Assembly (NCBI GenBank): GCA_026168455.1
Contig: CM047429.1
Coordinates: 1,291,370-1,355,369, forward strand
Length of the DNA: 64,000 bases
Source: Theocolax elegans
Taxonomy: Eukaryota > Arthropoda > Insecta > Hymenoptera > Cerocephalidae
Reading direction: 5' to 3'
Positions 1-64,000 of the stretch are shown piece after piece (the stretch's first letter is position 1; each line of letters begins with the position of its first letter). Made by a program: the position numbers and the translations under genes. The notes under the pieces were generated by a model that saw nothing but the letters and a program-made list of their open reading frames with translations, had not been told where the DNA came from and made no database searches.

Positions 1-807
1 TCTGGTGGCGGAGGCGCGGGAAAATTCCGCTCTTCCTCGATAAGCTCTTCCGCCTGACGAGCTAGCTGCACAAGCCTATCGACGCTTGTAACTTTTTCTT
101 TCGGAACTAACTTCCGAACAGACGGCAACATGTTAGCATACAACATGTCTAACTGAAACTGCGTACTCGGAGGCGCATTCATTCTGCTAAATATAGTTAG
201 CAAGCAGAAAATGTAATCGCGAGCAGGCTCTTCTCTACCCTGCTTGCGTGCTTGCGCTTCCGCCATTAAGCGCTGCTGAAAGTTTCTGCTCAACGCCATA
301 ACATCGTCGAGCAGCATTGCAAAAATCAGCCCAAGTATTCCAATCTTTCCGCGATTGGCGATACCAATGTAGCGCTACGCCAGTTAATAATTCCGAAAAA
401 GCATTCAGCAAATCCGTGTCAGAAATATGCGCTAACTTGCGACATTCTTCCACGCGCTGAATAATTCTTCGATGCTTTCGCGTTTTTCCGCCGGAAAACT
501 TAATATTCCACTGGCGAACTGTGCGACCTACGTCATGTGACTGTATAGGCGCTCTAGTCGACATATTCGACAAGATTGCGTAAGTTGATCGCTTGTAACT
601 ACAGGCACATTTCCCCCCTTCCAGACTCTTGCCAATCCGCAGGAGCTGGCAGAGACGAGAAATTTGACGTAGGAGTCGACTTATTCGTTTCAAAATAATT
701 TAAATTAAAAGTATCTTGAAAATTAACACTTTTGCGATTTTTCCGCTGCTTTTCCGCCGCAATTGACGTTTGCGTCGGAAGCTGCGTACTCGTCGCAAAA
801 TCCGCTG
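1..807 (-). pseudogene. Tandemly duplicated partial gag (copy of 1397-2288)
   Basis: Bases 1-807 repeat 1397-2288 almost base for base. The repeat lacks about 83 bp present at 2077-2159. The other differences I see are single-base indels, mostly in homopolymers (for example TTTC/TTC near 288, A2/A3 near 472, C/T runs near 486 and 610). The unit is about 1.4-1.5 kb, with junctions at 807/808 and 2288/2289. The duplicate sits downstream of the zinc-knuckle region of the first gag. It cannot encode a continuous protein because of the indels. Confidence 0.8.
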
Positions 808-924
808 ATTGTCTGTCCACTCCGACAGGCAAAAGCGAGGGCACTTTTTCCGTTTGCGCAGGTACTGATTGTGACTTATCACCATCAGAGGTCTCACTAA
901 TAATTGGGGCGATAGGGACCTTAT
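808..924 (-). other. Short segment linking the two gag copies
   Basis: Runs from the duplication junction to the stop of the first gag. Read on the minus strand it continues past the zinc knuckle with a Ser/Pro-containing stretch. No independent domain is recognisable. Confidence 0.4.
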
Positions 925-3114
925 CTATTCGCCCCTTTTCTCGTTTCCCGAGCACTCAGGACAATCCGTCTTGATATACCCGGGCCAACCGCAGCGATAG
1001 CAGTACACACGCTCTTTGGGACCTGCTTTCTTATCGCGGTTGCGACTACGCGCGGATTTTCCATTAGTAATGGATGATTTATTTTTACCATCATCCTTCC
1101 TCTCGGTACTAGTCACGCCAGATGGCTTATCAGAAACATTCTTTGCTCCTTTCGGCGCACCTGGTTTACTAAAATTACGCGCGTTTTGGCCTTTCTTATT
1201 GGCGGAATTCGCACAAGAATTCGCATATTTGCTAAATCTTTCATCTTGCATCTTCTCTAAGAGTTTGGCCAAATTTTCCATCGTAGGTTCTGCGATACTC
1301 GCTACTTTTACCGTAGCATCATCGCTAGCAGCTTTTCCGCCCTTCTTACCTCTGGCATCTGGCTGCTTATAAGCCACAGAAGGCAGAACGCTCTTTTCTG
1401 GTGGCGGAGGCGCGGGAAAATTCCGCTCTTCCTCGATAAGCTCTTCCGCCTGACGAGCTAGCTGCACAAGCCTATCGACGCTTGTAACTTTTTCTTTCGG
1501 AACTAACTTCCGAACAGACGGCAACATGTTAGCATACAAATGTCTAACTGAAACTGCGTACTCGGAGGCGCATTCATTCTGCTAAATATAGTTAGCAAGC
1601 AGAAAATGTAATCGCGAGCAGGCTCTTCTCTACCCTGCTTGCGTGCTTGCGCTTCCGCCATTAAGCGCTGCTGAAAGTTCTGCTCAACGCCATAACATCG
1701 TCGAGCAGCATTGCAAAAATCAGCCCAAGTATTCCAATCTTTCCGCGATTGGCGATACCAATGTAGCGCTACGCCAGTTAATAATTCCGAAAAAGCATTC
1801 AGCAAATCCGTGTCAGAAATATGCGCTAACTTGCGACATTCTTCCACGCGCTGAATAAATTCTTCGATGCTTTCGCGTTTTTCGCCGGAAAACTTAATAT
1901 TCCACTGGCGAACTGTGCGACCTACGTCATGTGACTGTATAGGCGCTCTAGTCGACATATTCGACAAGATTTGCGTAAGTTGATCGCTTGTAACTACAGG
2001 CACATTTTCCCCCCTTCCAGACTCTTGCCAATCCGCAGGAGCTGGCAGAGACGAGAAATTTGACGTAGGAGTCGGAAAATTTAACGCGTTTGCGTTTTAA
2101 ACGCGATCCAAGCGACTTTTCCGTTTGCGTGTGTAATACCGCTTGAGGTGCTTCAGGATGCTTATTCGTTTCAAAATAATTTAAATTAAAAGTATCTTGA
2201 AAATTAACACTTTTGCGATTTTTCCGCTGCTTTTCCGCCGCAATTGACGTTTGCGTCGGAAGCTGCGTACTCGTCGCAAAATCCGCTAATTGCTGCCTTA
2301 GATAATTCAACTCCTTCTCTTGTTGAAAGGCAAGCGATTGCGTTCTACTCAACTCCAGGGCTAAACCCCTTGGAGCGTTGTAGACTACGCCATTAGCTAA
2401 TGCACATAAAACGATATCATTATCAATTTTATTATTTTCTTTTGAAGAAAATACCGTTTTTGGTATCGCACCTCTTGATTGTAAATGCGTACTCGCTGCT
2501 TGCGTCGTCGAGTACGTAGTTGTAGTAGCGGTCGTTATCATCGCGGTCGAAATGGTAGGAATTGGCCTTACCGGTATGGTTGTGTTAAGCGTTTTTATCG
2601 AAGTCAATTCAAAATTTGATTTACAATTATTTTCGGCGGTGTTTTCCGCCGCGTTTTCCGCAAGGTTCCCCGCGATATTTCCCGCGTTAACCTCGCTATG
2701 CTGCGATTCCGCATCGGAATCGGCAAGTTGATCGTCATTTGACTTCGAGCTATTGGCAAGCGGAGAGAATCCGCTCTCATCCGCTCGATTGAGATTTTCA
2801 AATTGTCTGTGCGCAATCTGTACTTGCGCTTCTTCGCTAAATTTCGCATGTTTCAAAATGGTGCAGAGTCTTTGTTCACGACGAGTCCGCGAAACTAAAT
2901 CATCGTCACTAGTTGACTGGACGAAATCCGCGACTGTATAATCGCCGCGTAAACGCCTATATAACCTGTCTACACGTACAAAGGGCGTACCGTCGCGCGT
3001 CAATTCTAGCTGATCAAGTACAGAATCGAATTGATCGCTTGTTAGATTCAAAATCCATCCTTGGATCTCAACTCCGTACGTTTGATCGAAATCACACTCG
3101 TTCATACACGCCAT
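925..3114 (-). pseudogene. gag: gag of the gypsy-type element, frameshifted
   Basis: Gag forms the capsid that packages retrotransposon RNA. It reads from ATG at 3114 through three overlapping frames (3114-1948, 2003-1503, 1539-925), about 730 codons in all. Order: N-terminal variable region, a Ser/Thr/Ala-rich stretch, a helix with LALELSRTQSLAFQQ, a Retrotrans_gag core with the ALHWYRQSRKDW motif (about 1700-1760), then a basic tail and a zinc-knuckle-like sequence near 957-1010. That knuckle has CX2C and a final C but a Tyr where CX2CX4HX4C needs His, so zinc binding is doubtful. One frame break lies at the C-run near 2011-2016. The other is a missing base near 1537, where the duplicate copy at 1-807 has the extra base. 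Homopolymer position suggests either recent decay or sequencing error. Confidence 0.75.
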
Positions 3115-3119
3115 TTTGA

Positions 3120-4083
3120 ATTATAAAAATTAAATAAAATTTAAATTTTAGGCCTTATTGGCAAAATAAATTCTCACAATTAAAAAAATTTATCGAACAA
3201 ATTACAAAATAATTGCAAATCCCTATCAAATTATATACAAATTCGCTTAAATTTAACAAAAAAACAACTAATTTGTGAAAAAAACAAAATATTACAAATC
3301 TGCAACTTGTTAAAATAAATTTTCCAATTGTTTACAAAAAATAGAATAAAATTGAATTAACAAATATAATATTCAAAATTTAAAAGAATTTAAAGACAAA
3401 TTGTTTAAAGATAATAATTATTTAAAAAAAACAAAATTTTAAATTGCGAAGAAACGCTATTAAATCATTTTAATAATTTATAATAACAACAAAAAAAAAT
3501 TAAATTGAATTCAAATTTAAAAAAATAAATTAATTTACTTTATTTGCGCACACGCTTACATACACATACATACATGTACCGCGATACGCTACAATACTTA
3601 CATTTACCGCGTAAATCACACACACACTTACACGCACGCACGCGAAATAGACTAACTCAACCTAAATTGCGATTATACAGTTTACGACAAATTATTAAAA
3701 AAACAATAATTTTATTTTCTGCGGTGTCGCTAATAATTATTTAAATAAACAAATAAATAATAAAAGAAGCACGAAATAATTAATTAATTCGCGATACGCT
3801 AAAATTAAATCGAAAAGGAAAATCGATTTACAATTCGAATAATATAAGATTCAAAAGAATAATTTCGAAATGTATAGAAAGTACAATATTCGAATATTAT
3901 TCGCAGCGTAAACACCGCGAATCACCGCGAAACGTAAACAATGCGCTCGCTCGCCCTCGAAATGCTCGAAATAAAATCTCTTAATTTAACACGCCTATTG
4001 ACTGAATTAAAAATTTTTAAATATTAGAAATTAAATTTTGAGACTATTAATTGTCAATAATATGCGTATCGCTAATTACCATG
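3120..4083 (-). other. AT-rich untranslated leader between LTR and gag
   Basis: About 960 bp, strongly A/T-rich, with a short run of CA/TA-rich simple sequence near 3549-3640. I see no ORF with family resemblance and no second insertion. It fits the 5' untranslated leader of the flanking element. Confidence 0.5.
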
Positions 4084-4097
4084 CACGTTGGGCGCCA
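4084..4097 (-). promoter_or_regulatory. Primer-binding site, tRNA-Lys type
   Basis: Read on the minus strand, TGGCGCCCAACGTG starts at the first base inside the LTR. It is complementary to the 3' end of insect tRNA-Lys(CUU), including CCA, over 14 bases. This fixes the element's direction and identifies 4098-4846 as the 5' LTR. Confidence 0.75.
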
Positions 4098-4846
4098 TGT
4101 AACGGTTTTGCTATTTTTAAATATAAATACAAAAAGATAATAACAATTAACGACCGTTAAAATAATAGTCTCTATGCGATCGGCCGCTCAGTAATAATAC
4201 AAAACCAAACGTATATGCGGAGGCGGCGGTATTCTTTTATCTAGCAAAACGCGAAAGGAAAGGTGAGTAATTTGAAATAAGCAAAGAATCACAATCTGAA
4301 TAAAATAAATAAAGAAATATATTCTTAAATTACTTCGCTATATAAACACGTGCCGTTGCACGCGAGTAAGCAGGTCGGGAAATACGTTAAATAAATAAAG
4401 AGAGAAAGAGAGAGAGAGACTACAGAACTGACACTTACAGTGTGTAGTTCGCAATAGAAGATCGACTCCAGTGGATGAAATCTGCGTTGTCGCTTTTCTC
4501 TCCTCTCTGCTGGGAACACTGGGTTGCGTAAACGCTAACAAAATGCAAAGTTCGAACAACACACTAAAATTCGTCTTTAAACAACACCAGAATCAACCAA
4601 CTCTCAAAATCTCTGCGAGGCGAAATCAATCACGGCCGAGCTAAGTCTAATTATTCGTGTACTCGCAAGTCTCGATTCTCTCTCTCTCTCCCTACTCTTT
4701 TCCCTTAACGAAGGTCCGCGATAATCGCCGAAAATCGTCGAACGCCGACCTGTAACAGCTGTATAATGATTAGTACATAGGCTAGACAGAGAGAGAGAAT
4801 GCAACGGGCAATGTAATATAATCAAATATTACATTGATTCGTTACA
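4098..4846 (-). repeat. 5' LTR of the gypsy-type element (749 bp)
   Basis: Begins TGTAACGG and ends CGTTACA, giving inverted termini TGTAACG/CGTTACA. A diverged relative with the same ends and several shared internal blocks (for example GGAGGCGGCGGTAT) stands alone at 17082-17870. The flank after 4846 is only 7 bp long before the TTAA of the next miniature element. The partner LTR is outside the window, so the target duplication cannot be tested. Confidence 0.8.
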
Positions 4847-4857
4847 AAGTATATTAA

Positions 4858-5185
4858 GGGGATGTCGGACCCGTAGCCTCCATCAAAAGCCGCTCAATCT
4901 CGCAGCTTCGAATGGCGCTGTAGTCAGGTGTCGATTTCTACGATAAACGTACTTAAAACATAAATTATAAATTTTACAGCTACATAGAGCTGTTAAAAGA
5001 TACTTTCCCCCCTAGCTATGACTAAACTTAAGGTAATTATAATATTACTCTTGGCAGCAAATGTTTATTTTTTTAAAAAAATGTGAAATACGTCTCATAT
5101 TCAATGAATCTATATCTGCCGTAATGCTACACGCAACGTATTTCACATTTTTTAAAAAAAATAAACATTTACTGCCAAGAGTAAT
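4858..5185. mobile_element. Palindromic TTAA-flanked miniature element, left part
   Basis: Starts GGGGATGTCGG directly after TTAA (4854-4857). Together with 12451-12636 it forms one ~514-bp near-perfect palindrome that was later split by the copia element. The left arm (4858 to about 5094) is complementary to 5137-5185 plus the right part. The centre near 5095-5136 is unpaired. TTAA at both outer edges (4854-4857 and 12637-12640) points to a piggyBac-type miniature element; I see no transposase. The arms differ by a few substitutions. Confidence 0.75.
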
Positions 5186-5430
5186 TGATGGATTATTGGG
5201 TGGTGGCAGCAATAAAAACAACACCTCACTACACTTCACTTAATTTAATATAAAAATAATAAAACAATAAAAGTACAAGATAATAAAATCGAGATCTCGC
5301 GGTGGCGCCAAAACGATCAACTCAGATCGGTAGCTGAGGAGAGAGTGAGTCCTCCGACGGACACCGTGCTCTTCTATTGTCTTAAGGTGGTGGGGGAAAA
5401 TCGATAGAAGGGCCGATCGCAATTCCAACA
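5186..5430 (-). repeat. 3' LTR of the copia element (245 bp)
   Basis: Identical by eye to 12201-12445. On the minus strand it is preceded by a polypurine tract (GGGAGGGAG, 5431-5439) ending at the LTR edge. Confidence 0.9.
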
Positions 5431-5439
5431 CTCCCTCCC
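5431..5439 (-). promoter_or_regulatory. Polypurine tract of the copia element
   Basis: The minus strand reads GGGAGGGAG abutting the 3' LTR, the expected place for plus-strand DNA priming. Confidence 0.6.
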
Positions 5440-5610
5440 GATCGGACCTGTAATCACTTACTGTTTCCTAAAAGAAATACAAATCACACATATTAAGCAT
5501 AATATATACGCATCTCTTTATCCATTCATTATCTTGAAGGTTAGTTTATTATGTAAACCAAAAGCCAACGGCTTTGTAAATATATCAGCAAGCTGTTCTT
5601 TTGACTTAAC

Positions 5611-8600
5611 TCACATCACTTTAACAAAACCCATTTTAACACATTCTCTCACATAATGTTCTTTAATTTCAATCATATTGCTACCTGTTATTTGGGTGGC
5701 TGCACCAGCCGCCTTATTGTCGCACCACAGAATCATAGGTTTGAAGTCATCAATTAGAATCAATTTGAGAGCATTTGACAACGAAATTTTATATTGACAC
5801 GCCTCGCTCATTGCTATATACTCAGCTTGACAGTTAGATAATGCGACATTTAATTGTTTGTGTGTCTTTCAAGACACCGCATCTCAAAACAATATAATTA
5901 CAAAACCACTAGTTGTCAAACTATTTCTACAATCGGCAAAACTTGCATCAGAATAAGTCTGAATATCATCAGTATTACCAGTATATTTTAGACCCAAGTA
6001 CACACTTCCCTTTAAATACCAAAAATCCTTTTATCATTTCCCAATCGTCCTCATTCGGATTTATTCGATGCTTACCGACAATATTTACTGCATAAGTAAT
6101 ATCAGGACGCGTCACATTTGCTAAATACAATAATGAACCCACGGCTTCTCTATAGGGAACATTCAGTTTGAATTCGTCACTTTTATATTCCGATTCTGTC
6201 TCATTCTCTTCGCGATCGCGTCTCTTACGATTTGCTACCTGGTTTGTAATCATCGGAGTCCTTTGCGGATGCATCTCACCAAACCCAAATCTCTGTAACA
6301 ATTTTAATATATAGCTTTCTTGTGACAATGTCAACGTTTTATTCACTCTATCCCGTATAATCTTAATTCCCAGAAAGCACTTCGGTTCTTCCAGATCAGT
6401 CATTTCAAATTCTGATTTCAATTTAGTTTTCACCTCGCTTAGTCGGACTTGATCGTTGCTAGCAATTAACATGTCCTCAACATACAAAAACTGAAAAACA
6501 AAATTTTATTCGCCTCTCGCCAAGTAAATAAACATGGTTCGCTATCATGAGTATGTAAACATATTTTATTAGCGGCTTCCGTAAACCTTTCATTCCAACG
6601 TTTCGGACTGATTTTTAAACCATACAACGCTTTCTTCAATTTACAGACCTTTTCTCGCTTCTCTTTGCTCGTCACATTCATGCCTTCTGGCAATTTCATG
6701 TATATCTCTTTGCTTATAGTTCCGTTCAAGAGAGCGGTTTTCACGTCCATTTGATATACGTCCAAATCATATTTATTAATGATAGCTAGAACCGATCTTA
6801 TCAAGGTTAATCTCGAAACAGGTGCGTATGTTTCAACCAAATCATATTCATTTCTATCCTTGAAACCTCTTATAACAAGTCTCGCTTTATATTTACACGT
6901 CCCTTCTTTTTCCATCTTTTTCTTCAAGATCTACCTAGAATCTATTATATTCGGTTTATTTTCGCCTCTCACAATTTCAGATCGTTCTACCAGTTCCCAT
7001 ACTTCATTTTGTTCATTGAGTCCAATTCACTCTGAATTGCAGACAACCAATTTTCTTTGTCTTTTGAACTCATCGCCTCTCTATACGATTGTGGGTCACA
7101 GTTAATTTTCGCTAACAGTGCATTATATTTCAGATCACTTAATATTTGTTCCTTTTCTATTTCGCTTTCTTTCGCTTGCAATTTCCTCGGGTGACCTGTC
7201 TTTCTCTTTTCTACTCCCTCCTTTCTTATTATTTCCTCAGATTCTCTCGACACATCTTTCTCATAATTCAAGAACCACTTCTCGTTTACCTTTTCAAAAT
7301 TATTGTCCCAGTCTTGTATTTCATTCTTTGTGAATCTGTCACCAAAAACAATTTTTTCATTGAATCTCACATCTCGACTTTCATAAAATCTATTCTCATC
7401 TGGTTTGAACAAGACATAACCGGTGGCTTTGTATCCAACAAAAAAAAACTTGGGATTGCAATCTGTCCAAACTTAGGACCTATTTTCCTCTGAATCTTTA
7501 CATGCAACCGAAACGCCTAAATTGTTTTAAATTCACGGTATAATTTGTGTTGAATTTTTCCAAAGGAGAAACCATCTCATTTGACTTGTGCGGAGTTCTA
7601 TTGTAAGCATAAACAGCAGCACCCAAAACCAAGTCCCTCATATTTTCTGGAAATTTCGAATCAAACATTAGCGCTCTTACTTTCTTCTGAATAGTCTGAT
7701 TGAATCTCTCAGCCACTCCATTGTGTTGAGGAGTATCAGAACATGCCAACTACAATTCAGCTCCGAGTGTTTCGAGTACTTATATTGTATCGCCTCCCGT
7801 AAATTCTGTGCCCTGATCTGATCTTAAATAACAGACTTTCGCGTCTCGTCCAAGTAAATTTCTCGAAGTTTTAACAAACTGATCAAGACACGATCCTGTA
7901 TCAATTTTAAATTTCATGGAATATGCCTGAGCTAATCGGGAATAATCATCGACAAATACAGAAATAAAGCGATATCCATTTGGGTGTGATTTCGGACTTA
8001 TCGGGCCCATTATGTCCGAATGAATCATTTATAATTGAGCAGATGCTCTCATCCTCGTCTCATTGAAAGGCAATCTGTTCATTTTAGTCATTCTACACAC
8101 TTCGCATTCAAGCACGGAATTATCAAATTTCACATCACTCAATTTCTTAAAATCAGGAAATCTCTTCTGCAAGTTTCTCAGATAATTTAAAAAAAAACAT
8201 GACCCATTCTCACATGCCATAACATTGACTTATTCGATTGGACAGGTAAATCTGTGTCGCAATTAATTTCCTTTCCACATCTCAATTTTTCATCAGTGTT
8301 TACAGTTATTTCGTTAGGGTTATGCAGTTTTCTATCTGCCACTGTTATTTCAAAACTTGAACCGACTTTCAACACGTCACTTTTATTTCAAAGCTTGAAC
8401 CGACTTTCAACACGTCACTGTTATTTCAAAGCTTGAACCGACTTTCAACACGTCACTGTTATTTCAAAACTTGAACCGACTTTCAACACGTCACTGTTAT
8501 TTCAAAGCTTGAACCGACTTTCAACACGTCACTGTTATTTCAAAGCTTGAACCGACTTTCAACACGTCACTTTTATTTCTTAATTTCTGACTGGGATTCG

Positions 8601-8868
8601 ATTCCTTGGATTTCATTTAATTTTACATCAGGAGTCGGTTTAATTTTGCTGCTGATTAGAAGATACGCATTGGTGTACAATTGAATTTTTCCAAACTTGA
8701 TTTTGAACAATCGCTTCGCTTTTCTATTTCGATTTCAACCAACCAGTATGGTTTCTCGTATATTCCAGTCAGAGAGGTTTTATTCGAAATGGGATTAAAT
8801 ATATCTACTCTCTTATTATCCAAATGAATGCCTAGTCCCTTGTCTACAAATTTTCTTAAGGATAGCAA
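5611..8868 (-). pseudogene. pol: pol of the copia element (integrase, RT, RNase H), frameshifted
   Basis: Fragments in order: a possible protease-region remnant (8868-8656, no clear active site), the pre-integrase zinc region (LWHVRMGH and ECEVC, about 8375-8029), integrase core with D in IHSDIMG, D in LRSDQGTEF and E in NGVAERFNQ (8028-7498, all three acidic residues kept), linker (7412-6987), RT (6927-5975) with the usual YAPVSR and KALYGLK motifs, and the end of RNase H with CDNKAA (5811-5611). The RT catalytic box reads YVED at 6473-6484 instead of YVDD, so one metal-binding Asp is Glu. Frames change near 6485-6500 and at other points, and the 38-bp repeats at 8345-8578 break the frame upstream of integrase. 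Confidence 0.8.
8345..8578 (-). repeat. 38-bp minisatellite inside copia pol (six units)
   Basis: Six units begin at 8345, 8383, 8421, 8459, 8497 and 8535, each exactly 38 bp, with a partial seventh at 8573. Units differ by single bases (AAAC/AAGC, CACTT/CACTG). Because 38 is not a multiple of three, each extra copy shifts the reading frame. On the minus strand one unit reads as VLKVGSSFEIT before the frame is lost. Confidence 0.9.
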
Positions 8869-8955
8869 ATTTTCCGAAAATGATTATCACATTATTTAAG
8901 GTTAGAATTCTATTATTTCCCGTTTTAATATCTACGCATCCCGCTCCCTCCGATT

Positions 8956-10851
8956 TTAAGCTCGCCTCTGGAATTTTGTTTGCGCATCTCTCACATTTCT
9001 CTCATCACTTCCAAATTGTCTTTTGTAACCAAGAGTTCGATTCTCTTGGTTAAATCTCGCATACCTTATAATACCGAGTCCTCTTCCACGTCTCGCGTTG
9101 CTCGCATCTCTTGTGCTGGGATTTGGGCAATTCTCGGCCTTGTAATCCCGTGATAATTGCCTACAATTGTAGCACAATTTTTCTCCCGAGTTTTTCCTGG
9201 GACAGTCACGACTAATATGCCCATATGCGTGACACTCGTAGCAACGCATCCCTTCTATTTGTGCGGCAGCCAGAGCTACTCTAGGCTCTACACTAGTGCT
9301 CACTGTCGCACCTCCGCTTCCCTTCCTCATCGCTTCATGCTGTAAAAGAAATGTTTTTAATTGATTATAATTTAGATCCTTACCCGTCGCGTTTTTGTTC
9401 ACAAAATTAAGTTCGTGAATCTGTGGCACTTCTCGTACTATTGCATTATAAAAGGCATCACGAATCTCAGATTCAACAAACGGCTGAGTATGAGGAATAT
9501 TATTATGTGTTCTTATTATCTCATCAAATTTATCAACGAAAACTGACACTCTCTCTTTACGTTTGAACACCAAAGAATACAACTGTTTCCTTAAGTTAAC
9601 AGACGATAAACTACATTCACATCTCTTAAATTCCTTAATTTTTTCCAGCATCTCTTTCGGGTTTTTAATATCAATTAATTTGGCATGATAATTTTGATCG
9701 ATATGATTTATTAAAGTATCTCTGACTTTAAACTGATCTCGCGTTAACATTTCTCTTTCCGTCGCGTCTCGTTTTTCAGAGTTTTCATCAATAATGTACA
9801 TTAAATCCAAGGCAATTAATTCCGAAGTAAAGTAATCCATAAACAGTTCGTATTTCATTTGTACCGATAATTTATAATCTCTCTTTTTACACGAATCTCT
9901 CATATTCAGTAATTTAATCGCGTCTTTAAACTCACTCATGTCATTCGATTTGTTAAAATTTTTAGTTTCCGAATTATTTTCTTTCTCTACTTCTGATCTA
10001 ATTAATTTTATTATATCCGCTTTCGATATAACGTCATGCCCCGAATTTTCGGTCGAGTTATGTGCAATTTCTTTAAAATCATTTTCATTCTTATCATAAA
10101 ACTCATCTCTTACCTCTTTCATTTCCCTTAACACCTCTCATCCTTCACGAATGCATCCTGTCATCCCCGAACACATTCGTCTCATCTCATCGTTGAGGTT
10201 GCGCTTCTCATCAATATTTTCTCTCAAGTTGTTTCGTTGTGATATGTCGCGTCCCGTCATTGAATCAAAGAAATTGTTTATGTCCGTGACCACCATGTCT
10301 ACCCGGATCCTCAAATTCGCAACAGGTTGCATTTTCTCCTCAATAACTTGAGTGACTATTTCCATCACATTTCTCGTCTCATCCATCTCATCTGAAAAAT
10401 CATCTCTTTTAATATTAGGCAATTTAGTTTTGTTTTTAATTCGCATGCTTATGTTACATTTTTCATCAGCAATAATCAACGGCGCATTTTTATTCAACAC
10501 ATTCGCTTCTCTGAAATTTCGCTTCTCGTTTATTATCGAATCTCGTTTATCGCTCATCTCAGAGTCCGTTTCGCATTCAATATCTCTGCTCATCTCTTCA
10601 CCCTTCACGTCCACGTCTCTCAGGTCGACCTCAAACGCATCATCGTTCAACTCATCGCTTGTAATACCCATCTCTTTCGCATCATTCAAATCCCATTTAA
10701 TCATTTCAGATTTTACTAAATTGCCTAATTCGGTAGAGGGGTATGTAATTAGCTGGTTTTTGACCGGAATGGTCAGTACTTCCCTTTTATTGCGCCTAGC
10801 CTTGATTGCTTCAGATACCATTCGAATCTGATCTCCTGATAGGTGATCCAT
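8956..10851 (-). pseudogene. gag: gag of the copia element, one in-frame stop
   Basis: One reading frame of about 630 codons runs from ATG at 10851 to 8956, interrupted only by TGA at 10140-10138. The first ~237 residues are acidic and rich in Asp/Glu/Arg, an extension I do not recognise from typical copia gag. The second part has a helical capsid-like region (about 9500-9900) and a perfect CX2CX4HX4C zinc knuckle (CYECHAYGHISRDC, about 9205-9246). A second, degenerate knuckle follows, beginning CYNC but lacking the His spacing. The knuckle binds element RNA in the particle. The single TGA could be a mutation or a readthrough point; nothing around it proves the latter. Confidence 0.75.
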
Positions 10852-10854
10852 ATC

Positions 10855-12185
10855 TGAAAAACATGTATCGCAATCAGCTGATGGTTCAACCTCTTGAACA
10901 CAAAGCTGTTAAACCATCAGCGAATGTAGACAACTAACACTTGAACACAAAGTGTAGCCAACCACATCCCCACTAATGCACCGCGAGAACGTACGACGCC
11001 TGCAGCACATCAGCAGACCAGCTGTGCCGATGAATGCAACTTTTAAAACATTTTAATAATTATTATTTATTATGTACACAGGGTACACGTGAATCCGGAT
11101 TCTGTTGTGAAAATTATTTATTTTCCAAGAAGGTCTAGACCAACCTTCAGCCCGGGGAAACTCTTCTCATGTCAATTCTCATTTTAAACAGCGCATCACT
11201 TTGTTAACGTTAACTTTTACTTAATATCCTTTTAAAGTTGCTTAGACATTTGTTGGACCGATATTGTATCGCATGCGGTACGAGAAAGAGGAAAAAGAAA
11301 AGAAAAGAAAAGGAAGAACAGCTGATCCGAATTTAGCGCGCAAGATCCTGTCTATCTAGCCTTTCGTCTACCATATTTCGCGCTTCTTTGCATCGTGAAC
11401 GCCCCGCTCCGCGCTCCTAGTCTCGCTCATTTCCCTACTACGTAAGTACGCGTCTCCGCTCTCTTCCCCACTTCGCGCGCGCCCGAACTCGCGCTTCTCC
11501 CGTACACGCCCTTCTCCCGTACTCTCCCTTCTCTCTCTTTCTCGAGTGTTCCCGAGCTCGTTCGGCCGCTCTTGCCTTGCGCTCTCCTTCTAACTCGCAC
11601 TCACGCTCTCCTTCTCACTCGCACTCACGCTCTCCTTCTCTCTCGCACTCTCGCTCTCCTTCTCTCTCGCATTCTCGCTCTCCTTCTCACTCGCACTCTC
11701 GCTCTGCTGTTCCTACTTCGTCGCTCACGTGTTACCGCCGCATGCAATACCCGGTACAAACAAATGCCGCGCTCTGACCTTTCCAAGGTCCTGTTCCACG
11801 AATTTTTCGAACAAAAGACAAACGTGTCTATGAACATTTTTCCTCATCACACTCACAATTTTTCTCATCTAGGCTTTTCTCATCGCATCCACACAAGATT
11901 AATAATAGATTAATAAATAAATTAATAAAATTAATAAACCATGAATACCGGCCGGTGAATTTGCATAACATGTTAGTCCAAGATCGCATCGCACAACGAT
12001 ATCGTTTTAAACACAAATCACCGCGTCGCTATCAAATCGATTTTCACTTCACTTTATTAAGAATTTTCACATACCCTTGGTGATGCTGCTCGTCGCCTTC
12101 TCTCCTTTTTCCGACATCCTCGTTATGCACGACTCTTACCAAAAAGCAGAACCTTCTCTGAATTCCCCGCGCAAAAGGAAGCGGT
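10855..12185 (-). other. Long untranslated leader of the copia element
   Basis: About 1.3 kb between the primer site and gag, unusually long for copia. It contains a purine-rich stretch (about 11283-11316), a GC-richer CT-repeat region (11400-11710) and AT-rich DNA. No domain is recognisable. A nested fragment of another repeat could be hidden here, but I see no termini. Confidence 0.45.
11577..11707. repeat. 24-bp CT-rich tandem repeat in the copia leader
   Basis: GCTCTCC recurs at 11581, 11605, 11629, 11653 and 11677, with a last degenerate unit at 11701, an exact 24-bp period. The encoded Ser/His/Arg repeat ORFs are a by-product of the period being divisible by three. Confidence 0.85.
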
Positions 12186-12200
12186 GGTGGGCCGATAACC
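12186..12200 (-). promoter_or_regulatory. Copia-type primer-binding site
   Basis: The minus strand reads GGTTATCGGCCCACC immediately after the LTR. This resembles the Drosophila copia primer site, which pairs with an internal (anticodon-side) segment of initiator tRNA-Met rather than its 3' end. One position differs from the copia form I recall, so the match is close but not exact. Confidence 0.6.
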
Positions 12201-12445
12201 TGATGGATTATTGGGTGGTGGCAGCAATAAAAACAACACCTCACTACACTTCACTTAATTTAATATAAAAATAATAAAACAATAAAAGTACAAGATAATA
12301 AAATCGAGATCTCGCGGTGGCGCCAAAACGATCAACTCAGATCGGTAGCTGAGGAGAGAGTGAGTCCTCCGACGGACACCGTGCTCTTCTATTGTCTTAA
12401 GGTGGTGGGGGAAAATCGATAGAAGGGCCGATCGCAATTCCAACA
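12201..12445 (-). repeat. 5' LTR of the copia element (245 bp)
   Basis: On the minus strand it begins TGTTGGAATTG and ends ATCCATCA. It is the same length as the LTR at 5186-5430, and I find no mismatch between them by eye. Followed directly by a copia-type primer site. Confidence 0.9.
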
Positions 12446-12636
12446 GTAATATTATAATTACCTTAAGTTTAGTCATAGCTAGGGGGGAAAGTATCTTTCA
12501 ACAGCTCTATGTAGCTGTAAAATTTATAATTTATGTTTTAAGTACGTTTATCGTAGAAATCGACACCTGACTACAGCGCCATTCGAAGCCGCGAGATCGA
12601 GCGGCTTTTGATGGAGGCTATAGCTCCGACATCCCC
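12446..12636. mobile_element. Palindromic TTAA-flanked miniature element, right part
   Basis: Ends CCGACATCCCC directly before TTAA (12637-12640), mirroring the start at 4858. Its first five bases, GTAAT, are the duplicated copia target (also 5181-5185). The rest pairs with roughly 4858-5047 on the opposite strand. Confidence 0.75.
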
Positions 12637-12666
12637 TTAAACGAAGCAACTCTCAAGCGTAGAGTT

Positions 12667-12692
12667 TGGTAAAGTAGAAATCTACTTTACCA
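12667..12692. other. Perfect 12-bp hairpin
   Basis: TGGTAAAGTAGA, a 2-base spacer, then TCTACTTTACCA. It lies 26 bp outside the miniature element and upstream of the Mutator-like fragment. It may be a remnant terminus of some element; no partner was found. Confidence 0.6.
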
Positions 12693-13042
12693 TACGATTC
12701 AAATTTAATAGTTAATAAATAAATGATTCCTTTTACTTTTATATACTGCACAAATACGTACAGTTCTATTTGAAGTAAATATTGTCTGCATTGATAAAGT
12801 ATGTACATTATTTTAGTAAATACTCAGTGGATTTGAAATTAAAAGTAGATTTTTAACTTTAAATTTTATTAGTTTTAAGAAATTAATTATAAGTTTATAC
12901 AAAAAAAGAGCAGTAAAAAAAATGCCAGACTCAAGTAACAGATAACCTGGTACATCTGCTCATAAAAAAATTATCAACATCAGTAAGAACTAACTACGAT
13001 TGACTTCCATCAACATTGATCCAGATCAAGTAAAAAGTTAAA

Positions 13043-13669
13043 AACTGATACCATTGAAGAAAGTAGCACAGAAAATAGAATTATTGATATATCACTACTT
13101 TTCCCAACATTAGAAGAATTTTTAGTTTGTCAGAATTGTCATGGTACAGTTAAATTTTCTGAAGTTGATGTGAGAGGTTTGGGAAGTAAAATAACAATAA
13201 CATGTACAAACTGTTTTAAGATATTTGTTATTGATTCAAGTAGAAAAGTTGGAAAAAAAGTAACGCTTATGAAATAAATAGACGTTAGTGTACACAATGA
13301 GAACTCTTGGTCATGGGCATGCTGGTTTAGTTACTTTTTGTGGAAATATGGATTTGCCGAGTCCAGTTTCTCACAGTAATTATGACATTATTAATACAGA
13401 GATAAAAAATGTTTGTAAAGAAGTTGGTAAACAGTCTATGAAAGCAACTGTCGAGCAAGTATATGATTCAACAAGTCAGAATTGCCATATAAGTGTATCA
13501 GGTGATGGTTCTTGGAGGAAGCGAGGATTCAATTCTCTTCAAGGTGTTGATACTGCATGAGAATGAAAAAGTAATTAACGTTCCTCCAAAGCAATATTTT
13601 TGCAGAGCATGTGAATTGCGACCAGAAGAAGAAACAAAAGAATATAGAGAGTGGTACTTTACGGCATGA
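13043..13669 (+). pseudogene. Mutator-like transposase-domain fragment
   Basis: Three overlapping frames resemble the Mutator-like domain found in many insect transposon proteins. Features are two CXXC pairs (CQNC near 13131, CTNC near 13206) around a VRGLGSKI segment, an AYEINRR stretch, then MDLPSPV and SGDGSWRKRGF (13288-13560), and finally a CRACE segment (about 13604). Frames break at the A7 run near 13252-13260, by stops just after it, and near 13540. Upstream zinc and downstream catalytic parts are missing, so this is a relic. Family assignment is from motif memory, not a search. Confidence 0.65.
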
Positions 13670-14097
13670 AATATACTAATTATATTGGAGGTTTGAAACA
13701 CTTTCACAAATAAGTACACATAAAATAACTTCAACCACATAATATCGCACTAAGTACAAATACACTGAGCATAACAAAACACTTGTTTATAATTTTATCT
13801 GTATTCTGCAAATATTGTATATCTAAGTGTTGACACATTGGTTATGCTGAAATGGAGAAACAAAGAATCAATTTCTTGACATAACAAAATATAAATTTAA
13901 GGTTATGCAAATACTTATCTGATATAATTTGTTCATGCAGTTTTATAAACCACTAGTTTTTTTTACTTATTTTATTTAGATATTATATAATATAATATAT
14001 ATAATATATAATTCTACTTGATATTATAATAGCTTAAAACTGAACTACAAACGTGTGGCTGGTGCACACTTCCATTAGCAGGTGTAACACTATATAT

Positions 14098-14187
14098 GCC
14101 TCTCTCTTTCTCTATCACGTGACAAGGCAATCCGAAAAATCAATAATTTTATGGAAGACTTGTCATGTGAGAGAGAGAGAAAGAGAT
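14098..14187. other. Imperfect hairpin with CT/GA arms
   Basis: A left arm of CTCTCTCTTTCTC followed by a CACGTGACAAG-type end pairs with CTTGTCATGTG followed by GAGAGAGAGAAAGAG, around a ~30-base loop. Either a simple-repeat coincidence or a small inverted-repeat relic. Confidence 0.45.
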
Positions 14188-14259
14188 ATTGTACACAACT
14201 GTCAAACAGTATTTGTTTTTACTGCATTCTTTACATACTTTTAATTAAATTTAATGCTT

Positions 14260-15335
14260 TGTAACGGTGTGCTTGCCCGGGGAAAACTTACCGAGTCGTC
14301 CGTCTTACGTATTTTTAGTTCGTGTCGAACGAACTTATACAATTTCGCCGACTAGATATTGTACACTTAATGACTCGATAAAATATATATATCTATATAT
14401 GTTGTTTACAAAAATCTTCCCGCGCTGCGGCTGCGGTTACCTGTCCGCACACTTGCCGTTAAGGTTGTATGGAAATCGAATTACGATTTCCAACAACAGT
14501 AGGTAAAAATAATGATATTCTTTCCTGAAGATGGACCGCGGAAAGAAAATTAAAAGTGAGTCCGCGAAAATTCGTATCTTATAATACGAATCGAAGGGAA
14601 ACGGAGGAATAAAATTATAATACGCCGGTTAGATAAAATTATAAATCAACACGGGTTGAGCTACATTAACAAATGATAGATTTATTTAGTTAAAAACAGA
14701 TGATTTAAAACAATAACATTTAACTGTATGGTCGAGGTCAACACGCACGGAGATTGAGTCGAAAACACTGACCCAACGCGAGAGGGGAAAGGGGTACGCG
14801 AGCTAACTAACTTAAAATTAATCGTGCTATCGCATTAAACAAAACAGCTAATAATTATTCGCGCAGAAGTGGTACCACTTACTTTTATTTATTCTCCTCG
14901 GGTTTCGATTAACGGAAAAGGTAAATAAATTCCTTCCTCTCGCTGTCTCTTTATCTTCACGAACGGAAAAGGTCGGTGGGAGAATTTCTCGACCACCGAT
15001 CACTTTTATTCTCTATGTCCGTGTGTAGAAGCACTACACTATCTCACACAATAAAACGAATCACTTACGATACGAAATGTCGAAAGAACAATTCCGGATA
15101 GTTCTGCGGACTATAAAAAGTATATCTTTACGAAATTATCTCGTCACACGTGTAACCGTCGTCGCGATCTTCTCTGTCGAGTTGTCGTGCGCGCGCGACT
15201 CTCCCCCCAATTACCTCTCTCCTCGCGCGGGTATCAGTCGCTCGCGCCGTCGAATATGCCTATATCTATTTATAGCATTCGACTCTACCTACCTGATTCG
15301 TATAATGTTAAGTGAGTACATCACTTACCATTACA
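14260..15335. mobile_element. Solo LTR, 1,076 bp, with 4-bp target duplication GCTT
   Basis: Starts TGTAACGGTGTGC and ends CCATTACA, flanked on both sides by GCTT (14256-14259 and 15336-15339). The TG...CA ends, target duplication and lack of internal genes fit a solo LTR left by recombination. A TATTTATAG sequence near 15268 could be its TATA box if it is transcribed in the plus direction. The first eight bases match the other LTRs here, but the body differs, so it is another family or subfamily. Confidence 0.75.
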
Positions 15336-15339
15336 GCTT

Positions 15340-15763
15340 ATAATAAAAATTATAATCATATAATATAATATAATAATCATAGTATAAATATTATTATATA
15401 AAATAGTCATAAACTATATATAAAATAATCATGTATTAATATTCAATAATAGCTAAGTATTCTTTTAGTTTTAAAAAATTTTATTCCTCTTTTTATAAAG
15501 TAACTGATTCTTGAAGTTGACTTTCTGTTATTTTAGATAATACATGTATATTAAAAAAATATACTGAGTATTATATTAATAAAACCAGAAAAAAGTCACT
15601 ATAAACCTATTAAATATACATATTATTAAGATTACACATACAAATTGTACGATACCTGAAGAATATGGTATTAGAATTATAAAATAAGTAAAACTTTAAA
15701 TCTAATAAGTGAAACTTTAAATGCATTTATCTCATTAATGCTTTTTTAATGATTTTAGCTTAC
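15340..15763. other. AT-rich non-coding DNA
   Basis: TA-rich simple sequence (about 15340-15440) and plain A/T-rich DNA. No gene, RNA or element termini seen. Confidence 0.5.
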
Positions 15764-16041
15764 TTGCCGCAGGATATTTCAGAGCCAGGTTGATGAATCA
15801 CTTTGAAATTTTGGGGAAACTTTTAAAATATATATTTCTACGGACTTATGTTGCCCAATTTTCAAAAAGATAAGTTTTAGGTGAATTTTTCTTGTTATTA
15901 TCAACTTTTATATTTAATACATTGTTATTAATTTTTTTTCAGAAAAGGAAAAACATAAGTCTGTAAACGTATATTCCATGAACATTTTAAGCCTTATTAG
16001 ACATTAAAAGATGCATTCAATGCTTCAATATCCTACGGCAA
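15764..16041. mobile_element. Miniature inverted-repeat element, ~278 bp
   Basis: TTGCCGCAGGATATT at the left end matches the inverse of AATATCCTACGGCAA at the right end, 14 of 15 bases. Inside, ACGGACTTATGTT and its inverse (ACAGACTTATGTT form) pair again. No convincing target duplication is visible, so the superfamily is open. Confidence 0.55.
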
Positions 16042-16254
16042 CTGCAAAAATTAATCAATTTTTTAATATCATTATAAGTTTAATAACCAGGATTAAAAAT
16101 GCATTATAAACATTTTTTATATTGATAAATATAATGTATAATACATATATATTATGTAAAAAAAAATTAATATGTGAGAAGAATTAAAAAAAAAAAAATT
16201 ATTCTAATAATAATTATTTATTTATTGAAAACATTTAACCCAGGCTTGACCCCT

Positions 16255-16822
16255 TAACCTCAATTTGTCCTATGGTGTTCCTTGTACAGCTGTAATGATT
16301 ATATACAGCTCTACATGTATTTCCTTGTCTTTGTCTTCTGCCTATGGCTGTTTATCCTCTTCCTTGCTCCTTACCCTCTTAATGCGTATTTGCTCTCATT
16401 TAGTAACTTTTTTACAGCTGTATTTTGTTGACGTTGGAGGTTCACCTGCTTCCTGCCTGGACACTTCCTCATCGCTTTGACTGCTGTACTGTGAGGCTTC
16501 GGAGAGTCCTAAAGGCTTCCTGGTGATTGCCTCCCTTTGAGTATCCTGCTTGCAGTGTCAGACTCGGAGGAGCCCACCTGAGGTTCTGAGCTCGCCCTGG
16601 CATTCAACGTCAAGATCAAGTGTTTTATGTGTGCTGTGCTTGGGATGGGATTATTAGACTGTGAGGGTAGGTAGGATTTAGCTGATGTGCGGGTAGGTAG
16701 CTAGGGAAAAGTATATGGGTAGGTAGGTGTAGCTAGGGACTCGTCTAGCTTGTACGGGTAGGTGGGTGTTCGCCAGGGGTTCTATCGCTCGCTCTTGACA
16801 TGTGCAAAGCACATTGTCACAA
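16255..16822. repeat. Dispersed repeat, copy A
   Basis: Shares its start (TAACCTCAATTT), several internal blocks (TGTACAGCTGTA, GACTCGGAGGAGCCCACCTGA, GGGAAAAGTATATGGGTAGG) and its end (GACATGTGCAAAGCACATTGTCACAA) with 61733-62119. Copy A has about 180 bp that copy B lacks. Runs of GGGTAGGTAG are repeated inside. I see no tRNA-type promoter, poly-A tail or long inverted ends, so the class is unknown. Confidence 0.75.
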
Positions 16823-17081
16823 CATAAATTGACCAAATAATAAGTACTCTAAAAATCAATTATGTAAATAAACATTTTACATAATTTTACATAATTTTAC
16901 ATTTTAGATAATTTAATTATTAAAATCTATTATGTAAGAATTAATCACTCGTTTTATATGTATTATTGAAATAACGAACTCCAAACTTGATCTCTACGAG
17001 TAAAATTATCAAACTTTCGAAACGCCGATATATTAATAAATAATTTTACTATTAAATAACTATCAAAATCATTAATAGTTA
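16823..17081. other. AT-rich non-coding DNA
   Basis: No feature seen apart from the 4-bp LTR target copy GTTA at its end. Confidence 0.4.
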
Positions 17082-17870
17082 TGTAACGGATTTGCTATTT
17101 TTAATAATAAATAAAATAAAACATTAATAAAAATTTAAACCGTTAAACACATAGTCTCAGAACGCGATCAGCAGTTCAGTAATAATACGGATAGAGGTAG
17201 CCGTATAGGCGGAGGCGGCGGTATCCTTTACTTAGCGAACGCGAAAGGGAAGGAGTAAATCTAATAAACAATAGCGCAATATTTAAGTGAACAAAATAAA
17301 AGTAATATATTCTGAAATAACGTATAAATGCGTGCCGCTGCGCGTGAATACGCAGGTCGAATACGCGTAAGAGCAAGAAAGAGAGAAAGAGAGAGAGAGA
17401 GAGTACTAAGCCGGCAGTTACAAGTGCGATGATCGCAATGAGGAATCCGTTAATTTTAGACAGAGTACGCGTAGTCGTCCTTCCTTCTCATATACAGGTG
17501 TGCAGGGTTGTCAACCAAAATCAATGAGAAGAGATGGAGAACAATTAATTGCACCAATCAATTCAAACACTCACAAAGCACCCGGATGAAAATAACGTAA
17601 ACTACTGTCAATATAGACACGCGAGACGGAAGCAAAGAAACCGAAATAATTCTCTCGGAGGTTGATATTAGTATAAGTGGTCTCGCACTTACATACCGAA
17701 AACTCTCTCACTCTCTCCCTACTTTTACCTTTACGAAGGTCCGCGAGAATCGCCGAAAATCGTCGAACACCGACCGGTAACAGCTATAAATATTAATACA
17801 TAGGCTAGACAGAGAGAGAGAGAATGTAACGACACTTTAATATAATTGAATATTATATAAATTCGTTACA
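17082..17870 (-). mobile_element. Solo LTR, 789 bp, with 4-bp target duplication GTTA
   Basis: Starts TGTAACGGATTTGC and ends CGTTACA, flanked by GTTA (17078-17081 and 17871-17874). Clearly related to the LTR at 4098-4846 but diverged by many substitutions and indels, so an older member of the same family. The strand is assigned by analogy with that element. Confidence 0.8.
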
Positions 17871-17874
17871 GTTA

Positions 17875-20800
17875 GTAAATTTATAAAAAAACAATGACAA
17901 AAAAATATGAAACTAGAGGAGGGGGGGGTGAACTCGAGAACCCTCGCATCGCGCATAATGAATGTTTTATTTTTTTCATAGCTAAATGGGTCTATTTATA
18001 CGCTATACAATGAATTTTAATTTAAAACCACCCGATTAACGATCTAAATCTCTGTATAAGCACGCTTTAATGATCATGACTACCGCAACTATTAAAGTAC
18101 TTTAATTTAGAACTAATATCTAAATTGTGTCTCCGTGGGGGAGTTTATGGTTAAATAATTATTTATTATTACTAGTTTATTTTCAATTATTGAAGTATAT
18201 AAACATATATTATATAATAATATATAATTATATATACATAATAAAATATATTTTGTTTATTTTATTAATAATTAGTAAAAAAAAAATCCATTGTATTAAG
18301 TGGACTTGAACCTCATTCAATAATAGTATAGATGGAAATAATACATTGAGTAAGTTATTACTGCGCAGCTACCGACGTCTAGCTGTTGGGATTCTAACTG
18401 ACAGCTTAAGAAGCTTTACTTTTTAATGTAGCTTCGATATTCTACACAGGTCTATATTTGTTGGTTACGAAATGAGACTCAGCTCGCAGAATTTGCGACT
18501 TTTAATATTATTTTTGTTGTTCAATGAGGAAATGTATCTAAACTATTTTACTTACTAATCATGTATACTAATATTATTTTAATTACATTTTAGAGCAATA
18601 AATATTTTGACCTTTCTTTGCGCAGATAAATAGTAGGTAATGCATAGTGTTTAGAAAGATACTACGAAATCCGTCTAAGATGCAGATTCTAAATTCCCGT
18701 GGAATGGGAACGAATTCTTGCAAACGCGGTGAATATTACCCAGTCGAGTACCTGCACTCTCGATACCGATTGTGTATTTCACCGTTTTAAGCAATATTTA
18801 ATGTTTATTTATCGTTAATATTATTTCAAATACGTCAATATATACGAGATGTCAAGTTTTTCACCCACGTGATTCATATTAATAAGTGTCGTTTCAAATT
18901 GCTTTTGGGCGGAAGCGATTCGGGAATTATTGGCGATGATATGGAGCCTCGTAGTAAAAACATCGTAAAATCGTTATTTTCGGACATATTAAGGATTTTC
19001 GGTATCATCCGCATACATACTATTGCAACCCAGACATAGACCTGTAAGACATTTAACGATGGTAATAATGTCCGAGACGAGGTGTTAAATGACCAACCGC
19101 CATCATACACATACATCAGTCGACAACTTACCGTTCGTCGTCTGCAAAGTAGGATACATTATCAAACTCACAAGAAATTCCCAATGCAACCATGAATAAT
19201 AGTCAGTAAATTCGACTTAAGGAACTTTTAGTGTAGTATAGGTGAAATTGAATTTGTTTTATTTAATAATTAATTAGAAGTCGATACCGCACTCACTCAG
19301 TAAAATGACTGAAAGAAGTAATGTATTATTCAACCGCACGACATTTTGTCAACTACAAAATATTAAATACGAAATTCATTGTAATACACGAAACAAAACA
19401 AAAGTAATATGTACGATTTATTAACAAAATGTATAGAAACTGAAAATAATGCGAGAACATTGAAAAACTCACATTTTATTATAATCTATTTTATTATACA
19501 TAATTTATTATATGAAAGCTGAATACCTAAAGAAAGATTTAAGTTATCTCCCCACACTCAATAAATTATTAATAATTTTTGCAAAACCGACGCACATTGA
19601 GTATTCTAGAAGCATGGTAAAATAATTATAGACTAGGAGCCAGTCTAATAAATATCATGTGTCTTTATAGTATCCGGTGTTATATATCACCGTCAGTTAC
19701 GAATCTTTCAAGCAAAGTTAAACTCGCTGTTTTCGCGCCAGATGACTAGGAAACAATAAGGGAAGACCAACATTTCTAGAGCCTTCCACGTGTTATCATG
19801 TGCGACTACTTCGATTCGACTATCTCCGCCACGATGCTCCTCTCGAGCGCAAACTGCCTGCGGGCTCCAACAAATGCTCAAACTGACTTGATATTGAGCA
19901 GACGAGCGCTTCGACCGTTCTGATACTCTTCAAGTAGTCGTAATTTTTAAGATTCTGCTTTTATTTGCTTTACATCGACAATAAGCGGACGCGTTTTAAC
20001 TATAGTTTTAACTGTATACAGTTCCAATCGACCGCATCCTTAGTTTTGCTTAATATAATATATAATGCGACAAACGAAAAAGACCGGGCACTCCACTCTC
20101 GGAAGAACTCAGCGCCGGTGCACAGCGAAGGTTTGGTACTCTTGGTTTCCGGCAATTGTAAATAAAAGAAACTTAGCCGCATGCTACTTAATTAAGTTTA
20201 ATTAACGTAGGGATACCAGGTCAATTGAAGCATCGAAGTATGTGCGAAGCGATTCAGTCCCTCTTAGCCACGAGAATTCCAATCCCATCTAAAACACGTG
20301 AATTCGGTAAAGTCCAGAGAATTGATCAGTACTTTATACGGTATTGTAGGAAGGGATATTGCGCATTAACATATGAATAATGTACTAATAATAATGTTAT
20401 AAAAATTACGAGGAATACAGGTTGTTTTTATTGGGAATTGGCGGGGAGATATATTTGTGACGTAAAAAGAATAAGGAAATTATTGTATTAAATGGATTTA
20501 TTTATATATTGTTTATAATGTTTTATTTTTCCTGAATGTTAAAACATATTTCATTTGCAAAATATTGGCGATGACTTCTTCCAGTGGATCTTCGATCTAC
20601 CTGTAAACAAGATAAAACTTATATTAAGAGAAAATTATTTTCTTAGTAGAATTTAATATTTCTATGCTAATATTTTTTGCATAGAAATAATAATATGATG
20701 TTTTGAGTAAATTAAAAAAATTGATTATATATATATTGTAATTGTTTTTACTTTTTAATATAATTCTTATTACATAATCTTCATGCCATTGACCAACTTA

Positions 20801-21307
20801 ATAATTATTGTGAATAATTTGAACTTTTATTCTCAATATACAATATATTATTTAGAATACACTCAGGGTTAAAAATAACTTAAATTATCACGGATGAAAA
20901 ATACTATTTCTGGTTCATGATAATTATTTTTTCTTCCGCAATGTTCAAAATTATTTTTAATTATTGCCATACATTTACAAAAACACCGAAATGATAATTT
21001 ATATTCACAGAACTTATTAAGTCTTTTTTTTATTTGGTAGTCGGTATAATTGATTCTTTTCCGTGTAATTAAAAATATAAATCCTCGCCTTGAAACCTGT
21101 GTTTCTGCAGGGTACAATGACCCAAAAATCATTAACAAGGATTATGACCAGATATATGGCTAATATGAACGTACCTAGACCAATTGTACGACGGATACGG
21201 ATGAGCGTTACCATTTTAAACGTACTTTATAGAGCAAAAATCTGGGAAAACGCGTTCAACGTTTAAAGATAATCGACAGTAGAAACTTGTGTGCAAAGAT
21301 TTGAGGC
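17875..21307. other. Long non-coding stretch, no gene recognised
   Basis: AT-rich DNA with a few GC-richer islands (about 18640-18780, 18900-19120 and 19650-20020). I see no protein domain, tRNA, rRNA or element termini. Short ORFs at 18874-19116 (-), 20869-21138 (-) and 21017-21214 (-, one hydrophobic segment) have no family resemblance. Unrecognised host exons cannot be excluded. Confidence 0.5.
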
Positions 21308-21311
21308 TTAA

Positions 21312-21450
21312 CCTTTAGAGAACCGGGATTTGGGATGGCATATCCTCCATAGAAAAGTGGTAAAAAAGGTATGTTATATCATGGATTGGTCATTGACAAA
21401 GTGCCCATCTTGGGTTGAGTCACTATAGTGGTTTCCCGGCTTTCTAAAGG
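21312..21450. mobile_element. 139-bp TTAA-flanked miniature element
   Basis: TTAA at 21308-21311 and 21451-21454. Inverted ends CCTTTAGAGAACCGGG and CCCGGCTTTCTAAAGG pair over about 14 of 16 positions. TTAA flanks fit a piggyBac-type non-autonomous element. Confidence 0.65.
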
Positions 21451-21802
21451 TTAATGAATTGTGTGTGCGTACATTATAATGTTCTCCGGTGCCGTAGTCG
21501 TAATCATGGCGGTTAGGTGGATTTATACCTGACCCAATTACTTTCTGAATTTGGATACTTTCAAGTGCATCACAATCGGATGGGCATACTTGTTTCTTTA
21601 GAGTGTAGGTACATTAACTGGGCCTACTAACAAAACAGAGCATACGTAATTCATATGCAAGTTTTACACAGAAATGCGACGAATATCTGACGTAGTATCG
21701 ATCGCGCTGGTAAACGTGACAAGACTGATATTGAGAAATGTGGACAAACATTTGGTCTTTCACTGAAATTCTTGTCATTTATTTGGATCAATATCATATA
21801 TA

Positions 21803-22190
21803 CCGTCACATACCCAATTATTGATCAATTAAGGTAAATCTGTACGTTCATAGAATAATTTTATGTTAAAAAAGCTAATAATGGTATATATTTAGACGGA
21901 TACAGAAAGTATAAGTATTAAACTTCCTTTTAGCCATCTCAGAAAAATAAAATAGGTGCTATTTTTAAAGTAAGCAACAATCTAAGAAAAAAAAGCGGGA
22001 AGTACCAATTTCTGATCAGTAAATTTTCGGTACATATACCACTTTCTATTTAAGTCTACTAAACAATTATTGATTGTTTAACCTTCAAATTGTGCGTAGC
22101 AACGTTTAGATTTATGTAAATCTTATTATTTTATTGAAATAATACACTGATCAGAAATTGGTTCATGATCAGCAATTGGGTATGTGACGG
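21803..22190. mobile_element. 388-bp TA-flanked miniature element
   Basis: Flanked by TA (21801-21802 and 22191-22192). Inverted ends CCGTCACATACCCAATT and AATTGGGTATGTGACGG match perfectly over 17 bp. A TTTCTGATCAG motif occurs in both halves. TA flanks suggest Tc1/mariner-type mobilisation; no transposase is inside. Confidence 0.75.
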
Positions 22191-22192
22191 TA

Positions 22193-22382
22193 AATGTTAC
22201 TATTAAAATTTCAGTTTAATCGGAGAAGTGATTCCTGATATAATCTGTGTTAAATCTATTATGAAAATTAATCAGAGTACGGAGTCTCATAATTAATTAA
22301 AATATTTATGTTACAAATAAATTGGCCAAAAAATTTTAAATTTCCACAGCTATAAAAGATTCTGCTAGTCTGTCTTTTAGTC
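22193..22382. other. Short AT-rich spacer
   Basis: No feature seen between the TA-flanked element and the large palindrome. Confidence 0.4.
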
Positions 22383-22385
22383 TTA

Positions 22386-23060
22386 CAAGGAGAGGTCACA
22401 CCCTCTGGAAAACGGATCCTTACCAAACTCTAGGATATAATTTCTACTATAAAATCATGCAAAAACCAGAGTTTTAGTGTCCAATGGCCATTTTTACGAT
22501 AGATATAAGCAAATAATGAAAAATCTCGCCGAAAAAACCGTTGAGTTTGAATGCTTATAACTCAGAAACAATTAAAGATCTACGTATAAACTAAATTTTG
22601 AAAGAAAGCTGAGATCGAGTAGATACGTTTTCCAAAAAGGAAGCTCAAATATTTTAATATGGTCAAAAGTTATGGGAGAAATAAGAATTAGCCACAATTT
22701 TATCGAAAATTTAAAGTTACAATTTAATGATTTATTTAGCCCAAAATTTCGTCTAATTCTTATTTCTCCCATAACTTTTGACCATATTAAAATATTTGAG
22801 CTTCCTTTTTTTTAAAACGTATCTACTCGATCTCAGATTTCTTTTAAAATTTAGTTTATACGTATATCTTAAATTGTTTCTGAGTTATAAGCGTCCAAAC
22901 TCAATGGTTTTTTCGGCGAGATTTTTCATTATTTGCTTATATCTATCGTAAAAATGGCCATTGGACACTAAAACTCCGGCTTTCTGCATGATTTTATAGT
23001 AGAAATTATATCCTAAAGTTTGGTAAGGATCCGTTTTCCAGAGGGTGTGACCTCTCCTTG
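22386..23060. mobile_element. 675-bp foldback element, nearly perfect palindrome
   Basis: The left arm (22386 to about 22692) and right arm (about 22755-23060) are reverse complements over ~300 bp with scattered substitutions and small indels. The centre of ~60 bp is unpaired. Ends are CAAGGAGAGG/CCTCTCCTTG and both sides are flanked by TTA (22383-22385 and 23061-23063), a possible 3-bp target duplication of the kind made by PIF/Harbinger elements. No ORF with family resemblance. Confidence 0.75.
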
Positions 23061-23063
23061 TTA

Positions 23064-23875
23064 GTTTTTTCGAGGAGGTGGTCCGGCGGCCCTTTCTCAA
23101 GGACATGCCTGTCAAGCACTCAGGCTTATTCGGCCATTGTGATATGCCTCTGCTTACTGATTTTTCCTGTGCACTTCCATATTAATTCCTTCAACAACCT
23201 TACAAATGGTCGCCAGGCTGTATTCCATTACTTCGTCCATTTTTAGTAGAAGCCTTCCACACACTCTCATTCTGATGCCCATTAATGCTAGATATTTACA
23301 AAGGAGATGTGTCGTTGTTTCGTTACTCATTTCACACCATCTGTATCTACCACAGGCATGAAACCACATCTTCATAAAATGGTAGCCTACATTCCAGTGC
23401 CCTGTTAACTTTACGGGTACTTTAAGCAATGTATCCATTGCTCTAGCAGGTAGGGTAACACTGCATTATAAGCATCTTTGCCTGCTAGTTTGTCCGCTTT
23501 TTGATTACCTATTATTCCGGAGTGTCATGGCACCCACAGTAATTTTTCTACGTTTTTCTCTGCCAGAGCCTCTTCATCATCTCTTTTGAATTAAATGTAG
23601 TGTTTTCTAGTGCCCTTAAGGCTGCTTTGCTGTCCGAGCAGATGGTAACATACTATGAGCCGCTTTCGTAATAGCTCTTACTTCTGTTTGGAATACCGTG
23701 GAGTGCACGTCAGGTAAGCATACCATTTCTAGCATAGTCCCCCTCTCCCAGGCCCCAGCCCCAAGTCCTTCTTTATTCTTGAAACCATCAGTGAACTATA
23801 CCAAGCTGCCTTTTAGTACATAGTGGCATCCTTCCTTCCATTCCTTCCTGTTCGGATAGGTGACTTTGTGTGGCT
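23064..23875 (-). pseudogene. Non-LTR retrotransposon fragment: RNase H and C-terminus
   Basis: Minus-strand translation in broken frames shows an RNase H region: CSDSKAAL near 23620-23645, then a VPxHSGI/GNQKADKLAGKDA-like stretch near 23480-23530. A C-terminal cysteine/histidine segment follows (CGRYRWCEMSNETTTHLLC, about 23310-23370), typical of Jockey/I-type elements. Several stops and shifts make it dead. The 5' RT part is absent: on the right it abuts the gypsy-type fragment at about 23875. Confidence 0.65.
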
Positions 23876-26037
23876 TATGGGCTTACGAATGCTCCAGCAA
23901 CCTTCCAAAGGATAATGGAAAAATTAATTCTAGCCGATTAGGAACTTTATGTATTTGTATATATAGATGACATAATTATTGTCACTCAAAATTTTGAGGA
24001 TCATGTGTAATGATTAGAGAAGGTATTATTAGCATTGAGAGAGGCTAACTTACACATAAATCGGGAGTAGACGGAGTTCTGTTGCGATGAAGTCAAATAT
24101 TTGGGTTATGTGGTAAATGCCGAAGAACTGGAAACAGACACGGACAAGGTCAAACCTTTAGTGGAATACCCAGTTTCTGCCAATATGAAACAACTACGAA
24201 GGTTTCTGGGAATTATAGTATGGCATTCTAGATTCATTTCCAATCTAGCCGAAATAAAAGTTCCTTCAACTGACTTGATGGAAAAGGGAGTAAGTTGGCG
24301 ATGGGAGGAGAGCCAGCAGCAAGCGTTTGAGAGACTTTAAGTGGCATTGACTTAAGCTCCAGTGCTAGCCCGGCCATATTTAAACAAACCTTCTCATTAC
24401 AAACGGATGCTAGTGACTATGCCATTGCTGGAGTATTGACCCAAGAAATTAATGGAGAGGAGCATCCCATTTATTATGTAAATCGCACTTTGAATCGAGC
24501 AGAACGAAAATATAACGTGACGGAAAAAGAATGTCTAGCTGTTGTGGTCGGCTAATAGGTTAAAAAGATAATTGTTAGGTGAGAAGTTCAAAGTAATCAC
24601 CGATCATTCTAGCTTGTTGTGGTTAAATAATATGAAAGATCCCTCAGGAAGATTCGGTCGTTGGAATGCAGCACTAGCTAATTATGATATTGAATTCGTG
24701 TATAGGAAAGGTGTTTTGCATCAGGTTCCCAATGCTCGAGCATGGGAGAATAGCCAAGAGGTTGTTGCAATGATTCCAGCTGATATTGTAGATCCTTGGT
24801 ATCAAAAGAGAGTTAAATCGGTGTTGAATTTTCCTAATAAGTATCCTGATTGAAAAGTAGAAAATAACGTCCTGTATGCTTATAGACCAAATCCGTTAGT
24901 AGATCCTTTGTTTCCTGATTTGGATGCGTTGAAGTTGGTTCTTCCAACCCAGAGTCGTGCTCAAGCTTTGTATGATGCTCATAATGCCCCTCAAGCTGGT
25001 CATTTAGGAATTGAATGTGGAAAAACGTGTGCAAGACTTGTTACTTATTATTATTGACCACGGTACTACTATGACACGTCATGTTATGCTTGCTTTTATC
25101 ATGAAGGTCAAGTGCATAAGAGTTCGCAGCATGCTCCATCGGGGTTAATGGAGGAAAGAAATATTGACGCTCCTTGGAAAATCGTTTCAGACGACAAAAT
25201 GGGTGCGAAGCCCCCCTCTAAACGAGGTTTTTGCTATTTAATTGTTTTTGAGGATTTGTTCACTCGGTATGTGGAGATTGTTCCGTTGCGTAAAGCCGAT
25301 GCTAAGAATTTTCTTAAGACTTTTGATGATGTCGTAATAAATCATTGGGATGGTCTTCAGTACTTGTTAACTGATAATAGGACTGAATTCTCGAATACCA
25401 TGGTCACTAAAAGATTGCAAGAATACGGTATCCAGCAGTCTACCATTCCCCCATATTATCCTCAAGCCAACACTGTCAAGAGGGTTAATAGGAATTTAAG
25501 ACGGATGATTATTAGTTGTTTAAGAGATGATTATAGAGAGTGGGATAAGCCTTTGAATGAATTTGGATTTGCATTGAATACTATAGTTCACTTCTCGTTG
25601 AAGATTACTCCAGCTTCTATGAATTTCGGTAGAAATCCAGTTCCTGTATTCTTGGTCCGGAAACACCTTGAAAGTCCTATTCCTATCCAACAACAAAATG
25701 AAAAAAGTGGTCTAGCAGAATAACACGGTTACCGATTTTACATGATTTAATAAAAAGGTTTATAGATAAGACTAGCACAAGACAAAATAAAAATTATAGT
25801 CGGAATAGGCGTGAGGTTAGGTATGAGATTGATAATATGGTGCTTCGCAAAAATCATACACTATCTTTCGCAGTCCGTAATTATTTAGTTAAACATGCTC
25901 CAAAATTCTTAGGTCCAGTCAAAGTTATTAAAGTCTTATCTCCTGTATTGTATGTAGTCGAGGATTTGTTGTGGGCAGAACGTCGTCTCTGTCCCTGGGA
26001 GAGATCCAATCTGAAAGAGGGGCTCCGTTGGGCCTGA
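23876..26037 (+). pseudogene. Decayed Ty3/gypsy pol (RT end, RNase H, integrase)
   Basis: Enters RT at the GLTNAPATFQ motif. The YIDD catalytic box (23960-23971) is intact but surrounded by stops. Next come the RT thumb (24101-24340), RNase H (ITDHSSLLWL, 24572-24853), a degenerate zinc region and the integrase core (25112-25723) with D in VSDDKMG and D in LLTDNRTEF. The third catalytic residue, normally Glu, is Lys at 25478-25480, so strand transfer would be lost even without the stops. A chromodomain-like or terminal segment follows (25837-26037). No LTRs are identified; the left end is cut at the non-LTR fragment. Confidence 0.8.
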
Positions 26038-26122
26038 TCCCCGGTGTGGTTGATATTCGGAACAATGGGTTGAGGAGTTACTAATTGAAGTATAAGGAAA
26101 CATATGTATATTTGACAGTGAA

Positions 26123-26554
26123 AATTATTTTTATTATTTTTTACACCAGCGAATTTTAACCAACTAACACCTTCCAGCTTTCCCATTCTCCATTCTAGCT
26201 TCATCCTACCGCCACCAAGCTTACTCTTCCCACCTTCTAACACTTCTCTACCTTCTAGCTCACACACTTATACCACAACCACCGCCCCTAATTCTCCACA
26301 AACTCCTTCTAGTCACATTCGTCCTTATAGCCCCAGTCCTTCCTCTTCCAATTTAAACCCTTCAATATGTCCCTTATTCCCTTCTAGCTTCCGTATCCGT
26401 AACCCAATCACCGTTCCTACATCCCAAATACCTTCTAGCTCCAACATTCCCTCCCTATTATCTCTTCCGTGGTACTTTAATAAAGTGATGACGCAGCTGG
26501 TACCGATATCGGGAAGATGGTGCTCATATCCGACAATACTTCCAAAATTGCGAT
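26123..26554 (+). other. Ser/Pro-rich open stretch without a start codon
   Basis: From the codon after TGA near 26120 the frame stays open for about 140 codons and is rich in Ser, Pro and Thr. CCTTCTAGC and close variants recur about six times, coding Pro-Ser-Ser. There is no ATG, and the frame runs into the 255-bp repeats. It may be the tail of the gypsy-type element or just a repeat-generated ORF. Confidence 0.35.
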
Positions 26555-27806
26555 AATACTAAAGAAAATCTGTAGATATTAAAAATCCACAGTATCTCTT
26601 AAAAATCTTCAACAAATGACAGGATATCCCTAATTAGTAAAAATAGCCCGGAGTACATTATGTATTTTCGAAATCCCGTTAAAATCCCGTAATAGGTTCA
26701 GTTATCGCTAAGCACGTGGTAAATAACATGAAGATGAAAGTGCTGACGCAGCTGGTTCCGATATCAGGTGGATAGTGCTTATATCCGACCATACCTCCAA
26801 AATTGCGATATTCCCAAAGAAAGCCATAAATATTAAAAAACCACGGAATATTGACAAAAATTTTCAACAAATGCCAGGATTTCCATAATTAGTCAAAATA
26901 GCCCGGAGTGCATTATGTATTCTCGTAATCTCGTGGAAATCCCGTAATTGGGGCAAATATCGCTAAGCACGTAGTAAATTATATAAAGATGAAAGTGTTG
27001 ACGCGGCTGGTTCGGATATCGGGTGGATGGTGCTCATATCCGACAATACCTCCAAATTTGCGATATTACCAAATAAAGCAATAGATATTAAAAAACCACA
27101 GTATGTCTTAAAAATCTTCAACAAATGCCATGATATCCGTAATTAGTCAAAATAGCCCGGAGTACATTATTTATTCTCGCAATCCTGTGGAAATCTTGTA
27201 ATTGGTTCAGTTATCGCTAAGCACGTGGTAAATAACATGAAGATGAAAGTGATAACGCAGCTGGTTCCGATATCAGGTGGATAGTGCTCATATCCGATAA
27301 TACCTCAAAAATTGCGATATTACCAAAGAAAAGCCATAGATATTAAAAAACCACGAAATGTGAAAAAAATCTTCAACTAACGCCAGGATATCCATAATTA
27401 GTCAAAATAGCCCGGAGTACTTTATTTATTCTCGAGATCCCGTAAAAATACCGTAATTTGTTCAGTTATCGCTAAGCACGTAGTAAATAACATGAAGATG
27501 AAAGTGTTGACGCGGCTGGTGCCGATATCGGGTAATGGTGCTCATATCCGACGATGCCTCCAATATTACGATATTACCAAAGAAAATCTGTAGATATTAA
27601 AAAACCACAGTATGTCTTAAAAGTGTTCAAGATAAGCCATAGTTATTAAAAAAACCACGAATTGTGAAAAAAATCTTCAAGAAACGCCAGGATATCCGTT
27701 ATTAGTCAAAATAGCCGGGAGTACATTAATAATTCTCGAAATCCTGTAGGAATCTCGTATTTGGGGCAGATATTGCTAAGCACGTAGTAAATAACATGAA
27801 TAATAT
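26481..27806. repeat. 255-bp tandem repeat, about five units
   Basis: ACGCAGCTGG or its ACGCGGCTGG variant starts at 26491, 26746, 27001, 27255 and 27510, a period of 254-255 bp. Each unit carries AAAATAGCCCGGAGTACATTA and TATCGCTAAGCACGT. The last unit has an internal ~65-bp partial duplication near 27600-27680. Units differ by several percent, so the array is older than the hammerhead satellite. Confidence 0.9.
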
Positions 27807-29120
27807 TATCTTATTGAACTACGTCACGAGGATACCATTTAATTGTCGACGCTACTGCCACCTATTACAGTGTTTATAGTGTTAATGTAATAGCAGTCGA
27901 GTTAGATTTTATCGGGTAGCTAGCGTAAAATGGCGAGCGCCTCCACTAATGCACTCGTGCTTCTATCTCTCTTACATGTACGTATACGATATCTCGATCC
28001 CCCGTTTCCCTGCGCCGGCGTGCTCTCTCAGTCAGCCATAACGTGCGAGAACAGGCGAGTTTACCCCCTCTTTACTGCCACCTGTATGCATGCGCGCAGT
28101 ATCGGCATGTCGCGCGCGCTTCTCGCTGTCTCTCTCATGTCTGTGCGTATGGGAGAGAGAGAGGTAATATTGTTTGCACGTCAACCTGGTGCGAACCAAT
28201 GGTAGGGTTGCCAGATGGCGATTTTTTCTCTTCGTTGCTGTCGTATCCCTAATACAAAATACGTTAGAGAGTAAAGGAAAGAAAATCGCCAACTGGTGAC
28301 TCTGACCGATGGTGCTGATGTTCCTGAAGTGATAAGGATAGCGAGATCGCCCGTGGAGTCTTTACGTGATGTGAGGCCATCGTCCGTTTATCATCCGTTC
28401 CTTCATTTACGTCGTCGGCTTCCATCAACCTCAGGTGTATACAGGTAAGTATGCCGTCCAACTCATGAACATTAATCTAAACCCATAATCCCATCCCATC
28501 AATATCTCCTTTTTAAAATTTTATTAATACCGGTGACGAGAATGACTCGGGCAGGTTATTTTGTCTATGTTTATCTTCTCCTAACCTCTCCTTGACACAT
28601 GTTAATCATACCACTAATCGTATTCACTTGTCCTACTTTACTTTGTTTGTTATATCTTTAAATCATCTCCTTATAACTAAATTCAATATTATTTTCTTTA
28701 TTTCCAGGTTTTGACATGGACAGGGAGGATATTAATATTGAGTACTTGGTTCCAGCGCAGAAGTGTGTCCCTACTAGGAAGGAGAAATCTTCAGTATAAG
28801 GTAATACAAATTCCAATTAATTCCTTCTACTCGATAAATATTTCATTATTGTAATTTTCAGGTAATCAACGCAAGGCATAGTTGACCCCTCAGGACCAAC
28901 CAGCTGGACTTCATCGCCCCGATGATGATGTGACGTCCCACACAGACGTCTACATTATTACAAATATTTATTTTTAATAATTTTGATTTTATTCTGATAT
29001 ATATATGCACTCATAAAAATTAACCTATAAAGCCTTTGAACAAATTTACAAATTTTGCTCAATCAGTCGTTACACGCAGTGATGTCGGTCGCTGACCTGC
29101 GAACATGCCGATTTGACAAT
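27807..29120 (+). other. Non-repeat DNA with possible spliced transcript
   Basis: Splice-like signals occur in order: donor CAG|GTAAGT at 28443/28444, acceptor TTTATTTCCAG before 28709, donor-like AAG|GTAATAC near 28800, acceptor TTTTCAG near 28861. The exon-like piece after the first acceptor holds a short ORF (ATG at about 28716) of 27 codons, with no known domain. A GA-rich simple run lies at 28152-28163. A host non-coding RNA or UTR exons are possible; the evidence is signals only. Confidence 0.3.
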
Positions 29121-29190
29121 TGTTAACTACTCCCACCTACGCCGAGTCTGAATCGCGTTCATCGTTGATTGGCCCGCGACTCTCATATGG

Positions 29191-29208
29191 TTCTAGAACA
29201 TTCGCGAG
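29191..29208 (+). promoter_or_regulatory. Heat-shock-element-like site
   Basis: TTCTAGAACATTCGCGAG fits the alternating nTTCnnGAAnnTTCn heat-shock factor pattern with a fourth weaker half-site. It sits 22 bp upstream of the TATA box. Confidence 0.55.
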
Positions 29209-29229
29209 TCCATCTTTCTTTCGAGTCTT

Positions 29230-29270
29230 TATAAACCCGCGAATGCACCATCTAACGTCTTTAGTCTTCA
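29230..29270 (+). promoter_or_regulatory. TATA box and initiator
   Basis: TATAAA at 29230-29235. Possible initiators are TTAGTC (A at 29261, 31 bp from the TATA start) and TCAGT (29266-29270). Spacing to the first fits insect core promoters. Confidence 0.55.
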
Positions 29271-29917
29271 GTCTTGTTCTTGAATCTCGTGAGACTCGTG
29301 GTAACAGTGAGCGAAGTGCCCACCGTTTTAGATTCCGGCGTAAGGATATTGTGAAATTCATATACAGAATTTAAAAGTATATAAAACCTTAAAATATAAG
29401 GTATCGTCCCCATGCTTGCCCTTTTAAGCTAATCGTGATATAAGATATTTAGATCATTTGGAGGCTACTTCAATTAAGAGATTCACCAAGGTTTCTAAAC
29501 GAGTAGTTAGATTTGTATAAATTCATTTGCGAAATATTTTTTTAACAGAGGTTCACCAAGGTCTCTAGAAAAATGTAGTTTTTAATCTTATGTTAAAATA
29601 AAAGAATTAAATAAATAACCAAATAAACACAAAACTGCTATCTCTATTTCATTAAATAAACTTAAAGAAACTGACAAACACAATATCTTCATCAAGAAGT
29701 ATTAACACAGGATAAACGTGACACATCATCTACACGTAAGTACAGAATCGTCGACTTCATAAAGTTACGCCTATTAGAACGTCGCGCGTGACGCTTGCAA
29801 ATTTACATAACAACTTTGAGTAACGCAACATATAACGTCAGGAGAACCTAGTTATACGTTGTATGACTAGCGAGACGTCACGCGTAACTACAACATCATC
29901 TACCACATGTGACAAGC

Positions 29918-30117
29918 GTTACGTGACGCGTAATATAGAAGAGTTACGTGACGCGTGATATAGAAACGTTACGTGACGCGTAATATACAAACGTTACGTG
30001 ACGCGTGATATACAAACGTTACGTGACGCGTGATATACAAGAGTTACGTGACGCGCAATACACAAACGTTACGTAACGCATAATATACAAGAGTTACGTG
30101 ATACGTAGTATACAAAG
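29918..30117 (+). repeat. Eight 25-bp repeats, GTTACGTGACGCG
   Basis: GTTACGTGACGCG or a near variant starts at 29918, 29943, 29968, 29993, 30018, 30043, 30068 and 30093, an exact 25-bp period. Each unit carries TTACGTGA, a bZIP-type palindromic half-site. In Drosophila gypsy a comparable ~26-bp array upstream of gag binds Su(Hw) and acts as an insulator, but the unit sequence here is different. The role is inference. Confidence 0.9.
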
Positions 30118-30258
30118 CGTGACACACCATAATCGTGACTTATAAGAACTAAGAGGCTCTGGAGCTGACAGTAGTTTCACATTAAAACAAAAATAATTTA
30201 ATGTTAAGGTGAACTACTCACGCCTGACACCGTCTTGATAAGCCGGGTCATAACATTT

Positions 30259-30275
30259 TGGCATCCCTTGTGGGG
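30259..30275 (+). promoter_or_regulatory. Candidate primer-binding site
   Basis: TGGCATCCCTTGTGGGG starts with TGG, complement of a tRNA CCA end, and lies 110 bp before gag. I cannot assign the tRNA. Confidence 0.4.
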
Positions 30276-30385
30276 AACTAATATTTGTTTCTTAATAACT
30301 CTATTTCACTTTTAATCGAGTTATCAATAAGTCACATAATTTATCATTAACTTTTGAAGATATACAATTTAGATTAATTGTTAAA

Positions 30386-31844
30386 ATGGCAACAAATAAC
30401 AACTCTACACATACTCCAACAATGGGATCGAATAACGTACCTCAGGAAGGAGGAAGGTTCGCTGATTTTGATGTAAATCAGACCAGATTATATATGAACA
30501 ACCTGAGTCCATCGAACGACACATTAATAAACATGTGTACCAATTACGCTTTACAATCAGCTGTTGCACATATTCCATTTTTCGATGGGTATAACATGCC
30601 TCTAAAAGAATTTTTACAAGATGTAGAAAGTGGGCAACATTTTTTCACTCGCACTCAAGAAGGGTTATATCTACGCAGCGTAATATCAAAAATTAAAGGA
30701 AAAGCTCGCGAGTCTTTAACAAGTGTACCCATACAAACTGTTAACGAGTTAGCAAATCATTTAAAGAAATTATACGCACCTGTAAAAACTTATGGACAAC
30801 TTTTGCACGAATTAGCAACCATCCAAATGCGACATAACGAATGCGTCACGGACTTTCACGCCCGATTAATGTCATTATTAAATCAAACATTATCCAAAGG
30901 CCGAGATGAATTACATCGAGATTCAGACGAAGTAAAACCGTATATGGAACATGCTGCAAAAGAATATTTTATGAAAGGTTTACCCGACGAATGGAAGTTC
31001 AGTGTTTGAACTCAAAAAGAAATGGGGGGAGATCCCTCCTATGTACGTTACATGCGTGATATTACGCCTAGAAATATTCAAGATACCAAACAAGACTATG
31101 ATCATGTTCGGTCAGTTAAAAGAATGGATATGAACGATCCAACAATTTTTCAACGCCAAAATGTCCATTATTACTACAACAGGAGCGACACAAATTACCC
31201 ACGCACTAGTATAACTGCTGATGGAAAGATTCACGCTTCACCACAATTAAGTTATGGAAATAGTTCTAAATTTGCAGAAAATACAACAAATGTCAACACT
31301 ACTCAAAAATCTCACAATTATCAACCAAGTAGCATACTAAAAAGACCAAATTCACCGTTTCGAAGAAATGAAATGACGAATGGAAATCAAAGTCACACTA
31401 ACCAACAATCATATAATATGGCTAATTTCGCAATGCAACCGTTCCAAAATCAACCATTTTTCGGCTTAAACTCAATGAACCAACAAACTTTCCAATTAAT
31501 CCCGGTCACGCCTAATCAACCATTCAACTAAGAGTCAGTCGATGCAACCAACATATTATGTGATGTGTCAACAACCTATGCCACAACCCTTCAATTCTAA
31601 CTTTTTCCATAATCCTATCATGGGACATAACGCATTACCCGCTATACCAGTAACTCCAGCTGAATATCAACTAACAAAATTAAATCCAAATAACAAACCG
31701 GAGCATTCAAACTACACCGGGGCTCATCGTCAGAGTGCAACAATGAGCAACCCGCAAAACCCACGCGCTCAAGTGCAATTCGCGCAAGCGATAGAATATA
31801 CTGCATTGGAAACTCCATCGGCAAATGCAGAGTTATCAAATTAA
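30386..31844 (+). pseudogene. gag: gag of the errantivirus-like element
   Basis: Starts at ATG 30386. The capsid region (IPFF then PLKEFLQDVESG, about residues 55-90) matches errantivirus-type gag. The frame has one in-frame TGA (31007-31009), resumes after four codons and runs to 31531 with an Asn/Gln-rich tail. A further Gln/Pro/Asn-rich ORF (31542-31844) is in another frame. No CCHC knuckle is present, which is usual for errantiviruses. Gag should assemble the particle; as sequenced it is interrupted. Confidence 0.75.
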
Positions 31845-32158
31845 AAACCATCGACTTAAGTAATGAAGAAGGAAACTTCGTAGTTGATTCAGCTGCAGAA
31901 GTCAACGTTATACGACGAGAAACTATAAAACCTTCATTAATAATTGATACTAGTCATATAATCACTATTACCGGAATATCAGATCAAACCATCAAAACAC
32001 TGGGAGCAGTTACACTAAAGTTATTAGACTCGGAACATATCTTTCATGTATTACCATCAACCTGCCCAATACATCAAGATGCAATCCTGGGACTTCCTTT
32101 CTTAAAGAAAGAAAGAGCCAAGGTAGATTTCCCATCCATTTCGAAAAAACTGACGTGA
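31841..32158 (+). pseudogene. Protease region, altered active site
   Basis: Open frame from about 31841 to TGA at 32156-32158. The active-site triplet reads Asp-Ser-Ala at 31886-31894 instead of Asp-Ser/Thr-Gly. The ILGLPFL motif of the C-terminal half is present. Retroviral-type aspartic proteases act as dimers to cut Gag and Pol. The Gly-to-Ala change at the catalytic loop is likely harmful. The junction to the RT frame lies at a run of six A (32144-32149). Confidence 0.65.
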
Positions 32159-33699
32159 TTGAGGATAAAACAGGAGTTGAAGAAGTCACCAATGTAGCGG
32201 CAGATATATTAAAAAGTGATCAAGCAAAACCAAAGTTGAACGTGACAACCTTTAAATCTGGCAAAAACAGAGTGTTTACATTACCGTCACGCTGTCGTGT
32301 ACCAATAAATATACCCGTCACTCCCGACTCAATTCAGGGAGAAGCATACATGAAACTAATCAAAACTCCTCCAGGAGTATTCATAGGTGAAGCCGCCGTC
32401 ACAAACTCAAAAGGAAAGTGTTATGTAATGGCTAATTATACTAGAAGTGATCCAATCGAAGTAGAAATCAAACCACCAGAGTTAACACCATTTGACTTGG
32501 GAGATTCAGAAGAATTATTTGAAGACTCAGAATTTGAAGATGTAACTGATAAGTTAAACTTACAAGATAGGAAAGATGCAATCTTGGCAAAATTAATTAA
32601 ACCAAGTCATAACAAAGAAGAGATACAGCAAATCACCAAAATAGTCAACTCATATCCATATCTTTTCCAACTAGAAAACGATCGTCCGTCAACTACACAT
32701 TACACTAAACACAAGATAATAACCACCGATGAAAAACCTGAAAACACTAAACAATATCGTTACCCTCCAACTTTACACTTGGAAGTGAGGAAACAAATTT
32801 CCAGAATGTTAGAAGACGGAGTAATTCAACCTTCTGCTTCACCCTGGAATTCACCACTTTGGATAGTTCCTAAAAAGAGGGCTAAAGATGGCTCAAAACG
32901 TTATAGATTAGCGATAGACTATCGAAAACTTAATAATAAGACCATTGACGATTCATACCCACTATCTCAAATTAACGAAATTCTGGAAACGATGAATTTT
33001 TCTAAGTATTTTAGCGTGATGGACGTCGCCAACGGTTTTCATCAAATAGAAGTGGAACCATCAGACTACCCTAAAACAGCGTTCAGTACTCCTTACGGAC
33101 ACTACGAATTCGTGAAGATGCCTTTCGGGCTTAAGAATGCCCCGAGAACTTTTCAAAGACTTATGGACCACGTGACGTTAGGATTACAAGGCATAGAAAC
33201 ATTCGTATACCTCGATGACATCATTATATTTGCCGATACATTAGAAGAACATAAGGATAAAGTATTTAAAGTTTGTGAAAGACTATTTTCCGCTGGTTTG
33301 CGACTACAAACCGAAAAGTGCGAATTTTTAACACCAGAAGTCAAGTATTTAGGTCATATGATTTCGCAATACGGAGTGAAACCCGACCCTGGAAAGATTA
33401 AATCCTTAGAAAATTATCCAGTTCCAAAGACAGTCTCCAACATTAGACAATTCTTGGGATTTGCCGGCTATTATAGAAAGTTCATTAAGGATTTCTCCCT
33501 GAAAGCTAAGCCTTTAGACGATTTACTAAAAAAAGGAACATCTTTCGTATGGACAGATAGTCACCAAGAATCTTTTGAAATATTGAAAAAGGCCCTATGT
33601 GAATCTCCTGTATTAATAAATGCTGATTTTAACAATCCATTCATTTTAACCACTGATGCTTCTAATTATGCCATAGTCACGGTCATTAAACAAACATGA
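32155..33699 (+). CDS. pol: Reverse transcriptase with start of RNase H
   Basis: A 514-codon open frame. Its first codon (GTG) is not a true start; the frame continues from the protease by a frame change. Residues 1-160 are a linker. RT follows with AIDYRKLNNKT, a DVANGFHQIEV palm motif, GLKNAPRTFQ and an intact YLDD box at 33208-33219. The thumb/connection contains FLGFAGYYRKFI. RNase H begins at TTDASNY (Asp kept) and is then cut: about 20 residues are missing near 33690, and remnants with EKECLAV and a GDHEPL segment continue in another frame to about 33950 with a TAG. RT motifs look functional, RNase H does not. Confidence 0.9.
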   Translation: MIEDKTGVEEVTNVAADILKSDQAKPKLNVTTFKSGKNRVFTLPSRCRVPINIPVTPDSIQGEAYMKLIKTPPGVFIGEAAVTNSKGKCYVMANYTRSDPIEVEIKPPELTPFDLGDSEELFEDSEFEDVTDKLNLQDRKDAILAKLIKPSHNKEEIQQITKIVNSYPYLFQLENDRPSTTHYTKHKIITTDEKPENTKQYRYPPTLHLEVRKQISRMLEDGVIQPSASPWNSPLWIVPKKRAKDGSKRYRLAIDYRKLNNKTIDDSYPLSQINEILETMNFSKYFSVMDVANGFHQIEVEPSDYPKTAFSTPYGHYEFVKMPFGLKNAPRTFQRLMDHVTLGLQGIETFVYLDDIIIFADTLEEHKDKVFKVCERLFSAGLRLQTEKCEFLTPEVKYLGHMISQYGVKPDPGKIKSLENYPVPKTVSNIRQFLGFAGYYRKFIKDFSLKAKPLDDLLKKGTSFVWTDSHQESFEILKKALCESPVLINADFNNPFILTTDASNYAIVTVIKQT

Positions 33700-33950
33700 A
33701 AGAAACTATTCTACCACTGAAAAAGAGTGTTTAGCTGTAATACCAGCAATAGAATAGTTTAGGCATTATCTTTGGGGAAGATATTTTACTGTCATAGGCG
33801 ATCATGAACCCCTAACATGGATTGATTCAATCAAAGATTCAATGAGTAGACTAAATCAGACTCAGAGGCTATCACTATACGTTTTGATATAAGCCAGGAA
33901 AACAAAATGGTAACGCTGACGCTTTCTCACGCAACGTACCTCAATTAGAA
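33700..33950 (+). pseudogene. Broken RNase H remainder
   Basis: Contains the second RNase H acidic motif (EKECLAV, near 33719), a GDHEPL segment (near 33800) and a final NGNADAFS-like stretch before 33940, spread over frames with at least one TAG. The start of this domain is in the preceding ORF; the deletion lies between them. Confidence 0.65.
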
Positions 33951-35285
33951 GAAACATCGGAGGCTCAAGCTCTACCAATCTCTATTCCTAAACAAACGAA
34001 ATCTTCTCTAGCTAGACAAACAATAGCACAGAGAAACCTAATACGTGACGATCCAAATAAGGCTCAAACCCCGCCTGTCTTGACTACTCGAGGGAGAAAG
34101 AAAGGATCTACAAATGTTCCTTTACACCAAATAAAAGACATAGAACAAGGACAAGCTGTACTAGAAGCTAGTACCATAGGAAAAAAGCTAAGATGTAGGA
34201 AACAAACGCTGCAGGAAAAGATAAACAACGAGGTCCCGTCTTCAGTCCAGGAAAATACATCATCTATGTCTTCTTTAACGACAAATATAGACAATGGACA
34301 TGAGTCAGAAGTAAGTGCTCCACCACTGAGAGAGAAATCTTTTTTGCCTAGTCTAATAAACCCACCATCAGAAACCAGCTTTGGTCACACGAAAACAATA
34401 ATGGAGTCCGAACAGGAACACATTACTGGAGACAGCGAAATAGAAGACGTAACGCGTGACGAAGACGTTACTGGTGTTATCAGTCCTATATTTACGTACA
34501 AACCTCCAGATTCGGATAGTTCAATCGCGTTACCTAAAACTTTTCAAGGAACTGTCGATGACTCCGATACTTCCGACGAAGACGAAATACTTAATCCTAA
34601 GTTTCAATCAACTCGCAGATCTAACTTCTATCAAGGAGAAGAAAACACTGAAGAAGAGTCGGAAACAGACTTAGATGAACCAGGCGAAACGCAAAAATTT
34701 TTAGACGAATTAAAAGATTCATATTTCTGGATGGACTAAATCATAACCAAAACTCAAGATCAAACTAACAAAGAAGAAAATAAAGAGATAGAATCCCCAG
34801 AAAATCCAGAAGATTTTGATATCTCAGACGGTTACGAATTAGATTGGGGAGGCGGACAAGGTCCCGCCTTCACTCCTATCCGCAGATACGCTAAATCACT
34901 GTCACCGTCACCAAAGACCTCAGGAGTTTCTAAAAAAATACCTGTGCCACCAAAGATCATAGAAGAATGGCTAGAAACATCTAGAAGAGAAAGAATAAGT
35001 CAAGTTACGCCTAGCTTAACAAATATCACGAAGAAGTCACCAATAAAAGGTCCGCAAGCTCGTTCAACACCATTCAACAAGGAAACTCCTGCAATAAATA
35101 CTTGGCACAAATTATCAACTATACACCAAGAAGAAAGCGAAGAAGAAACGGATTCAGAAATTGAAATGTAAGAAAACACGTCACTATGAGGCACTCCTAA
35201 AACATCACACAGCGTTACTACAGATCCAAGAAAAGAAACCAAAGCGTATTCTGTATCAAGAAACCCAAGTGAAAGTAAGAAGAAT
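33951..35285 (+). pseudogene. Long acidic disordered linker between RNase H and integrase
   Basis: About 1.3 kb in the same frame as the integrase, rich in Glu, Asp, Ser and Thr (for example runs of DSDTSDEDE and EEESETDLDE). Only three stops interrupt it (34737-34739 TAA, 35169-35171 TAA, 35187-35189 TGA). I recognise no fold. Family members I know have a far shorter spacer here. It is probably part of Pol, since the frame is kept. Confidence 0.6.
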
Positions 35286-35384
35286 ATGACACAAGCTGAA
35301 GTCACGCATAAATCAGTAACGTCAGTAACACCAGCCCAACCATTTACCACAAATCCGCAAATACCACTAACGTTTGGTATTCCT

Positions 35385-35820
35385 TATAAAAATAAAAATA
35401 TTAACTTCATCAATACCAGGGAAAGTTTGACATATTTAAAAGATAATATTGTACACTTCATCTCATCTAACCTAGAACTGTCAACTTTAAACAACAAATT
35501 ATTATTAGATATAAATATTATAAATAAAGAAGATTTGTTAAAACATAATCCACAGATTGGAGATGTAATTGTAACACCCAACAGAAAACGCTACATCTTT
35601 AGTTTAGTTATAACACGAATCGAAAACGACTAAGTTACACCGCATAATTTGAAAACATGCTTTCAGACCTTAGTATATAAATTACAAAAAAAAAATATTA
35701 GATCTTTCAGAATCTCCAGAAAGGGAGAACCCACTGATATCCTACCGAGAGGAGAACTGCTCAAGTTAATGTTGAATAACTTAAGCAGCATAAGCGTGAC
35801 CGTAACACTTTGCCGCGGCG
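35385..35820 (+). other. Macro-domain-like segment (TARG1/Poa1p type) before integrase
   Basis: In the integrase frame, interrupted by one TAA (35631-35633). Secondary-structure pattern and short motifs line up in order with TARG1/Poa1p-type macro domains, which bind or hydrolyse ADP-ribose: a first strand (INFIN), a VHFISS strand, a GDVIVTP then RYIFSLVI pair, a helix NLKTCFQTL, the strand IRSFRIS and a closing ISVTVTLC strand. The Gly-rich substrate loop is not preserved, and the catalytic Lys of TARG1 has no clear counterpart. An Asp (in PTDIL) falls near the catalytic Asp. So it could be a binding-only or degenerate domain. The assignment rests on alignment by eye. Confidence 0.5.
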
Positions 35821-36875
35821 TATGTACAACGCCACCACCAGAACAAAGAAACATCATACTAGAAGAATGTCACAATAGCCTGTTCGGAGGACATAGAGGC
35901 ATCTTTAAAACATACCGTAGAGTTCGAGAACGATACTACTGGGAAGGCATAAAAAAAGAAATAGAAGATTACGTCAGGAAATGTCCGATATGCCAGGAAC
36001 AAAAATTGACTAGAGTAAAGACCAAAGAACCTATGGTTATCACTGACACACCAACGGAAGTATTTGAAAAAATAGCTGTAGACACCGTGGGTCCATTCCC
36101 AATGACAACATCAGGAAATCTCCACGTCCTCACAATGCAGTGCCTGCTTTCGAAATATTGCGTCGCAGTACCAGTGCCAAACATTAAAGCCATTACTATT
36201 GCTAATGCAATAGTAAAACACTTTATCGCACAGTATGGAGTACCTAAAATCATCCTAAGTGACAGAGGACGATGTTTTAGAAATAAAATACTAGAAAATC
36301 TGGCTAATATCTTTGGCATAAATCTAGTAACCACAACAGCCTACTATCCTCAAAGTAATGGTTCTTTAGAGCGAAGTCACATGATGCTCAACGATTTCAT
36401 TATGAATAAAGCTAAAAATAAAACAGATTGGGATCAAGTGGTTCCTTTCGCTATACATGAGTATAACACCTCAGTACACGCAGCTACCGGATTCACACCG
36501 TATGAAATCGTATACGGTAAATTAGCCAGATCACCCACATGCCTGCCTGACGAGTTTAACCTGGAAACATATAACTCACACACCAAGGACTTAGTACACT
36601 GCTTAAATGATATCAAAGAAACCGCTAGAGATAACATAATCAAAGCCAAATATAAAAGTAAAAAGTACTATGATCGAGACATAAAAGAACAGCAGTTAGA
36701 AATAGGAATGCCGGTTTATGTTTTAAAAGAACCCAGAGAAGGAAAATTAGACAGATACTATAATGGAGACTTCATCATCAAAGAAATGAATGATAACAAT
36801 AACGTATTAGTAGAATCCTCAAATGGCAAACAACTATTAAAACATAACAATAAACTAAAAAGAAGATATTATTAA
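35649..36875 (+). CDS. Integrase of the errantivirus-like element
   Basis: A 408-codon frame beginning inside the macro-like segment; the ATG is not the true start because the frame is open upstream apart from single stops. From about residue 75 it has the H2C2 zinc-binding domain (HNSLFGGH ... CPICQEQ). The catalytic triad is intact: Asp 36081-36083, Asp 36261-36263 and Glu 36369-36371, with the expected DD35E spacing. A C-terminal domain with MPVYVLKEP and LDRYYNG follows, ending in a basic tail. Integrase inserts element DNA into the genome. This is the best-preserved gene in the window. Confidence 0.9.
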   Translation: MKTCFQTLVYKLQKKNIRSFRISRKGEPTDILPRGELLKLMLNNLSSISVTVTLCRGVCTTPPPEQRNIILEECHNSLFGGHRGIFKTYRRVRERYYWEGIKKEIEDYVRKCPICQEQKLTRVKTKEPMVITDTPTEVFEKIAVDTVGPFPMTTSGNLHVLTMQCLLSKYCVAVPVPNIKAITIANAIVKHFIAQYGVPKIILSDRGRCFRNKILENLANIFGINLVTTTAYYPQSNGSLERSHMMLNDFIMNKAKNKTDWDQVVPFAIHEYNTSVHAATGFTPYEIVYGKLARSPTCLPDEFNLETYNSHTKDLVHCLNDIKETARDNIIKAKYKSKKYYDRDIKEQQLEIGMPVYVLKEPREGKLDRYYNGDFIIKEMNDNNNVLVESSNGKQLLKHNNKLKRRYY

Positions 36876-36916
36876 ACACTCAATAAACCAATAAATTTCA
36901 GAAAAACCCTTTTAGT

Positions 36917-37449
36917 TTGTTACAGGAAACAGAATTCAAAGTTAATATTTTCATGATAATCAACAATATCAGAGTAGTAACAGCAGTAATTCTGACCACT
37001 ACATGGCAAATAGGAATTTCGGGAGATTTAACGAAATTAAAAATTACAAAATTAACCAACAATCATGGACTTTATTACGAATACATAGGAGAATCTTGAT
37101 TAATTAGAAATCAATGGCGGATCTCTATATCTTTAGAATGTAAGGTCAAGTCAAACGCCATCGAAATGAAAGAAAAAGAACTAAAAGAAAGTTACCTAAA
37201 ATGTCAGACACACCTAGGTAATGACTGTTCAAACTTAATACCCATGGCAAAATTTACACAACTGCACAATCTACAACAGAATATTGACGATATTTTAAAA
37301 TATTTCACGGCGCCTGTATCAACGTTCAAGGAAATTCCACCCGCACTATCTCAAAAAGAGGAGCGCCTCTAGAATTCGTAGGTTGGATCAGCAAAACACT
37401 TTTCGGTACCATGGATGCAGATGACCAAGAGCAGGTCAATAACGAATTA
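36917..37449 (+). pseudogene. env: env remnant, truncated by the satellite
   Basis: Starts at or before ATG 36917 in a frame different from pol, as for spliced errantiviral env. A hydrophobic N-terminal stretch (residues 10-30) could be a signal peptide. A stop lies at 37097-37099 and a frame change near 37350. A dibasic site followed by a segment ending FGTMDADD (about 37405-37425) resembles the cleavage and fusion-subunit start of insect errantivirus/baculovirus F-type envelope proteins. Sequence homology ends at 37449 and satellite starts. The fusion subunit is almost entirely missing, so no envelope function is possible. Confidence 0.65.
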
Positions 37450-37461
37450 TATATCTGTCAT

Positions 37462-37530
37462 TTGTATCTAGAGACGAGATGCCTGGACTCTACTGTTGAG
37501 CCCACCAGGCATACTCAGGGCGAAATATAA
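37462..37530 (+). ncRNA. Hammerhead 1 (core-broken, edge copy)
   Basis: Core reads CTGTTGA instead of CTGATGA, and stem III closes with TATAA instead of TACAA. Predicted inactive. It is the outermost copy next to the env remnant. Confidence 0.85.
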
Positions 37531-38011
37531 TTTTTTTCTTTTTTTTTTCCGTCTTATTAAATTTTTATTAATTTCAAACTACAATCAACTAAATTTTATA
37601 TTTTTGTTGACCTAGCTTGTCTTAGTCTTTTTCAAACACTCATCGTGTGAGGTTTATAAAGTGGCTGGTATTAATACAGTCCGTCTTACTTGAGATGCGA
37701 GAAATATTTCTTTGGCTTGTAAAGATCAATAAATTCATATATCTTATAACTTAAAGTGTAAGAAAGCAATAAATTCACGAATTTTTCTAATAGTTGGAAA
37801 ATTCAAATTTTAAAAATATATGGCAATGGATCACGAATACGCCTTATGTAACACTAGTCTGACGATTAAGACATTAGTTCTATGTAAGTGCGTTAGGGGG
37901 CTACCTATTTATATGTGGCACTTATTAAAGTTAGCTATCGGTAGGGCATATATACCCCATGTCTTCATCGTCAGAATACAGCTGGTTTTCAAAAATTTTT
38001 ATATTTGTCAT

Positions 38012-38080
38012 TTGTATCTAGAGACGAGATGCCTGGACTCTACTGATGAGCCCACCAGGCATACTCAGAGCGAAATACAA
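38012..38080 (+). ncRNA. Hammerhead 2 (stem II mismatch)
   Basis: Core and GAAA intact; stem II is GCCC/GAGC with one C-A mismatch. Same variant as motif 28. Cleavage predicted after C38018, perhaps slower. Confidence 0.9.
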
Positions 38081-38561
38081 TTTTTTTCTTTTTTTTCCGT
38101 CTTATTAAACTTTTATTAATTTCATACTACAATCAACTAAATTTTACATTTTTGTTTGAGCTAGCTTGTCTTAGTCTTTTTTCAAACACTCATCGTGTGA
38201 GGTTTATAAAGTGGCTGGTATTAATACAGTCCGTCTTACTTGTGATGTGAGGCATATTTCTTTGGCTTGTAAAGATCAATAAATTCATACATCTTATAAC
38301 TTAAAGTGTAAGAAAGCAATTAATTCACGAATTTTTCTAATAGTTGGAAAATTCAAATTGTAAAATTATATGGCATTGGATCACGAATACGCCTTATGTA
38401 ACACTAGTCTGACGATTAAGACATTAGTTCTATGTAAGTGCGTTAGGGGGCTACCTGTTAATATGTGGCACTTATTAAAGTTTGCTATCGGTAGGGCATA
38501 TATACCCCATTTCTTCCTCGTCAGAATACAGCTGGTTTTCAAAAATTTTTATATCTGTCAT

Positions 38562-38630
38562 TTGTATCTAGAGTCGACATGCCTGGACTCTATTGATGAG
38601 CCCACCAGGCATACTCAGGGCGAAATACAA
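38562..38630 (+). ncRNA. Hammerhead 3 (C3U core variant)
   Basis: Core reads TTGATGA: the conserved C3, which pairs with G8 in the active site, is U. Loop I begins TCGAC. Predicted inactive. Matches motif 29. Confidence 0.85.
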
Positions 38631-39112
38631 CTTTTTTCTTTTTTTTTCCCGTCTTATTAAATTTTTATTACTTTCATACTACAATCAACTAAATTTTATA
38701 TTTTTGTTTGAGCTAGCTTGTCTTAGTCTTTTTTCAAACACTCATCGTGTGAGGTTTATAAAGTGGCTGGTATTAATACAGTCCGTCTTACTTGTGATGT
38801 GAGGCATATTTCTTTGGCTTGTAAAGATCAATAAATTCATACATCTTATAACTTAAAGTGTAAGAAAGCAATTAATTCAGAATTTTTCTAATAGTTGGAA
38901 AATTCAAATTTTAAAAATATATGGCAATGGATCACGAATACGTCTTATGTAACACTAGTCTGACGATTAAGACATTAGTTCTATGTAAGTGCGTTAGGGG
39001 GCTACCTATTTATATGTGGTACTTATTAAAGTTAGCTATCGGTAGGGCATATATACCCCATGTCTTCATCGTCAGAATACAGCTGGTTTTCAAAAATTTT
39101 TATATTTGTCAT

Positions 39113-39181
39113 TTGTATCTAGAGACGAGATGCCTGGACTCTACTGATGAGCCCACCAGGCATACTCAGAGCGAAATACAA
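39113..39181 (+). ncRNA. Hammerhead 4 (stem II mismatch)
   Basis: GCCC/GAGC stem II, otherwise ideal. Matches motif 30. Confidence 0.9.
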
Positions 39182-39661
39182 TTTTTTTCTTTTTTTTCCG
39201 TCTTATTAAACTTTTATTAATTTCATACTACAATCAACTAAATTTTACATTTTTGTTTGAGCTAGCTTGTCTTAGTCTTTTTTCAAACACTCATCGTGTG
39301 AGGTTTATAAAGTGGCTGGTATTAATACAGTCCGTCTTACTTGTGATGTGAGGCATATTTCTTGGCTTGTAAAGATCAATAAATTCATACATCTTATAAC
39401 TTAAAGTGTAAGAAAGCAATTAATTCACGAATTTTTCTAATAGTTGGAAAATTCAAATTGTAAAATTATATGGCATTGGATCACGAATACGCCTTATGTA
39501 ACACTAGTCTGACGATTAAGACATTATTTCTATGTAAGTGCGTTAGGGGGCTACCTGTTAATATGTGGCACTTATTAAAGTTTGCTATCGGTAGGGCATA
39601 TATACCCCATTTCTTCCTCGTCAGAATACAGCTGGTTTTCAAAAATTTTTATATCTGTCAT

Positions 39662-39730
39662 TTGTATCTAGAGACGAGATGCCTGGACTCTACTGATGAG
39701 CCCACCAGGCATACTCAGGGCGAAATACAA
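39662..39730 (+). ncRNA. Hammerhead 5 (ideal type III hammerhead; reference description)
   Basis: Read 5' to 3': stem III strand TTGTAT (pairs with ATACAA at the end), cleavage-site C at 39668, stem I TAGAG/CTCTA, 14-nt loop I, core CTGATGA, stem II GCCC/GGGC, 14-nt loop II, core GAAA. The cleavage triplet is AUC, an accepted NUH. Loops I and II contain ATGCCTGG and CCAGGCAT, perfectly complementary over 8 bp, which allows a kissing contact. Six-bp stem III should be stable in a single monomer. Matches motif 31. Confidence 0.95.
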
Positions 39731-40210
39731 TTTTTTTCTTTTTTTTCCGTCTTATTAAATTTTTATTAATTTCATACTACAATCAACTAAATTTTATATT
39801 TTTGTTGACCTACCTTGTCTTAGTCTTTTTTCAAATACTCATCGTGTGAGGTTTATAAAGTGGCTGGTATTAATACAGTCCGTCTTACTTGAGATGTGAG
39901 GAATATTTCTTTGGCTTGTAAAGATCAATAAATTCATATATCTTATAACTTAAAGTGTAAGAAAGCAATAAATTCACGAATTTTTCTAATAGTTGGAAAA
40001 TTCAAATTTTAAAATTATATGGCAATGGATCACGAATACGCCTTATGTAACACTAGTCTGACGATTAAGACATTAGTTCTATGTAAGTGCGTTAGGGGGC
40101 TACCTATTTATATGTGGCACTTATTAAAGTTAGCTATCGGTAGGGCATATATACCCCATGTCTTCATCGTCAGAATACAGCTGGTTTTCAAAAATTTTTA
40201 TATTTGTCAT

Positions 40211-40279
40211 TTGTATCTAGAGACGAGATGCCTGTACTCTACTGATGAGCCCACCAGGCATACTCAGAGCGAAATACCA
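40211..40279 (+). ncRNA. Hammerhead 6 (stem II, stem III and loop variant)
   Basis: GAGC in stem II, TACCA in stem III, and loop I ATGCCTGT loses one kissing pair. The same triple variant is in motif 32. Confidence 0.85.
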
Positions 40280-40759
40280 TTTTTTTCTTTTTTTTCCGTC
40301 TTATTAAACTTTTATTCATTTCATACTACAATCAACTAAATTTTACATTTTTGTTGACCTAGCTTGTCTTAGTCTTTTTTCATACACTGATTGGTGTAAG
40401 GTTTATAAAGTGGCTGGTATTAATACAGTCTGTCTTACTTGAGATGTGAGCAATATTTCTTTGGCTTGTAAAGATCAATAAATTCATATATCTTATAACT
40501 TAAAGTGTAAGAAAGCAATAATTCACGAATTTTGCTAATAGTTGGAAAATTCAAATTGTAAAATTATATGGCATTGGATCACGAATACGCCTTATGTAAC
40601 ACTAGTCTGACGATTAAGACATTAGTTCTATGTAAGTGCGTTAGGGGGCTACCTGTTAATATGTGGCACTTATTAAAGTTTGTTATCGGTAGGGCATATA
40701 TACCCCATGTCTTCCTCGTCAGAATACAGCTGATTTTCAAAAATTTTTATATCTGTCAT

Positions 40760-40828
40760 TTGTATCTAGAGTCGAGATGCCTGGACTCTACTGATGAGCC
40801 CACCAGGCATACTCAGAGCGAAATACAA
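40760..40828 (+). ncRNA. Hammerhead 7 (stem II mismatch)
   Basis: GAGC in stem II; loop I begins TCGAG. Core intact. Matches motif 33. Confidence 0.9.
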
Positions 40829-41307
40829 TTTTTTCTTTTTTTTCCGTCTTATTAAATTTTTATTAATTTCATACTACAATCAACTAAATTTTATATTTTT
40901 GTTGACCTAGCTTGTCTTAGTCTTTTTTCAAATACTCATCGTGTGAGGTTTATAAAGTGGCTGGTATTAATACAGTCCGTCTTACTTGAGATGTGAGGAA
41001 TATTTCTTTGGCTTGTAAAGATCAATAAATTCATATATCTTATAACTTAAAGTGTAAGAAAGCAATAAATTCACGAATTTTGCTAATAGTTGGAAAATTC
41101 AAATTGTAAAATTATATGGCATTGGATCACGAATACGCCTTATGTAACACTAGTCTGACGATTAAAACATTAGTTCTATGTAAGTGCGTGAGGGGGCTAC
41201 CTGTTAATATGTGGCACTTATTAAAGTTTGTTATCGGTAGGGCATATATACCCCATGTCTTCCTCGTCAGAATACAGCTGATTTTCAAAAATTTTTATAT
41301 CTGTCAT

Positions 41308-41376
41308 TTGTATCTAGAAACGAGATGCCTGGACTCTATTGATGAGCCCACCAGGCATACTCAGGGCGAAATACAA
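41308..41376 (+). ncRNA. Hammerhead 8 (C3U, stem I mismatch)
   Basis: Core TTGATGA and stem I TAGAA/CTCTA. Predicted inactive. Same variant as motifs 18 and 34. Confidence 0.85.
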
Positions 41377-41857
41377 TTTTTTTCTTTTTTTTCCGTCTTA
41401 TTAAATTTTTATTACTTTCATACTACAATCAACTAAATTTTATATTTTTGTTTGAGCTAGCTTGTCTTAGTCTTTTTTCAAACACTCATCGTGTGAGGTT
41501 TATAAAGTGGCTGGTATTAATACAGTCCGTCTTACTTGTGATGTGAGGCATATTTCTTTGGCTTGTAAAGATCAATAAATTCATACATCTTATAACTTAA
41601 AGTGTAAGAAAGCAATAAATTCCCGAATTTTTCTAATAGTTGGAAAATTCAAATTGTAAAATTATATGGCATTGGATCACGAATACGCCTTATGTAACAC
41701 TAGTCTGACGATTAAGACATTAGTTCTATGTAAGTGCGTTAGGGGGCTACCTGTTAATATGTGGCACTTATTAAAGTTTGCTATCGGTAGGGCATATATA
41801 CCCCATGTCTTCATCGTCAGAATACAGCTGGTTTTCAAAAATTTTTATATTTGTCAT

Positions 41858-41926
41858 TTGTATCTAGAGACGAGATGCCTGGACTCTACTGATGAGCCCA
41901 CCATGCATACTCAGAGCGAAATACAA
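41858..41926 (+). ncRNA. Hammerhead 9 (stem II and loop II variant)
   Basis: GAGC in stem II; loop II CCATGCAT breaks one kissing pair. Matches motif 35. Confidence 0.85.
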
Positions 41927-42408
41927 TTTTTTTCTTTTTTTTCCGTCTTATTAAACTTTTATTAATTTCATACTACAATCAACTAAATTTTACATTTTTG
42001 TTTGAGCTAGCTTGTCTTAGTCTTTTTTCAAACACTCATCGTGTGAGGTTTATAAAGTGGCTGGTATTAATACAGTCCGTCTTACTTGTGATGTGAGGCA
42101 TATTTCGTTGGCTTGTAAAGATCAATAAATTCATACATCTTATAACTTAAAGTGTAAGAAAGCAATTAATTCACGAATTTTTCTAATAGTTGGAAAATTC
42201 AAATTGTAAAATTATATGGCATTGGATCACGAATACGCCTTATGTAACACTAGTATGACGATTAAGACATTAGTTCTATGTAAGTGCGTTAGGGGGCTAC
42301 CTGTTAATATGTGGCACTTATTAAAGTTTGCTATCGGTAGGGCATATATACCCCATTTCTTTCCTCGTCAGAATACAGCTGGTTTTCAAAAATTTTTATA
42401 TCTGTCAT

Positions 42409-42477
42409 TTGTATCTAGAGACGAGATGCCTGGACTCTACTGATGAGCCCACCAGGCATACTCAGGGCGAAATACAA
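42409..42477 (+). ncRNA. Hammerhead 10 (ideal)
   Basis: All core bases, stems and both kissing octamers as in motif 5. Matches motif 36. Confidence 0.95.
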
Positions 42478-42957
42478 TTTTTTTCTTTTTTTTTCCGTCT
42501 TATTAAATTTTATTAATTTCATACTACAATCAACTAAATTTTATATTTTTGTTGACCTAGCTTGTCTTAGTCTTTTTTCAAACACTCATCGTGTGAGGTT
42601 TATAAAGTGGCTGGTATTAATACAGTCCGTCTTACTTGAGATGTGAGGAATATTTCTTTGGCTTGTAAAGATCAATAAATTCATATATCTTATAACTTAA
42701 AGTGTAAGAAAGCAATAAATTCACGAATTTTTCTAATAGTTGGAAAATTCAAATTTTAAAATTATATGGCATTGGATCACGAATACACCTTATGTAGCAC
42801 TAGTCTGACGATTAAGACATTATTTCTATGTAAGTGCGTTAGGGGGCTACCTGTTAATATGTGGCACTTATTAAAGTTTGATATCGGTAGGGCATACATA
42901 CCCCATGTCTTCCTCGTCAGAATACAGCTGGTTTTCAAAAATTTTTATATCTGTCAT

Positions 42958-43026
42958 TTGTATCTAGAGACGAGATGCCTGGACTCTACTGATGAGCCCA
43001 CCAGGCATACTCAGGGCGAAATACAA
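42958..43026 (+). ncRNA. Hammerhead 11 (ideal)
   Basis: No deviation from the ideal motif. Matches motif 37. Confidence 0.95.
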
Positions 43027-43507
43027 TTTTTTTCTTTTTTTTTCCGTCTTACAAATTTTTATTACTTTCATACTACAATCAACTAAATTTTATATTTTTG
43101 TTTGAACTAGCTTGTCTTAGTCTTTTTTCAAACACTCATCGTGTGAGGTTTATAAAGTGGCTGGTATTAATACAGTCCGTCTTACTTGTGATGTGAGGCA
43201 TATTTCGTTGGCTTGTAAAGATCAATAAATTCATACATCTTATAACTTAAAGTGTAATAAAGCAATTAATTCACGAATTTTTCTAATAGTTGGAAAATTC
43301 AAATTGTAAAATTATATGGCATTGGATCACGAATACGCCTTATGTAACACTAGTCTGACGATTAAGACATTAGTTCTATGTAAGTGCGTTAGGGGGCTAC
43401 CTGTTAATATGTGGCACTTATTAAAGTTTGCGATCGGTAGGGCATATATACCCCATTTCTTTCTCGTCAGAATACAGCTGGTTTTCAAAAATTTTTATAT
43501 CTGTCAT

Positions 43508-43576
43508 TTGTATCTAGAGACGAGATGCCTGGACTCTACTGATGAGCCCACCAGGCATACTCAGGGCGAAATACAA
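43508..43576 (+). ncRNA. Hammerhead 12 (ideal)
   Basis: No deviation from the ideal motif. Matches motif 38. Confidence 0.95.
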
Positions 43577-44057
43577 TTTTTTTCTTTTTTTTCCGTCTTA
43601 TTAAACTTTTATTAATTTCATACTACAATCAACTAAATTTTACATTTTTGTTTGAGCTAGCTTGTCTTAGTCTTTTTTCAAACACTCATCGTGTGAGGTT
43701 TATAAAGTGGCTGGTATTAATACAGTCCGTCTTACTTGTGATGTGAGGCATATTTCGTTGGCTTGTAAAGATCAATAAATTCATACATCTTATAACTTAA
43801 AGTGTAATAAAGCAATTAATTCACGAATTTTTCTAATAGTTGGAAAATTCAAATTGTAAAATTATATGGCATTGGATCACGAATACGCCTTATGTAACAC
43901 TAGTATGACGATTAAGACATTAGTTCTATGTAAGTGCGTTAGGGGGCTACCTGTTAATATGTGGCACTTATTAAAGTTTGCGATCGGTAGGGCATATATA
44001 CCCCATTTCTTTCTCGTCAGAATACAGCTGGTTTTCAAAAATTTTTATATCTGTCAT

Positions 44058-44126
44058 TTGTATCTAGAGACGAGATGCCTGGACTCTACTGATGAGCCCA
44101 CCAGGCATACTCAGGGCGAAATACAA
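44058..44126 (+). ncRNA. Hammerhead 13 (ideal)
   Basis: No deviation from the ideal motif. Matches motif 39. Confidence 0.95.
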
Positions 44127-44608
44127 TTTTTTTCTTTTTTTTTTCCGTCTTATTAAATTTTTATTAATTTCATACTACAATCAACTAAATTTTATATTTT
44201 TGTTGACCTAGCTTGTCTTAGTCTTTTTTCAAACACTCATCGTGTGAGGTTTATAAAGTGGCTGGTATTAATACAGTCCGTCTTACTTGAGATGTGAGGA
44301 ATATTTCTTTGGCTTGTAAAGATCAATAAATTCATATATCTTATAACTTAAAGTGTAAGAAAGCAATAAATTCACGAATTTTTCTAATAGTTGGAAAATT
44401 CAAATTTTAAAATTATATGGCATTGGATCACGAATACACCTTATGTAGCACTAGTCTGACGATTAAGACATTATTTCTATGTAAGTGCGTTAGGGGGCTA
44501 CCTGTTAATATGTGGCACTTATTAAAGTTTGATATCGGTAGGGCATACATACCCCATGTCTTCCTCGTCAGAATACAGCTGGTTTTCAAAAATTTTTATA
44601 TCTGTCAT

Positions 44609-44677
44609 TTGTATCTAGAGACGAGATGCCTGGACTCTACTGATGAGCCCACCAGGCATACTCAGGGCGAAATACAA
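44609..44677 (+). ncRNA. Hammerhead 14 (ideal)
   Basis: No deviation from the ideal motif. Matches motif 40. Confidence 0.95.
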
Positions 44678-45157
44678 TTTTTTTCTTTTTTTTTCCGTCT
44701 TACAAATTTTTATTACTTTCATACTACAATCAACTAAATTTATATTTTTGTTTGAACTAGCTTGTCTTAGTCTTTTTTCAAACACTCATCGTGTGAGGTT
44801 TATAAAGTGGCTGGTATTAATACAGTCCGTCTTACTTGTGATGTGAGGCATATTTCGTTGGCTTGTAAAGATCAATAAATTCATACATCTTATAACTTAA
44901 AGTGTAATAAAGCAATTAATTCACGAATTTTTCTAATAGTTGGAAAATTCAAATTGTAAAATTATATGGCATTGGATCACGAATACGCCTTATGTAACAC
45001 TAGTCTGACGATTAAGACATTAGTTCTATGTAAGTGCGTTAGGGGGCTACCTGTTAATATGTGGCACTTATTAAAGTTTGCGATCGGTAGGGCATATATA
45101 CCCCATTTCTTTCTCGTCAGAATACAGCTGGTTTTCAAAAATTTTTATATCTGTCAT

Positions 45158-45226
45158 TTGTATCTAGAGACGAGATGCCTGGACTCTACTGATGAGCCCA
45201 CCAGGCATACTCAGGGCGAAATACAA
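45158..45226 (+). ncRNA. Hammerhead 15 (ideal)
   Basis: No deviation from the ideal motif. Matches motif 41. Confidence 0.95.
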
Positions 45227-45708
45227 TTTTTTTCTTTTTTTTCCGTCTTATTAAATTTTTATTAATTTCATACTACAATCAACTAAATTTTATATTTTTG
45301 TTGACCTAGCTTGTCTTAGTCTTTTTTCAAACACTCATCGTGTGAGGTTTATAAAGTGGCTGGTATTAATACAGTCCGTCTTACTTGAGATGTGAGGAAT
45401 ATTTCTTTGGCTTGTAAAGATCAATAAATTCATATATCTTATAACTTAAAGTGTAAGAAAGCAATAAATTCACGAATTTTTCTAATAGTTGGAAAATTCA
45501 AATTGTAAATTATATGGCATTGGATCACGAATACAGCCTTATGTAGCACTAGTCTGACGATTAAGACATTAGTTCTATGTAAGTGCGTTAGGGGGCTACC
45601 TGTTTAATATGTGGCACTTATTAAAGTTTGATATCGGTAGGGCATACTATACCCCATGTCTTCCTCGTCAGAATACAGCTGGTTTTCAAAAATTTTTATA
45701 TCTGTCAT

Positions 45709-45777
45709 TTGTATCTAGAGACGAGATGCCTGGACTCTACTGATGAGCCCACCAGGCATACTCAGGGCGAAATACAA
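45709..45777 (+). ncRNA. Hammerhead 16 (ideal)
   Basis: Motif ideal; the rest of this monomer has extra single-base indels (near 45533 and 45604). Matches motif 42. Confidence 0.95.
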
Positions 45778-46257
45778 TTTTTTTCTTTTTTTTTCCGTCT
45801 TATTAAATTTTTATTAATTTCATACTACAATCAACTAAATTTTATATTTTTGTTGACCTAGCTGTCTTAGTCTTTTTCAAACACTCATCGTGTGAGGTTT
45901 ATAAAGTGGCTGGTATTAATACAGTCCGTCTTACTTGAGATGTGAGGAATAGTTTCTTTGGCTTGTAAAGATCAATAAATTCATATATCTATAACTTAAG
46001 TGTAAGAAAGCAATAAATTCACGAATTTTCTAATAGTTGGAAAATTCAAATTTTAAAATTATATGGCATTGGATCACGAATACGCCTTATGTAGCACTAG
46101 TCTGACGATTAAGACATTAGTTTCTATGTAAGTGCGTTAGGGGGCTACCTGTTAATATGTGGCACTTATTAAAGTTTGATATCGGTAGGGCATTACATAA
46201 CCCATGTCTTCCTCGTCAGAATACAGCTGAGTTTTCAAAAATTTTTATATCTGTCAT

Positions 46258-46327
46258 TTGTATCTAGAGACGAGATGCCTGGACTCTACTGATGAAGCCC
46301 ACCAGGCATACTCAGGGCGAAATACAA
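46258..46327 (+). ncRNA. Hammerhead 17 (inserted A after core)
   Basis: CTGATGA is followed by an extra A before stem II (70 nt total). It could be an indel error in the noisy block. Confidence 0.8.
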
Positions 46328-46807
46328 TTTTTTTCTTTTTTTTTTCCGTCTTATTAAATTTTTATTACTTTCATACTACAATCAACTAAATTTTATATTT
46401 TTGTTGACCTAGCTTGTCTTAGTTCTTTTTTCAAACACTCATCGTGTGAGGTTTTATAAAGTGGCTGGTATTAATACAGTCCGTCTTACTTGAGATGTGA
46501 GGCATATTTCGTTGGCTTGTAAAGATCAATAAATTCATATATCTTATAACTTAAAGTGTAAGAAAGCAATAAATTCACGAATTTTTCTAATAGTTGGAAA
46601 ATTCAAATTTTAAAATTATATGGCATTGGATCACGAATACGCCTTATGTAACATAGTCTGACGATTAAACATTAGTTCTATGTAAGTGCGTGAGGGGGCT
46701 ACCTGTTAATATGTGGCACTTATTAAAGTTGTTATCGGTAGGGCATATATACCCCATGTCTTCCTCGTCAGAATACAGCTGTTTTCAAAAATTTTTATAT
46801 CTGTCAT

Positions 46808-46876
46808 TTGTATCTAGAAACGAGATGCCTGGACTCTATTGATGAGCCCACCAGGCATACTCAGGGCGAAATACAA
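46808..46876 (+). ncRNA. Hammerhead 18 (C3U, stem I mismatch)
   Basis: Same pair of changes as motifs 8 and 34; ten monomers downstream of motif 8. Confidence 0.85.
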
Positions 46877-47354
46877 TTTTTTTCTTTTTTTTTCCGTCTT
46901 ATTAAATTTTTATTACTTTCATACTACAATCAACTAAATTTTATATTTTTGTTTGAGCTAGCTTGTCTTAGTCTTTTTTCAAACACTCATCGTGTGAGGT
47001 TTATAAAGTGGCTGGTATTAATACAGTCCGTCTTACTTGTGATGTGAGGCATATTCTTTGGCTTGTAAAGATCAATAAATTCATACATCTTATAACTTAA
47101 AGTGTAAGAAAGCAATAAATTCCGAATTTTTCTAATAGTTGGAAAATTCAAATTTTAAAATTATATGGCATTGGATCACGAATACGCCTTATGTAACATA
47201 GTCTGACGATTAAGACATTAGTTCTATGTAAGTGCGTTAGGGGGCTACCTGTTAATATGTGGCACTTATTAAAGTTTGCTATCGGTAGGGCATATATACC
47301 CCATGTCTTCTCGTCAGAATACAGCTGGTTTTCAAAAATTTTTATATTTGTCAT

Positions 47355-47422
47355 TTGTATCTAGAGACGAGATGCCTGGACTCTACTGATGAGCCCACCA
47401 GGCATACTCAGGCGAAATACAA
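47355..47422 (+). ncRNA. Hammerhead 19 (one base lost in stem II)
   Basis: GGGC is shortened to GGC (68 nt). The core is otherwise intact. It lies in the indel-rich block. Confidence 0.8.
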
Positions 47423-47897
47423 TTTTTTTCTTTTTTTTTCCGTCTTATTAAACTTTTATTAATTTCATACTACAATCAACTAAATTTTACATTTTTGTTG
47501 AGCTAGCTTGTCTTAGTCTTTTTTCAAACACTCATCGTGTGAGGTTTATAAGTGGCTGGTATTAATACAGTCCGTCTTACTTGTGATGTGAGGAATATTT
47601 CTTTGGCTTGTAAAGATCAATAAATTCATACATCTTTAACTTAAAGTGTAAAAAGCAATTAATTCACGAATTTTTCTAATAGTTGGAAAATTCAAATTGT
47701 AAAATTATATGGCATTGGATCACGAATACGCCTTATGTAACATAGTCTGACGATTAAGACATTAGTTCTATGTAAGTGCGTTAGGGGGCTACCTGTTAAT
47801 ATGTGGCACTTATTAAAGTTTGCTATCGGTAGGGCATATATACCCCATTCTTCTCGTCAGAATACAGCTGGTTTTCAAAAATTTTTATATCTGTCAT

Positions 47898-47966
47898 TTG
47901 TATCTAGAGACGAGATGCCTGGACTCTACTGATGAGCCCACCAGGCATACTCAGGGCGAAATACAA
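47898..47966 (+). ncRNA. Hammerhead 20 (ideal)
   Basis: No deviation although the surrounding monomer has several deletions. Confidence 0.95.
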
Positions 47967-48443
47967 TTTTTTTCTTTTTTTTTCCGTCTTATTAATTTTA
48001 TTAATTTCATACTACAATCAACTAAATTTTATATTTTTGTTGACCTAGCTTGTCTTAGTCTTTTTTCAAACACTCATCGTGTGAGGTTTATAAAGTGGCT
48101 GGTATTAATACAGTCCGTCTTACTTGAGATGTGAGGAATATTTCTTTGGCTTGTAAAGATCAATAAATTCATATATCTTATAACTTAAAGTGTAAGAAAG
48201 CAATAAATTCACGAATTTTTCTAATAGTTGGAAAATTCAAATTTTAAAATTATATGGCATTGGATCACGAATACACCTTATGTACACTAGTCTGACGATT
48301 AAGACATTATTTCTATGTAAGTGCGTTAGGGGGCTACCTGTTAATATGTGGCACTTATTAAAGTTTGTATCGGTAGGGCATACATACCCCATGTCTTCCT
48401 CGTCAGAATACAGCTGGTTTTCAAAAATTTTTATATCTGTCAT

Positions 48444-48512
48444 TTGTATCTAGAGACGAGATGCCTGGACTCTACTGATGAGCCCACCAGGCATACTCAG
48501 GGCGAAATACAA
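48444..48512 (+). ncRNA. Hammerhead 21 (ideal)
   Basis: No deviation from the ideal motif. Confidence 0.95.
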
Positions 48513-48982
48513 TTTTTTTCTTTTTTTTTCCGTCTTACAAATTTTTATTACTTTCATACTACAATCAACTAAATTTTATTTTTGTTGACTAGCTTGTCTT
48601 AGTCTTTTTTCAAACACTCATCGTGTGAGGTTTAAAGTGGCTGGTATTAATACAGTCCGTCTTACTTGTGATGTGAGGCATATTTCGTTGGCTTGTAAAG
48701 ATCAATAAATTCATACATCTTATAACTTAAAGTGTAAAAAGCAATAATTCACGAATTTTTCTAATAGTTGGAAAATTCAAATTGTAAAATTATATGGCAT
48801 TGGATCACGAATACGCCTTATGTAACATAGTCTGACGATTAAGACATTAGTTCTATGTAAGTGCGTTAGGGGGCTACCTGTTAATATGTGGCACTTATTA
48901 AAGTTTGCGATCGGTAGGGCATATATACCCCATTCTTCTCGTCAGAATACAGCTGGTTTTCAAAAATTTTTATATCTGTCAT

Positions 48983-49051
48983 TTGTATCTAGAGACGAGA
49001 TGCCTGGACTCTACTGATGAGCCCACCAGGCATACTCAGGGCGAAATACAA
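48983..49051 (+). ncRNA. Hammerhead 22 (ideal)
   Basis: No deviation from the ideal motif. Confidence 0.95.
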
Positions 49052-49529
49052 TTTTTTTCTTTTTTTTTCCGTCTTATTAAATTTTTATTAATTTCATACT
49101 ACAATCAACTAAATTTTACATTTTTGTTTGAGCTAGCTTGTCTTAGTCTTTTTTCAAACACTCATCGTGTGAGGTTTATAAAGTGGCTGGTATTAATACA
49201 GTCCGTCTTACTTGTGATGTGAGGCATATTCTTTGGCTTGTAAAGATCAATAAATTCATACATCTTATAACTTAAAGTGTAAAAAGCAATTAATTCACGA
49301 ATTTTTCTAATAGTTGGAAAATTCAAATTGTAAAATTATATGGCATTGGATCACGAATACGCCTTATGTAACACTAGTATGACGATTAAGACATTAGTTC
49401 TATGTAAGTGCGTTAGGGGGCTACCTGTTAATATGTGGCACTTATTAAAGTTTGCGATCGGTAGGGCATATATACCCCATTCTTCTCGTCAGAATACAGC
49501 TGGTTTTCAAAAATTTTTATATCTGTCAT

Positions 49530-49598
49530 TTGTATCTAGAGACGAGATGCCTGGACTCTACTGATGAGCCCACCAGGCATACTCAGGGCGAAATACAA
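49530..49598 (+). ncRNA. Hammerhead 23 (ideal)
   Basis: No deviation from the ideal motif. Confidence 0.95.
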
Positions 49599-50074
49599 TT
49601 TTTTTCTTTTTTTTTCCGTCTTATTAAATTTTTATTAATTTCATACTACAATCAACTAAATTTATATTTTTGTTGACCTAGCTTGTCTTAGTCTTTTTTC
49701 AAACACTCATCGTGTGAGTTTATAAAGTGGCTGGTATTAATACAGTCCGTCTTACTTGAGAGGTGGAGGAATATTTCTTGGCTTGTAAAGATCATAAATT
49801 CATATATCTTATAACTTAAAGTGTAAGAAAGCAATAAATTCACGAATTTTTCTAATAGTTGGAAAATTCAAATTTTAAAATTATATGGCATTGGATCACG
49901 AATACCTTATGTAGCACTAGTCTGACGATTAAGACATTATTTCTATGTAAGTGCGTTAGGGGGCTACCTGTTAATATGTGGCACTTATTAAAGTTTGATA
50001 TCGGTAGGGCATACATACCCCATGTCTTCCTCGTCAGAATACAGCTGGTTTTCAAAAATTTTTATATCTGTCAT

Positions 50075-50143
50075 TTGTATCTAGAGACGAGATGCCTGGA
50101 CTCTACTGATGAGCCCACCAGGCATACTCAGGGCGAAATACAA
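50075..50143 (+). ncRNA. Hammerhead 24 (ideal)
   Basis: Motif ideal; the T-rich tract after it lacks the usual C. Confidence 0.95.
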
Positions 50144-50623
50144 TTTTTTTTTTTTTTTCCGTCTTACAAATTTTTATTACTTTCATACTACAATCAACTA
50201 AATTTTATATTTTTGTTTGAACTAGCTTGTCTTAGTCTTTTTTCAAACACTCATCGTGTGAGGTTTATAAAGTGGCTGGTATTAATACAGTCCGTCTTAC
50301 TTGTGATGTGAGGCATATTTCTTGGCTTGTAAAGATCAATAAATTGCATTACTATCTTATAACTTAAAGTGTAATAAAGCAATAAATTCACGAATGTTGC
50401 TATAGTTGGAAAATTCAAATTGTAAAATTATATGGCATTGGATCACGAATACGCCTTAGGTAAAACTAGTCTGACGATTAAGACATTAGTTCTATGTAAG
50501 TGCGTTAGGGGCTACCTGTTAATATGTGGCACTTATTAAAGTTTGCGATCGGTAGGGCATATATACCCCATTTCTTTCCTCGTCAGAATACAGCTGGTTT
50601 TTCAAAATTTGTATATCTGTCAT

Positions 50624-50692
50624 TTGTATCTAGAGGACGAGATGCCGGACTCTACTGATGAGCCCACCAGGCATACTCAGGGCGAAATACAA
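50624..50692 (+). ncRNA. Hammerhead 25 (loop I altered)
   Basis: An extra G after stem I and a lost T give ATGCCGG in loop I, shortening the kissing match. Core and stems II/III intact. Confidence 0.85.
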
Positions 50693-51171
50693 TTTTTTTC
50701 TTTTTTTTTCCGTCGTATAAATTTTTATTAATTTCATACTACAATCAACTAAATTTTATATTTTTGTTGACCTAGCTTGTCTTAGTCTTTTTTCAACTAC
50801 TCATCGTGGTGAGGTTTCTAAAGTGGCTGGTATTAAGACAGTCCGTCTTACTTGAGATGTGAGAATATTCTTGGCTTGTAAGATCAATAAATTCATTAGT
50901 CTTTATAACTTAAAGTGTAAGAAAGCAATAAATTTCACGAATTTTGCTAATAGTTGGAAAATTCAAATGTGTAAATTATATGGCATTGGATCACGAATAC
51001 GCCTTATGTAACACTAGTCTGACGATTAAGACATTAGTTCTATGTAAGTGCGTTAGGGGGCTACCTGTTAATATGTGGCACTTATTAAAGTTTGCTATCG
51101 GTAGGGCATATATACCCCATGTCTTCCTCGTCAGAATACAGCTGGTTTTCAAAAATTTTTATATCTGTCAT

Positions 51172-51240
51172 TTGTATCTAGAGACGAGATGCCTGGACTC
51201 TACTGATGAGCCCACCAGGCATACTCAGAGCGAAATACAA
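51172..51240 (+). ncRNA. Hammerhead 26 (stem II mismatch)
   Basis: GAGC in stem II; otherwise ideal. Confidence 0.9.
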
Positions 51241-51716
51241 TTTTTTTTTTTTTTTTCCGTCTTATTAAACTTTTATTAATTTCATACTACAATCAACTAA
51301 ATTTTACATTTTTGTTGAGCTAGCTTGTCTTAGTCTTTTTTCAAACACTCATCGTGTGAGGTTTATAAAGTGGCTGGTATTAATACAGTCCGTCTTACTT
51401 GTGATGTGAGGCATATTTCGTTGGCTTGTAAAGATCAATAAATTCATACATCTTATAACTTAAAGTGTAATAAAGCAATAATTCACGAATTTTTCTAATA
51501 GTTGGAAAATTCAAATTGTAAAATTATATGGCATTGGATCACGAATACGCCTTATGTACACTAGTATGACGATTAAGACATTAGTTCTATGTAAGTGCGT
51601 TAGGGGGCTACCTGTTAATATGTGGCACTTATTAAAGTTTGCGATCGGTAGGGCATATATACCCCATTCTTCTCGTCAGAATACAGCTGGTTTTCAAAAA
51701 TTTTTATATCTGTCAT

Positions 51717-51785
51717 TTGTATCTAGAGACGAGATGCCTGGACTCTACTGATGAGCCCACCAGGCATACTCAGGGCGAATACTAA
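51717..51785 (+). ncRNA. Hammerhead 27 (GAAA core shortened)
   Basis: GAAA reads GAA and stem III reads TACTAA. Predicted inactive if real. The tail of this monomer matches that of motif 1. Confidence 0.75.
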
Positions 51786-52265
51786 TTTTTTTCTTTTTTT
51801 TTCCGTCTTATTAAATTTTATTAATTTCAAACTACAATCAACTAAATTTTATATTTTTGTTGACCTAGCTTGTCTTAGTCTTTTTTCAAACACTCATCGT
51901 GTGAGGTTTATAAAGTGGCTGGTATTAATACAGTCCGTCTTACTTGAGATGCGAGAAATATTTCTTTGGCTTGTAAAGATCAATAAATTCATATATCTTA
52001 TAACTTAAAGTGTAAGAAAGCAATAAATTCACGAATTTTTCTAATAGTTGGAAAATTCAAATTTTAAAAATATATGGCAATGGATCACGAATACGCCTTA
52101 TGTAACACTAGTCTGACGATTAAGACATTAGTTCTATGTAAGTGCGTTAGGGGGCTACCTATTTATATGTGGCACTTATTAAAGTTAGCTATCGGTAGGG
52201 CATATATACCCCATGTCTTCATCGTCAGAATACAGCTGGTTTTCAAAAATTTTTATATTTGTCAT

Positions 52266-52334
52266 TTGTATCTAGAGACGAGATGCCTGGACTCTACTGA
52301 TGAGCCCACCAGGCATACTCAGAGCGAAATACAA
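52266..52334 (+). ncRNA. Hammerhead 28 (stem II mismatch)
   Basis: Counterpart of motif 2 with the same GAGC change. Confidence 0.9.
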
Positions 52335-52816
52335 TTTTTTTCTTTTTTTTCCGTCTTATTAAACTTTTATTAATTTCATACTACAATCAACTAAATTTTA
52401 CATTTTTGTTTGAGCTAGCTTGTCTTAGTCTTTTTTTCAAACACTCATCGTGTGAGGTTTATAAAGTGGCTGGTATTAATACAGTCCGTCTTACTTGTGA
52501 TGTGAGGCATATTTCTTTGGCTTGTAAAGATCAATAAATTCATACATCTTATAACTTAAAGTGTAAGAAAGCAATTAATTCACGAATTTTTCTAATAGTT
52601 GGAAAATTCAAATTGTAAAATTATATGGCATTGGATCACGAATACGCCTTATGTAACACTAGTCTGACGATTAAGACATTAGTTCTATGTAAGTGCGTTA
52701 GGGGGCTACCTGTTAATATGTGGCACTTATTAAAGTTTGCTATCGGTAGGGCATATATACCCCATTTCTTCCTCGTCAGAATACAGCTGGTTTTCAAAAA
52801 TTTTTATATCTGTCAT

Positions 52817-52885
52817 TTGTATCTAGAGTCGACATGCCTGGACTCTATTGATGAGCCCACCAGGCATACTCAGGGCGAAATACAA
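52817..52885 (+). ncRNA. Hammerhead 29 (C3U core variant)
   Basis: Counterpart of motif 3, including loop I TCGAC and core TTGATGA. Confidence 0.85.
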
Positions 52886-53368
52886 CTTTTTTTCTTTTTT
52901 TTTCCCGTCTTATTAAATTTTTATTACTTTCATACTACAATCAACTAAATTTTATATTTTTGTTTGAGCTAGCTTGTCTTAGTCTTTTTTCAAACACTCA
53001 TCGTGTGAGGTTTATAAAGTGGCTGGTATTAATACAGTCCGTCTTACTTGTGATGTGAGGCATATTTCTTTGGCTTGTAAAGATCAATAAATTCATACAT
53101 CTTATAACTTAAAGTGTAAGAAAGCAATTAATTCAGAATTTTTCTAATAGTTGGAAAATTCAAATTTTAAAAATATATGGCAATGGATCACGAATACGTC
53201 TTATGTAACACTAGTCTGACGATTAAGACATTAGTTCTATGTAAGTGCGTTAGGGGGCTACCTATTTATATGTGGTACTTATTAAAGTTAGCTATCGGTA
53301 GGGCATATATACCCCATGTCTTCATCGTCAGAATACAGCTGGTTTTCAAAAATTTTTATATTTGTCAT

Positions 53369-53437
53369 TTGTATCTAGAGACGAGATGCCTGGACTCTAC
53401 TGATGAGCCCACCAGGCATACTCAGAGCGAAATACAA
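53369..53437 (+). ncRNA. Hammerhead 30 (stem II mismatch)
   Basis: Counterpart of motif 4. Confidence 0.9.
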
Positions 53438-53917
53438 TTTTTTTCTTTTTTTTCCGTCTTATTAAACTTTTATTAATTTCATACTACAATCAACTAAATT
53501 TTACATTTTTGTTTGAGCTAGCTTGTCTTAGTCTTTTTTCAAACACTCATCGTGTGAGGTTTATAAAGTGGCTGGTATTAATACAGTCCGTCTTACTTGT
53601 GATGTGAGGCATATTTCTTTGGCTTGTAAAGATCAATAAATTCATACATCTTATAACTTAAAGTGTAAGAAAGCAATTAATTCACGAATTTTTCTAATAG
53701 TTGGAAAATTCAAATTGTAAAATTATATGGCATTGGATCACGAATACGCCTTATGTAACACTAGTCTGACGATTAAGACATTATTTCTATGTAAGTGCGT
53801 TAGGGGGCTACCTGTTAATATGTGGCACTTATTAAAGTTTGCTATCGGTAGGGCATATATACCCCATTTCTTCCTCGTCAGAATACAGCTGGTTTTCAAA
53901 ATTTTTATATCTGTCAT

Positions 53918-53986
53918 TTGTATCTAGAGACGAGATGCCTGGACTCTACTGATGAGCCCACCAGGCATACTCAGGGCGAAATACAA
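53918..53986 (+). ncRNA. Hammerhead 31 (ideal)
   Basis: Counterpart of motif 5. Confidence 0.95.
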
Positions 53987-54466
53987 TTTTTTTCTTTTTT
54001 TTCCGTCTTATTAAATTTTTATTAATTTCATACTACAATCAACTAAATTTTATATTTTTGTTGACCTACCTTGTCTTAGTCTTTTTTCAAATACTCATCG
54101 TGTGAGGTTTATAAAGTGGCTGGTATTAATACAGTCCGTCTTACTTGAGATGTGAGGAATATTTCTTTGGCTTGTAAAGATCAATAAATTCATATATCTT
54201 ATAACTTAAAGTGTAAGAAAGCAATAAATTCACGAATTTTTCTAATAGTTGGAAAATTCAAATTTTAAAATTATATGGCAATGGATCACGAATACGCCTT
54301 ATGTAACACTAGTCTGACGATTAAGACATTAGTTCTATGTAAGTGCGTTAGGGGGCTACCTATTTATATGTGGCACTTATTAAAGTTAGCTATCGGTAGG
54401 GCATATATACCCCATGTCTTCATCGTCAGAATACAGCTGGTTTTCAAAAATTTTTATATTTGTCAT

Positions 54467-54535
54467 TTGTATCTAGAGACGAGATGCCTGTACTCTACTG
54501 ATGAGCCCACCAGGCATACTCAGAGCGAAATACCA
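54467..54535 (+). ncRNA. Hammerhead 32 (stem II, stem III and loop variant)
   Basis: Counterpart of motif 6 with the identical triple change (GAGC, TACCA, CTGT). Confidence 0.85.
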
Positions 54536-55015
54536 TTTTTTTCTTTTTTTTCCGTCTTATTAAACTTTTATTCATTTCATACTACAATCAACTAAATTTT
54601 ACATTTTTGTTGACCTAGCTTGTCTTAGTCTTTTTTCATACACTGATTGTGTAAGGTTTATAAAGTGGCTGGTATTAATACAGTCTGTCTTACTTGAGAT
54701 GTGAGCAATATTTCTTTGGCTTGTAAAGATCAATAAATTCATATATCTTATAACTTAAAGTGTAAGAAAGCAATAAATTCACGAATTTTGCTAATAGTTG
54801 GAAAATTCAAATTGTAAAATTATATGGCATTGGATCACGAATACGCCTTATGTAACACTAGTCTGACGATTAAGACATTAGTTCTATGTAAGTGCGTTAG
54901 GGGGCTACCTGTTAATATGTGGCACTTATTAAAGTTTGTTATCGGTAGGGCATATATACCCCATGTCTTCCTCGTCAGAATACAGCTGATTTTCAAAAAT
55001 TTTTATATCTGTCAT

Positions 55016-55084
55016 TTGTATCTAGAGTCGAGATGCCTGGACTCTACTGATGAGCCCACCAGGCATACTCAGAGCGAAATACAA
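55016..55084 (+). ncRNA. Hammerhead 33 (stem II mismatch)
   Basis: Counterpart of motif 7. Confidence 0.9.
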
Positions 55085-55563
55085 TTTTTTTCTTTTTTTT
55101 CCGTCTTATTAAATTTTTATTAATTTCATACTACAATCAACTAAATTTTATATTTTTGTTGACCTAGCTTGTCTTAGTCTTTTTTCAAATACTCATCGTG
55201 TGAGGTTTATAAAGTGGCTGGTATTAATACAGTCCGTCTTACTTGAGATGTGAGGAATATTTCTTTGGCTTGTAAAGATCAATAAATTCATATATCTTAT
55301 AACTTAAAGTGTAAGAAAGCAATAAATTCACGAATTTTGCTAATAGTTGGAAAATTCAAATTGTAAAATTATATGGCATTGGATCACGAATACGCCTTAT
55401 GTAACACTAGTCTGACGATTAAAACATTAGTTCTATGTAAGTGCGTGAGGGGGCTACCTGTTAATATGTGGCACTTATTAAAGTTTGTTATCGGTAGGGC
55501 ATATATACCCCATGTCTTCCTCGTCAGAATACAGCTGATTTTCAAAATTTTTATATCTGTCAT

Positions 55564-55632
55564 TTGTATCTAGAAACGAGATGCCTGGACTCTATTGATG
55601 AGCCCACCAGGCATACTCAGGGCGAAATACAA
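55564..55632 (+). ncRNA. Hammerhead 34 (C3U, stem I mismatch)
   Basis: Counterpart of motif 8. Confidence 0.85.
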
Positions 55633-56114
55633 TTTTTTTCTTTTTTTTTCCGTCTTATTAAATTTTTATTACTTTCATACTACAATCAACTAAATTTTAT
55701 ATTTTTGTTTGAGCTAGCTTGTCTTAGTCTTTTTTCAAACACTCATCGTGTGAGGTTTATAAAGTGGCTGGTATTAATACAGTCCGTCTTACTTGTGATG
55801 TGAGGCATATTTCTTTGGCTTGTAAAGATCAATAAATTCATACATCTTATAACTTAAAGTGTAAGAAAGCAATAAATTCCCGAATTTTTCTAATAGTTGG
55901 AAAATTCAAATTGTAAAATTATATGGCATTGGATCACGAATACGCCTTATGTAACACTAGTCTGACGATTAAGACATTAGTTCTATGTAAGTGCGTTAGG
56001 GGGCTACCTGTTAATATGTGGCACTTATTAAAGTTTGCTATCGGTAGGGCATATATACCCCATGTCTTCATCGTCAGAATACAGCTGGTTTTCAAAAATT
56101 TTTATATTTGTCAT

Positions 56115-56183
56115 TTGTATCTAGAGACGAGATGCCTGGACTCTACTGATGAGCCCACCATGCATACTCAGAGCGAAATACAA
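56115..56183 (+). ncRNA. Hammerhead 35 (stem II and loop II variant)
   Basis: Counterpart of motif 9, with CCATGCAT in loop II. Confidence 0.85.
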
Positions 56184-56664
56184 TTTTTTTCTTTTTTTTC
56201 CGTCTTATTAAACTTTTATTAATTTCATACTACAATCAACTAAATTTTACATTTTTGTTTGAGCTAGCTTGTCTTAGTCTTTTTTCAAACACTCATCGTG
56301 TGAGGTTTATAAAGTGGCTGGTATTAATACAGTCCGTCTTACTTGTGATGTGAGGCATATTTCGTTGGCTTGTAAAGATCAATAAATTCATACATCTTAT
56401 AACTTAAAGTGTAATAAAGCAATTAATTCACGAATTTTTCTAATAGTTGGAAAATTCAAATTGTAAAATTATATGGCATTGGATCACGAATACGCCTTAT
56501 GTAACACTAGTATGACGATTAAGACATTAGTTCTATGTAAGTGCGTTAGGGGGCTACCTGTTAATATGTGGCACTTATTAAAGTTTGCGATCGGTAGGGC
56601 ATATATACCCCATTTCTTTCTCGTCAGAATACAGCTGGTTTTCAAAAATTTTTATATCTGTCAT

Positions 56665-56733
56665 TTGTATCTAGAGACGAGATGCCTGGACTCTACTGAT
56701 GAGCCCACCAGGCATACTCAGGGCGAAATACAA
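56665..56733 (+). ncRNA. Hammerhead 36 (ideal)
   Basis: Counterpart of motif 10. Confidence 0.95.
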
Positions 56734-57216
56734 TTTTTTTCTTTTTTTTTTTCCGTCTTATTAAATTTTTATTAATTTCATACTACAATCAACTAAATTT
56801 TATATTTTTGTTGACCTAGCTTGTCTTAGTCTTTTTTCAAACACTCATCGTGTGAGGTTTATAAAGTGGCTGGTATTAATACAGTCCGTCTTACTTGAGA
56901 TGTGAGGAATATTTCTTTGGCTTGTAAAGATCAATAAATTCATATATCTTATAACTTAAAGTGTAAGAAAGCAATAAATTCACGAATTTTTCTAATAGTT
57001 GGAAAATTCAAATTTTAAAATTATATGGCATTGGATCACGAATACACCTTATGTAGCACTAGTCTGACGATTAAGACATTATTTCTATGTAAGTGCGTTA
57101 GGGGGCTACCTGTTAATATGTGGCACTTATTAAAGTTTGATATCGGTAGGGCATACATACCCCATGTCTTCCTCGTCAGAATACAGCTGGTTTTCAAAAA
57201 TTTTTATATCTGTCAT

Positions 57217-57285
57217 TTGTATCTAGAGACGAGATGCCTGGACTCTACTGATGAGCCCACCAGGCATACTCAGGGCGAAATACAA
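57217..57285 (+). ncRNA. Hammerhead 37 (ideal)
   Basis: Counterpart of motif 11. Confidence 0.95.
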
Positions 57286-57767
57286 TTTTTTTCTTTTTTT
57301 TTTTCCGTCTTACAAATTTTTATTACTTTCATACTACAATCAACTAAATTTTATATTTTTGTTTGAACTAGCTTGTCTTAGTCTTTTTTCAAACACTCAT
57401 CGTGTGAGGTTTATAAAGTGGCTGGTATTAATACAGTCCGTCTTACTTGTGATGTGAGGCATATTTCGTTGGCTTGTAAAGATCAATAAATTCATACATC
57501 TTATAACTTAAAGTGTAATAAAGCAATTAATTCACGAATTTTTCTAATAGTTGGAAATTCAAATTGTAAAATTATATGGCATTGGATCACGAATACGCCT
57601 TATGTAACACTAGTCTGACGATTAAGACATTAGTTCTATGTAAGTGCGTTAGGGGGCTACCTGTTAATATGTGGCACTTATTAAAGTTTGCGATCGGTAG
57701 GGCATATATACCCCATTTCTTTCTCGTCAGAATACAGCTGGTTTTCAAAAATTTTTATATCTGTCAT

Positions 57768-57836
57768 TTGTATCTAGAGACGAGATGCCTGGACTCTACT
57801 GATGAGCCCACCAGGCATACTCAGGGCGAAATACAA
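57768..57836 (+). ncRNA. Hammerhead 38 (ideal)
   Basis: Counterpart of motif 12. Confidence 0.95.
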
Positions 57837-58317
57837 TTTTTTTCTTTTTTTTCCGTCTTATTAAACTTTTATTAATTTCATACTACAATCAACTAAATTT
57901 TACATTTTTGTTTGAGCTAGCTTGTCTTAGTCTTTTTTCAAACACTCATCGTGTGAGGTTTATAAAGTGGCTGGTATTAATACAGTCCGTCTTACTTGTG
58001 ATGTGAGGCATATTTCGTTGGCTTGTAAAGATCAATAAATTCATACATCTTATAACTTAAAGTGTAATAAAGCAATTAATTCACGAATTTTTCTAATAGT
58101 TGGAAAATTCAAATTGTAAAATTATATGGCATTGGATCACGAATACGCCTTATGTAACACTAGTATGACGATTAAGACATTAGTTCTATGTAAGTGCGTT
58201 AGGGGGCTACCTGTTAATATGTGGCACTTATTAAAGTTTGCGATCGGTAGGGCATATATACCCCATTTCTTTCTCGTCAGAATACAGCTGGTTTTCAAAA
58301 ATTTTTATATCTGTCAT

Positions 58318-58386
58318 TTGTATCTAGAGACGAGATGCCTGGACTCTACTGATGAGCCCACCAGGCATACTCAGGGCGAAATACAA
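58318..58386 (+). ncRNA. Hammerhead 39 (ideal)
   Basis: Counterpart of motif 13. Confidence 0.95.
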
Positions 58387-58868
58387 TTTTTTTCTTTTTT
58401 TTTTTCCGTCTTATTAAATTTTTATTAATTTCATACTACAATCAACTAAATTTTATATTTTTGTTGACCTAGCTTGTCTTAGTCTTTTTTCAAACACTCA
58501 TCGTGTGAGGTTTATAAAGTGGCTGGTATTAATACAGTCCGTCTTACTTGAGATGTGAGGAATATTTCTTTGGCTTGTAAAGATCAATAAATTCATATAT
58601 CTTATAACTTAAAGTGTAAGAAAGCAATAAATTCACGAATTTTTCTAATAGTTGGAAAATTCAAATTTTAAAATTATATGGCATTGGATCACGAATACAC
58701 CTTATGTAGCACTAGTCTGACGATTAAGACATTATTTCTATGTAAGTGCGTTAGGGGGCTACCTGTTAATATGTGGCACTTATTAAAGTTTGATATCGGT
58801 AGGGCATACATACCCCATGTCTTCCTCGTCAGAATACAGCTGGTTTTCAAAATTTTTATATCTGTCAT

Positions 58869-58937
58869 TTGTATCTAGAGACGAGATGCCTGGACTCTAC
58901 TGATGAGCCCACCAGGCATACTCAGGGCGAAATACAA
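58869..58937 (+). ncRNA. Hammerhead 40 (ideal)
   Basis: Counterpart of motif 14. Confidence 0.95.
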
Positions 58938-59418
58938 TTTTTTTCTTTTTTTTTTCCGTCTTACAAATTTTTATTACTTTCATACTACAATCAACTAAAT
59001 TTTATATTTTTGTTTGAACTAGCTTGTCTTAGTCTTTTTTCAAACACTCATCGTGTGAGGTTTATAAAGTGGCTGGTATTAATACAGTCCGTCTTACTTG
59101 TGATGTGAGGCATATTTCGTTGGCTTGTAAAGATCAATAAATTCATACATCTTATAACTTAAAGTGTAATAAAGCAATTAATTCACGAATTTTTCTAATA
59201 GTTGGAAAATTCAAATTGTAAAATTATATGGCATTGGATCACGAATACGCCTTATGTAACACTAGTCTGACGATTAAGACATTAGTTCTATGTAAGTGCG
59301 TTAGGGGGCTACCTGTTAATATGTGGCACTTATTAAAGTTTGCGATCGGTAGGGCATATATACCCCATTTCTTTCTCGTCAGAATACAGCTGGTTTTCAA
59401 AATTTTTATATCTGTCAT

Positions 59419-59487
59419 TTGTATCTAGAGACGAGATGCCTGGACTCTACTGATGAGCCCACCAGGCATACTCAGGGCGAAATACAA
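59419..59487 (+). ncRNA. Hammerhead 41 (ideal)
   Basis: Counterpart of motif 15. Confidence 0.95.
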
Positions 59488-59968
59488 TTTTTTTCTTTTT
59501 TTTTCCGTCTTATTAAATTTTTATTAATTTCATACTACAATCAACTAAATTTTATATTTTTGTTGACCTAGCTTGTCTTAGTCTTTTTTCAAACACTCAT
59601 CGTGTGAGGTTTATAAAGTGGCTGGTATTAATACAGTCCGTCTTACTTGAGATGTGAGGAATATTTCTTTGGCTTGTAAAGATCAATAAATTCATATATC
59701 TTATAACTTAAAGTGTAAGAAAGCAATAAATTCACGAATTTTTCTAATAGTTGGAAAATTCAAATTGTAAAATTATATGGCATTGGATCACGAATACACC
59801 TTATGTAGCACTAGTCTGACGATTAAGACATTATTTCTATGTAAGTGCGTTAGGGGGCTACCTGTTAATATGTGGCACTTATTAAAGTTTGATATCGGTA
59901 GGGCATACATACCCCATGTCTTCCTCGTCAGAATACAGCTGGTTTTCAAAAATTTTTATATCTGTCAT

Positions 59969-60037
59969 TTGTATCTAGAGACGAGATGCCTGGACTCTAC
60001 TGATGAGCCCACCAGGCATACTCAGGGCGAAATACAA
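59969..60037 (+). ncRNA. Hammerhead 42 (ideal, last copy)
   Basis: Counterpart of motif 16. The array ends 41 bp after it. Confidence 0.95.
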
Positions 60038-60078
60038 TTTTTTTCTTTTTTTTTCCGTCTTATTAAATTTTTATTAAT

Positions 60079-60930
60079 GGTGCCCGACAATAATTAACGG
60101 GGCGTTCTCCCGGTCGCGTGGTATATACGCGGCAAGCAGGGTCTGCCCCCGTGCTCGCCTCGCGCAATACCTAATCGGTTTCGGTAGCACCGGTGTGCTA
60201 CCGTACAAACATACCTGCACACACACTCAACACACGCTAATTGTATACCGACCAATGTCGGGTACTTACCGGGCTGGTTTATCCATAGGCCCTGGTGTGC
60301 GTCGGCACCCCGACGTCTGCTGGCCGGTGGAGTCGGCGCGGTTTCACGTCGTCCTCGACGGTGATCTGCAGGTGCGGCCTGATGCCGCGTCGATTCGCCT
60401 ACCTCGGGGAACACTCAACCCGAGGTATCTGGTCCTTCGCACTGCACTTACACGAACTCATGAGCACTCGCGTACGGCTTCCCGGAGCACGGACAAACCG
60501 GTCCGGTACTTCCTGTGGCGCGCGAAACTAAACGTGTCGATGTGTCAAAGGGTGCTGTCGCGGTTAAGATTATATAATTGTATATACGGGTATTAATAAC
60601 AATTGTATATACGGATGCTCGCACACATCCTCGGTCGTCGACATAAACACGCGTGTTTCATGGCCTTCAAGAGGCAACGCACGAAACAGTAACAACGTGC
60701 GAGATTCTAAGATATAATATTTAATACATACTACGAAATAATATAATACATTAAGTATTATTTATTTCATTGCATCGACGTCTCGTTCGCAATATATATG
60801 TATATATATATATATAGTAATGCTGCACTGGGGATCAGGGTGCAGGTTAAATAGGGTCAACAATTAATTATAGATAAAATAAGCCTTTATTAACAATACT
60901 AACAATTAAAGGGGTGGGCACCAGCCGCGT
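60079..60930. other. Right flank of the satellite, GC-rich then AT-rich, non-coding
   Basis: An abrupt change from AT-rich satellite to GC-rich DNA at 60079. On the minus strand CCG|GTAAGTACC near 60259-60272 is a strong splice-donor match and could end an exon covering part of 60273-60420, but no protein is recognisable. A short direct repeat (AATTGTATATACGG) lies at 60577 and 60602, and TA simple sequence at 60795-60818. Confidence 0.35.
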
Positions 60931-61732
60931 TAATACGTGACGAATATCGATAACATGCGGGTTATCCTAGCCGAACAAAATCTAAATAGCAGTGCTCTCG
61001 CCGTGCCGAATCGTGGCAGAGTTTCAATTGCTCCGGGTTATGCTGTAAGAAGGGGAAGGGGGCAGGACGGGAAGAAACGGGATGCTCGCATGCACTTTCT
61101 GCGGTACTCGGCGGTACCGTCAGCAGAGGAGTATTTAATCACCAACCTTTATGAAGTTTCCGGGACACCAGGTTGGGACGCTGTTGCTCTCTCTCTCTCT
61201 CTCTCTCTTTCACACACAGAGTTACACACGCTATCTATGGTCCGGTGTAGTCGAGTCGACCGTCCGTAGAGCTCTGCCTCGGCGTGCTCGAGAGCTCCGT
61301 CTTCGTACCGCGCGCCTGCGCAGTACGTACTCGTGCGCGGCACCTCAAACTCGCGTCTCGCGAGCGAGTCGAGTGCCGCTGTAATCAGGCTGTTTTTGTA
61401 TAACTCAGCTGTATGGTGATGATGACCCGGTGCTGCTGCCGTCTGGGAGATGCGGTACGACCTCTTCTCAGGTAACTAATAATTCGTTCCTGATTATCTG
61501 CATTCATCAAATTGGTACGACTTGAGTTTCAGGCACGAAGCTCAGCCGCCGCCGCTTGCTGCTCGAGGCCGAGTCACCCCTCTCTCCTCGACGACGTTGA
61601 CCTCGCTGATGGATAGCCGCTCCGTCTACGGCTCTAGGTAGGTATTTGGTCGTGAGGTTTACGCACATATGTGTATTTGCATGCGTGATTATCCGGGAGA
61701 TCGGCTGTACACGTTGTTTGTGTACAGCAACC
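60931..61732 (+). other. GC-rich region with promoter-like and splice-like signals
   Basis: A CT dinucleotide run (about 61185-61209) is followed by a CpG-rich stretch (61250-61380). CAG|GTAACT near 61470, TTTCAG before 61533 and TAG|GTAGGT near 61636 would outline a ~104-bp exon (61533-61636). This looks like the 5' end of a host transcript, but no conserved protein is seen. Confidence 0.3.
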
Positions 61733-62119
61733 TAACCTCAATTTACCCTATGATATTCCTTGTACAGCTGTAGTGATTATATACAGCTGGGAGGGTCCTG
61801 GAGGCTTCCTGGTGATCGCCTCCCTTGAATATCCTGTTTGCAGTATCAGACTCGGAGGAGCCCACCTGATAATCTGAGCTCGCCCAAGGTCCTCATCGCC
61901 AGGACCACCTCAGTGTTGTGTACTGGGCTTGGGAAAGGGTATTTAGTATGTGAGGGTAGGCAGGGCGTAAGTTCATAGTTGATGTTCGGGTAGGTAGCTA
62001 GGGAAAAGTATATGGGTAGGTAGGTGTAGCTAGGGACTCGTCTAGCTTACACGGGTAGGTAGGTGTTCGCCAGGGTTTCTATAGCTCGCTTTTGACATGT
62101 GCAAAGCACATTGTCACAA
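61733..62119. repeat. Dispersed repeat, copy B
   Basis: Second copy of the repeat at 16255-16822, same orientation, sharing both ends and lacking about 180 bp of copy A. It ends at CACATTGTCACAA, directly beside the stop of the short ORF at 62129-62293. Confidence 0.75.
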
Positions 62120-62128
62120 TATATATAT

Positions 62129-62293
62129 TTACCAAGTAGCGGCAAAATCCATCTGTAATTCACGAAATTCACTTAAAGTATCTCGACGATGTTCACGGAA
62201 CTCCTCGCGTAATACCGTATTAAAATCACGAAACCGATTTGAAATTAATTCTTCTATTAATTTTAAAATATTATAAATATCGTCGTGCGACAT
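62129..62293 (-). CDS. 54-residue charged helical ORF
   Basis: ATG at 62293 to TAA at 62129. The product is rich in Arg, Glu and Leu/Phe with a repeating pattern (FREE, FREH, FREL), suggesting an amphipathic or coiled-coil helix. No family recognised. Its stop lies 10 bp from the end of the dispersed repeat, so a longer ORF may have been cut by that insertion. No upstream promoter identified. Confidence 0.35.
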   Translation of the reverse strand: MSHDDIYNILKLIEELISNRFRDFNTVLREEFREHRRDTLSEFRELQMDFAATW

Positions 62294-62299
62294 TATTAT

Positions 62300-62900
62300 T
62301 AACACCCGAGAACCGTGATACTAAGCGCGAATACGACTTCGTACTAATGCAATAGCCACACCCGCTTGCCCACCAATCTCCGAACGTTGCCGAAAATCAT
62401 AGATCAGCAGAAATTCCTTTCTTCCACACTTGTTCTTGTTCACTTTTAATATACGAAACAAAACTTAGTTAAAACAGGTAAATTAATAATTCAATATAAA
62501 TTCATTGTCGAATTTAGTAAAAATATGTAGAACCTTTTACATTTCACATAGATTTTATTAATTTTATCATTAATTTTCCTATTTTCAGAAATCAATAAAT
62601 GCTAAAAATTGCTTAGAAATTAAAAATTTTAATAAAATAACTAATAGATGAATTAGTTTAAATTATTATAAATGTTATTTAATAGTCACTTGTTTAAATT
62701 AATAATTTAATCCTATATAAATTATCGTTACAAGGTAACACGAATTCCCGTGTTATAGTATATCTATATATGGACAACGCTCCTTCCTTTCCCATCCTAT
62801 CCATTAATTTCCTACTTAATTAAAAATTATAAACATAGTGAGGTACTACCTTACAAAATTTCTAAAATCTCGGAACTCTAAGGGTTAAGCACTGTCGACG
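62300..62900. other. AT-rich non-coding DNA
   Basis: No gene or element ends seen. A short inverted pair (AACACGAATTCCCGTGTT) lies near 62737-62754. Confidence 0.4.
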
Positions 62901-62902
62901 CA

Positions 62903-62985
62903 GCGCGGACGGTAGATTAGTGGTCAAGGCACGGGTCTCTTAATTCGTCCTCTTGATTCGTAACGTGGGTTTGCGTTCCGTCATC
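62903..62985 (+). other. tRNA-like sequence (tRNA pseudogene or SINE head)
   Basis: An A-box-like TAGATTAGTGGTC at 62913-62925 and a B-box-like GGGTTTGCGTTCC around 62968-62979 are spaced as in tRNA genes. A CTCTTAA stretch like the tRNA-Lys(CUU) anticodon loop lies between, but the anticodon stem pairs poorly and the acceptor is not closed. It is therefore not a functional tRNA. Confidence 0.4.
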
Positions 62986-63226
62986 TGCTTTTCGTTATTC
63001 AAGAATTAATGAACAAATTCACTTATTTAATTTAGTAGTGATATCGCACTGTTATAATAAAACATGTAAATGTATGTAAATATAAATATATAGATTTACT
63101 TATAAATTTGTCCTAAAAAAATGGAAACAATAGTTTTAGCGTTACATAATAGTTATAGCTTACCAATCATATACTTGATAAATTAAAAAAAAAATAATAA
63201 AAATTTCTTATTTCTCTATACAATAC

Positions 63227-63418
63227 CTTTCACTTTCGGGCGTGTCACCCCTAGGATTGGAACCTCTGTCAGTATCTGCTGTTTCATAAATGCCTTCATC
63301 ATCGTGTAATTGTCGAGAATGATGCCTTGAGCCGAAAGGACTTCTTGATGTAGGTTGTCTATATCGACCATAAACAAACCTCGTTTCGTCATCCCGAGTA
63401 CGACTGCATCTTCGGCTT
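63227..63418 (-). CDS. Likely internal host exon, 192 bp
   Basis: On the minus strand a T-rich tract and TTTTATAG precede 63418, and AAAG|GTATTG follows 63227. Length is exactly 64 codons. One frame is hydrophilic and rich in Arg, Ser and Asp (RRCSRTRDDETRF ... LHDDEGIYETADTD), like a cytoplasmic tail or disordered linker. A second frame is also open. It contrasts with the AT-rich flanks, as coding exons do in AT-rich insect genomes. The gene is not recognised, and no neighbouring exon is identified in the window. Confidence 0.5.
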
Positions 63419-63740
63419 CTATAAAATATATAAGTAGATAAAATGTTTAAGTTTGCGAAACGTAATTAAGATTTTTTCATGTTGTGACTAGCCAATACGA
63501 ATCAATTATCTATTAATATTTTCAATGTATTATATAATGCATCATTAAATTAATGACCTCAATTAAAAATCAGTTAAAAGAAAATGAAGGAAATTTGTTT
63601 TTAATTTTATTTGTTTATGTAGCATTTATATGAATAAAGTTTTTTTCTCTGAATTATGTATAATTAAATTACATAGAATCATGATTCAATATTCGGCTTA
63701 ATACATAAGTTAAGATATAATAATTTTCTGTACTAGGCCG

Positions 63741-63970
63741 TAATAGTATATCACACACCTAGGGAGGTAAAGTATTGGTCAGTCCATAGTACATGTAAAT
63801 TGACACCCGAGCCAAAGGCGAGGGTAGCAAACATATGCTATGGGGTGACAATTTTACCTCCCGTGGGATGTATACTATTTTTCACCACCAGTAGACCGAA
63901 AATGACACATTCCTCTTTCGGTGTCGGGAGGGAATGTGGTACTTTCGGTCTACGTGTGGTGAAAAGTAAG
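63741..63970. repeat. Cluster of two nested hairpins, possible miniature element
   Basis: The second hairpin (63880-63962) pairs TTCACCACCAGTAGACCGAAA... with ...TTTCGGTCTACGTGTGGTGAA, about 30 bp with few mismatches. The first (about 63747-63872) pairs AGTATA...GGGAGGTAAA with TTTACCTCCC...TATACT, and AATTGACACCC with GGGGTGACAATT inside it. Confidence 0.6.
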
Positions 63971-64000
63971 ATTTTACGTACTCTTAGAAAACGCTTTATT

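Follow-up and report, generated by a model that had tools for sequence, protein, structure and literature searches.

A single tandem array fills positions 37450 to 60078 of the window, the 64,000-nt stretch of DNA analyzed here. It is probably a hymenopteran satellite with a type III hammerhead ribozyme in its ~550-bp unit; the ribozyme may form an 8-bp pseudoknot and is predicted to self-cleave if transcribed. The type III assignment is backed by the sequence itself, strand bias, Rfam E-values, chance controls, and a complement between two loops. A preliminary description had counted 42 copies of a 69-nt motif, once per ~550-bp unit. An ungapped comparison with a cut-off of 40/69 identical positions confirmed this count: 42 copies lie on the + strand and none on the − strand, with starts running from 37462 to 59969.

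37450..60078, + strand: tandem satellite array, 41 units of 539-552 bp from cleavage site to cleavage site, plus partial ends

The borders were set by eye from the flanks printed beside inner units; the array starts 12 bp 5' of the first hammerhead and ends 110 bp past the start of the last. Copy spacing is 549-551 bp in 29 of the 41 intervals. The units run head to tail and are homogenized, with a mean pairwise identity of 96.2% across the 41, and GC content stays between 0.319 and 0.338 in 2-kb steps over 38001-60000. ARAGORN found no tRNA gene within the 64-kb window. A T run follows the hammerhead on its 3' side in each unit (e.g., 42478-42494); a run of this kind is expected to stop Pol III.

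Copy 10 serves as the reference. Its elements are as follows.

42409..42477, + strand: copy 10, ideal 69-nt type III hammerhead, 1 of 21 identical copies
42409..42414, + strand: stem III 5' strand UUGUAU, partner 42472-42477
42415, + strand: predicted cleavage 3' of the C in the AUC triplet, position taken from the hammerhead model
42416..42439, + strand: stem I UAGAG/CUCUA, 14-nt loop ACGAGAUGCCUGGA
42426..42433, + strand: loop I side of the 8-bp pseudoknot that the two loops may form, AUGCCUGG
42440..42446, + strand: conserved core CUGAUGA
42447..42468, + strand: stem II GCCC/GGGC, 14-nt loop ACCAGGCAUACUCA
42452..42459, + strand: loop II side of the same candidate pseudoknot, CCAGGCAU
42469..42477, + strand: GAAA core, its final A doubling as the first base of the stem III 3' strand AUACAA

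The order open stem III, AUC cleavage triplet, stem I, CUGAUGA, stem II, GAAA is the type III layout. Stems III, I, and II measure 6, 5, and 4 bp, and all three are complete in 22/42 copies. Were the + strand transcribed, each intact copy would fold and cut the RNA 3' of the C in UUGUAUC, and a long transcript would be reduced to ~550-nt pieces bearing 5'-OH and 2',3'-cyclic phosphate termini. One unit suffices to close stem III, so a dimer would be unnecessary. Under the hammerhead model, self-cleavage into ~550-nt units should follow from this anatomy; folding, cleavage, and transcription of the array are what we infer.

The preliminary description placed the motif in every monomer. All 42 do carry it, but about one in five (9/42) has a broken core or junction, leaving the catalytic core intact in 33. 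The ideal 69-mer accounts for 21/42 copies in a parse of all 42. Exact CTGATGA followed by GAAA occurs in 35, two of which (17 and 19) are damaged beside the core: copy 17 has an inserted A, and copy 19 lacks one stem II base. The other broken copies carry C3U (3, 8, 18, 29, and 34) or A6U (copy 1) or lack an A of GAAA (copy 27). In a further 11 copies the core is intact while a C-A mismatch weakens stem II (GAGC for GGGC), and among these copies 6 and 32 have an additional stem III mismatch. One loop-loop pair is lost in copies 6, 9, 32, and 35, and copy 25 retains its stems and core with loop I shifted. The cleavage C is kept in 42/42 copies, stem I is fully paired in 39/42, and stem II reads GGGC in 30/42.

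Loops I and II hold a perfect 8-nt complement that did not figure in the preliminary description; two 14-mers drawn at random from the array would share one with a probability of about 0.002. Over the 12 distinct rows given by 22/42 copies (one of the 21 identical copies plus the 21 others), 93.8% of the cells in the possible pseudoknot are paired. In the excerpts of the literature that we draw on here and below, Perreault et al. thought a loop-loop pseudoknot likely in about 40% of hammerheads and described a type II example that needs it for fast cleavage (PMC3088659). The same 8 nt are also occupied by a competing hairpin. In pseudoknot-free folding of the 69-mer, this hairpin reaches −21.3 kcal/mol versus −9.0 for the three-stem hammerhead alone, and stems I and II have a pair probability near 0 in the ensemble. 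For a 189-nt stretch of native sequence, the optimum is −30.4 kcal/mol, and forcing the hammerhead stems to form gives −18.2. If the 8-bp duplex (−12.8) is counted in, the two 69-mer states come out about equal, although this rough sum neglects the penalty for pseudoknot closure. Because standard folding prefers a hairpin built on the same 8 nt, ribozyme activity is not assured.

The hammerhead model search proposed in the preliminary description gave a divided answer. Nothing in the whole window reached the Rfam gathering threshold (best score 35.4 versus 48.5 bits for RF00008), but 22/42 copies matched RF00008 below it at E<=0.0012. One more matched at 0.092, and the remaining 19 had no match at E<=1. 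In a 2.5-kb search, copy 10 scored 34.5 bits (E 4.9e-5), and 4/4 copies within 42000-44500 matched at that E-value. Taken literally, the preliminary description would count the lack of an above-threshold hit as a refutation. Since these E-values are significant, we do not take the missed gathering score as refuting a hammerhead.

Chance controls agree. The CTGATGA...GAAA pattern has 38 matches in the whole window, 3 of them outside the array on the − strand, versus a mean of 1.47 and a maximum of 7 in 100 shuffles. A strict structural descriptor, composed after the motif was known, has 22 matches in the array, none on the rest of the + strand, none on the entire − strand, and none in 20 Mb of random sequence matched to the array in dinucleotide composition and scanned on one strand. 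A looser core pattern gave 57 matches in 54 IMG/VR loci; only 2/57 parse as type III under our rules, and hence they provide no base rate for loop-loop pairing. These loci are a weak control, their hammerhead-like cores being themselves unproven. Rfam scoring of 8 of these 54 loci put one at the gathering score at the pattern (L009) and four below threshold there with 26-34 bits (L002, L010 at 2 of its 4 places, L022, and L027). L008 and L018 had no hammerhead match, and L007 had one elsewhere in the locus and none at the pattern. A 26-nt core-and-loop pattern had no exact match in IMG/VR or in prokaryote genome contigs, neither of which is an insect collection.

Has selection left a mark on the motif? 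With 39 units, copy 25 left out, and gaps counted as a state, conservation of the hammerhead did not significantly exceed that of the remaining sites: it had 17 events versus 28.8 expected, with 201 events in the other 481 sites (rank 112/550, P 0.10). An earlier count over 40 units had the hammerhead more changed (26 events in 69 sites versus 125 in 481, rank 457/550), but an insertion and a deletion displace the loop of copy 25, and this swelled the excess. Both counts omitted copy 1 and the final partial unit. Neither count gave a significant footprint, and recent homogenization weakens the test either way. In the 12 distinct rows, 94.5% of pair cells are kept versus 29.5-43.7% with slid partners, and no pair has changed on both sides, so compensatory change is absent there. 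The covariation score of 0.020 was equaled by shuffled controls, and the slid control at +3 scored higher (0.033).

Ordinary recombination at the DNA level, with duplication of segments, built up the array: monomers 1-15 recur as monomers 27-41, at a lag of 26 and 99.5% identity.

37469..45715, + strand: 15-monomer block, first copy
51724..59968, + strand: 15-monomer block, second copy, 26 monomers away

Aligned, the two blocks are 99.48% identical (8221 identities, 7 mismatches, and 36 gap positions). Within monomers 9-15 and 35-41, mean identity is 0.988 at lag 3, 0.983 at lag 5, and 0.964 at lag 1. With lag 5 nearly as high as lag 3, a clean three-monomer higher-order period was not established. 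The preliminary description had suggested RNA-based amplification. This finds no support within the window: unit order and identities show DNA-level segmental duplication, blastn over the ~41 kb outside the array found no stray unit copy, and no insertion-marking repeat was seen by eye in the printed flanks at the array ends.

One flank of the array is occupied by mobile-element sequence.

30299..37449, + strand: left flank, retrotransposon remains, gypsy-like by the names of relatives, on the same strand as the array and ending at it

Relatives of the left-flank ORF carry the reverse-transcriptase domain PF00078. Among the best 120 of 1335 protein matches, the best named insects show about 45-56% identity; the relatives named there are the bees Osmia, Anthophora, and Lasioglossum and the ants Lasius and Cataglyphis, with Trichogramma and other insects lower. 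No LTR pair was detected as a direct repeat of at least 60 nt in 27500-37450, which holds just a 25-bp tandem array. A Ty1/copia piece, whose best match is at 72%, has few named matches, including Trichogramma and Trichomalopsis and also plants, and a second ORF at 1948-3117 had no match in the protein search. Taken together, these matches make a hymenopteran host likely.

Perhaps the inverted repeat GAGAUGCCUGG/CCAGGCAUACUC is the real feature and the hammerhead core around it a coincidence? Its hairpin is the minimum-energy fold, and copy 10's unit has just one other perfect inverted repeat of 8 nt whose arms are separated. However, the core, the cleavage triplet, and each of the three helices match a hammerhead, and the arms of the repeat fall precisely on the two loops that are in contact when a hammerhead is active. 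Together with the empty descriptor search of random sequence and the Rfam E-value of copy 10, this makes coincidence highly improbable. Alternatively, the ribozyme could be a passive inheritance from the founding unit, idle today, its transcripts absent or held in the competing hairpin. The absence of both a significant footprint and compensatory changes would suit such a relic, as would the 9 broken copies, the 11 with a weakened stem II, and the hairpin favored by pseudoknot-free folding. Yet half of the copies retain the ideal sequence, the cleavage C is invariant, stem I is almost always paired, and the footprint test is weak in both directions after recent homogenization. We regard a relic as conceivable but doubtful.

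The array could also be a retrozyme-like mobile element, whose cleaved units would be ligated into ~550-nt circles, reverse-transcribed by a retrotransposon enzyme, and re-inserted in tandem. At 32-34% GC, head to tail, with one hammerhead per unit, it resembles the animal non-LTR retrozymes of coral, mussel, and axolotl (PMC7229834). Those elements, however, are type I, 150-450 bp long, and expressed as circles (PMC7229834), whereas the array is type III with a ~550-bp unit. The apparent DNA-level growth, the lack of stray units in the rest of the window, and the lack of an end repeat visible by eye also speak against this explanation, and the + strand of the whole unit is just weakly more folded than shuffles (z −1.8; 4/100 shuffles as good). 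Plant LTR retrozymes share type III and a comparable repeat size of 600-1000 bp (PMC7229834, PMC7761336). They have LTRs, a primer-binding site, 4-bp target duplications, and GC over 55%, and occur mostly as monomers or dimers (PMC7229834, PMC7761336), unlike the 42 low-GC tandem copies here; no LTRs, primer-binding site, or polypurine tract were seen by eye in the unit. Hence, we consider a retrozyme-like element unlikely and retain a satellite with a type III hammerhead as our preferred reading.

Newt, schistosome, and Dolichopoda satellites were named as precedents in the preliminary description. They do exist, but that list mixed types, these being type I (PMC7229834, PMC7761336). The newt (unit ~330 bp) and schistosome hammerheads are satellite-encoded like those of the array and self-cleave (PMC7229834, PMC6155905). 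pDo500 of Dolichopoda cave crickets is likewise an insect satellite, with a 463-505-bp unit and, in each repeat, a hammerhead with reported activity (PMC2837043). It differs in its 49-nt hammerhead region, with stem III paired within one sequence (PMC2837043), and presumably has an open stem I; compared by description, it is counted as type I in a 2020 review (PMC7761336) and the array is type III. Over 12 species pDo500 displays both a conservation footprint and compensatory changes (PMC2837043), neither of which appears in the single array here. Closer in type are the hammerheads of termite and toad delta-like agents and dipteran genomes, which are animal type III with a 5-bp lower stem I (PMC7936874). 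Their Watson-Crick loop contact is GCCR-YGGC, versus GCCU-AGGC (loop I-loop II) in the array, and they have a longer helix I with an internal loop and extra hairpin and a 6-bp helix II (PMC7936874). The array has plain 14-nt loops, a 4-bp stem II, and a long satellite setting; termite genome copies are isolated (PMC7936874). The excerpted account reports that this extended type III architecture was searched for in some hymenopterans and not found (PMC7936874).

Type I hammerheads occur mostly in animal repeats, and type III mostly in plants and circular agents (PMC7229834, PMC6155905, PMC7761336), with termites, dipterans, and the toad agent as type III exceptions (PMC7936874). The 2020 review mentions type III elements in insects, citing a 2010 tree-of-life survey (PMC2941103) and work in preparation (PMC7761336). 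Each satellite repeat here carries the type III motif of an RNA that may cleave itself, an architecture seldom reported in the repeat DNA of animals. Among the literature matches listed and in the excerpts used here, mostly outside subscription titles, we found no type III hammerhead satellite in Hymenoptera. Hammerhead-like structures were reportedly discussed for some hymenopteran satellites in the work of Rouleux-Bonnin (2004) on Bombus satellite DNA. A long shot is a hymenopteran lineage of type III pseudoknotted hammerheads that forms both satellite arrays and ~550-nt self-cleaving, circularizing RNAs. Such elements would parallel, in animals, the type III retrozymes of plants, and insect delta-like agents might have drawn their type III hammerheads from them. 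The shared 8 nt could then switch between an inactive hairpin and an active kissing-loop ribozyme.

Hymenopteran satellites are reported often to be transcribed (PMC2220036), and the predicted ~550-nt RNAs with defined ends are therefore directly testable. The array sets dozens of natural variants side by side (ideal, weakened in stem II, or broken in the core) for testing whether a satellite makes use of its ribozyme. A long insect satellite with a type III hammerhead would broaden the picture in which type I belongs mostly to animal repeats and type III mostly to plants and their circular agents.

The right part of the window is occupied by a tandem satellite that directly adjoins the remains of a retrotransposon. 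These features, with the tandem arrays that are among those listed for the window, are as follows.

8340-8579: tandem array, 38 bp x 6.3
26482-27630: tandem array, 255 bp x 4.5
29912-30116: tandem array, 25 bp x 8.2
30299-37449, + strand (that of the satellite): gypsy-like element remains, the left flank, ending at the satellite border
37450-60078, + strand: the satellite, a single block of head-to-tail repeats

Transcripts of the gypsy-like element, if any, would enter the array in the sense direction. The right flank is unrelated to the array (GC 50% over 60001-62000), and a blastn query of roughly two units had no match resembling a unit elsewhere in the window. Among the matches listed, the best named relatives of the window's retrotransposon ORFs come from small wasps, ants and bees, which fits a hymenopteran host. 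At 22609-22836 there are sub-threshold Rfam matches to MIR2670 on both strands (E 1.8e-8 on +, 0.099 on -). They point to an inverted repeat, which could be a small DNA transposon.

Each unit of the satellite carries a 69-nt motif. By ungapped comparison with a cut-off of 40/69 identical positions, we observed 42 copies on the + strand, the first at 37462 and the last at 59969, and none on the - strand. They are spaced 539-552 bp apart, with 29 of the 41 spacings at 549-551, and the 41 units delimited by successive cleavage sites have a mean pairwise identity of 96.2% (minimum 92.3%). The motif reads UUGUAU C / UAGAG - ACGAGAUGCCUGGA - CUCUA - CUGAUGA - GCCC - ACCAGGCAUACUCA - GGGC - GAA - AUACAA, with the conserved core elements CUGAUGA and GAAA and a predicted cleavage point between C and UAGAG, after the triplet AUC. 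Its elements are arranged as in a type III hammerhead with stem III open. Stem III would have 6 bp (U16.1-A15.1 included, in standard hammerhead numbering), stem I 5 bp and stem II 4 bp.

Parsing all 42 copies, we found 21 that are ideal (copy 10, at about 42380-42500, is one), 1 whose loop I is shifted, 11 in which stem II has a C-A mismatch and the core is intact (copy 2 among them), and 9 with core or junction damage; copies with C3U (such as copy 3) or A6U (copy 1) are presumably inactive. The cleavage C is kept in every copy. By sequence, the satellite with its ribozyme motif is real and well preserved. The statement of the preliminary description that every monomer encodes a hammerhead holds for the motif; the core is intact in about four-fifths of the monomers and the motif perfect in about half. 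Directly 3' of the hammerhead (42478-42494 and equivalents in other units) lies a T run with one C, whose length differs among the units printed.

Could the motif be a chance resemblance? The window has 38 exact matches to CTGATGA plus GAAA, 35 of them inside the array, against 1.47 expected. Because the repeats are not independent, we preferred a strict structural descriptor, composed after the motif was known, which matched nothing on the - strand, elsewhere in the window or in 20 Mb of random sequence that had the dinucleotide composition of the array. When 42000-44500 was searched with RF00008, the Rfam type III model, all four copies there scored 34.5 bits (E 4.9e-5). Across the whole window, a check that the preliminary description had proposed, the E-values spoke for the assignment in 22 of the 42 copies (E<=0.0012), with one more at 0.092 and 19 without a listing at E<=1; the gathering score, 48.5, was reached by none. 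The alignments show the long loops as insertions not present in the model, which we think accounts in part for these low scores. A weak yardstick comes from 8 of the 54 IMG/VR loci whose hammerhead-like core is exact: at the pattern, one reached a hammerhead gathering score, four had sub-threshold matches only (26-34 bits) and three had none. One IMG/VR contig, L010, has four such cores, 423-534 bp apart, at 11649-13165, apparently between short genes; by eye they are type I with an open stem I (GCCA/TGGC), and the cluster resembles those of Perreault et al. in the part of that paper available (PMC3088659). The T. elegans motif has the core, helices and topology of the hammerhead family, a score below Rfam gathering and a predicted cleavage.

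The preliminary description did not mention that loop I includes AUGCCUGG and loop II CCAGGCAU, which are perfectly complementary over 8 nt. Both loops are 14 nt long, and the two segments sit in them symmetrically (5+8+1 and 1+8+5). The chance of at least 8 complementary nucleotides between two random 14-mers of the array is about 0.002. According to passages of PMC3088659, some 40% of hammerheads are thought likely to have Watson-Crick pseudoknots between loops, and fast cleavage by one type II hammerhead was shown to require such pairing. The complement fits a working ribozyme. The same 8 nt with the adjoining GAG/CUC can also form a plain hairpin, and this is the fold of lowest energy for the 69-mer (-21.3 kcal/mol, versus -9.0 when just the three stems of the hammerhead are formed). 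In the pseudoknot-free ensemble the probability of stems I and II is close to zero. When the sequence is extended by 60 nt of its native flank at either end, unconstrained folding gives -30.4 and enforcing the hammerhead stems gives -18.2. Since the 8-bp loop-loop duplex is worth -12.8, the kissing 69-mer hammerhead and the hairpin would be about equally stable before any penalty for pseudoknot closure is counted; a folding program that does not model pseudoknots is unable to choose between the two. When prefixes of increasing length are folded, those of 30 to 39 nt favour stem I pairs, and from 42 nt on other structures prevail, finally the rival hairpin. Therefore, folding order may matter.

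Comparison among units lends current function no support; as the array has recently been homogenised, both tests have low power, and the ribozyme may be functional all the same. Conservation of the hammerhead does not significantly exceed that of the remaining unit (17 events in 69 sites versus 28.8 expected; P 0.10; 112th among 550 circular windows), and its 14 core positions have 3 events versus 5.9 expected (P 0.35). Over 12 distinct rows no pair had a compensatory change, and shuffled controls equalled the observed covariation.

How the array grew can be read from the order of its monomers, since 1-15 recur in the same order as 27-41.

37469-45715, + strand: duplicated block, copy 1 (monomers 1-15)
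51724-59968, + strand: duplicated block, copy 2 (monomers 27-41)

The two blocks are 99.48% identical, with 7 mismatches and 36 gap positions, and mean monomer identity at lag 26 is 0.996 versus 0.9625 overall. Within monomers 9-15 and 35-41, identity peaks at lag 3 (0.988) and is high at lag 5 too (0.983), with 0.964 at lag 1, a hint of higher-order units. Monomers 17-26 (46265-51723) lie outside the duplicated block; many of them are shorter, at 539-550 bp, and 17, 24 and 25 have no close match within the array (best 0.955-0.971). Judged from the repeats themselves, the pattern of duplication is the trace left in DNA by unequal exchange and by duplication of segments, and it can arise without any reverse transcription of circles. 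A misassembly might also produce an apparent 26-unit duplication. The earlier proposal of RNA-based amplification, though possible, thus finds no support here, the block duplication being a DNA-level pattern.

The satellites of newts, schistosomes and Dolichopoda likewise have one ribozyme per unit, and transcripts of the T. elegans array would be cut to unit length as in those. Their hammerheads are placed in type I in the sections seen of PMC7229834 and PMC7761336, whereas the T. elegans motif is a predicted type III with large complementary loops. The array also departs from the animal retrozyme features in the available text of PMC7229834, a type I hammerhead and repeats of 150-450 bp, and, having 42 copies, from the published features of plant LTR retrozymes. 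Type III hammerheads in insects are not new as such, since a 2020 review from the group behind PMC7936874 mentions such elements in the portion consulted (PMC7761336). Extended type III hammerheads were reported in termites and dipterans in 2021; in the excerpt of that paper available, a search of some hymenopterans found none of this architecture (PMC7936874), and for this reason the hymenopteran host of the present array matters.
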